Shown in pieces: positions 1-36,538 of a stretch of 36,538 bases of DNA (position 1 is its first letter; each line of letters opens with the position of its first letter). Below the pieces are notes generated by a model that searched no databases, was not told the DNA's origin, and worked only from the letters and a program-made list of their open reading frames with translations. The DNA is from Lachnospiraceae bacterium NK4A179 (GTDB lineage Bacteria; Bacillota; Clostridia; Lachnospirales; Lachnospiraceae). A program made the translations under genes and the position numbers. The stretch lies in NCBI GenBank assembly GCA_000421045.1, contig ATWC01000033.1, positions 1 through 36,538 of the forward strand, read 5' to 3'.

Positions 1-6
1 AACTCC

Positions 7-49
7 AAATTGGTGCAAATAAAGACGCCTTCGGCGTATGCACCAATTT
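7..49 (+). other. Stem-loop at left edge, upstream of ackA
   Basis: An 11-bp perfect inverted repeat (AAATTGGTGCA at 7-17, TGCACCAATTT at 39-49) encloses a second short stem (ACGCC, loop TTC, GGCGT at 25-37). No run of T follows the right arm, so it is not a canonical intrinsic terminator. It may be a processing or stability hairpin between ackA and an upstream gene outside the window; pta commonly precedes ackA, but that is not visible here. Confidence 0.5.
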
Positions 50-57
50 GCCAGCTC

Positions 58-94
58 AGAGAAACCGCATTCGCGGATTTCTCTTCGTGGAGGT
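58..94 (+). promoter_or_regulatory. Leader hairpin plus RBS of ackA (copy 1 of a repeated leader)
   Basis: AGAGAAA (58-64) pairs with TTTCTCT (78-84), and CCGC (65-68) pairs with GCGG (73-76) around loop ATTC, with one bulged A. The hairpin sits four bases before the strong Shine-Dalgarno GGAGG (89-93) of ackA. Nearly the same 40-base block, including the RBS, recurs at 21023-21062 before an aminotransferase gene. The position suggests a 5' hairpin that stabilises mRNA or tunes translation; the function is inferred. Confidence 0.6.
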
Positions 95-100
95 ATAGAT

Positions 101-1294
101 ATGAAAGTACTGGTTATTAACTGCGGCAGTTCGTCGCTCAAATATCAGCTCATTGATTCAGAGAGTGAGAATGTTCTTGCAAAGGGCATTGTTGAAAGAA
201 TAGGCATGGATGGAAGCATCCTTACTCACAAGCCTGCAGGTAAGGATAAGGTTGAGATAAAGACCCCGATGGAGGATCACAACATTGCTGTTAAGCTTGT
301 TATCGATGCTCTTGTTAATAAGGATCATGGTGTGATAAATGATCTTTCAGAGATAGGCGCAGTAGGACATAGAGTTGTTCACGGCGGTGAGAAATTCAAC
401 AAGGCAGTTCTCATCACTGATGAAGTGAAGAAGGATATCGAAGCTCTTTCAGCGCTTGCACCTCTTCACAATCCTGCAAACCTTATAGGAATAAATGCCT
501 GCGAGAAGAATATGCCGGGCGTTCCTCAGGCTGCGATATTTGATACTGCATTCCATCAGACAATGCCGGCACCTGCATATATGTACGGTCTTCCTTACGA
601 ATATTATGAGAAGTACAAGGTTCGCCGCTATGGTTTCCACGGAACAAGCCATGACTATGTTTCGGCACGCACAGCCGAGATACTCGGAAAGAAGAGAGAA
701 GATCTGAAGATCGTTGTATGCCACCTTGGAAACGGTGCATCAATTTCGGCAGTAAAGAACGGAAAATGCGTAGACACATCAATGGGTCTCACACCTCTTG
801 AAGGTCTTATAATGGGCACACGTTCAGGTGATCTGGATCCTGCCATCCTTTCATATATCGGTGAGAAGGAAAATCTTTCCGCTGCGGAAGTAAACAACGT
901 GCTCAATAAGAAGTCAGGTGTATTCGGTCTTTCAGGCGGCGTTTCTTCGGATTTCCGTGATCTGAATGCTGCGGCAAACGAAGGCAATGATAAGGCAAGA
1001 CTTGCACTTGATACATATTATTACAGAGTTGCAAAGTACATCGCAGGATATGCAGTAGCACTTCAGGGCATAGATGTAATTTCCTTCACTGCAGGTGTAG
1101 GTGAAAATGATTTCGGCGTTCGTGAAAATGTCTGCAAGCTGCTTGCTTTCATGGGCGTAAAGATCGATGATGAGAAGAACAAGATCCGCGGTGAAGAGAT
1201 CACTATCTCCACACCGGATTCGGCCATCACTGTTATGGTCGTTCCCACCAATGAGGAGCTGGCTATCGCAAGACAGACAATAGCACTGCTGTAA
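101..1294 (+). CDS. ackA: Acetate kinase
   Basis: Cytoplasmic enzyme that interconverts acetyl phosphate plus ADP with acetate plus ATP, the energy-conserving last step of acetate fermentation. The protein has 397 residues, normal for the family. It carries the ASKHA-fold signatures: NCGSSSLKY at the N-terminus, [43 protein letters not shown] and FTAGVGEN. The start at 101 is chosen because GGAGG lies 7 bases upstream and the family motif begins there; the reading frame stays open upstream to 38, but that would translate the leader hairpin. The gene ends at a terminator shared with the convergent mecA. The usual partner, phosphotransacetylase, would lie left of the window. Confidence 0.97.
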
Positions 1295-1315
1295 TATTCA
1301 CTTATTGCGATTATT

Positions 1316-1349
1316 AAAAAAGGAAACCGTGTATGCGGTTTCCTTTTTT
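1316..1349. terminator. Bidirectional intrinsic terminator between ackA and mecA
   Basis: AAAAAAGGAAACCG (1316-1329) and CGGTTTCCTTTTTT (1336-1349) form a 14-bp stem with a 6-base loop. T runs follow the stem on both strands. It lies between two convergent genes, 21 bases past the ackA stop and 31 bases from the mecA stop. Confidence 0.93.
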
Positions 1350-1380
1350 ATTGATTTATAATTCATCTGTTATTATCTTG

Positions 1381-2157
1381 TCACAGCATCTGTGTGAGTG
1401 ATGTGAGTGCATCCGTCGGAAGCAGCAGACGATAGTGCTCGCGAATGTATGAAGCATATGCAGGGGTCACCTTTTCGGGATCGGAGAAGTCTGCAAGCTT
1501 AAGGCACACAGCTCTGAATGCTTTGGGATCGAGGCCCTCGGGCTTAAGGATCAGGCAGTAGCTTGAATTCTCGGGATCCTTGTATAGAGCGCTGTCTCCA
1601 CAGTCCGTATTCTTGAGTTCATCGGCGGCTCCCAGAACAGCATCCAGGTCTCTGAAGCGGAAGAAACGTTCACCGTTTGATGATCCTGCAGGTTTTGTCT
1701 TTACAGGAGCCTTGGCTTCGTAGCCGCGTCCTATCATTTCCTTGAAGAGGTTCTGCAGCGACTGCATAACAGGAGTCATGGGTGCAGTGTCACCGTTCAT
1801 GGGACCGCTTATGGATATGGAAACAGATCCTCCCGGTGTCTCAACATCTGATTCCTTTTCTGGTGCGTTTTCTTCTATGTTCTCTATGAGAGTGTCATCG
1901 GCACTGTCATTGCCTGACATTTTTGTGATCACAAATATTATCATGCCCGACTGCATGGGCACAATCTCAACCATAAGAGGCTTGTCGTCAGCTTCAAAAC
2001 CGTACTCGGCGCTTGCCTGCTGCATCATATCGCGCAGCAGATCGTTTGCCTGTTCGCTCCCGAATGTAAGCTCGCTGAAAGAAAGTTTCCTTTCGGCAAG
2101 ATCCTCTTTAGTAAGTATGCACTTTATCTGGTCGTCATTTACTTTTTCAATCTTCAT
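1381..2157 (-). CDS. mecA: Adaptor protein MecA family (ClpC adaptor)
   Basis: MecA proteins deliver substrates to the ClpC AAA+ unfoldase and help it assemble; in Bacillus they control competence through ComK. The 258-residue product begins with the family hallmark MKIEKVNDDQIKC, then a domain ending in PLMVEIVPMQSGMIIFVITK (about residues 60-79). An acidic, Gly/Ser-rich linker follows (about 80-160). The C-terminal ClpC-binding type domain runs from about 165 to 258 (FFRFRDLDAVLGAADEL, then YCLILKPEGLDPKAFRAVC). No Shine-Dalgarno is visible: a good promoter ends only 8 bases before the ATG, so the mRNA is probably leaderless. The substrate in this organism cannot be told from sequence. Confidence 0.9.
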   Translation of the reverse strand: MKIEKVNDDQIKCILTKEDLAERKLSFSELTFGSEQANDLLRDMMQQASAEYGFEADDKPLMVEIVPMQSGMIIFVITKMSGNDSADDTLIENIEENAPEKESDVETPGGSVSISISGPMNGDTAPMTPVMQSLQNLFKEMIGRGYEAKAPVKTKPAGSSNGERFFRFRDLDAVLGAADELKNTDCGDSALYKDPENSSYCLILKPEGLDPKAFRAVCLKLADFSDPEKVTPAYASYIREHYRLLLPTDALTSLTQML

Positions 2158-2165
2158 AATATATA

Positions 2166-2194
2166 AGTATAAGAACTTGAAATCTAATAGTCAA
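2166..2194 (-). promoter_or_regulatory. Sigma-A promoter of mecA
   Basis: Read on the minus strand, TTGACT (2194-2189), a 17-base spacer and TATACT (2171-2166) match the housekeeping promoter consensus closely. The -10 hexamer is 8 bases from the mecA ATG at 2157, so transcription should start at or just before the start codon. Further upstream is a short hairpin, GAATTCC-GAA-GGAATTC (2200-2216), on the promoter's upstream side. Confidence 0.75.
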
Positions 2195-2255
2195 ATATGG
2201 AATTCCGAAGGAATTCAAAATTGCGAGAGTAATTCGTATATAAATGTATGTACAG

Positions 2256-2284
2256 TTGCATCAAATGCTAAAGTGTATTATTGT
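2256..2284 (+). promoter_or_regulatory. Possible promoter driving repeat copy A and the GtrA-like gene
   Basis: TTGCAT (2256-2261), a 17-base spacer and TATTGT (2279-2284) form a moderate sigma-A-like match. If used, the whole 2313-2549 element would lie in the 5' untranslated region of the GtrA-like gene. The match is imperfect and the region is AT-rich, so chance occurrence is possible. Confidence 0.4.
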
Positions 2285-2312
2285 ATTTTCGATTGGTTGA
2301 AGAATCTGATAA

Positions 2313-2549
2313 AACTTCCTCACCCCGTGCGGCATTCTCTGACGGTATTTAAGTGAGCCCTAGCGGTTCTCGAAAATGCTTCTATATCCCAGGAACGTTC
2401 CGCCACGGATGGTGGAACGAGCGAACAACGACACATGGATGTGGCGTGTGAGCGTTTCCGGAACTATGCCATAATTTGTCGCATTTTCGCCAGACCCGCT
2501 TGGCGAACTGGTACACCGTCAGAGAATGCCGCAGGGGGGTGAGGAAGTT
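2313..2549 (+). ncRNA. Dispersed repeat copy A with TwoAYGGAY RNA core
   Basis: The element starts AACTTCC and ends GGAAGTT. The terminal inverted repeat extends about 34 bp: GCGGCATTCTCTGACGGT on the left pairs perfectly with ACCGTCAGAGAATGCCGC on the right. Inside, CGAAAATGC (2371-2379) pairs with GCATTTTCG (2481-2489). The centre has two hairpins with loops ACGGAT (2405-2410, stem TTCCGCCA/TGGTGGAA) and ATGGAT (2435-2440). These match the two AYGGAY loops of the TwoAYGGAY motif, an RNA of unknown function. The second hairpin has one A/G mismatch that is a C-G pair in the other copies. It ends 33 bases before the ATG of the GtrA-like gene. Confidence 0.85.
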
Positions 2550-2582
2550 AGCGGTATATATAACCTCGAAAGGTGCAAAAAA

Positions 2583-3011
2583 ATGAAAAAGTTATTCATG
2601 CAGATAGTTAAATTCGGCTTTGTTGGAGCCTTTTGTTTTGTGATAGATTTTGGTCTGTTCAACGGCCTGAATTTTCTCGGCGTTCATTATCTGATATCCG
2701 GAGCCGTAGGCTTTATCGTTTCGGTGATCGTCAACTATATACTTTCATTTAAGTTTGTTTTCGAAAGAAAGGAAGATCTCGACAGACGTGCCGAGTTCAT
2801 AATATTTGTGGTGCTTTCAGCGATCGGCCTTGGCGTGAACGAATTGTTCATATGGTTGTCTATGGATGTTATATATGCAAACAGCCCCTTCCTTCAGAAT
2901 CTGATGGGCGAAAAACTTGCTGCAGCAGGTGGCAAGATCTTTGCTACTGCAGTAGTCATGGTATATAACTTTGTGACAAGAAAGATGTTTCTTGAGAAGA
3001 AGAGTAAATAA
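2583..3011 (+). CDS. GtrA-like membrane protein
   Basis: A 142-residue integral membrane protein of the GtrA type. These proteins are linked to moving or handling lipid-linked sugars in surface polysaccharide synthesis. Four hydrophobic segments are visible: QIVKFGFVGAFCFVIDFGLF near the start, a second from about residue 35 to 58, a third around FIIFVVLSAIGLGVNELFIW and a fourth around IFATAVVMVYNFVTRK, the last being a typical GtrA ending. The start at 2583 follows AAAGGTG about 8 bases upstream. The open frame reaches back to 2526, but that extension lies inside the terminal stem of repeat copy A and is not credible. No partner glycosyltransferase is adjacent. Confidence 0.85.
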   Translation: MKKLFMQIVKFGFVGAFCFVIDFGLFNGLNFLGVHYLISGAVGFIVSVIVNYILSFKFVFERKEDLDRRAEFIIFVVLSAIGLGVNELFIWLSMDVIYANSPFLQNLMGEKLAAAGGKIFATAVVMVYNFVTRKMFLEKKSK

Positions 3012-3097
3012 AATACCATTACATCGAATATTTATTTCTCAGCCATATCTTTGCCTTATGCTTCTTTTTCGTCAAAAGGATAAATAGCTGCAGATAT

Positions 3098-3179
3098 GAT
3101 TTTGCCCAACCGCCATATGCGATTTAATTGGCAAAATCCGTTACTATACATAGCCGGAAAGCTGTGAATAGTAACGGAT
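3098..3179. repeat. Two linked inverted repeats in the long intergenic region
   Basis: GATTTTGCC (3098-3106) pairs with GGCAAAATC (3130-3138), and ATCCGTTACTAT (3136-3147) pairs perfectly with ATAGTAACGGAT (3168-3179). The arms overlap at 3136-3138, so the two stems compete at the junction. No T run follows. They sit between the GtrA-like gene and the tandem repeat in sequence without a credible gene (3012-4326) and could be REP-like palindromes or remnants of a mobile element. Confidence 0.6.
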
Positions 3180-3247
3180 AATAAAATTGCCTAATTATTT
3201 TCTACCGCTCAGATAGTATCAATCATTGGAAAGTCTGCCCTCATAAT

Positions 3248-3463
3248 TTTATGTAATCCCACAGCAAGTTATCAGCACTCTTGGATGAAAATTATTTCTG
3301 AAAAGACTGTATTTATCCATTTATGTAATCCCACAGCAAGTTATCAGCACTTCTGGATGAAAATCCTTTCTGAAAAGATTGGATTTATCCTTTTATGTAA
3401 TCTTGTTGCAGTTCTTCAGCATCGCAGATGGATCTTTCACATGTATTTCATTTCGTGTATTTT
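3248..3463. repeat. Tandem 72-bp repeat, two good units and one decayed
   Basis: Units begin with TTTATGTAATC at 3248, 3320 and 3392, exactly 72 bp apart. The first two match almost throughout (shared TTTATGTAATCCCACAGCAA and GGATGAAAAT), while the third keeps the first 11 bases and then only scattered identity. A small open frame of 88 codons (3285-3551) runs across it because 72 is a multiple of three. That frame has no ribosome binding site and no recognisable product, so it is not called as a gene. The similarity covers the whole unit, unlike CRISPR repeats and spacers. Confidence 0.75.
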
Positions 3464-3631
3464 ACATAACACAAAAAAATCAAGTATGTACCTCGTTCAA
3501 ATCCGGAAATGCATGCAATTTCTTGCTCCTGTTTTACATAACGCAGAATAATCAAGCCATTGTGCTGCTATGGAGATCCTTGTGACGGACAATCTTGAAA
3601 CGCCGTATTTAGTAGCTATGGGAGTTGATCC

Positions 3632-3710
3632 GCGGCCTTCTCTGACGGTATTTAAGTGAGCCTAGCGAACTGGTACACCGTCAGAGAAGGCCGCACGGTG
3701 GTGGGAAGTT
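3632..3710 (+). repeat. Compact repeat copy B without the AYGGAY core
   Basis: GCGGCCTTCTCTGACGGT (3632-3649) pairs perfectly with ACCGTCAGAGAAGGCCGC (3677-3694). The element continues to the typical right end GGGAAGTT, but the matching left end is missing. Between the arms only about 27 bases remain, starting with the conserved AAGTGAGCC and ending with GAACTGGTAC as in copy A; the whole branched core is absent. Compared with copy A, one base pair in the stem changed on both sides (A-T to C-G), a compensatory change. Confidence 0.75.
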
Positions 3711-3725
3711 TAGTAGAATTTCCTC

Positions 3726-3754
3726 TTGCAATTTTTTTACCGCCTGCTTATAAT
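3726..3754 (+). promoter_or_regulatory. Consensus promoter in gene-free region
   Basis: TTGCAA (3726-3731), a spacer of exactly 17 bases containing a T7 run, and a perfect TATAAT (3749-3754). No open reading frame of note begins downstream for over 500 bases, so it points to a short non-coding transcript or a long leader. Confidence 0.65.
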
Positions 3755-3760
3755 GCACCT

Positions 3761-3900
3761 CACAAGGATGCCTGTGCAAATATGCATACCGGAAGGGAGC
3801 TGATGTGCAGGAGAGTTTAACCGGGTATGCCCCGGACAATTTCAAACTTCTGACAGATCTAAGGGCCTTCGGCCCGTCTTACAGGTTTTCTGCCTGGTCG
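3761..3900 (+). ncRNA. Candidate small structured RNA, family not recognised
   Basis: Starting at the expected start site of the promoter at 3726-3754, the sequence is GC-richer than its surroundings and can fold. GCATACC (3784-3790) pairs with GGTATGC (3824-3830). A competing hairpin is CCGGG-TATGC-CCCGG (3821-3835). Further on, GGGCC-TTC-GGCCC (3863-3875) caps an imperfect stem from CTG at 3850 to CAG near 3884. There is no clear open frame and no clear T-run terminator, so the 3' end is a guess. It does not match any riboswitch consensus I could recall (glycine, SAM, lysine, THF, c-di-GMP, T-box), nor 4.5S RNA, tmRNA or RNase P. The rest of 3900-4240 shows nothing supportable. Confidence 0.35.
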
Positions 3901-4248
3901 GTTCTATTCATATCATACCGATTCCCGGATCATTCAGAAACGAAATAATACGAAATTCAAACTGCTTTTATATGAACTTTTTATACTGCCGATTTTTTAG
4001 TTGTGAATGTAATACACAGGTATTGGCACGGGTATCCTTATGAAATACACAGACCGGGTAAATAGGAATCTTAGCTGCGGTTTTTAAACGGGATGATTCA
4101 CGGAGATCCTCCTGTGGCAGGAGGCTGCGGCATGCATACGGAAGGCGGCTGTTCATGCGCAAAAAATGGAAAGACCTTCTCAGACATCCATTGGTTCAAA
4201 TGCTGACTGTATGCATCAAAGATAACTTATGTAACCCGGTCTGTTTTA

Positions 4249-4257
4249 TGTTATAAT
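4249..4257 (+). promoter_or_regulatory. Extended -10 promoter of the GH18-like gene
   Basis: TGTTATAAT is a perfect extended -10 element (TGn then TATAAT at 4252-4257), about 70 bases upstream of the start codon at 4327. No good -35 hexamer is visible, as is common for extended -10 promoters. Confidence 0.55.
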
Positions 4258-4326
4258 ATATCCCGTATGTCTGTATGACCTGACCAAACTGTTATGCGGA
4301 CAAGAAAATATATCAGGGGAATTAAA

Positions 4327-6213
4327 ATGTCTGACGAACAGTTGGAAAACAGAAGGAAGCGCAGACCTGTAAAGGTTAAGCGCCGTAAAAGAAGAGTACA
4401 GAACAGAAGGCGCATGGAAGAGCCTGACCGTGATCTTATAAGAGGCTTCGGACGTAAGCTTATATCGATGTGTATTGCACTCGTGCTTATTCTGATCATA
4501 GGCGGAGTGGCATTCGGCGGAAGGATAAAGAAGGCGATGTCCAGCGGTGAGAAGCTGGGCTTTCATACCGTTATGGAGGTCCTGTATCCGGAGAAGTATT
4601 CCTATTCAACGGAACCTGCCGATATGAACGAGTATTTCAGCCTCTTCTCGGATGATGATGTAGCGATCGTGCTTCAGGATGAACGTATAGAGACAAGAGC
4701 CAAGCTCATTGGCGGTGATGTTTATTTCTCTTCCGATACGGTCTATGATCTGTTCACGAAGCGTTTTTACTATAACGAAACTGAGGGAAGGCTGCTTTAT
4801 ACCACAGCGGATGATATCTATTCCGTAAAAGTCGGAGACGAAAGCAACTATTACGAAACCTCGGAAGGCCGTAAGGACTTCGATAAGCCCATAGCAAGGC
4901 TTTACAAAGACGGAACTCTTTATATCGCAGCTGATTATGTAAGGATGTTCTCCAATTTCTCTTACGAGCTGTTTAAAGATCCCAACAGGCTTAAGCTCGT
5001 TACCGAATGGGGCACAGACCGCATGGCTACGGTAAAGGACGATACATATGTGAGAGTAAAGGGCGGCGTAAAGAGCGATGTGCTCTGCCATTCCAAGGCC
5101 GGCGACAAGGTTGAAGTACTTGAGACCATGGAGACCTGGACAAAGGTAAAGACTGCCGACTGCTTCATAGGTTATGTGGAGAATGACAGGCTTTCGGAAT
5201 ATACGGAAGAAAATCCCACGCCTGTAACGGATGCATATGATCCCAGAGCTGACTTTGATGCACACAGGATAGATGCAGGCCAGATATTCCTTGGTTTCCA
5301 CCAGATAGGTGCACCTGATGACGGAACACAGCTGACAGCGCTTCTTGACAATGCCGTCAGCGTAAATACGGTTTCGCCTACATGGTTCTATCTTCAGGAT
5401 GCTGACGGAACATACCTCGATCTTTCAAATGCAAATTATGTAAAGACTGCGCACAACAGAGATGTGAAGGTTTGGCCGCTGCTTGAGGATATGACAAATG
5501 ATGTTGATGAGTATGCATTGTTCTCAAGTTCAAAGGCAAGACGCAATCTTATAGACGGGTTGATCGCATCTGTTTCGGCATGCGGCGCAGACGGTATCAA
5601 TATCGACCTTGAGCGCATCGATTCAAAGACCGGCCCTCATTACGTGCAGTTCCTTCGTGAGCTTTCGATAGAGACTCACAAGAGAGACCTGGTACTTTCT
5701 GTTGATGACTTTGCTCCGAATGAAGGAAACATTTATTACAACTATAACGAGCAGGGTCATGTGGCCGATTACCTTGCATTGATGCAGTACAACGAGCACT
5801 GGGGCAGCTCCGAAGCAGGCTCCGTTGCATCCGTTGGCTTCATTGAAGAAGGTCTGCAAAAGACTCTCGACAGGGGTGTGCCTTCCGAAAGGATAATAAG
5901 CATACTTCCTTTCTACACAAGAATATGGCGTATAGAAGGCGCTGAGACAACATCCGATGCGGTTGCAATGGATACGGCTGTCCAGTTCCTTGTAAATCAC
6001 GGTATCACGCCCGGCTGGGATGATGAGCTCTGCCAGAACTATGCAGAGTTTGAAGATGGCACCGCAACATATAAGGTATGGCTTGAGGATGAACAGTCCA
6101 TGAGAGCCAAGCTTGGAGTCCTTTCTGAGAAAGGTGTAAAGAACGCGGGCGGCTGGCGTCTCGGTCTGGAGAATGGCGGTACCTGGGGATGGTTTGTGGA
6201 GATACTTGAATAA
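4327..6213 (+). CDS. Membrane-anchored GH18-like glycosidase with SH3-type domain
   Basis: The 628-residue protein has a short Arg/Lys-rich cytoplasmic tail, one membrane helix (about residues 45-65), an N-terminal region resembling the copper-amine-oxidase-like domain often fused to wall enzymes, an SH3-type domain (about 241-289, YVRVKGGVKSDVL to FIGYVENDRL) and a C-terminal GH18 barrel from about 305. The GH18 motif is present as DGINIDLE with the acid catalyst at Glu429. Such YaaH/YdhD-like proteins act on peptidoglycan or related glycans outside the membrane. Start 4327 is preferred over the in-frame ATG at 4294 because AGGGG lies 7 bases before it. It opens a five-gene co-directional run and abuts sua5. 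Confidence 0.87.
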   Translation: MSDEQLENRRKRRPVKVKRRKRRVQNRRRMEEPDRDLIRGFGRKLISMCIALVLILIIGGVAFGGRIKKAMSSGEKLGFHTVMEVLYPEKYSYSTEPADMNEYFSLFSDDDVAIVLQDERIETRAKLIGGDVYFSSDTVYDLFTKRFYYNETEGRLLYTTADDIYSVKVGDESNYYETSEGRKDFDKPIARLYKDGTLYIAADYVRMFSNFSYELFKDPNRLKLVTEWGTDRMATVKDDTYVRVKGGVKSDVLCHSKAGDKVEVLETMETWTKVKTADCFIGYVENDRLSEYTEENPTPVTDAYDPRADFDAHRIDAGQIFLGFHQIGAPDDGTQLTALLDNAVSVNTVSPTWFYLQDADGTYLDLSNANYVKTAHNRDVKVWPLLEDMTNDVDEYALFSSSKARRNLIDGLIASVSACGADGINIDLERIDSKTGPHYVQFLRELSIETHKRDLVLSVDDFAPNEGNIYYNYNEQGHVADYLALMQYNEHWGSSEAGSVASVGFIEEGLQKTLDRGVPSERIISILPFYTRIWRIEGAETTSDAVAMDTAVQFLVNHGITPGWDDELCQNYAEFEDGTATYKVWLEDEQSMRAKLGVLSEKGVKNAGGWRLGLENGGTWGWFVEILE

Positions 6214-7263
6214 ATGGAAACATTGTTCTGCAAGGTGGATCCTGTAGATCCGGATAAAAAGATCATCGAAAAAGCCGGAGAGATAATAAAGGCGGGAGGC
6301 CTGGTGGCTTTCCCTACAGAGACCGTATACGGCCTTGGAGGCGATGCGATCAATCCCGGAGCATCGGAAAAGATCTATGCCGCCAAGGGAAGACCTTCCG
6401 ATAATCCGCTGATAGTGCATATCGCGGAGCTTGATAAGCTTGAGGCACTCTGCAAAAAAGTGCCGGATGAAATGTATAAACTTGCCGAGGTGTTCTGGCC
6501 CGGTCCTCTTACGATGATTGTCGATAAGAGTTCCTTGGTTCCAAAGGAAACTACCGGAGGCCTTGATACAGTGGCCATACGTATGCCCGATCACAATACG
6601 GCGCTTGAATTTATAAAAGCATCGGGCGGATATATCGCTGCTCCCAGTGCAAACACATCGGGACGTCCGAGCCCTACGCTTGCATCGCACGTAAGGACCG
6701 ATCTGGACGGCCGTATTGATATGATAATAGACGGCGGTGAAGTGGGCATCGGTGTTGAGTCCACGATCGTTGACTTAAGCGAAGGCGAGCCTACGATACT
6801 GCGTCCGGGCTATGTTACAAGAGAGATGCTTTCAAGAGTCCTCGGCCGCGTGGATATCGATACAACAATTCTGAGCGGAACAGATAAGAAAGCACCCAAG
6901 GCTCCCGGCATGAAATACAGACATTATGCGCCCAAGGGCAGCATGACTTTGGTTGAAGGGCAAACAGCTGCGGTAGTAAAGCGCATAAACGAAGAAGTTG
7001 CCGCAGCTAAGGCAAAGGGGCTTAAGTGCGGTGTACTTTGCACTTTAGAGACTGAAGCGGATATAAATGCTGATGTAAAGAAGTGCGTTGGCAGCAGGAA
7101 TGATGAGGCTGCCATAGCAAGATCTCTCTACAGAGTCCTCCGTGAATTTGATGAAGAGGGTGCAGAGGTGATCTTTTCGGAAAGTTTCAAAACTGACGGT
7201 TTCGGACAGGCTGTTATGAACAGACTGCTCAAGGCTGCCGGTTATAATGTGGAAAAAATCTAA
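6214..7263 (+). CDS. sua5: L-threonylcarbamoyladenylate synthase (Sua5/YwlC type)
   Basis: Makes threonylcarbamoyl-AMP from threonine, bicarbonate and ATP, the first step of the t6A37 modification of tRNAs that read ANN codons; cytoplasmic. At 349 residues it is the long Sua5 form: a YrdC domain (about 1-205, with GGLVAFPTETVYGLGGDA, KGRPSDNPLIVH and PSANTSGRPSPT) followed by the Sua5 C-terminal domain (about 220-349) after the linker KAPGMKYRHYAPKG. The start codon follows the stop of the GH18-like gene with no gap, and a GGAG lies inside that gene's end, which suggests translational coupling. The short TsaC form is excluded by length. Confidence 0.95.
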   Translation: METLFCKVDPVDPDKKIIEKAGEIIKAGGLVAFPTETVYGLGGDAINPGASEKIYAAKGRPSDNPLIVHIAELDKLEALCKKVPDEMYKLAEVFWPGPLTMIVDKSSLVPKETTGGLDTVAIRMPDHNTALEFIKASGGYIAAPSANTSGRPSPTLASHVRTDLDGRIDMIIDGGEVGIGVESTIVDLSEGEPTILRPGYVTREMLSRVLGRVDIDTTILSGTDKKAPKAPGMKYRHYAPKGSMTLVEGQTAAVVKRINEEVAAAKAKGLKCGVLCTLETEADINADVKKCVGSRNDEAAIARSLYRVLREFDEEGAEVIFSESFKTDGFGQAVMNRLLKAAGYNVEKI

Positions 7264-7281
7264 TATAACAAAGGGGTTAAG

Positions 7282-7313
7282 TTTGAAAGAAATGCTGATA
7301 CATTTCTTTCAAA
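7282..7313 (+). other. Stem-loop between sua5 and rpiB
   Basis: TTTGAAAGAAATG (7282-7294) and CATTTCTTTCAAA (7301-7313) form a perfect 13-bp stem with a six-base loop, ending 9 bases before the rpiB Shine-Dalgarno. It has no following T run. The placement just ahead of an RBS resembles the ackA leader hairpin although the sequence differs. A processing or stability role inside the operon mRNA is likely. Confidence 0.6.
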
Positions 7314-7333
7314 ACCAAATTGGAGGTACAAAA

Positions 7334-7789
7334 ATGGCTGTTAAAAAAATTTCTATGGCATGTGATCACGGCGGTTACGATCTTAAGGAAGACCTGAAGG
7401 CATATCTTACAGACAAGGGTTATGAGATCATCGATGAAGGATGCTTTTCAAAAGAATCTGTCGATTATCCGGACTTTGCGATAAAGACTGCCGAAGATGT
7501 GGTATCCGGAAAAGTTGATCGCGGTATCGTCATATGCACAACAGGCATAGGCGTTTCGATAACAGCCAATAAAGTGAAGGGCATACGCTGCGCACTTTGC
7601 CACAATGAGCACACAGCGCGCATGACTCGCCTTCACAATGATACAAATGTGCTTGCTCTGGGTGCTGCCGAAGTATCTGTCACCATTGCCCGCATCATTG
7701 CGGATATTTTCCTTGAGACAGAGTTTTCGGGCGAAGAGAAGCATGCCCGCCGCATAAGAAAGATGATGGCTTTAGAGGAAAATAACTGA
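7334..7789 (+). CDS. rpiB: Ribose-5-phosphate isomerase B (RpiB/LacAB family)
   Basis: Interconverts ribose 5-phosphate and ribulose 5-phosphate in the pentose phosphate pathway; some family members act on other sugar phosphates such as allose 6-phosphate. The 151-residue protein has the family motifs: CDHGGYDLKEDL near the start, ICTTGIGVSITANK with the catalytic cysteine, and RLHNDTNVLALG. GGAGG lies 7 bases before the ATG at 7334. The frame is open to 7247, but that would overlap sua5 and include the stem-loop, so the later start is used. It is followed after 27 bases by the dCMP deaminase gene. Confidence 0.94.
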   Translation: MAVKKISMACDHGGYDLKEDLKAYLTDKGYEIIDEGCFSKESVDYPDFAIKTAEDVVSGKVDRGIVICTTGIGVSITANKVKGIRCALCHNEHTARMTRLHNDTNVLALGAAEVSVTIARIIADIFLETEFSGEEKHARRIRKMMALEENN

Positions 7790-7816
7790 CAGGCATTTCA
7801 CAGGGAGGGATTTGGC

Positions 7817-8299
7817 ATGGAAAAGAGAATGGGATATATCAGCTGGGATGAATATTTCATGGGCGTTGCCAGGCTTTCGTCCGAGCGTTCGAAGGATCCT
7901 AATACGCAGGTAGGTGCCTGCATCGTCAGCGAAAACAACAAGATCCTTTCCATGGGATACAACGGTTTTCCCTGCGGTGTAAGTGATGATGAATTTCCCT
8001 GGGCAAGAGAAGGGGATGAACTTGAAACAAAATATCCCTATGTAACTCACAGTGAACTCAATGCCATACTCAATTACAGGGGCGGCTCGCTTGAAGGCAC
8101 AAAACTTTACGTGACACTCTTTCCCTGTAATGAATGTGCAAAGGCAATAATACAGGCCGGTATAAAGACGGTTGTATATGCTGATGACAAATATGACGGA
8201 ACACCTTCAAACACAGCTGCGAAGAAACTTTTCAATGCTGCAGGTGTGAGATATTACAGGTATCAGCCGACCGGAAGAACAGTAGAACTAAAACTTTAA
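7817..8299 (+). CDS. dCMP deaminase (ComEB-like)
   Basis: A zinc enzyme that deaminates dCMP to dUMP for dTTP synthesis. The 160-residue protein has the cytidine-deaminase-fold zinc site as HSELNAIL (HxE with the proton-shuttling Glu) and PCNECAKAI (PCxxC). The N-terminal part (DPNTQVGACIV, GYNGFPCGVSDDEFPW) is typical of dCMP deaminases rather than of tRNA adenosine deaminases. A strong AGGGAGGG precedes the ATG. The Bacillus homologue is called ComEB because it sits in a competence operon; no competence genes are beside it here. It is probably co-transcribed with rpiB. Confidence 0.92.
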   Translation: MEKRMGYISWDEYFMGVARLSSERSKDPNTQVGACIVSENNKILSMGYNGFPCGVSDDEFPWAREGDELETKYPYVTHSELNAILNYRGGSLEGTKLYVTLFPCNECAKAIIQAGIKTVVYADDKYDGTPSNTAAKKLFNAAGVRYYRYQPTGRTVELKL

Positions 8300-8311
8300 A
8301 TTTTATCTTAA

Positions 8312-9526
8312 GTGAAAAAACGTAACAGAAAAATCAGATCGCTTCTTATGGCGTCGCTGCTCGTGGCGGCGCTTGTTTTTGTGTCTGCGGCACCAAAGCC
8401 GGTTGAGGCCAAGAATACCAAAGAGCAGCTTGATGAAGCTGAGGAAAAGAAGAAGCAGAAGGAAAAGGAACTGGCTGAAGCACAGCAGGACCTTGCCGTA
8501 ACACAGGCCAATCTTGCGGGACTTGAAGGCCAGAAGCAGACCTATCAGGGCCAGATGCAGATCTTAAACGGCAACATGGAAGTGGTTGCCGATAAGCTTG
8601 CGGTGCTTGAGAATTCCATTGACTTAAAGGAGATGGAAATAGACGAGACCAAGCAGGATCTCGAGGAAGCAAAGCAGACAAGGATCGAGCAGTATGAGGC
8701 CATGAAGGCGCGCATACGCTTTCTCTATGAGAGCGGAAGCGACGGATATATAGAAATTCTTTTTTCCGCACGTTCCTTCGGAGAGCTTGTAAATTATGCG
8801 GATTATATAGAAGCGCTCTCTGCCTATGACAGAAAGATGCTTAACGAATATGCCGAGACCGAGAAACTGATCGGTGAGCAGGAGGCGACGCTCGAGCAGG
8901 AGTTAGCAGATCTTGATCAGATGCATGAGGAAGTGGTAGCCGAGCAGAAAAAGGTGCAGGGCTTCATCAATGATACTGCCGAACACATCGCCCAGACTGC
9001 AGAAAATATAAATATGACGCAGGCAGCAGCTGATGCTTATGAGCAGCAGGTGGAGCAGAAAGAACAGGAATCCGCTAAGGCAAATGCCGAATATGAAGCG
9101 ATCAAAGCAAAGTATGAAGAAGAGCTGCGTCTTTCAAGACTTGCAGCCCAGGCTAAATGGAGAGATATATCTGAAGTAAGTTTTGAAGAAGGTGACAGAT
9201 ACCTGCTTGCCAATCTAATATACTGTGAAGCAGGCGGTGAGCCGTATCAGGGACAGCTTGCCGTGGGCGCAGTGGTAATAAACCGTGTGCTCAGTTCACG
9301 TTATCCTGATACAGTAACGGGCGTTATCTATCAGAATGCTCAGTTTTCACCTGTGGGAAGCGGAAGACTTGCGCAAGCCCTTGCAGAGGACCGCGCCACG
9401 CCTGCCTGCTACAGTGCTGCAGACGCAGCAATGAGCGGCAAGACGAACGTGGGGAATTGCGTTTATTTCAGAACTATCATTCCCGGCCTCGATGGTATAT
9501 TCATCGGAGGCCATGTATTCTACTGA
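8312..9526 (+). CDS. Secreted coiled-coil protein with SleB-type cell wall hydrolase domain
   Basis: Begins with GTG at 8312: a basic N-terminus (KKRNRKIRS), a hydrophobic core (LLMASLLVAALVFVSA) and a signal peptidase site near residue 30. Residues about 33-275 are a long Glu/Gln/Lys-rich coiled coil like those of PcsB/CwlO-type wall hydrolases. The last 120 residues form a SleB-like hydrolase domain: LIYCEAGGEPYQGQLAVGAV with the likely catalytic Glu, then VINRVLSS and QFSPVGSGRL. The SleB family cleaves peptidoglycan; the coiled coil usually regulates or localises such enzymes. No clear Shine-Dalgarno precedes the GTG, so the exact start is uncertain (ATG at 8348 is an alternative). It ends 2 bases from the convergent DUF3048 gene with no visible terminator. 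Confidence 0.85.
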   Translation: MKKRNRKIRSLLMASLLVAALVFVSAAPKPVEAKNTKEQLDEAEEKKKQKEKELAEAQQDLAVTQANLAGLEGQKQTYQGQMQILNGNMEVVADKLAVLENSIDLKEMEIDETKQDLEEAKQTRIEQYEAMKARIRFLYESGSDGYIEILFSARSFGELVNYADYIEALSAYDRKMLNEYAETEKLIGEQEATLEQELADLDQMHEEVVAEQKKVQGFINDTAEHIAQTAENINMTQAAADAYEQQVEQKEQESAKANAEYEAIKAKYEEELRLSRLAAQAKWRDISEVSFEEGDRYLLANLIYCEAGGEPYQGQLAVGAVVINRVLSSRYPDTVTGVIYQNAQFSPVGSGRLAQALAEDRATPACYSAADAAMSGKTNVGNCVYFRTIIPGLDGIFIGGHVFY

Positions 9527-9528
9527 TA

Positions 9529-10593
9529 TTACTGTATAACTACCTGGTTCCATACATCTGAAGGAACGATCGCGATGTATGTCTTACCGGGATTGAGATT
9601 TATCATAGCGCCTGCTGCGTTTGTATAAACAGTGTGAGCGCAGTCTGCATTCTTGCTCCAGTTGATCGGTGTGCAGCTTCCGTTTGTGATGTAGTATCCG
9701 GGGCCGTTGCCGAGTATGTTGTAGACAAGATATCCGTTCTTATCAAGCTTTACGTATGAGCAGCTGATAAGTATAACATTCTTGAAAGTCGTCTGGATTC
9801 CCAGAGCTGCATCCTTATGAGCTGCTCCGTATTCATAATAGTCATAAGTTCCGGTAGCTGCATTGTAGGCAAGCTGGCTCTTGTTGTGAGGGAAGGGAAG
9901 AGCGATGCGTGATGCTGCTGTTCCTGCAGGTGTGTAATCGGTGCCTGCGAAACGGAAGCCCTGTCCCTGATAATATCCGTTGTATGTTGTTGATATACCT
10001 TCTTTTGCTATACGCGAAGCAAGTCCTGCGTATGACTTTCCTGTCTTGGGATTCTTATATCCGCCGTAGGTCACATACTCCGTGAACTCGGTTGCCTTTC
10101 CGTTAGAAAATCTTGCGAATCCGCCGCTTAAGTGATCGGTATAAGGAAGCTTCTCGTAAGCCTGATTGTAGCATGCGGGACCGCCGTCATGCACAAGGAT
10201 CGCATTGTACTCGGCTGCTACCATAAAGTTTGTGGGACGTGTGGAACGTATGGAACCAAGCTGTGTGATGGAGCCCCAGTCCTTTATGATTGCCATGAGT
10301 CTTGTGATGCGGCCGTTTGCGGTGCTGTTCATCATCTCATAAACCACATCGGCCTGATAGAGTCCGAAATGCGGGAGTGCAGTTTTTTCGTTATCCACCA
10401 TAACGGCAATTGGACGCTGATTCCTAAGTGCCGCATTTATGGGGAGACCTGTGAGCTCGCTTATGCATGCGCCTGTGGAAGGCACTGTTGCAGAAGCGGA
10501 GAGTGAGTCAGAGCCAAAAGCAAATGCCGTGCAGGCAAGTGCTGCGGCAAGACAGAGTCCGCTGAATTTGGCGAGAATGGATCTTTTTTTCAA
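9529..10593 (-). CDS. Secreted DUF3048 (YerB-like) protein
   Basis: A 354-residue exported protein with a signal peptide (KKRSILAKFSGLCLAAALAC, cleavage near ASA at about 34-36). The DUF3048 N-terminal domain is marked by TGLPINAALRNQRPIAVMVD, ADVVYEMM and GSIRSTRPTNFMVAAEYNAI; the C-terminal DUF3048 part covers about residues 215-350. The family is common on the surface of Clostridia and Bacilli, and its biochemical role is not established. The start is TTG at 10593, supported by GGAGG (10607-10603) nine bases upstream inside the end of the DUF402 gene. The two genes are one base apart and surely co-transcribed. Confidence 0.88.
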   Translation of the reverse strand: MKKRSILAKFSGLCLAAALACTAFAFGSDSLSASATVPSTGACISELTGLPINAALRNQRPIAVMVDNEKTALPHFGLYQADVVYEMMNSTANGRITRLMAIIKDWGSITQLGSIRSTRPTNFMVAAEYNAILVHDGGPACYNQAYEKLPYTDHLSGGFARFSNGKATEFTEYVTYGGYKNPKTGKSYAGLASRIAKEGISTTYNGYYQGQGFRFAGTDYTPAGTAASRIALPFPHNKSQLAYNAATGTYDYYEYGAAHKDAALGIQTTFKNVILISCSYVKLDKNGYLVYNILGNGPGYYITNGSCTPINWSKNADCAHTVYTNAAGAMINLNPGKTYIAIVPSDVWNQVVIQ

Positions 10594-10594
10594 T

Positions 10595-11086
10595 TTAGTT
10601 TTCCTCCTTTTTTTCCTCGTTTTCTATATAGTCGGTGAGAGTTTTGAAATTTCCTTCATAAATTATCTTGAGAAGTTTATCAAGACGGGAGATGCTTTGA
10701 AGCAGCATTTCCTGGGTTATGAGTCCTCCGTTTAATGCCGTTACCAGCTCATCCAGATCCACGACCTTTACAAATCCGTCCGGCATGACTATCACATCGG
10801 CAAGCAGATCCGTAACGATAAGCTCGTTTTTATCTTCGTTCCGGTCATAATCCACTATGTCGCAGTACCAGTAGATAAGGGAATCATCAGAGGTGTAGAA
10901 TTTGCTCACCTTGATGCCTTCCTTCAGAAAATAGCAGGAATAGCCGTGATGGAGGTGTTTCCGTGGCTTAAGTGCATTCCATTTCGTTACGATAACATCT
11001 TCTGTGGAAGAAAGTATCACATCATCCTTTAGAAGGACCATTTCGGAAGGTATTAAACGTCTGCGGTAAAGAAGAAGATCACTCAT
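10595..11086 (-). CDS. DUF402 domain protein
   Basis: A 163-residue soluble protein with the DUF402 signature YWYCDIVDYDR, then LIVTDLLADVIVMPDGFVKV and DLDEL in the middle; the Asp/Glu-rich positions are those that bind metal and phosphate in the characterised nucleoside-diphosphate phosphatase NtdP/Sa1684-type members. The C-terminal helix is Lys/Glu-rich. It is the first gene of the minus-strand pair and faces the MBOAT gene across a divergent promoter region with a large palindrome. A nucleoside phosphate hydrolase role is a family-level inference. GAGGGGGC just before the ATG supports this start. Confidence 0.82.
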   Translation of the reverse strand: MSDLLLYRRRLIPSEMVLLKDDVILSSTEDVIVTKWNALKPRKHLHHGYSCYFLKEGIKVSKFYTSDDSLIYWYCDIVDYDRNEDKNELIVTDLLADVIVMPDGFVKVVDLDELVTALNGGLITQEMLLQSISRLDKLLKIIYEGNFKTLTDYIENEEKKEEN

Positions 11087-11130
11087 ACAGCCCCCTCGGA
11101 AAATACTGGTTTATAAATTGATTTTTCAGA

Positions 11131-11164
11131 TATTATAGCACGTTTATGTAAACGTGCTATAATA
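11131..11164. promoter_or_regulatory. Perfect 34-bp palindrome between divergent genes
   Basis: Arms TATTATAGCACGTTTA (11131-11146) and TAAACGTGCTATAATA (11149-11164) are exactly complementary over 16 bp around TG. Each arm contains a TATAAT hexamer pointing outward (11158-11163 on plus; 11137-11132 on minus), so both divergent promoters may use it. The plus hexamer lies 20 bases before the MBOAT start. It could be a dimer-binding operator over both -10 sites, or a 5' hairpin. No T run follows. Confidence 0.65.
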
Positions 11165-11183
11165 TCGCGGGAGAATATTACAT

Positions 11184-12584
11184 ATGGTATTCAGTTCGTT
11201 GATTTTTTTATGGATATTTCTGCCTGCGGTTTTTATCTTAAGCAGGATAAACAGAAGTATACCGTATCAGAATATACTGCTTCTTATAGTAAGCCTTGTT
11301 TTCTACGCATGGGGTGAGCCGGTCTATATCCTGCTCCTGCTTTTTTCGATACTCTTTAACTGGGCAGCAGGCCTGTTGATGGATAAAGCAAAGGGCTCGA
11401 AGAAGATGGTTCTTGCGACTGCGGTCGTTGTAAACCTTGCAGTGCTGGGATTCTTTAAGTATGCGGATTTTGCGGTGGCTACGGTTAACCGCATACCGGG
11501 CGTGGATCTTCCGCTTCCCGGCATAAGCCTTCCTATCGGCATATCTTTCTTCACATTCCAGGCTCTTTCCTATGTTATCGACCTTTACAGGGGTAAGTAC
11601 AAAGCACAGAAAAGTCTTTTCAGGCTGGCACTGTATATTTCATTCTTCCCTCAGCTTATCGCCGGTCCCATAGTCAGATATGAGGATGTGGCAAGGCAGC
11701 TTGAAAAAAGGACCATGACACCTGAGAAGACCGTGGAAGGCATAAGACGCTTTGCTTACGGTCTGGCCAAGAAGGTGCTCATCGCAAATATAGTGGCTTC
11801 CGTTGCCGAGAGACTGTTTGCTCCCGGGGCAGCAGGTATGACCACACCCATGGTATGGATCGCAGCTGTTGCCTATGCGCTGCAGGTTTATTATGACTTT
11901 TCCGGATATTCGGATATGGCGATCGGAATGGGAAAGATCTTCGGTTTTGATTTCAGGGAAAATTTCAACCTGCCCTTTGTTTCAAAGTCTATAGGTGAAG
12001 TGTGGCGCAGATGGCACATATCACTCGGTGAGTGGTTCAAGGAGTATCTGTATATCCCGCTTGGCGGCAACCGTAAGGGCGAGCTGCGCAGCTGCATAAA
12101 CCTTATGATCACTTTTGCAATGACAGGTCTCTGGCACGGTGCCAGCTGGAACTTTGTGGGCTGGGGCGTGTATCAGGGTATATTTATAATCCTTGAGAGA
12201 CTTGGGCTTAAGAAACTTCTTAAGAAGAATGATGTGCTTGCGGTGATCTATTCTGATATCGTGTTTGCGGTGAGCATAATACTTTTCCATGAGATATCCA
12301 TGAGGAGCACGCTTGATATATGGCTTGTAATGTTTGGCATCAGGCAGGGCACACCTCTGCAGCCGCTTGCACTCATGATATCGCCGCTTGAGCTGTGTGT
12401 ATTTATCGCAGGCATACTCGGCTGCGGTGTGATACAGGGCATAGGCGGGCTTAAGGAAAACAAACTGTCACGGATATGGAAAGGAAGTTTTCTGGAAGTG
12501 CTGTTCCTTTCGGTAGCGATGTTCCTGTCGATCACCTTCCTTTCAACCGATGCCTATAATCCGTTTATTTACTTTAGGTTCTGA
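11184..12584 (+). CDS. MBOAT-family membrane O-acyltransferase (AlgI-like)
   Basis: A polytopic membrane protein of 466 residues with about ten hydrophobic segments. It has the MBOAT hallmarks of AlgI/DltB relatives: GISFFTFQALSYVIDLYRG, YYDFSGYSDMAIGMGKIFGF, WRRWHISLGEWFKEYLYIPLGG with His278, and TGLWHGASWNF with His318, the conserved catalytic histidine. Such proteins pass acetyl groups across the membrane to an extracellular transferase that modifies polysaccharides or wall polymers. The DHHW/AlgJ-like gene that follows is the expected partner. GGGAG (11169-11173) lies 10 bases before the ATG. The target polymer is not identifiable. Confidence 0.93.
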   Translation: MVFSSLIFLWIFLPAVFILSRINRSIPYQNILLLIVSLVFYAWGEPVYILLLLFSILFNWAAGLLMDKAKGSKKMVLATAVVVNLAVLGFFKYADFAVATVNRIPGVDLPLPGISLPIGISFFTFQALSYVIDLYRGKYKAQKSLFRLALYISFFPQLIAGPIVRYEDVARQLEKRTMTPEKTVEGIRRFAYGLAKKVLIANIVASVAERLFAPGAAGMTTPMVWIAAVAYALQVYYDFSGYSDMAIGMGKIFGFDFRENFNLPFVSKSIGEVWRRWHISLGEWFKEYLYIPLGGNRKGELRSCINLMITFAMTGLWHGASWNFVGWGVYQGIFIILERLGLKKLLKKNDVLAVIYSDIVFAVSIILFHEISMRSTLDIWLVMFGIRQGTPLQPLALMISPLELCVFIAGILGCGVIQGIGGLKENKLSRIWKGSFLEVLFLSVAMFLSITFLSTDAYNPFIYFRF

Positions 12585-12717
12585 AAATATGAAAATCAGT
12601 AAATGAAGATATATATAGATCGGGATATGAAAAAATATAAAGATAAATATTTAAAGATCAGAATATAAAGATAATTTTTTAAAATATATATGAAGAAAAA
12701 TATTTTAAGATAAAGAT

Positions 12718-13824
12718 ATGAAGATCAGAATAGAAAGACTGCAGAAAATTGCATATCACATAATGTTTTTTGTAATGCTGGTGATCCCTATCCCGCTTTA
12801 TTTTGTGGTGCGCGGCAAACTGGATCATGAGAATTACGAGTACAGAACGTTAGCAGCTTTCCCGGATATAAAGGAGACAGGCTACACGGGTTTTGCAAAG
12901 GCTTTTGAAAACTGGTTTTCCGATCATCAACCGTATAAGAATGAACTGGTCGAATTCGGAAGCTACGTAAAATTCTATGTTTTCAGGACGCCTTCCGATC
13001 CTACTGTAGTTATAGGAAAAGATAACTGGCTGTTCTTTAAAGGCGTGGATCCGGATGACCCCATCGCTTATTATCAGGGTAACAATCTGCTGACTGATGA
13101 AGAACTGGAAGCACTTGCTGTAAGCCTCAATGCGGCAGATAAAGAGCTTGAAGCAAGAGGCTGTGACTTTGTGCTTTTCTTAACACCTGAGAAGGAGAGA
13201 ATGTATCCGCAGTATATGCCTGACATCTACGGGAAGCCGGCTGAAAAGTGCCGCTATTTCCAGGTTGCGGAATACCTGCGCGAGCACACGGATATACCTG
13301 TGATCCTTGCGTATGATTCGCTGAAACCCTACATGGATTCTCATCCCGATGAACAGACATATCTAAAGTACGATACACATTGGAATGAAGCGGGCGCATA
13401 TATTGGCTCGACTGAGATAGCTGAGTACCTTGGCCATCCGCTTCCGTATTATGATGATATAAATGTGAGCATCGAAAATTACCCGCAGGAGAATCTTGGA
13501 AGACTCCTTCACCTGCAGGATACTTTCAATGATGATCATTCGCGTGTGCTTTCAGGATATGGCGAGAGCGAGTATAAATATGATCCCGCATCAGGCGATA
13601 TGCATTTTTATAATTCCGAAGGAACCGATGAAAGAAAGATAATGCTCATCGGTGATTCGTACCGTCTGTTTATGCAGAAATATGCTCTGCGTGATTTCAA
13701 GATGGGCTATTCGGATTATTATTATAACTATACTCACGATGCCCTCGAGGCAGAAGATCCGGACATATTCATTTACGAATCACATGAGTACGCATTATCG
13801 CATTTAAGTGACTTTGTCCCTTAA
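12718..13824 (+). CDS. AlgJ/AlgX-like (DHHW family) extracellular O-acetyltransferase
   Basis: A 368-residue protein with one N-terminal membrane helix (about 13-30) and an extracellular SGNH-like domain. The DHHW motif is DTHWNEAG (Asp219, His221), and the nucleophile region is IGDSYRLF with Ser314. In AlgX/AlgJ and related enzymes these residues make the Ser-His-Asp triad that moves acetyl from an MBOAT protein to a sugar. The pairing with the preceding MBOAT gene supports this. The 133-base gap before it (12585-12717) is extremely AT-rich, contains AAGATCAGAATA once there and again at the start of the gene, and offers no Shine-Dalgarno. The last codons form a hairpin that is partly duplicated downstream. 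Confidence 0.87.
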   Translation: MKIRIERLQKIAYHIMFFVMLVIPIPLYFVVRGKLDHENYEYRTLAAFPDIKETGYTGFAKAFENWFSDHQPYKNELVEFGSYVKFYVFRTPSDPTVVIGKDNWLFFKGVDPDDPIAYYQGNNLLTDEELEALAVSLNAADKELEARGCDFVLFLTPEKERMYPQYMPDIYGKPAEKCRYFQVAEYLREHTDIPVILAYDSLKPYMDSHPDEQTYLKYDTHWNEAGAYIGSTEIAEYLGHPLPYYDDINVSIENYPQENLGRLLHLQDTFNDDHSRVLSGYGESEYKYDPASGDMHFYNSEGTDERKIMLIGDSYRLFMQKYALRDFKMGYSDYYYNYTHDALEAEDPDIFIYESHEYALSHLSDFVP

Positions 13825-13890
13825 ATGCGAGCGGTATAGGCTCATGAACGCTATATAAATATAAGTGACTTCGTCCCTTAGATGCGATTG
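13799..13890 (+). repeat. Hairpin at the stop codon and its degenerate downstream duplicate
   Basis: CGCATTTAA (13799-13807) pairs with TTAAATGCG (13821-13829) across the stop codon of the DHHW gene. The stretch beginning AAGTGACTTTGTCCCTTA at 13806 recurs with few changes at 13863 (AAGTGACTTCGTCCCTTA), followed by similar ATGCGA and TATGAA segments, giving a direct repeat with a 57-bp period. It lies immediately before repeat copy C. The first hairpin could end transcription weakly; there is no T run. Confidence 0.6.
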
Positions 13891-13918
13891 GCTTATGAAT
13901 AATTAACAGTGTATAAGT

Positions 13919-14152
13919 AACTTCCCACACCGTGCAGTATTATCCGGCGGTGTTATAGAGAGCCTTAGCAGTTCTCGAAAATGCTTATACACCCCAGGAA
14001 CGGTCCACCATGGATGGTGGACCGAGTGAACAACGCCACATGGATGTGGCGTGTGAACGGTTCCGGCAGCATATCACAACTTCCCGCATTTTCGTCCGAA
14101 CTGCTTGGCGAACGATTCCACCGCCGGATAATACTGCCGGTGTGAGGAAGTT
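13919..14152 (+). ncRNA. Dispersed repeat copy C with TwoAYGGAY RNA core
   Basis: Ends are AACTTCC and GGAAGTT. Left stem GCAGTATTATCCGGCGGT pairs exactly with right stem ACCGCCGGATAATACTGC; the sequence is unlike copy A but pairing is intact. AGCAGTTC and CGAAAATGC pair with GCATTTTCG and GAACTGCT. Hairpin 1 is GGTCCACCA/TGGTGGACC with loop region ATGGAT (14010-14015); hairpin 2 is ACGCCACA/TGTGGCGT with ATGGAT (14040-14045), both perfectly paired. The element ends 18 bases before the acyltransferase ATG, and that gene's AAAGG ribosome binding site follows directly, so it is probably part of its mRNA leader. Confidence 0.88.
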
Positions 14153-14170
14153 TTAATAAAGGTTACGGTT

Positions 14171-15445
14171 ATGAAGAAATCTCCAGCATGGGAAAAACTT
14201 GATAATACAGCACTCCTCTTTCCGGTCATAGCAACGGAAGGAATGAGCAATGTTTACAGACTTTCGGCGATACTTACCGAGGATGTCGATCCTGCACTTT
14301 TGAAGGAGGCACAGGATAAAGTTCTTGCGCAGTTTTTAAGTTTCCGGATGCGCCTGCGCACGGGCGTGTTCTGGTATTACTTTGAAGAGAACGATAAAAA
14401 ACCGCCTCAGGTAAATGAAGAGAATGATTTTCCGGGAGCGTATATAAATAAGAGCCGGAACAATCAGTATCTGTTTCGCGTGACATATTATAAGAAGCGC
14501 ATAAACCTTGAGGTATTCCATGCGCTCACTGATGGCTTCGGTGGTCTTGTATTTCTGAAGGAGCTCCTCTATCAGTATCTGAGACTTAAGCATCCGGAGC
14601 TTGCAAAGATTGAGAAGGACTGCCTTTCTCCCGGTGTCTTTCTTGATAAGGAAGACAGCTATATGAAAAACTTCCGTCGCAGCGTAAGTCATGACACTGC
14701 CTATAAGTCAAAGAAGGCTGTCACGTTAAAAGGTGAGAAGCTTCCAAAGGGCGAGATGGGTGTTGTGCACGGATATTTCAAGCTGGCCGAGGTGAAGGCT
14801 GCCGCAAAGAAATACGGCATTACTCTCAATCAGTTTCTTGTGGGCACATATGTATACGCCATGTACAGAGAGTATCTGAAAGGTGCGCCGTCGGATATCC
14901 CCATAAACTGCTGCGTGCCTGTGGATCTGCGCTCATACTATGAGTCTCATACGATGAAGAATTTCTTCGTTATGATCTCGGCCGAATTCAAGCCTGAGAA
15001 GGACGAATATACATATGAGGAAGTGTTGCTTGGTATTGCCGAAACACTGAAGAAGCAGACCAATAAGGAAAATCTTGATAACATACTTTCATATAATGTA
15101 TCGAACGAAGCAAATAAGCTCCTGCGTCCGATACCTCTCTTTATAAAAAACTTTGCGATAAGAAGTGTTTATGAATCTACCGCATATGGCACCACATCAA
15201 CGATGACCAATGTCGGAAAGATAGAGCTGCGCGAACCTTATGAACCCTATGTGGAACGCTTTAATGCGATGCTCTCCATGTCGAAGGGACAGAATATGAA
15301 GGGCGCAATACTCAGCTACAAAGATATGATGGTACTTACTTTCACTACGGTTCTTGCAGACATATCAATAATAAAAAGATTTTATTCATGCTTAAGAAAA
15401 GAAGGCGTGAATGCAGCGATAGAGACCAATGGAGTATGGGATTGA
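14171..15445 (+). CDS. Condensation-domain-like acyltransferase (alcohol acetyltransferase type)
   Basis: A 424-residue protein with the chloramphenicol-acetyltransferase/condensation-domain fold. Its HxxxDG active-site motif appears as FHALTDGFGG (His117, Asp121, Gly122), and the second-half motif INCCVPVDLRSYY corresponds to the DFGWG-proximal region of the superfamily. The closest match I recognise is the alcohol acetyltransferase/PapA-like group that transfers acyl groups from CoA to hydroxyls. It is the first gene of a three-gene operon with overlapping ends. AAAGG sits 8 bases before the ATG and just after repeat copy C. Substrate unknown; a surface lipid or glycolipid acylation role is inference from context. 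Confidence 0.78.
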   Translation: MKKSPAWEKLDNTALLFPVIATEGMSNVYRLSAILTEDVDPALLKEAQDKVLAQFLSFRMRLRTGVFWYYFEENDKKPPQVNEENDFPGAYINKSRNNQYLFRVTYYKKRINLEVFHALTDGFGGLVFLKELLYQYLRLKHPELAKIEKDCLSPGVFLDKEDSYMKNFRRSVSHDTAYKSKKAVTLKGEKLPKGEMGVVHGYFKLAEVKAAAKKYGITLNQFLVGTYVYAMYREYLKGAPSDIPINCCVPVDLRSYYESHTMKNFFVMISAEFKPEKDEYTYEEVLLGIAETLKKQTNKENLDNILSYNVSNEANKLLRPIPLFIKNFAIRSVYESTAYGTTSTMTNVGKIELREPYEPYVERFNAMLSMSKGQNMKGAILSYKDMMVLTFTTVLADISIIKRFYSCLRKEGVNAAIETNGVWD

Positions 15446-16206
15446 ATAAAACTGAGAAAAAATCAGAGAAGAAAACAAAGCACGAAAATATCGAGCCTGA
15501 GATAAAGCATATGAAGATGTGCCCGCAGTGTCAGGCTGTGCTTTATGACGGCAATGAGACATGCCCTTTGTGTCATTGTGTGCCTGAAGACTTAAGCGCA
15601 GAGGATGAGGCACGTGTGACAAAGGAATTCGGTGCAGTTGCGCCCTATCCCGATGCAAAGAAAAAGTACCGTGCGGTAAAGATAGTCCTTCGCATCGCAC
15701 TTTTTGTTCTGATACTTGCAGCAGTGGCCATGCTCATAGTGAACTATACAGTCACGCCCACTATCAAGTGGTCATTTATTGCCATAGCCGGAGAAGCGTA
15801 TGCATATATCATGCTTTACTACTGGCTTAAGAATGATTCCGGCTTTGCGGCAAAAGTCGCGCTTCAGATCTTCTCAACTGCGGCTCTTGTATATGCAGTG
15901 GATATGCTCACCGGGAATTACGGTTGGGCTTTGCAATGGGCCATACCCGGTATCATACTTTTAGGCGATGGTTTTGTTTTCCTTTTGATGATGATGAACC
16001 GAAGCAGATGGCACAGCTATCTGCTCCTGCTGATACTTATGGGCGTATGCAGCATTGCGCTTGCAGGTTTCTTTATTGCAGGTCATTTAGAACATAAGCT
16101 TGTGGCAATGATATGCATTGCGGTTACCGGTATCTATATCCTTGCTACCGTTATTTTCGGGCAGGCCAAGATATCAACAGAATTAAAGAGGCGCTTCCAT
16201 GTCTGA
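15442..16206 (+). CDS. Zinc-ribbon membrane protein (DUF6320-like)
   Basis: The product begins with a Lys/Glu-rich stretch, then a zinc ribbon (MCPQCQAVLYDGNETCPLCH, four cysteines), then about six membrane helices from VLRIALFVLILAAVAMLIV to YILATVIFGQA. It resembles the DUF6320 proteins that accompany this kind of acyltransferase in Clostridia. The start is taken as TTG at 15442, with GGAG 7 bases upstream and the codon overlapping the previous stop; ATG at 15436 is in frame but only one base from that GGAG. The frame stays open to 15388, inside the previous gene. Its end overlaps the next gene by 8 bases. Function unknown; it may recruit the flanking enzymes to the membrane. Confidence 0.75.
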   Translation: MNKTEKKSEKKTKHENIEPEIKHMKMCPQCQAVLYDGNETCPLCHCVPEDLSAEDEARVTKEFGAVAPYPDAKKKYRAVKIVLRIALFVLILAAVAMLIVNYTVTPTIKWSFIAIAGEAYAYIMLYYWLKNDSGFAAKVALQIFSTAALVYAVDMLTGNYGWALQWAIPGIILLGDGFVFLLMMMNRSRWHSYLLLLILMGVCSIALAGFFIAGHLEHKLVAMICIAVTGIYILATVIFGQAKISTELKRRFHV

Positions 16207-17176
16207 AGAAGTTACCAGCCTGCGTGCAAGGGCTGCGGCATTTACAGCGATGATCACAAACAACCTGCATGCCGCCAAAGACCCTGTACGCCGCTCCAAA
16301 CTTTACAATCATGAACCTGAATGGAAATGCCCTGCATATCACCTTGTATCAACCGTGGATCTGGGTGAATGCAGTGCAGATCTTCTGTGCCTTAAAAAAG
16401 GTTCGGGCATTCTTCCGGGTGACGGAACAGGACATCTGGAGGAGATGCTGAAGGTCCTTAAAGAAACCGTAAGGCCGCGTCCTACAGAGAATGCGGCAGT
16501 CCTCCAGCTTCACGGAGGCGGATATTATCTTCCCCTGCACAATCTCTACCGCGACACGGCGGTGATATATTCCATGCTTTTCGGCGGTGCTGATGTGCTG
16601 ACGCCTGATTACAGGACTGCACCGGATGATCCATTTCCCGCAGCTTTTGAAGATGCGCTTGATGCATATAAATGGCTGCTTAAGGATTATGAGCCTGAGA
16701 ATATAATATTTGCAGGTGATTCGGCAGGCGGCGGACTTGCACTCGCACTTGCGGCATTCTTACGTGATAAGCATATGCCTCTTCCTTCAAAGTTGATCAC
16801 CATGAGCGCATGGACCGATCTTACAAAGAGCGGGGTATCATATAAAGAGAATTTTAATAATGATCCGGTATTTGGCGGATCAAAGGATACGCTTGTCTTT
16901 AAGGATGGATATTACAGGGATGATGATCCCGAGAATCCCTGCATCTCCCCGATATTTGCTGATAAAAAAGGACTGCCGCCCATTCTCATGCAGGTAGGCG
17001 ACAGAGAGATGCTGCTTTCCGATACCGTGGATTTTGCTGAAGAAGCAAAGAAAGAAGGCGTTGATGTGCGCACTCATGTGTATCCGGGTATGTTCCATAT
17101 TTTCCAGATGGGACTTTATCTTTTCCCCGAGGCGGTCAGTGCCTGGGAGGAAGTTGGAAGATTTATTAATGACTAA
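16199..17176 (+). CDS. Alpha/beta hydrolase of the hormone-sensitive-lipase type
   Basis: A 325-residue esterase/lipase-like enzyme. The oxyanion-hole motif is LHGGGYYL (His105-Gly-Gly-Gly), the nucleophile elbow is GDSAGGG with Ser175, and the acid and base are likely in VGDREMLLSD and the Asp/His region ending VYPGMFHIFQ. It lacks a signal peptide, so it acts inside the cell or at the inner membrane face. The overlap with the zinc-ribbon gene and the acyltransferase two genes upstream suggest an acyl ester made and removed, or remodelled, by the same operon. The stop overlaps that of the convergent unknown gene by 3 bases. Confidence 0.88.
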   Translation: MSEEVTSLRARAAAFTAMITNNLHAAKDPVRRSKLYNHEPEWKCPAYHLVSTVDLGECSADLLCLKKGSGILPGDGTGHLEEMLKVLKETVRPRPTENAAVLQLHGGGYYLPLHNLYRDTAVIYSMLFGGADVLTPDYRTAPDDPFPAAFEDALDAYKWLLKDYEPENIIFAGDSAGGGLALALAAFLRDKHMPLPSKLITMSAWTDLTKSGVSYKENFNNDPVFGGSKDTLVFKDGYYRDDDPENPCISPIFADKKGLPPILMQVGDREMLLSDTVDFAEEAKKEGVDVRTHVYPGMFHIFQMGLYLFPEAVSAWEEVGRFIND

Positions 17177-17676
17177 AACTTCCTGCACCGGAAGCCTTGG
17201 CTGCCTGTGTGGGAAAGAGTTTCTAATATTCTGACTATCCGTTCGTTTTTTAAATGCTTCACGTCTTTCAAAGGCCATGGGAGCTTCAGGCAATAGTCTC
17301 TGTCGGCTTGTGACAGTCCTGAGAGTCCGGCTTCAAATCCCTTAAGGTCTTTATATTTCATCTTTCCAAATGAAACCGTAACATATTCGGCATTATCTGA
17401 AGCAGAGGCCACGGGAACACGTCTAAAGGATGTGCGTCCGTAAGGGCCTGTTTCTTTAACTATCTCATAAGGCTTTGTATCTTCACCTTCTTCTGTTACG
17501 GTTTTGGTCTCTTTGAGATAACGCCATATTTCTTCTGTCACGGCGCTTTCGGGCATGGGAAAATCAAGCCTGTGCGTGATCTGTGCAAAATCCATTCCGG
17601 AATCAAACATATGACGCACGGCACCTCCTGCAGCCATATCAAATGTGAAATTTTTCAGAGCCGTTTTAAATGTCAT
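17173..17676 (-). CDS. Hypothetical protein, unrecognised family
   Basis: A 167-residue soluble protein beginning MTFKTALKNFTFDMAAGGAV and containing ITHRLDFPMPESAVTEEIWR, then a Glu/Lys-rich stretch and KETGPYGRTSFRRVP. No signal peptide, membrane helix or known catalytic motif was seen. Compact helical character in the first half is suggested by the pattern. The final 15 codons coincide with a repeat-like palindrome (17177-17221), so the C-terminus may have been replaced or extended by a fragment of the dispersed element. Repeat copy D lies 54 bases upstream of its start. The start ATG at 17676 has weak ribosome binding support. The genuine coding status rests on the uninterrupted frame in a region with no better gene. 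Confidence 0.6.
   Translation of the reverse strand: MTFKTALKNFTFDMAAGGAVRHMFDSGMDFAQITHRLDFPMPESAVTEEIWRYLKETKTVTEEGEDTKPYEIVKETGPYGRTSFRRVPVASASDNAEYVTVSFGKMKYKDLKGFEAGLSGLSQADRDYCLKLPWPLKDVKHLKNERIVRILETLSHTGSQGFRCRKF
17177..17221. repeat. Possible remnant of the dispersed element inside a gene end
   Basis: AACTTCCTGCACCGG (17177-17191) resembles the left end of copies C and D. An imperfect partner (CCTGTGTGGGAAAGAGTT) follows within 45 bp, with a small inner stem AGCC-TT-GGCT. It overlaps the last codons of the minus-strand hypothetical gene. The pairing is imperfect and the core is absent, so assignment to the family is tentative. Confidence 0.4.
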
Positions 17677-17730
17677 TTTTGAATAATTTCAAAGTCATTT
17701 TAAACGTCATTTTAATATTAAGTATATTAT

Positions 17731-17960
17731 ACTTCCCGCACCGGCAGGCAAGGCCTCCGGTGTTAAAGTGAGCCTTAGCAGTTTTCGAAAATGCATACAT
17801 TCCCCAGGAACGGCCCGCCACGGATGGCGGGCCGAGCGAACAACGCCACATGGATGTGGCGTGTGAGCGGTTCCGGAAGGAATCAATAATTTTGAGCATT
17901 TTCGTAAGAACTGCTAGGCGAACGGTTCCACCGGAGGCCTTGCCTGCCGGTGTAGGAAGT
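17731..17960 (+). ncRNA. Dispersed repeat copy D with TwoAYGGAY RNA core
   Basis: Ends are ACTTCC and GGAAGT. The left stem GGCAGGCAAGGCCTCCGGTG pairs exactly with CACCGGAGGCCTTGCCTGCC on the right, again with a sequence unlike the other copies. CGAAAATGC pairs with GCATTTTCG inside. Hairpin 1 is GGCCCGCCA/TGGCGGGCC with ACGGAT (17820-17825); hairpin 2 is ACGCCACA/TGTGGCGT with ATGGAT (17850-17855). It lies between the divergent hypothetical gene and cysE. A separate cysE promoter lies downstream of it, so here the element need not be in the cysE leader. Confidence 0.87.
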
Positions 17961-18007
17961 TTTAGCTAATTATAACACACATGAGCCTTTAAAAATGGCG
18001 TCCTCGT

Positions 18008-18036
18008 TTGCGGTAAAGGCCCCGAAGTGGTACAAT
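18008..18036 (+). promoter_or_regulatory. Promoter of the cysE-glycan operon
   Basis: TTGCGG (18008-18013), a 17-base spacer and TACAAT (18031-18036) fit a sigma-A promoter. It lies 42 bases before the cysE start and downstream of repeat copy D. Confidence 0.55.
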
Positions 18037-18077
18037 CTACAACGATTATGCATAGATAACAGACGGAAAGGTGCGTC

Positions 18078-19034
18078 ATGGAAGAAATGAATTTTGCGGC
18101 AAACAAAGGCTTTGCAGATGAAAAGATGGCAGCGCGTATAAACACGCTGGTTGATTCATATATGGAGGATTATTCCTGCGGAAAGGATATAGACAGCGTA
18201 TGCACGATCGATCATCCCAACATGGATGAGATAATCGATATACTTGCCAAGCTTAAGAGAGTCGTTTTCCCCGGCTTTTTTAAGAACCCTGCATTCAAGG
18301 TATATACCGTTAGGAACGATATCACCATGCAGGTCGAGGATATCCTTTTCCATCTGATAAAGCAGATAGAGATAGTTCTTCAGTATTATGACAGATTCAA
18401 AGAAGCATCTCCGGAAGAAAGACATGCCAAGGCTGAGGATATAGCATTTGCGTTTCTTGAAAAGATTCCGAAGATCAGAGAATACATAGAGACCGATGTG
18501 CAGGCTTTCTTTGACGGTGATCCTGCGGCATTCTATAAGGACGAGATAATCTTTTCGTATCCCGGCCTCTATGCGATATTTGTAAATCGCGTGGCGCATG
18601 AGCTTTACGAGCTGGGTGTGCCTCTTATCCCGCGCATCATGACAGAGCATGCGCACTCCAAGACAGGTATAGATATCAATCCCGGTGCAAAGATAGGAAA
18701 GTATTTCTTTATCGATCACGGAACCGGTATCGTTGTCGGTGAGACCACGGAGATAGGCGATAACGTAAAGATTTATCAGGGTGTTACACTTGGCGCACTT
18801 TCTACCAGAGGCGGCAGGTCGTTAAATAACAAGAAGCGTCACCCGACGATCGAAGATAATGTAACTATTTATTCCGGAGCTTCAATACTCGGAGGCGAGA
18901 CAGTGATAGGAAAGGGTGCTGTCATAGGCGGCAACTGCTTTATCACCAAGTCCGTGCCTGCGGGTGCCAAGGTAAATATCAGAAGCCAGGAAATGATCTG
19001 CCATGCAGGTGAAGAAGCAAAGCCCTTTGAGTGA
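18078..19034 (+). CDS. cysE: Serine O-acetyltransferase (EpsC/CysE type)
   Basis: Transfers acetyl from acetyl-CoA to L-serine, giving O-acetylserine for cysteine synthesis. The 318-residue length with a long helical N-terminal region (about 1-190) is typical of the EpsC-type subgroup. The C-terminal left-handed beta helix carries the family motifs HSKTGIDINPGAKIGKYFFI, DHGTGIVVGETTEIGDNV with the catalytic His and Asp, and YQGVTLGALSTRGG. AAAGGTG precedes the ATG. It heads a run of glycan genes whose ends overlap or nearly touch. It may serve cysteine synthesis only, or act on an amino sugar in place of the PglD acetyltransferase not found here; the first is better supported by sequence. Confidence 0.9.
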   Translation: MEEMNFAANKGFADEKMAARINTLVDSYMEDYSCGKDIDSVCTIDHPNMDEIIDILAKLKRVVFPGFFKNPAFKVYTVRNDITMQVEDILFHLIKQIEIVLQYYDRFKEASPEERHAKAEDIAFAFLEKIPKIREYIETDVQAFFDGDPAAFYKDEIIFSYPGLYAIFVNRVAHELYELGVPLIPRIMTEHAHSKTGIDINPGAKIGKYFFIDHGTGIVVGETTEIGDNVKIYQGVTLGALSTRGGRSLNNKKRHPTIEDNVTIYSGASILGGETVIGKGAVIGGNCFITKSVPAGAKVNIRSQEMICHAGEEAKPFE

Positions 19035-19036
19035 TC

Positions 19037-21013
19037 ATGCCCGAGATACATAAGCAGACAAAATTCAAACATTGGCAGGCTGTAGCTATTGTCCTTGCTT
19101 TTTATGACGCGATCACAGTGATGCTCGCTTTTTTCGCCGCACTCTGGCTGCGTTCCGACTGCCGCCTTGATGCGATAGAAGAGGATTACTGGCATCCGTT
19201 CATTCAGTTCATTCCCATATATGCGATACTGTGCCTGATAATATTCTGGTTCTGCGGTCTTTACCGCGGAGTCTGGCGTTTTGCGAGCTTTATGGAGCTC
19301 GAGCGCATCGTGCTCGCAACAGGCATTACCTTTGTGATCCATTGCATAGGAATAGAGATATCACTCTTCCTTCCAAAAATGTATTACATACGAATGCCGT
19401 ATTCGTATTATATAGTCGGCATCATCTTCCAGTTTCTGTTCACGCTGGCGGCGCGTTTCTCGTACCGCTTCATGCTTCTGTTCAAGGGCGCAAAGACACA
19501 GCATACGGAAGAACTCGCTCCGGTGCTTCTTATAGGTGCAGGTGCTGCGGGCCGCGCGATCATCAGGGAAGTGAACCGCATCGGTCAGACAAGAGAAAGA
19601 GTTGTCTGCATAATCGATGATGACGAGAACAAGTGGAAACGTTCTATCGACGGCGTGCCTATCGAAGGCGGCAGAGATGAGATACTCACCGCTGCAAAGA
19701 AATACAAATGTGAAAAGATCTATATCGCGATTCCTTCTGCTACTGCCGAGGAAAAGCGGGACATATTGAATATATGCAAGGAAACTGACTGCGAGCTGAA
19801 GCTCCTTAGAGATGTTTACAAACTTGTAGATGAAAACAATATCTCCGTTGCGGATCTGAAAAATGTTTCCATCGAGGATCTGCTCGGACGCGAGCCCATA
19901 CGTGTCGATCTGACAGAGATATATGAATATCTTTCCGACAAAGTCATCATGGTCACGGGCGGCGGCGGTTCCATAGGTTCCGAGCTTTGCAGGCAGATCG
20001 CCAAGCACTCACCTAAAGAACTCATCATATTTGATATCTATGAGAACAATGCTTATGACATACAGCAGGAACTTAAGCGCCTGCATCCGGATCTGAAGCT
20101 GACAGTGCTCATTGGCTCTGTACGTGATACCGCAAGGCTTGAGGAAGTGTTCTCGCAGTACAGGCCTGAGATAGTTTATCATGCGGCAGCACATAAGCAT
20201 GTTCCTCTTATGGAAGATTCACCCGAGGAAGCGATCAAGAATAATGCCGTGGGAACCTACAAGACAGCCTATGCTGCAATGCATCACGGCTGCAGACGTT
20301 TTGTCCTTATCAGTACAGATAAGGCAGTCAATCCCACAAATATAATGGGTGCGAGCAAGCGTCTGTGTGAAATGGTCATCCAGACCTTTGATGCAAAAGT
20401 TAAGGCCGGTAAGGCAGGAGAAATCCCGCCCATGGCAGTGCATGGTGAAGTTGGTGAAATAAAAGAAAGCAGCTCACCTGAAAAGATAAAGACAGAGTTT
20501 GTTGCGGTACGTTTTGGAAACGTACTTGGCAGCAACGGTTCCGTGGTGCCGCTCTTTAAGGATCAGATAAGAGAGGGCGGCCCTGTGACTGTCACTCATC
20601 CCGATATAATCAGATATTTCATGACCATTCCCGAAGCGGTATCTCTTGTGCTGCAGGCGGGAACATATGCAAAGGGCGGTGAGATATTTGTGCTTGATAT
20701 GGGAAGCCCTGTTAAGATAGATACTCTTGCCAGAAACCTTATAAGGCTTTCGGGACTGAAACCTGATGAAGATATAAAGATAGTCTACACAGGCCTGCGT
20801 CCGGGCGAGAAGATGTTTGAAGAAAAGCTTATGGCAGAGGAAGGCTTAAAGACTACGAACAATAAGCTGATACATATAGGCAATCCCATCGCATTTGACA
20901 GCGATAAGTTTATAACGCAGCTGGAGGATCTTATGGAAGCAGCATATGCAGGTGATAAGGACATACGCACAAAGGTTGCTGCTGTGGTAAAGACCTACAG
21001 CCCGGAGGTTTGA
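19037..21013 (+). CDS. Membrane-bound NDP-sugar 4,6-dehydratase (CapD/PglF-like)
   Basis: About 658 residues: four N-terminal membrane helices (roughly residues 15-150, with FCGLYRGVWRFAS after helix two), a Rossmann-like domain (LLIGAGAAGRAIIRE) and a C-terminal short-chain dehydratase domain (VTGGGGSIGSELCRQIA). The catalytic region reads STDKAVNPTNIMGASKR: the usual Tyr of the YxxxK pair is Met437, with Lys441, as in PglF/FlaA1-type dehydratases. These act on UDP-GlcNAc or a related nucleotide sugar to give a 4-keto-6-deoxy sugar. A family-variable insert rich in Lys/Glu lies at about 458-483. GTG at 19031 is an alternative start, 4 bases inside the cysE end. Confidence 0.93.
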   Translation: MPEIHKQTKFKHWQAVAIVLAFYDAITVMLAFFAALWLRSDCRLDAIEEDYWHPFIQFIPIYAILCLIIFWFCGLYRGVWRFASFMELERIVLATGITFVIHCIGIEISLFLPKMYYIRMPYSYYIVGIIFQFLFTLAARFSYRFMLLFKGAKTQHTEELAPVLLIGAGAAGRAIIREVNRIGQTRERVVCIIDDDENKWKRSIDGVPIEGGRDEILTAAKKYKCEKIYIAIPSATAEEKRDILNICKETDCELKLLRDVYKLVDENNISVADLKNVSIEDLLGREPIRVDLTEIYEYLSDKVIMVTGGGGSIGSELCRQIAKHSPKELIIFDIYENNAYDIQQELKRLHPDLKLTVLIGSVRDTARLEEVFSQYRPEIVYHAAAHKHVPLMEDSPEEAIKNNAVGTYKTAYAAMHHGCRRFVLISTDKAVNPTNIMGASKRLCEMVIQTFDAKVKAGKAGEIPPMAVHGEVGEIKESSSPEKIKTEFVAVRFGNVLGSNGSVVPLFKDQIREGGPVTVTHPDIIRYFMTIPEAVSLVLQAGTYAKGGEIFVLDMGSPVKIDTLARNLIRLSGLKPDEDIKIVYTGLRPGEKMFEEKLMAEEGLKTTNNKLIHIGNPIAFDSDKFITQLEDLMEAAYAGDKDIRTKVAAVVKTYSPEV

Positions 21014-21022
21014 TTGAAAGTC

Positions 21023-21058
21023 AGAGAAAACGCATACGCGGATTTCTCTTCGTGGAGG
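21023..21058 (+). promoter_or_regulatory. Leader hairpin plus RBS of the aminotransferase gene (copy 2)
   Basis: AGAGAAA (21023-21029) pairs with TTTCTCT (21043-21049), with CGC (21031-21033) pairing GCG (21038-21040) around loop ATAC. The sequence is about 38 of 40 bases identical to 58-97 before ackA, continuing through the GGAGG RBS. Two of the three visible differences fall in the loop or at an unpaired position. It sits just after the stop of the dehydratase gene and before a TTG start. Confidence 0.65.
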
Positions 21059-21065
21059 TATAAGT

Positions 21066-22289
21066 TTGAAAAATAACGAAAGAAAGATAATATTCAGTCC
21101 GCCTGATATTACTGAGGAAGAGATAGAAGCAGTCGGAGAGGCGCTGCGCTCAGGCTGGATCACTACCGGTCCCCGCACAAAGGAGCTGGAGAAGCTGATC
21201 GCTGAGTATGTTCACACTTCAAAGTGCGTATGCTTAAATTCTGCGACCGCTTCCGAGGAACTTAATCTCCGCATCGCAGGCATAGGCGAGGGCGACGAAG
21301 TGATCGTGCCCGCATATACATACACCGCATCGGCATCCGCAGTCATACATGTGGGCGCCACGGTGCGTTTTGTTGATGTGCAGAAAGACAGTCTTGAACC
21401 GGATTACGATGCGCTTGAAGCTATGATAAACGAAAAGACCAAAGCTATCGTTCCCGTCGATCTGGGCGGCATTCCCTGCGATTACAAAAGGCTTTATGAG
21501 ATAGTTGAAAAGAAGCGTGACTGCTTCAGGGCATCCGGCAACACGGAGCTTGGACGTAAGATACAGAAGGCGTTTGGACGCGTGATGATAATGGCTGACG
21601 GGGCTCATGCCCTCGGTGCGTCTGCAGGTGGCAGGATGGTCGGTGAGCTTGCCGACTTCACATCCTATTCCTTCCATGCCGTAAAGAATTTTACGACAGG
21701 TGAAGGCGGCGCTTCTGTCTGGAGAGATATCCCCGGCGTGGATAACGAAGAGATATATCACATGTATCAGCTCTTAAGCCTTCACGGCCAGTCAAAGGAT
21801 GCACTTGCAAAGACTAAGCTGGGCGCCTGGGAATATGATATCATCGAGCCTTATTACAAATGCAATATGACTGATATAAGCGCTGCGATAGGTCTTGTGC
21901 AGCTTAAGCGCTATCCCGGGCTTTTAAAGCGAAGGATGGAAATGATAAAAATATACGATGAGATGTGTGACAGGAAAGGCTTGTGGCATTTGGATCATTA
22001 TACAGACAGCCATGTATCAAGCGGGCATCTTTATCTCACACGCATACCCGGTGCGGATGATGAAAAGCGCCGTGAGATCATCGTAAAGATGGCTGAAGCA
22101 GGCGTGCCTTGCAACGTGCATTACAAGCCGCTTCCCATGATGAGCGCATATAAAAAACTCGGCTTTGATATAAAGGATTTCCCCAATGCATATCATATGT
22201 ATGAGAATGAGATAACCCTGCCGTTACACACAAAACTTTCCGATGATGATGTGAGATATATCTGTGAGTGTTATGAGAAGCTGGTCTGA
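21066..22289 (+). CDS. DegT/DnrJ/EryC1/StrS-family aminotransferase (PglE-like)
   Basis: A 407-residue PLP enzyme that converts a 4-keto nucleotide sugar to the 4-amino sugar, using glutamate as donor. The PLP lysine is Lys207 in SFHAVKNFTTGEGG, and the N-terminal ITTGPRTKELEKLI and AYTYTASASAVIHVG segments are typical of the family. It directly follows the dehydratase, whose product would be its substrate. The start is TTG at 21066 with GGAGG 8 bases before, preceded by the repeated leader hairpin. The presence of its own leader hairpin inside an operon suggests extra post-transcriptional control. Confidence 0.93.
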   Translation: MKNNERKIIFSPPDITEEEIEAVGEALRSGWITTGPRTKELEKLIAEYVHTSKCVCLNSATASEELNLRIAGIGEGDEVIVPAYTYTASASAVIHVGATVRFVDVQKDSLEPDYDALEAMINEKTKAIVPVDLGGIPCDYKRLYEIVEKKRDCFRASGNTELGRKIQKAFGRVMIMADGAHALGASAGGRMVGELADFTSYSFHAVKNFTTGEGGASVWRDIPGVDNEEIYHMYQLLSLHGQSKDALAKTKLGAWEYDIIEPYYKCNMTDISAAIGLVQLKRYPGLLKRRMEMIKIYDEMCDRKGLWHLDHYTDSHVSSGHLYLTRIPGADDEKRREIIVKMAEAGVPCNVHYKPLPMMSAYKKLGFDIKDFPNAYHMYENEITLPLHTKLSDDDVRYICECYEKLV

Positions 22290-22290
22290 G

Positions 22291-22947
22291 ATGCCTGCCG
22301 GCCTCAAATGTGATGAGGTCCGCTATTATTACGACATACTGAAAAAAAGGGATAAAGAACTGAAGCTTAAGTTCTTCCTTGATAAGGCCATGGCTTTTTT
22401 ATTGCTTATAATACTTGCCATTCCCATGCTTGTGATAGCAGTACTCATAAAGCTTGATTCAAAGGGCCCTGTATTCTTCAGGCAAAAGCGTGTCACTCGT
22501 TACGGGCGTATCTTTAAGATACACAAGTTCCGCACCATGACAGAGGGTAACAAAGGAAGCCTTGTAACCGTAAGCGGCGATGCGCGCATCACAGGTATCG
22601 GAAGGGTTCTCAGAAAATACAGGCTTGATGAACTCCCTCAGCTTTTTGATGTGCTTGATGGAAGCATGAGTTTTGTGGGAACACGTCCCGAGGTTCCCGA
22701 ATATGTAAGGAAATATACAAAAGAGATGCGTGCGACACTTCTGCTCCCTGCAGGCATCACATCCGAAACAAGCATTGCTTATAAGGATGAAGAAAAGCTT
22801 CTTGCAGGTGCGGATGATCCGGGAGAGGTTTATGTAAAGAAGGTGCTTCCGGAAAAAATGAAATATAACTTAAAGTCGCTCGAAGATTTCAGCCTTATGA
22901 ATGATATAAAAACAATGTTTAAGACTGCGGAGGCGGTATTGAAATAA
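22291..22947 (+). CDS. Monotopic phosphoglycosyl transferase (PglC-like sugar transferase)
   Basis: Transfers a sugar-1-phosphate from a UDP-sugar to undecaprenyl phosphate, starting a lipid-linked oligosaccharide. The 218-residue protein has the PglC layout: a basic amphipathic start, the membrane-dipping helix (FFLDKAMAFLLLIILAIPML), GPVFFRQKRV, KIHKFRTM and the Asp-Glu catalytic dyad in RLDELPQLFDVL (Asp113, Glu114), then GTRPEVPEYV. The small size marks the single-domain form rather than WbaP. The start at 22291 follows the aminotransferase stop by one base; GTG at 22264 is in frame but overlaps the previous gene. Confidence 0.92.
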   Translation: MPAGLKCDEVRYYYDILKKRDKELKLKFFLDKAMAFLLLIILAIPMLVIAVLIKLDSKGPVFFRQKRVTRYGRIFKIHKFRTMTEGNKGSLVTVSGDARITGIGRVLRKYRLDELPQLFDVLDGSMSFVGTRPEVPEYVRKYTKEMRATLLLPAGITSETSIAYKDEEKLLAGADDPGEVYVKKVLPEKMKYNLKSLEDFSLMNDIKTMFKTAEAVLK

Positions 22948-22961
22948 ATTGAGGAAATAAA

Positions 22962-24143
22962 ATGAGTCTTATCGCACTTCTGACAAACAATGATGATGAT
23001 GTGTACTGCTTCAGGAAGGAACTGATAGAGGCACTGATAGATAACGGTTACCGGATGCTCATATCCTGTCCTTACGGAGAGAAGTTTGAGCTTCTTACAG
23101 ACATCGACTATCTCTATGATGATCCACCGATCGACAGGCGCGGCACGGATGTGAAGGCCGACCTGAAGCTTTTCTTTCATTATCTGAAGCTGTTTAAAAA
23201 GCACCGCCCGACGGCAGTGCTAGCCTATACCGCAAAACCGAATGTATATGGAAGCATCGCAGCGCATATGCTTGGCATCCCTGTTATCAACAATGTGACA
23301 GGCTTTGGCTCGGTGCTGAATGAAAGTGTGTTTAAGCAGAAGCTCATCATGACCATATTCAAATTTGCCTACAGGCAGTCCGACTGCATGATGTTCCAGA
23401 ACTCCACGAATATGAAGCTTGCGCTGGGGAGCGGCATGGTAACCGGGAAAAAGGGCTTTGGAAAAAAGAATGCATTAAATTATTTTCTGTATGGCGTGTA
23501 TGGCGGCAGCAGGCCTGTGCGGGGCAGGGATTATGTGCTTATCCCCGGCAGCGGCGTAAACACTGAGCGTTTTTCTTATCTTCCTTACCCTGCGGATGGA
23601 AAGATCGTATTTAACTATGTGGGCCGCATCCTGCACGATAAGGGAGTGGATGATTATATAGAAGCAGCAAAGATAATACATGCAAGGCATCCCGAGACCG
23701 AGTTCAATATGATGGGCTTCGTTGAACCTACGGAAGCTCATTACGAAAAAGAACTGGAGGAGCTGGGGAAAGAAGGCGTAGTTTACTACAGAGGAAGCCT
23801 TAAGGATGTGCGGCCGATGATAGCCCGCGCCCATGCACTGATCCATCCATCCACCTATGGCGAGGGCATGAGCAATGTGCTGCTTGAGAATGCTTCCAGC
23901 GGCAGGCCGGTCATAACCACCGACAATCCGGGATGCCGCGAGACTTTAAAGGATGGCGTCACGGGGCTTATGTATCACGGCGGGAATGTGGATGAACTGG
24001 TTGCAGCCATAGAAACCTTTCTTTCCATGAGCAATGAAGAACGTGAGAGGATGGGACGGCTTGGAAGGAAGCGGACGATAAAAAACTTCTCCAGGAAGAT
24101 AGTTATAGAAGCTTATCTTAATAAATTGGGAGAATTGAAATAA
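22962..24143 (+). CDS. GT4-type glycosyltransferase (PglA-like)
   Basis: A 393-residue GT-B glycosyltransferase that likely adds the second sugar to the lipid-linked intermediate made by the PglC-like enzyme. The C-terminal donor-site motif is HPSTYGEGMSNVLLEN (E-x7-E type), preceded by VGRILHDKGVDDYIEAA. N-terminal acceptor half has NVYGSIAAHMLGIPVINNVT as in PglA/WbpH relatives. An insert of about 30 residues (MVTGKKGFGKKNALNYFLYG) splits the two halves; whether it is usual in this subgroup is unknown. GAGG precedes the ATG. It is the last gene before a strong terminator. The order matches campylobacter pgl F-E-C-A function but without PglD. Confidence 0.9.
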   Translation: MSLIALLTNNDDDVYCFRKELIEALIDNGYRMLISCPYGEKFELLTDIDYLYDDPPIDRRGTDVKADLKLFFHYLKLFKKHRPTAVLAYTAKPNVYGSIAAHMLGIPVINNVTGFGSVLNESVFKQKLIMTIFKFAYRQSDCMMFQNSTNMKLALGSGMVTGKKGFGKKNALNYFLYGVYGGSRPVRGRDYVLIPGSGVNTERFSYLPYPADGKIVFNYVGRILHDKGVDDYIEAAKIIHARHPETEFNMMGFVEPTEAHYEKELEELGKEGVVYYRGSLKDVRPMIARAHALIHPSTYGEGMSNVLLENASSGRPVITTDNPGCRETLKDGVTGLMYHGGNVDELVAAIETFLSMSNEERERMGRLGRKRTIKNFSRKIVIEAYLNKLGELK

Positions 24144-24186
24144 TAAATATCCGGAGAAGTAAAGCGGTTTTGAATAGATGTATTAA

Positions 24187-24223
24187 AAATAAAGACCACG
24201 GGATGCCTCGTGGCCTTTATTTT
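24187..24223. terminator. Bidirectional terminator after the glycan operon
   Basis: AAATAAAGACCACG and CGTGGCCTTTATTTT form a stem of about 12 bp with one mismatch around an 8-base loop, with T-rich and A-rich flanks serving both directions. It lies between the convergent glycosyltransferase and aquaporin genes. Confidence 0.88.
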
Positions 24224-24267
24224 ACTCCCGCGAAGAATTCGCCGGTTTAATACTGTATTGATCGTTA

Positions 24268-24969
24268 TTATTTCTCAGCAGTCAGGTACTTGTGAACACA
24301 TGCTGCACATGCCGCACCTGCAAGAGGAGCTACGATAAAGATCCAGAGTGAGATGAGCGGGTCCATAGTGCCGCTAAAGAGGGCTGCAAAGACCGCAGGA
24401 GCGATGCTTCTTGCCGGATTGACCGATGTGCCTGTAAGGCCGATGCCAAGGACGTGAACGAGTGTAAGTGTCAGACCTATAATAAGGCCACCGAATGAGC
24501 CGTGAGCAAATTTCTTTGATGTGACACCCAGAATGCACAGCACGAAAATGAAAGTAAGCACCAGTTCAACGATGAATCCCGCAACAATGCTGCCGCTCAC
24601 GCCATCCAGGCCGTTGGCACCAAAGCCTCCTGTCTGGTCGGTAACCATGCCGGCCTCAAAGATGATGGCCAAAAGTCCGCTTCCGGCAAAGGCTCCGAGT
24701 ACCTGTGATACGCAGTAGCCGACAAATTCCTTTGCGCTGATGCCGCCTGTCATGAATACGGCAAGTGAAACCGCAGGGTTAACATGTGCCCCCGAGATGT
24801 TGCCGATAGAATAGGCAACTCCTACGATAGAGAGGCCGAAAGCCAGTGCGGTGAGCGCATAGCCCGATCCCTCTGAACTACAGCCTACAAGCATTGCTGT
24901 TCCGCAGCCGATGAAAACCAGCACGCAGGTGCCGATGAACTCGGCAATGTACTTTTTGATTGATTCCAT
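24268..24969 (-). CDS. aqpZ: Aquaporin-type MIP channel
   Basis: A 233-residue six-helix channel for water or small solutes. Both pore-lining motifs are intact: SGAHVNPAVS and TGTSVNPARS. Length and the residues around the NPA boxes favour an aquaporin Z-type over the longer glycerol facilitator GlpF, although selectivity cannot be settled by eye. The start at 24969 (MESIKKYIAEFIG) follows AGGGGATC; an in-frame ATG at 25011 lacks an RBS. It has its own promoter and stands alone between the glycan operon terminator and the giant gene. Confidence 0.92.
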   Translation of the reverse strand: MESIKKYIAEFIGTCVLVFIGCGTAMLVGCSSEGSGYALTALAFGLSIVGVAYSIGNISGAHVNPAVSLAVFMTGGISAKEFVGYCVSQVLGAFAGSGLLAIIFEAGMVTDQTGGFGANGLDGVSGSIVAGFIVELVLTFIFVLCILGVTSKKFAHGSFGGLIIGLTLTLVHVLGIGLTGTSVNPARSIAPAVFAALFSGTMDPLISLWIFIVAPLAGAACAACVHKYLTAEK

Positions 24970-25013
24970 GATGATCCCCTTTCGTATTAATAATATGAAG
25001 TAATACTGCACTG

Positions 25014-25042
25014 ATTTTAATACATTTACATAAAACTTTCAA
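25014..25042 (-). promoter_or_regulatory. Promoter of the aquaporin gene
   Basis: On the minus strand TTGAAA (25042-25037), a 17-base spacer and TAAAAT (25019-25014) form a reasonable sigma-A match, 44 bases before the ATG at 24969. Confidence 0.5.
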
Positions 25043-25117
25043 AAAAATAGGGATTGTATCAAAATAAGTACAAATGCAATAAAAGCGCGAGCTGAGGAAT
25101 TACAGTATTGTGTGTCC

Positions 25118-25132
25118 AATTTGTTACAAATT
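25118..25132. promoter_or_regulatory. Short operator-like palindrome upstream of the giant gene
   Basis: AATTTGT (25118-25124), T, ACAAATT (25126-25132) is a perfect 7-bp inverted repeat ending 13 bases before the likely -35 of the giant gene, with AAATTTGTTAAAT continuing the pattern. It may bind a dimeric regulator; such AT-rich palindromes also arise by chance. Confidence 0.35.
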
Positions 25133-25145
25133 TGTTAAATGTGCC

Positions 25146-25175
25146 TTGCCATAGTTGTACGAGTTGTGATACACT
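25146..25175 (+). promoter_or_regulatory. Probable promoter of the giant gene
   Basis: TTGCCA (25146-25151), an 18-base spacer and an extended -10 (TGATACACT, hexamer 25170-25175). This leaves a leader of about 55 bases with a strong AAAGGAG just before the ATG at 25238. Confidence 0.5.
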
Positions 25176-25237
25176 ATCTTACGATTGCCGGGATACCCGG
25201 CTTAATTTGCTATCCAAAAAAGGGAAAGGAGAAACAG

Positions 25238-28200
25238 ATGAAAGCGAAACTGAAGGATCTACTCAGACGCGCGCTGGTCGGACTGTTATCAGTATCAATG
25301 ATAGCAGCGGATCTTCCTGTCGCAGTTTTCGCAGCTGAGCCCACAGAGGCAACTGCTGTAGAAGCTACTGCTACTGAAGAAACAACCGCCGCAACTGAGG
25401 CTGTCGCAACTGAAGCCGCTGCAACGGAAGCTGTTGAAGCTACCGAAGCCGTCGTAACAGAAGCAACAGCAACAGAAGCTGTTGAAGTTGAAGCAACTGA
25501 AGCAGCAGAGCCTACTGAAGCAGTTGAAGCTGAAACAGTTGAAGAAACTGATGAAGCCGATGCTGACAAAGAGGCCAAAGAAGAGGTGAAGGCCGAGGAG
25601 ACATTTGATGCCTACGGTAATAATCCCAAATGGGATACCTATTTCCTCACCTTTAACTTCGGAGAGGGCGACGATGCTAAGGCAGCCTTTGAGTCCATGT
25701 CAAAGAATGGTATCACTGCCGGCACACAGCTTACAGACGCTAAGTCCGATGCTGTAACTGTTAATAAGAGAGATGAGAAGGATACAACCACCTTCGGCGT
25801 GCCTGTAAATGGAACAGGGGTTTACTGGCTTGAGTATGCCGTTTCGGTAAACGTTGCATACAGACAGTCCATCTCTGAAAACGGTTTTACCGGTCTCTTA
25901 CATGTAGACGGATTTAAGTTTGATGGCGACAAGTATTTCGAAATAGATCCGGGCATTGGTTATTGGGATTTTTCAAAGGCAAGTATGTATATTTATGCCC
26001 AGAAAAACTCAAGAACTGATATTGCTGACGATAAACATTATACTTTCTATTATTCTGGTGCAAAACCGTATGTTGCAGAACCGTATGTTAGAGAGCTTTA
26101 TCTTGGTAACGGTTCATCAGATGACAACATCAAATTTGAAGTTGCATATGCTAGTCCTCTTGTAACAATCCAGGATGCAAACGGTCATGATGTACCCAAG
26201 TATCAGCCTGTATGGTATACGGTTGGCGGTAAGACTGAATTTAAGTTTGCTAACTCGTACAATGAGTTCTGGTTGAGAGTAAGCGGATTCCAGAATGATC
26301 TTAGTGCATATTCATTACCTACAGCACATGATGCTTATATGGTTGAAGAGAATAAGGATCAGAAGTACTACATCTATCATTATACTTATTCCTCTAACTT
26401 TGCTGATTTTATTGTAGGCGATGCAAAGAAGGCGCCTTTCTATACCTTCAATGTACACAATGCAGGATCAGTTCCCATTGCATTCCAGTATAAGACAAAG
26501 GTTGATGGCACTCTTACAAAGCTTGCAGAGATCCCTGCAGGCGGTCAGCTGAATTCATTCACTGTTAACAGCTTTGAGATCGATCAGTACGGCATTTCTT
26601 TCAATGCTTCTGCTACCGATCATGCTTATTACAAGTGGGCTGTTAAGAACGAGGCAAATCTTTTCACAAATGCTACTAAGCAGAAGACGGATGAAAAGGC
26701 CCTTGCGGATATTAATCTTACTAAACTTAAGAAAAACGCATATACTGAGAAAAAGGGCTCCGGTGAGAACGAAGAATATGTGATCGACATCTGGCTCAAG
26801 GAAGCTCCTGAGTTTGATGCTCTTTATGCGTTTACCGGATTCGATTACAATAATGATGCAGTATACGTATCAAACGATCCTGAACTTCTCAGAGGCGATA
26901 TGTATGAAGTGGCCGCAAGAGAAGGTACAACAGGCAGTAAGAAGTTTGTATATGATGTAACAGACAATAGAATAAATTGGACACTTTCTGCAGGTGAGAA
27001 GATTTATGTCCGTATGTTTAATCGTAACGGATCTCACTTCTCTGCTGAACTTGCTACACTTGCATCAAAGGAAAGTGAAGTAAATCTTAGTCCTGACAAC
27101 GTATATTATTCAGTATCAGAGAATTCAGATGCTGATGTTGTACGTAAGAACACAGAGCTTATTGCTTTAGGCGACGATATCTACAGTCTTGAGTTCAAGT
27201 CTGCATCCACAAAGGGTATGACAGACAAGGCTTTAGGCATAACTGTTAAAAAGGTATCTGCAGTACATGCACTTAAAGTTAATGTAGATGATGGTGTTGC
27301 AGGGATTGCTTATGGTTTTGCAGAGACAGTTAACGGGAAAGAAAGATTCTATACCCTCAAAGGCATAGGCGATAAGGATGACGCATATTTCCGTGTTGCG
27401 CTTAATCCTGGTTACAAGATCGTATCCGTTAAAAATGCTGAATATGTTTCTAATTATGGCGGATATAGAGTTGAAGCACTCACCAGCGATGCAGAAGTAA
27501 CTGTAGTTACTGCAAAGGACAATGCTTCAACCGTAAGTATCAACTTCGCAATGGCACCCAGCATGGATGCTGAGGCTGCAAAGGCTATAAGTGTTTACAG
27601 AGTAACTGAAGGCACATATAGCGCTGACAATAGTTCTAATTATTCATATATTGGCGAGTATAAGCTCGGAACAACATATGGGTTCACATCAGGCCAGAAG
27701 CTTGTATTCGTTCTTGATGATACAGACTATCGTATTTCAAAGTTTTATGCTGAAGATTTTGATGCTGATCTGACAAATGCATTAGCATGGGATAATGCAA
27801 ATAAAACATATACATATACAGTTCCCACTATTGCAGACAGCTCTTTTGACACAACAGATGGTGCTGTAAACAATGTATATATCTATGTTAAGAAAGTAAA
27901 TGATTACTCACGGACATATACATTTACAGGCGATCTTGATCATGTAGCAATCTATACAGATGAGCAGGGCGATCACCTCTACAATGACAAGATCGAGCAG
28001 AATTCGTACACAACTACGGATGCTCCATTTAACTTTATTGTTATCCCTGATCCCGGATATGTTCTTGTTCGTAACAAGATAACCGGTGTTGCAAATAAAA
28101 ATGCAGATATATTTACAGCAAATAGTGACACTATTAACATCTCTGCAGTGTATAACAGGGAAGTAAAAGCAATAAAGAGCTTCAAGATCAAGACTGATGG

Positions 28201-31200
28201 TACTATCGAAGATATCACCATCGACGGTGGCAATATTGAAGTTACAAGGGTTGATAAGAACAACTTTGTAGTAAATATGACATCGTACGAAATTGGTGGT
28301 AGTGCTATCACTCACTATATGATGTTCAAGTATGATGATAAGGAGATTGATCATCTGAACATCGTAGAGCCTCATGCTGCAGTGGATGAGGAGACAGTGA
28401 TCAGATATAACCTTGCTAATGGACCCTATCCGTTAAAGGTAACTGATGTATGGGAAGGCGGCACAATGAATATCAGTGCTGACTTTGGATTCTCACAGAA
28501 TCCTTCTCAGAACCTTGAAAAGAATTTCTACGGAATTTCTATCTTTAACGAAGATGCTCTTAGCGTTTTCGGACGCAATGATATTTACCTTCGTAAGCAT
28601 GATGACAAGGATTCAAAGGTTGAGTTCACACTCAGCGGTGACTATGCAAGATATGCATCAGTAAGCTGGGATAATACAAAGGATCCTCGTCCTGTTTATG
28701 ACCTTGTTGTAAAGAGAATCGATACAAAGGTAAACGAGCTGGCACTTTATAGAGAAGATGGTTCCACAGTTGATTACATTGTAGACGATGACGGAAATTT
28801 TGTTTTTGAAGATATTGATCTTGGAAATGGATGGACAGCTGAGAGAACATTCGATATGTATGTTCTTAAGTTATTCAGACATATCCCAGGTCAGACATTC
28901 AGAACCTATGGTGATGTTAAGCTCACATTCTGGACTGTAGAGAATGGTCAGAAGGTAAGACTTACAGATCCGTATCTCGTAACAGCTAATGAAACAGAAA
29001 CCAACGGATCATTCTATAGGATAACAGGCTTTACAGGTTCTTATACTGTTGAAGCTAAGTCAGAGAGTGGTCTGGTACTTAAGGGCTTTGCTGATGCAGA
29101 GCAGCATGAAAAGTACTCAACCAAGCCTGAGGAGTTTGCAATAACACCTCTTGCATCCTTCAGCGTAGCTGACGGAAAAGCTGATGCAGAGTATTACGGA
29201 TTTATGCAGCCTTACTTTAAGGTATGGCTTTCAGCAGATGATAGCGTTTCACAGTTAGTAACAAATGGTGGAAGCGTAAACGGAATACCTGCAGGAACAG
29301 AGTACAAGATCCAGTACTTCAATGGATTTGGAGAGAAATTTACAAGTGCTGCAGAAATACCTGCTTCACTTTCAGGCGGCATGACACAGGGTAAGGATAT
29401 CTTCAGTGATCATGTTGGTCTGGCAACAGTATTCATCGATCAGGTTGATGCCGGAAAGACTCTTACATATCAGTACAAGCTTGATAAGGGTAATACGGAA
29501 TTCTTCCCTGACGGATCAATAAAGATCACAACTGCTTCTGCAGCTGATACACAGTACAGCCTTACAACCAAGGTTGATACAGTTTCAAGCTGTGAGATAA
29601 AGACACCTGAAATTGTTAATCCTGACAGTGTGACTCTTAAGTATGATCCTCTTAAGATTGATGGAACAACCGATGATCCTAAGACGTACAACGAGGATAC
29701 CGGTAAATATGAAAAATACACAAGAGTAGATCAGATATATGAGAATAAAGGAAAAGCACAGATTCTCACATATCCTACAACAGATGCAGCTTACAAGACA
29801 CAGGAAACAAGCGTTTCCATGAACGTAAATGGTGTTACGGTAGGTAACATTAAGGTTACCATCGCACCTCCTGAAATGAACGGTAAGACACTTGCTCTTA
29901 ATGCTGATAAGCTTAAGGCAACCACAACAGGTGATAAGCTTTCGATCGTAGTTCCCACTCCTGAGGAGCTTGGCTTCAAGGTTGATGAGACTGTTGTTGG
30001 TCGTGTTTACTGGAAAGTTACAATAAAGGGTGATGTAGATAACACCGGATACAATACTCAGTACTTCAATTACTATAAGCTTAATGGCGGTGCCTATGAG
30101 CTTGATGAGAATGGTCGTCGTGTACCTGTAACATCAGTTCTTGTATCACATCTGAATGCTGCACAGGAGTATAAGTTTACACTCCAGCTGGTACAGACAG
30201 GTTCAGGAACAGCAATTGCTCCTGAATACAATACTGATGATTCAGCGATCACCGAGGCTACTGTATTCTCAACAACATTAGCACCCGATGATCAGTGGTT
30301 CACAGTAAAGACAAAGACAGAGTACTATGCAACAAAGCTTAAGCTTTCAAAGAAGTCTGCTACTATCTACACAGGTCAGCAGGATCTGTATGTCTGCGAT
30401 GTAACTCTTCCTGAAAAGGAACTGGTTTCAGAGACTCTTGATGTAGACAGAGTAGTACAGTTAGCTCAGGTTGGTACAACCGGAAGCAGAGTTTATACAG
30501 ATGAAGGCTGGATCAAAGCAGAAGTAAGAGATGGAAAGCTTTATCTTTCTGTAGATTATGATTATGTTACTGAATGTCATGCCGGCAAGTATACAATGGA
30601 AGTAAGGACAAAGCGTCCTGATGACACATACTGGGCAACAGCAAGATTTAACCTTACTGTAAAGCAGGGCATACAGACAATAAATCTTAATCTCAAGAAT
30701 AAGATTTATGTTCCTTCAGGCAGCACAACCACATTAAAGGTTAAGCCGACATTTAATGAATTAAGTACAAAGATCTACTCAATGGAGAAGATCAATGATA
30801 CCTTAAGCGGCACAGATCTTTATAATTTTGCAGGTCCTGTTCTTAATAAAGATCTTAAGGCTGATCCTAAGGTTAGAGATTTCACATGTATTACAGCACC
30901 CGCAGCAAAGAAGCTTGACTGGGCAAATGCTCAGGTTGAGTATTTCAAGGTTGATGCAGTTGCTGATAAGGCAGGTCAGGAATACAGCGAAAGAGCAGGT
31001 AAAAATGGTCTCTGGCTTCCGTATGACGGACAGGGTGGTCCTTCCTTTAGCATTGCCAAGAATGGCACAATAAAAGTTAGCGGCTCAGGCGACAGTGAGA
31101 CCTGGTATCGTATCAAGGTTAAGGCAGCTGATTACAAGGATTCAAAGATCTACAGCTACTATAACAGTGAGTTCCAGGTTATCAGCAACGATGAGTATAA

Positions 31201-34200
31201 GGATGCAAAGCTTATAGTCATTGACGCAGCTGATACACATGTAAATGATAATGGTCTTGATGCGTACAGAGTACTTGGTACCTATGGCGACAAGAACAAG
31301 ATCACACTTAAGTCAACAGAACTTGATGCTGCAAAAGACATCAGAGTTGTTGTTGATAAGGATTCAAGCAGGAACTCGTTAGCTGCTGCTGATGGCGTAG
31401 CTCATGAATATGTTCCTATTGATTCACTTGCTTACAGCAGTCTTAATAACTTTAATATTGGTCTTGAGTTCAAGCCTGTTAAGAGCAAAGGATTCAATCT
31501 CAGCAAAGAGGGATTCTTTACTTACAAGCATGCTAAGGACAGCAAGAAGATCACAGCTACAACACTGAACGGAAGCCTTCAGAAGAAGCTTGATGCAACA
31601 ATAGCTATCGAGTATGAAGGACCTAAGTTCGGCCTTGAGATCCTCGATGAGGATGAAAAGGTTATCAACTACAAGAACGGCTCCAGCAACATGGGAGAAG
31701 ACAGATACAAGGGTGAGAATCAGGATGAAGTAGTTTACTACGGAACCGAAGCTGATTTCGTAGGTCTCAGACTTATGATCTACAACCCTGCAAACTCTAA
31801 GGAGGGTATCTGGACCAGATCCAACTTCAACGATCCTAATGGTGAGGCAAAGAACTTTACTATCACAGTTAAGGGTGGAAAGCTTCAGAAGCCTGTAGTT
31901 GAAAGGAATCTGATTCCCGGAAAGTATACAGCTTATGGTGTATACAAGAATGCATCCGTTTACTACCTGAATGTAAAGCCCAACAACAAGAATGGTGTCG
32001 CTACAATTACAGTTAAGAATAAGCTTGATAAGACATCAAAGACATACTATGTAACAAATAAGACCAAGCCCGGCACAGGAAAGGTAAAGGTTACTTCCAA
32101 CAGAAAGAACCTTCTTGACAAGGCCGGTGAGGATCAGACTATCACATTTAAGCCTTCAGGACTTGATGAAAGTCAGTCTCAGTATTATCTGAAGATAGAC
32201 AGAGTTCAGAAGAATGTTTACTCAGGTTCATATGAGCAGACAGGTAAGAAGGAATTCATCGACAAGACAGCTGACTATGGCTTCTCATATATTGAGTCTG
32301 CCGGCAGAGATGCACTTAAAGTTGATGAGCTCATTCCTGTTAAGCAGTCTGAAGGTTATGCATATGAGGCAAAGATTTCTGCCAATTGTTATGTATATCC
32401 CGGAAATTACAAGTATGTATTCACTTACGGAACTCTTGATGCAGAGGGTAACTTTGTACCTGCAACAAAGGCACAGAATTATATCATCAAGATCAAGGGT
32501 GACAAGACTACAAGCTTCAAGATCAAGACAAATTACAAGCTCGCAGCTCGTGATCAGTACAAGCTTGAAGTTGAAGGTAAGTCTAAGGGCGTTGAGTATG
32601 TTTCGGTTGACGAAGTACTCTATGCTAACGTAATGGGTAACAGCAACAAGTTTAAGGATCTCATAACCATAAACAAGAACAGTGGTCGTGCTCGGTGGGG
32701 ATACGGTAACTGGTACAATGGTAAGTACCATAATGATGCACTTGCTATTAATGCTTTTGCCGGTAATGGTAATGAATCTGAAGCAGATAATTACCTTACC
32801 ATCGGCCAGTTAAAGATTGATCTTTCAAAGATAACAAGCAAGGTTGATCTTACCGGTTACATCAAGTACACAGTTCACTATAAGGCAACTGGCTGGACCG
32901 GTGCTTATGATGAACAGAAGTATGCAAAGATCAAGATCACTCTTGGCAAGGATGAGGCTAAGACTGTTCGCAGATTCAAGGCTAAGTCAAATGGCGCAAT
33001 GATGAATCAGGATCTTACTCCGTTTGTAGGTTATATCGAGCTTACAGCCGGTGGCAAGCCTGTATCACTTAGCGACTATGTTGGTATTAAGAGTGATAAC
33101 GGAATCTTCACTTATGCTGAAGTAATGGATGTTGAAGCAGTAGAGAATGAACTTGGATTTGTCTGTGACGGAACCAAGAAGTATGTAAAGATTTACAGCT
33201 CTACTGATAAGGCAGTTCTCAGCAAGATCTTTGATCCTGTTAAGGCAGGCAAGCAGAAGATCAAGTCAGAGAATGTAACACTTTATGTTCTTCCTCAGGG
33301 CGGCAATATTTATTACAATGTTGTTGATGATCATTATTATGATGATACCGCTCAGATTCAGAAAGATAAGAATGCTACGATGGATTATGTATCCGAATAT
33401 GGCGTTCCTGTTAGCTGCAAGGTAAAGCTTGTTCCTGCAGCATCAGCAACAAAGGCACTCAGCCTTGTTGAGAAGAAAGTTCCTTCATGGGACGGCATGT
33501 TTACAGGCAAGACTTATAATACTTGGAACTATGAGAATGGTACCTGGTACGCATATGTTCCTGTAAAAGAAAATCTTGCAGTAAATGGTCATCTTGTAAC
33601 GATCAAGGCAAAGGATTGGTGTGATAATCCTAAGTATTCACAGTTCATGTCATTTGGTTATGACAACTCCTATAAGGACAAAGCTTATATGGTAGTTGCT
33701 ATCGGAGAAAATGAACTGAAGAAAGCTGTTGAGAAGAATGTAGTTAAGTATGGCGAGACAGCTGATGTGGCACTTAGTGTATACCTCGGAATAGAGCCGG
33801 GAGATGTTAAGAAGGATACCGAAGCCTCCATTAAGGATTGGACGATCAATGTAACACTTCCTGATCCTTATGCAGGTGTTGATCCTAACGCAGCAGCAGA
33901 AGCAATCGACAAGGATGTTAAGAAGCTTGCTGATGCAGCAGTCAACACAGATGCTAAGAGGGGCCAGCTTCTTGAGCTCATTGATATTGAGCTTGGTGAT
34001 GATGTTGCAGCTTATGAAGATGCAGTTGAAGATGCTATTCTTGAAAACATTTACGGTAATGTTGATGACTGGTCATACATTGTTGAAAGGAATTGGAATG
34101 GTAAGAGCGGTATAGTTCAGAATATCCGCACTAAGGAAAACGAGCTGATCGCTGCAGATTCAGCAACAAAGGTTGATGTAGCTTATGATTCAAGAAAGAA

Positions 34201-36091
34201 TATCGCTACAGTAACACTTACAAGGAATTCTCTTGACGGAAAGACAAGCGAGACCAGAGACTTCAGATTCAGTCCTAATGTTAAGAAGAATGATAAAGAC
34301 TACAGTGCTCATATCATTAACTGGCTCACTCTTAACAGAAAGTCATTCAACAATGAGACTGATCCTAAGGAAATTGCTAAGGCTGTTAGAACAGCACTTA
34401 ACGTTCCCGAGAATATCGGAATCACAGCTGAAAAGGTTGACGCAGCAGTTTCAGACAGCAAGCTTCTTATAGTAAGATTTACACTGTCAGACCTGTATGA
34501 GACTGATACCGATGCAACCTTCACTGCAATATTCAGCAAGGGTGCAAAGACAACACTTTCTGAGGCATATGCAATCTCCATCGCAGCTATCAGAGAGGGC
34601 TTCACAAAGGGTTATACACAGGGTCTTTCAGTCAGCGAAGATGCTGCAGAAGTAGCTAAGGCTGCCAATGCATATGTTGACGTTCTTGGTTATGAAGTAA
34701 AGGCTGAAAAGGATAAGGAATTTGATGATGTTACTTCTCAGAAGTACCATACATATCATATTACCGTAACTGATAAGGCTACAAAGGCTGAAAAGAGCGG
34801 CGACTTCTTTGCAAATGAGATTATAGAAGAAACAGGTTATGAAATAATCAACTTCCATCTTAAATCCGGTGCAGGCGGTGAGTATATTAATCCTGATTAT
34901 CTTAAGAAGAATAAGTATGGAGACACAGATTATACTTACGACGCAATCATGGCAGCGATCAGAGCAAGATGGCCTGAGGCAGTATTTGAAGCATCCAAGG
35001 ATGATTACAAACCTGTAAGTGTTGAGGATGAGGGTAAGATAAAGATCAAAGCATCAGCATCAGCAAATGGTGCTTCTGTAGATGATTATGAGGAAACGTA
35101 TACATTCAAGCTCAATCCTGATAAGGCTACAAGGTATACTGCATCAGATTATGTAGCAAACCTTGGAATCATGAAGAGAACACTTAATTTGGGCGAATAC
35201 ATTTCTGGCACGACCACGAAGATTGATTTCAACAATACTGACTGGGTATTTAGAGACTTTGACAATCGTGCTACTGAGTCTGCTAGTATCAATGGAGCAG
35301 GCAGAGGCTACACAAGAACTATCTCAACTTATGAGTATGTTGCTCCTACAGCTACAGATGATGGTAAGGTTTCACTTGCTATCACGGTAAGCAGAGATGG
35401 TGAGACCGCTTCTACAACCGGACTTGTTATGGTAGTAAAAGGAAATGTTTATAACAGTGCAGCTGATGTCCTTGAGGCAGCAAGTGCAATCTCCGTAACA
35501 GCCGCTGATGCAAGCGAAGCAGCATACCAGAAGAAGCTTGATGCTATCAAGTTCAATGCTGAATCAGTAACAGTCAGAGCCGGAAGCATGGTTAAGACTG
35601 CTCCTACAAAGGTTAAGGATGGAACAGTATCCTTCGTTGTAGATGCAACAGTAATGCAGGGTGAAAATGCTAACAAGGCATCTCTCCGCATCACTTACAC
35701 GCTTCCTGCAGAAGGCAACCAGCTTATAGCTGAGGCAGAAGCTGCAGCAAAGGCAGAAGTTGCTAAGATTCAGAAGGAACTGAACGATGGTACACTTGAC
35801 TGGAAGGATCTTAATGATGACGAAATAATAACTAGAATAGCTCGTGCTACCAAGTCAAGCACACTTGTATCAGATGATTACAGCGCTTATGCTTACAATG
35901 ACTACAACAAGAAAACTGGAGAGTACGACGAGTATACTGGAAAGTACGTAGATGATGATGGATATACGTCTGGACTCTACTTCAGTCCTGTAGGCAAGGG
36001 TGTAGACGGATTTGTAAAGGGTACTGTAGTACTTAAGATCCGCGATGCGGAAGTATATGTACCTATCGATCTTACAATCCCTGCAAAGTGA
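25238..36091 (+). CDS. Giant secreted multidomain protein (about 3,617 residues)
   Basis: One unbroken frame of 10.85 kb. A Sec signal peptide (KAKLKDLLRRALVGLLSVSM, cleavage near VFA-AE at about 32) is followed by a Thr/Glu/Ala-rich low-complexity stretch (33-121). Next is a very long array of beta-rich, Ig-like-looking segments with many YxV/IxV strands, few cysteines and abundant Lys, Asp, Thr and Tyr. The last 730 residues are six alternating helix-strand modules. No LPXTG sorting signal, SLH, LysM, choline-binding or dockerin motif is seen; the C-terminus ends as a beta strand (AEVYVPIDLTIPAK). It is probably a cell-surface or matrix adhesin-type protein, but no family was recognised. 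The start at 25238 has AAAGGAG 6 bases upstream. The coding sequence looks AT-richer than its neighbours. Confidence 0.85.
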   Translation: MKAKLKDLLRRALVGLLSVSMIAADLPVAVFAAEPTEATAVEATATEETTAATEAVATEAAATEAVEATEAVVTEATATEAVEVEATEAAEPTEAVEAETVEETDEADADKEAKEEVKAEETFDAYGNNPKWDTYFLTFNFGEGDDAKAAFESMSKNGITAGTQLTDAKSDAVTVNKRDEKDTTTFGVPVNGTGVYWLEYAVSVNVAYRQSISENGFTGLLHVDGFKFDGDKYFEIDPGIGYWDFSKASMYIYAQKNSRTDIADDKHYTFYYSGAKPYVAEPYVRELYLGNGSSDDNIKFEVAYASPLVTIQDANGHDVPKYQPVWYTVGGKTEFKFANSYNEFWLRVSGFQNDLSAYSLPTAHDAYMVEENKDQKYYIYHYTYSSNFADFIVGDAKKAPFYTFNVHNAGSVPIAFQYKTKVDGTLTKLAEIPAGGQLNSFTVNSFEIDQYGISFNASATDHAYYKWAVKNEANLFTNATKQKTDEKALADINLTKLKKNAYTEKKGSGENEEYVIDIWLKEAPEFDALYAFTGFDYNNDAVYVSNDPELLRGDMYEVAAREGTTGSKKFVYDVTDNRINWTLSAGEKIYVRMFNRNGSHFSAELATLASKESEVNLSPDNVYYSVSENSDADVVRKNTELIALGDDIYSLEFKSASTKGMTDKALGITVKKVSAVHALKVNVDDGVAGIAYGFAETVNGKERFYTLKGIGDKDDAYFRVALNPGYKIVSVKNAEYVSNYGGYRVEALTSDAEVTVVTAKDNASTVSINFAMAPSMDAEAAKAISVYRVTEGTYSADNSSNYSYIGEYKLGTTYGFTSGQKLVFVLDDTDYRISKFYAEDFDADLTNALAWDNANKTYTYTVPTIADSSFDTTDGAVNNVYIYVKKVNDYSRTYTFTGDLDHVAIYTDEQGDHLYNDKIEQNSYTTTDAPFNFIVIPDPGYVLVRNKITGVANKNADIFTANSDTINISAVYNREVKAIKSFKIKTDGTIEDITIDGGNIEVTRVDKNNFVVNMTSYEIGGSAITHYMMFKYDDKEIDHLNIVEPHAAVDEETVIRYNLANGPYPLKVTDVWEGGTMNISADFGFSQNPSQNLEKNFYGISIFNEDALSVFGRNDIYLRKHDDKDSKVEFTLSGDYARYASVSWDNTKDPRPVYDLVVKRIDTKVNELALYREDGSTVDYIVDDDGNFVFEDIDLGNGWTAERTFDMYVLKLFRHIPGQTFRTYGDVKLTFWTVENGQKVRLTDPYLVTANETETNGSFYRITGFTGSYTVEAKSESGLVLKGFADAEQHEKYSTKPEEFAITPLASFSVADGKADAEYYGFMQPYFKVWLSADDSVSQLVTNGGSVNGIPAGTEYKIQYFNGFGEKFTSAAEIPASLSGGMTQGKDIFSDHVGLATVFIDQVDAGKTLTYQYKLDKGNTEFFPDGSIKITTASAADTQYSLTTKVDTVSSCEIKTPEIVNPDSVTLKYDPLKIDGTTDDPKTYNEDTGKYEKYTRVDQIYENKGKAQILTYPTTDAAYKTQETSVSMNVNGVTVGNIKVTIAPPEMNGKTLALNADKLKATTTGDKLSIVVPTPEELGFKVDETVVGRVYWKVTIKGDVDNTGYNTQYFNYYKLNGGAYELDENGRRVPVTSVLVSHLNAAQEYKFTLQLVQTGSGTAIAPEYNTDDSAITEATVFSTTLAPDDQWFTVKTKTEYYATKLKLSKKSATIYTGQQDLYVCDVTLPEKELVSETLDVDRVVQLAQVGTTGSRVYTDEGWIKAEVRDGKLYLSVDYDYVTECHAGKYTMEVRTKRPDDTYWATARFNLTVKQGIQTINLNLKNKIYVPSGSTTTLKVKPTFNELSTKIYSMEKINDTLSGTDLYNFAGPVLNKDLKADPKVRDFTCITAPAAKKLDWANAQVEYFKVDAVADKAGQEYSERAGKNGLWLPYDGQGGPSFSIAKNGTIKVSGSGDSETWYRIKVKAADYKDSKIYSYYNSEFQVISNDEYKDAKLIVIDAADTHVNDNGLDAYRVLGTYGDKNKITLKSTELDAAKDIRVVVDKDSSRNSLAAADGVAHEYVPIDSLAYSSLNNFNIGLEFKPVKSKGFNLSKEGFFTYKHAKDSKKITATTLNGSLQKKLDATIAIEYEGPKFGLEILDEDEKVINYKNGSSNMGEDRYKGENQDEVVYYGTEADFVGLRLMIYNPANSKEGIWTRSNFNDPNGEAKNFTITVKGGKLQKPVVERNLIPGKYTAYGVYKNASVYYLNVKPNNKNGVATITVKNKLDKTSKTYYVTNKTKPGTGKVKVTSNRKNLLDKAGEDQTITFKPSGLDESQSQYYLKIDRVQKNVYSGSYEQTGKKEFIDKTADYGFSYIESAGRDALKVDELIPVKQSEGYAYEAKISANCYVYPGNYKYVFTYGTLDAEGNFVPATKAQNYIIKIKGDKTTSFKIKTNYKLAARDQYKLEVEGKSKGVEYVSVDEVLYANVMGNSNKFKDLITINKNSGRARWGYGNWYNGKYHNDALAINAFAGNGNESEADNYLTIGQLKIDLSKITSKVDLTGYIKYTVHYKATGWTGAYDEQKYAKIKITLGKDEAKTVRRFKAKSNGAMMNQDLTPFVGYIELTAGGKPVSLSDYVGIKSDNGIFTYAEVMDVEAVENELGFVCDGTKKYVKIYSSTDKAVLSKIFDPVKAGKQKIKSENVTLYVLPQGGNIYYNVVDDHYYDDTAQIQKDKNATMDYVSEYGVPVSCKVKLVPAASATKALSLVEKKVPSWDGMFTGKTYNTWNYENGTWYAYVPVKENLAVNGHLVTIKAKDWCDNPKYSQFMSFGYDNSYKDKAYMVVAIGENELKKAVEKNVVKYGETADVALSVYLGIEPGDVKKDTEASIKDWTINVTLPDPYAGVDPNAAAEAIDKDVKKLADAAVNTDAKRGQLLELIDIELGDDVAAYEDAVEDAILENIYGNVDDWSYIVERNWNGKSGIVQNIRTKENELIAADSATKVDVAYDSRKNIATVTLTRNSLDGKTSETRDFRFSPNVKKNDKDYSAHIINWLTLNRKSFNNETDPKEIAKAVRTALNVPENIGITAEKVDAAVSDSKLLIVRFTLSDLYETDTDATFTAIFSKGAKTTLSEAYAISIAAIREGFTKGYTQGLSVSEDAAEVAKAANAYVDVLGYEVKAEKDKEFDDVTSQKYHTYHITVTDKATKAEKSGDFFANEIIEETGYEIINFHLKSGAGGEYINPDYLKKNKYGDTDYTYDAIMAAIRARWPEAVFEASKDDYKPVSVEDEGKIKIKASASANGASVDDYEETYTFKLNPDKATRYTASDYVANLGIMKRTLNLGEYISGTTTKIDFNNTDWVFRDFDNRATESASINGAGRGYTRTISTYEYVAPTATDDGKVSLAITVSRDGETASTTGLVMVVKGNVYNSAADVLEAASAISVTAADASEAAYQKKLDAIKFNAESVTVRAGSMVKTAPTKVKDGTVSFVVDATVMQGENANKASLRITYTLPAEGNQLIAEAEAAAKAEVAKIQKELNDGTLDWKDLNDDEIITRIARATKSSTLVSDDYSAYAYNDYNKKTGEYDEYTGKYVDDDGYTSGLYFSPVGKGVDGFVKGTVVLKIRDAEVYVPIDLTIPAK
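25335..25602 (+). repeat. Low-complexity Thr-Glu-Ala coding repeat
   Basis: Residues 33 to about 121 of the giant protein are built from TEA, VEA and TEAV units. In DNA this is a quasi-repetitive run of GAAGC and ACAGAAGC motifs, with GAAGCTGTTGAAG occurring twice. It probably forms an extended, acidic spacer after signal cleavage. Such runs can change length by slippage. Confidence 0.8.
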
Positions 36092-36120
36092 TGATCTGAT
36101 CATCAACAAAAAGTAATACT

Positions 36121-36150
36121 AAAGCCCCGGCGGATCCCGCCGGGGCTTTT
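36121..36150. terminator. Strong terminator after the giant gene
   Basis: AAAGCCCCGGCGG and CCGCCGGGGCTTT form a perfect 13-bp, very GC-rich stem around a 3-base loop (ATC), followed by T on the plus strand. It starts 29 bases past the stop codon. Confidence 0.95.
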
Positions 36151-36300
36151 CGTATTACAGAGCATCGAAGAATCATCCGGATCATCAGCCAAGGATAAGG
36201 CCGGAAAATTATTATTCGATGTACTGGAATATACTTGATGACAAGAATGCTAACCTGATTGCTACATTGTACTCATAGCGTATGGCGTTAGAAGATCAAA

Positions 36301-36336
36301 ATGACCGGCATGCATAAATTTTGCATTGCCGGTCAT
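36301..36336. terminator. Hairpin terminator for the convergent right-edge gene
   Basis: ATGACCGGCATGCA (36301-36314) pairs with TGCATTGCCGGTCAT (36322-36336) with one bulge. Read on the minus strand it is followed by TTTTGATC, consistent with ending the gene that stops at 36362. Between 36151 and 36300 no gene or clear element was seen. Confidence 0.65.
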
Positions 36337-36361
36337 TATATGTCTATCACACTATTTATAT

Positions 36362-36538
36362 TCAGGCTTTTTTCAAAGCAGCAACCTGAGCTTCAAGTTC
36401 TTTGATTCTTGTGTCCTTCTCTTCGAGGTGAGCGTCTTTCTCTTCTAGGCGTGCACCCATCTCCGCAATGATCTTTTCATCTTCTTTACGCTGTTCTTCA
36501 CGGCCCTTTTCAAAGCCCTCTTCATGCCCGATCCGTTT
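36362..36538 (-). CDS. C-terminal fragment of an Rpn-like nuclease/transposase-type protein
   Basis: The minus strand is open from the window edge to a stop at 36362, giving the last 58 residues of a protein whose start lies to the right. It contains HEEGFEKGREEQRKEDEKII and then heptad repeats (LEEKDAHLEEKDTRIKELEA), a charged coiled coil ending VAALKKA. The Gly-Arg-Glu-Glu tail is typical of PD-(D/E)XK Rpn family recombination-promoting nucleases, abundant in Lachnospiraceae. The catalytic domain is outside the window, so the family call rests on the tail only. Confidence 0.5.
   Translation of the reverse strand, partial: KRIGHEEGFEKGREEQRKEDEKIIAEMGARLEEKDAHLEEKDTRIKELEAQVAALKKA

What the first reader, a model, noticed from the sequence alone, without database searches (positions are those of the whole stretch)
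2313..17960. Dispersed structured elements carrying the TwoAYGGAY RNA core, with copy-specific covarying terminal stems
Three full copies (2313-2549, 13919-14152, 17731-17960) share AACTTCC/GGAAGTT-type ends, a GTGAGCC...GGCGAAC internal frame and a branched core with two AYGGAY loops. The terminal stems differ almost completely (for example GCGGCATTCTCTGACGGT, GCAGTATTATCCGGCGGT, GGCAGGCAAGGCCTCCGG) yet each pairs with its own right arm. Hairpin 1 covaries too (TTCCGCCA, GGTCCACCA, GGCCCGCCA). Such pairing without sequence conservation inside one genome is strong evidence for selection on structure, or for a mobile palindromic element whose ends are rewritten by gene conversion between arms. 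The TwoAYGGAY core is a named motif of unknown function; the long outer element, its spread over 16 kb and its constant orientation are what seem new.
Basis: partly seen in the sequence, partly recalled or inferred. Interest (0 to 1): 0.9.

Follow-up and report, generated by a model that had tools for sequence, protein, structure and literature searches.

The report
Jumping DNA repeats with CsrA-type hairpins
Three look-alike stretches in this bacterial genome are worn copies of a small jumping piece of DNA whose centre can fold into two hairpins resembling landing sites for the regulator protein CsrA, so an RNA motif of unknown function appears, in this group of bacteria, to be part of a mobile repeat.

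Summary
The three copies are genuine TwoAYGGAY (RF01731) matches; the genome has 20 matches, 19 over the cut-off. The terminal stems are not unrelated: W1 and W2 align with the family stem, and W3's looks partly inverted. "Constant orientation" is chance: unpaired copies run with both neighbouring genes 44 times and against both 41 times.

What it is: recently moved relatives in four same-genus genomes are exactly 266 bp, with terminal repeats CTAAAACTTCCCAC/GTGGGAAGTTTTAG and 7-bp target-site duplications, 97-100% identical, mostly at unrelated sites. TwoAYGGAY here is therefore the centre of a miniature inverted-repeat element (MITE). No transposase partner was found.

Covariation is strong (30 of 85 pairs changed on both sides) but does not look RNA-driven in the outer stems: G-U and A-C mismatches are equal (288 vs 307) and pairing does not fall with divergence. 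Copying of one DNA arm onto the other (template switching) fits best.

The two loops match the CsrA hexaloop consensus closely, and genomes with the element mostly encode CsrA (43 of 44 vs 111 of 255; 24 of 28 vs 71 of 263). CsrA and flagella are almost inseparable in these samples, so CsrA binding remains inferred.

The parts
2313..2549 (+). Copy W1 of the element (outer stem + TwoAYGGAY core), beside a GtrA-like gene (the called frame 2526-3011 begins inside the right arm; another ATG follows at 2583)
   Evidence: nhmmer 226.0 bits, fold z -11.5, neighbour PF04138, sequence
2348..2511 (+). TwoAYGGAY core of W1
   Evidence: RF01731, 91.9 bits
2396..2419 (+). W1 hairpin 1, loop ACGGAT closed by C-G (CsrA-type)
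   Evidence: sequence, Rfam alignment, fold
2429..2447 (+). W1 hairpin 2, loop ATGGAT flanked ACA/TGT
   Evidence: sequence and Rfam alignment; the best unconstrained fold does not show this hairpin
3632..3710 (+). Stem-only relic: a W1-like copy with the core deleted (GTGAGCC joined to TAGCGAAC)
   Evidence: nhmmer 17-51 and 189-236 of the element profile, 18.6 and 20.4 bits; sequence
13919..14152 (+). Copy W2; right end runs into terminal-repeat-like GGAAGTTTTA (14146-14155)
   Evidence: nhmmer 236.9 bits, fold z -13.0, terminal repeat
13954..14119 (+). TwoAYGGAY core of W2
   Evidence: RF01731, 94.9 bits
14001..14024 (+). W2 hairpin 1, loop ATGGAT
   Evidence: sequence, fold
14033..14052 (+). 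W2 hairpin 2, loop ATGGAT flanked ACA/TGT
   Evidence: sequence, fold
17173..17215 (+). Stub of another copy: terminal repeat CTAAAACTTCC plus a collapsed stem; its TAA (17174-17176) is the stop codon of the upstream alpha/beta-hydrolase gene
   Evidence: terminal-repeat scan, sequence, gene end 17176
17731..17960 (+). Copy W3, with a partly inverted-looking outer stem; terminal-repeat-like GGAAGTTTTA at 17955-17964
   Evidence: nhmmer 229.4 bits, arm comparison, fold z -15.3
17763..17928 (+). TwoAYGGAY core of W3
   Evidence: RF01731, 106.9 bits
17811..17834 (+). W3 hairpin 1, loop ACGGAT
   Evidence: sequence, fold
17843..17862 (+). W3 hairpin 2, loop ATGGAT flanked ACA/TGT
   Evidence: sequence, fold

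Best explanation
The three copies are aged members of a non-autonomous miniature inverted-repeat transposable element (MITE). The recently moved form in related genomes is 266 bp, bounded by CTAAAACTTCCCAC/GTGGGAAGTTTTAG, and makes a 7-bp target duplication (shown, in relatives). After insertion the long palindrome keeps or regains its pairing because DNA synthesis copies one arm onto the other and sometimes inverts a segment; this, not selection on an RNA, produces the copy-specific compensated outer stems (inferred from the mismatch test, the inverted-looking W3 arm and the lack of decay with divergence). The core carries two hairpins with GGA loops of the CsrA type; when a copy is transcribed on the AYGGAY strand it would bind CsrA, making the family a scattered set of CsrA-binding sites (inferred from loop consensus and co-occurrence with CsrA; binding and transcription not shown).
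For: 20 matches in this genome, 19 over the cut-off; 26 of 35 same-genus and 44 of 299 family-level genomes have matches (both include the own genome). Of 10 loci of the young subfamily, 6 had both ends by exact pattern (five of 266 bp, one internally deleted, 145 bp) and 4 one end only; flanking 7-mers agree at 6,7,7,7,6,5 of 7 (38 of 42; 63 of 20000 permutations as high; two of the six loci are one orthologous site); the five 266-bp elements are 97.3-100% identical and only that orthologous pair shows flank similarity. Two of seven G027 copies tested are missing from corresponding places in sister genome G024. 3 of 188 copies have their midpoint in a called gene (6 overlap one by more than 30%), with 72% of the loci gene-covered; no orientation bias. 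Outer stems: 167 distinct stems among 178 copies tested, against 3 of 1077 random control places; G-U 288 vs A-C 307, p 0.46. W1-W3 stems score 27-29 (all 17 copies 17-33) against 19 for the active element, and pairing does not fall with core divergence (rho -0.12, p 0.66). GGA in both hairpins in 129, one in 45, none in 10 of 184 cores by a mechanical hairpin finder. CsrA consensus RUACARGGAUGU, six-base loop closed by AC/GU (PMC7652899 passages). CsrA in 43 of 44 element-bearing vs 111 of 255 other family-level genomes (p 4e-13), 24 of 28 vs 71 of 263 in the class sample (p 1.5e-9), 20 of 24 vs 66 of 257 without the own family (p 3e-8). Core hairpins have a higher G-U share than outer stems (20/9 vs 288/307, p 0.036), which fits some RNA-level constraint on the core.
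Against: No transposase with these ends was found (only held stretches could be scanned). W1-W3 show no clear target duplication. The terminal repeats belong to the subfamily around this genus; copies in other genomes have different outer stems and their ends were not worked out. CsrA and flagellin are almost co-extensive (flagellin in 44 of 44 element-bearing genomes; 8 of 299 genomes have only one of the two), so the association may reflect motility or ancestry. Within the own genus CsrA is no commoner in element-bearing genomes (21 of 26) than in others (8 of 9); five element-bearing genomes there lack a detected CsrA, and the 8 G011 and 9 G016 copies looked at keep GGA in both loops. Four G041 copies have lost GGA from both loops although G041 has CsrA. 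Random orientation means about half of the copies would give the wrong strand when read from neighbours. The control for the mismatch test is small: 19 E. coli tRNAs give 9 G-U, 3 A-C, 1 other of 323 pairs, and the difference in G-U/A-C share from outer stems is not significant (p 0.083); the share of other mismatches does differ (988 of 1583 vs 1 of 13, p 7e-5), though it includes alignment noise.
Confidence: 0.62

Rival explanations
1. A conserved regulatory RNA (CsrB-like sponge or cis element) in which both core and outer stems are selected at RNA level; the many copies are functional gene copies.
For: Highly stable folds, strong covariation, GGA loops kept in most cores, CsrA co-occurrence, a higher G-U share in core hairpins than in outer stems (p 0.036), and one copy between fliK and flgD genes shared by G024 and G027 with 210 of 213 identical bases against 377 of 420 and 371 of 413 in the flanks.
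Against: No G-U excess in outer stems, random orientation, target duplications and near-identical copies at unrelated sites, copies absent from sister sites.
Confidence: 0.15
2. A purely DNA-level parasite (MITE or REPIN-like) in which the GGA hairpins are recognised as single-stranded DNA by a mobilising enzyme; CsrA co-occurrence is only shared ancestry or motility.
For: All DNA-level evidence above; paired inverted copies in seven genomes; core hairpins with few G-U pairs (20 of 2374); no CsrA association within the genus.
Against: Loops match the CsrA RNA consensus; co-occurrence with CsrA holds outside the own family too (20 of 24 vs 66 of 257); the outer ends differ among genomes while the GGA core mostly stays.
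Confidence: 0.2
3. REPIN-type repeat mobilised by a RAYT (TnpA-REP) enzyme.
For: Intergenic, palindromic, multi-copy, inverted doublets in seven genomes; compensatory changes are also reported for REPINs (PMC3116915 passages).
Against: 266 bp with 14-bp terminal repeats and a 7-bp target duplication fit a conventional transposase better; a RAYT was not searched for.
Confidence: 0.03

Closest known systems
TwoAYGGAY RNA motif (RF01731)
   Same: Core is the same family by covariance model.
   Different: Described as probable RNA, probably not cis-regulatory, from human gut, gamma-proteobacteria and Clostridiales (PMC2864571 table row); Rfam 15 types it Cis-reg. Here it is the centre of a mobile element with terminal repeats and target duplications.
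CsrA-sequestering sRNAs (CsrB, CsrC, RsmY, RsmZ)
   Same: Hairpins with GGA in the loop; the CsrA-binding idea for TwoAYGGAY was published from a motif match (PMC4333381 passages).
   Different: Two sites per copy, many dispersed orientation-neutral copies rather than one dedicated gene; no transcript shown.
MITEs of bacteria (features recalled)
   Same: Short, no gene, terminal inverted repeats, target duplication, intergenic, multi-copy.
   Different: Carries a conserved branched core with protein-site-like hairpins; transposase partner unknown.
REPINs
   Same: Dispersed palindromes with compensatory changes, sometimes in inverted doublets (PMC3116915 passages).
   Different: Larger, with ends like those of conventional transposons; RAYT not tested.

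Membership tests
TwoAYGGAY (RF01731) | Match above the curated gathering score | tested here: met
   91.9, 94.9, 106.9 bits vs 43
TwoAYGGAY (RF01731) | Cis-regulatory position and orientation (Rfam type Cis-reg) | tested here: not met
   Of 153 unpaired intergenic copies 44 same/same, 41 opposite/opposite, 20 convergent, 12 divergent, 36 with a neighbour not called
MITE | Terminal inverted repeats | tested here: met
   CTAAAACTTCCCAC/GTGGGAAGTTTTAG in 266-bp relatives
MITE | Target-site duplication | tested here: met
   7 bp, 38 of 42 positions over six loci in relatives, two of them one orthologous site; not visible for W1-W3
MITE | Short, non-coding, dispersed copies | tested here: met
   266 bp; 20 matches; 3 of 188 midpoints in called genes
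MITE | Mobilised by a transposase acting on the same ends | tested here: inconclusive
REPIN | Inverted doublet with RAYT-recognised tags | tested here: inconclusive
   Inverted doublets in seven genomes; RAYT not searched
CsrA-binding sRNA | GGA in hairpin loops, paired sites | tested here: met
   GGA in both hairpins of 129 of 184, in one of 45, in none of 10; consensus from PMC7652899
CsrA-binding sRNA | Host encodes CsrA | tested here: met
   43 of 44 and 24 of 28 element-bearing genomes, own genome included; in the own genus 21 of 26
CsrA-binding sRNA | Transcribed and binds CsrA | not testable with these tools
   No RNA or binding data

The most novel reading that the evidence does not exclude
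Mobile CsrA decoys: a transposable element family spreads pairs of CsrA-binding RNA hairpins through genomes of motile Clostridia, so each insertion adds a decoy or a new CsrA-controlled untranslated region. Transposition would set the CsrA titration level in bacteria whose relatives use the protein FliW as CsrA antagonist.
Probability: 0.3. Interest if true: 0.85.

Novelty: new variant of a known kind. Interest (0 to 1): 0.62.

Why it matters
TwoAYGGAY has been listed as an RNA candidate since 2010 and as a family of unknown function in 2014 (PMC2864571, PMC4333381; passages). Showing that it sits in a mobile element with defined ends gives a testable account of its copy number, and warns that covariation, usually taken as the best evidence for a functional RNA, can be produced by DNA arm-copying in palindromic repeats. 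[quoted passage not shown]

Tried and rejected
Rejected: copy-specific unrelated stems; constant orientation (a first version on 128 copies with paired copies included and stricter gene calls gave 40 same/same vs 30 opposite/opposite and none inside genes); intrinsic terminator reading (no consistent T run at the ends of W1-W3, by eye). An empty-site test at W2 and W3 was not possible: in the listed matches (a capped list) I saw no relative matching on both sides of either copy. Loop decay in CsrA-lacking genomes: not seen in G011 and G016. Of the five element-bearing same-genus genomes without a detected CsrA, four (G006, G011, G016, G028) show a single flagellin match and lack the weaker (about 60-75 bit) flagellin-domain match that lies near csrA in many others, so that locus may be missing from their assemblies; the fifth, G009, has four flagellin matches including a weak one. 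Inconclusive. The four element-bearing class-level genomes without CsrA are all of one family (f24); three are under 90% complete, G603 is 95% complete. Empty-site comparison of G027 with G024: 7 of G027's 11 matches were in the query; two are absent at conserved sites, one is shared, two are ambiguous, two had no usable match. Correlation of pairing with age: none. First mismatch counts on 128 copies agree (184 vs 204). First tRNA control (6 G-U, 4 A-C, 5 other; no difference from outer stems, p 0.53) was mis-registered for tRNA-His and was redone with the anticodon stem added. Gamma-proteobacterial matches in Atopomonas: 10, two over the cut-off, nine covering only part of the model; not pursued.
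Full report
Observation. The three stretches are real and are TwoAYGGAY matches at 91.9, 94.9 and 106.9 bits (gathering score 43). Each folds into one long stem capped by a branched core, far below its shuffles. The genome has 20 matches in all, 19 over the cut-off, on many contigs. Across 17 of them (three cut by contig ends left out; one of the 17 lacks hairpin 2) 30 of 85 pairs are changed on both sides, 22 of them in the outer stem, against 0 of 500 shuffles and 7-13 for slid partners; related sequences can exceed such shuffles without structure. The claim that the stems are unrelated is wrong: W1 and W2 arms align with the family arms, and W3's left arm looks like the family right arm; W3's right arm scores 30 against left arms and 37 against right arms, so the match to a clean inversion is incomplete. 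In the window there are also a core-deleted relic at 3632-3710 and a stub at 17173-17215.

Distribution. Matches occur in 26 of 35 genomes of the genus, 44 of 299 of a family-level sample of 298 genera (42 over the cut-off) and 28 of 291 of a class-level sample (20 over the cut-off). Ten named stretches hit by a stricter pattern are nine Lachnospiraceae and one Atopomonas; several of those contigs have exactly the lengths of contigs in same-genus genomes (299007 = G001:C5, 98121 = G005:C22), so I take the genus to be one of Lachnospiraceae. The species of the window was not told.

Position. Of 188 copies from 64 genomes, 3 have their midpoint in a called gene and 6 overlap one by more than 30%, although 72% of the examined DNA is gene-covered. 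Of 153 unpaired intergenic copies 44 run with both neighbours, 41 against both, 20 lie in convergent and 12 in divergent gaps, 36 lack a called neighbour (gene calls are my own codon-usage calls). This is not the pattern of a cis-regulatory leader.

Mobility. A subfamily in G001, G005, G020 and G031 gives exact ends. Ten loci were examined; five hold a 266-bp element and one an internally deleted 145-bp element with both ends; four show one end only. The 7 bases on each side agree at 6,7,7,7,6,5 of 7 (63 of 20000 permutations as high); two of these loci (G001:C6, G020:C4) are one orthologous site, so five sites are independent. The 266-bp elements are 97.3-100% identical, two of them (G001:C6, G005:C48) identical over 262 bases at sites without flank similarity. 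One (G031:C2) seems to sit inside a remnant of another copy's end (sequence). In G024, two of seven G027 copies tested are missing while flanking sequence aligns through; one copy between fliK and flgD genes is shared and more conserved (210 of 213) than its flanks (377 of 420, 371 of 413). Window copies belong to the same family (W2 is 80% identical to the G001:C6 element) but show no clear duplication themselves.

What keeps the stems paired. If an RNA made from the AYGGAY strand were selected for pairing, G-U mismatches should be tolerated and A-C mismatches not; a DNA process treats them alike. Stems were aligned with equal penalties for all mismatches. In 167 distinct outer stems (178 copies tested; 3 of 1077 random control places reach the same score) there are 288 G-U and 307 A-C (p 0.46). 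Core hairpins have 20 and 9 of 2374 pairs (p 0.06), a higher G-U share than the outer stems (p 0.036). Stems of 19 E. coli tRNAs, a small control, have 9 and 3 of 323, not significantly different in this share from the outer stems (p 0.083); other mismatches are far commoner in the outer stems (988 of 1583 vs 1 of 13, p 7e-5), part of which may be alignment noise. Stem pairing does not fall as the core diverges (rho -0.12, p 0.66, 17 copies), and the window copies pair better (27-29) than the recently active element (19); other copies range from 17 to 33. Template switching between arms of inverted repeats is known to homogenise arms and invert spacers (PMC8604942 passages) and has been proposed to create and maintain RNA hairpins (PMC8794818 abstract and outline). 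I conclude, as an inference, that arm copying maintains the outer stems.

CsrA. Many loops read C-A-N-GGA-N-G; the SELEX consensus for CsrA is RUACARGGAUGU with a six-base loop closed by AC/GU (PMC7652899 passages). GGA lies in both hairpins in 129, in one in 45 and in none in 10 of 184 full-length cores, by a mechanical hairpin finder. The suggestion that TwoAYGGAY binds CsrA is published from motif matching (PMC4333381 passages). Added here is a co-occurrence test: CsrA in 43 of 44 element-bearing against 111 of 255 other genomes at family level, 24 of 28 against 71 of 263 at class level (four element-bearing genomes are in both samples), and 20 of 24 against 66 of 257 when the own family is left out. 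Flagellin is in 44 of 44 element-bearing genomes, and only 8 of 299 genomes have one of CsrA and flagellin without the other, so motility and ancestry are not excluded. Within the genus there is no association (21 of 26 vs 8 of 9). Two groups run against CsrA binding: four copies in G041 with no GGA loop, and intact loops in G011 and G016, where CsrA was not found.

Literature. A full-text search for TwoAYGGAY gave 7 papers, 5 listed; I read passages of four of them and not PMC7657543; none of those passages describes mobility. Searches joining CsrA with miniature inverted-repeat elements (one paper) and with mobile element, repeats, sponge and dispersed (10 of 40 listed) showed no paper on such an element in their listings; the one paper of the first (PMC4383904, passages) mentions the terms separately.

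Verdict. Ordinary as a repeat, new as an account of this motif: a MITE family with a CsrA-site-like centre. MITE nature in this genus I hold at about 0.9, arm copying at about 0.65, CsrA binding at about 0.45.

Noticed in passing
window 17173-17215: A stub of the element provides the stop codon of the upstream alpha/beta-hydrolase gene (16199-17176), so insertion may have changed that protein's C-terminus.
   Followed up: partly
window 17173-17676, - strand: An open frame of 167 aa between the stub and W3 has no Pfam or NCBIfam match.
   Followed up: partly
L141 about 2328-2539; L166: A copy between fliK and flgD genes is shared by two species and more conserved than its flanking coding sequence; it may be a co-opted copy in a flagellar operon.
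   Followed up: partly
L092-L104: Seven genomes carry divergent pairs of copies; in those printed the two members have different long stems; the unit and its origin are unexplained.
   Followed up: partly
L178-L180, L182, L183: Atopomonas hussainii has ten dispersed weak matches; the five printed each carry two or three hairpins with GGAU loops, perhaps a parallel case in gamma-proteobacteria.
   Followed up: no
window 25139-36091, + strand: A single open frame of 3650 aa, not examined.
   Followed up: no
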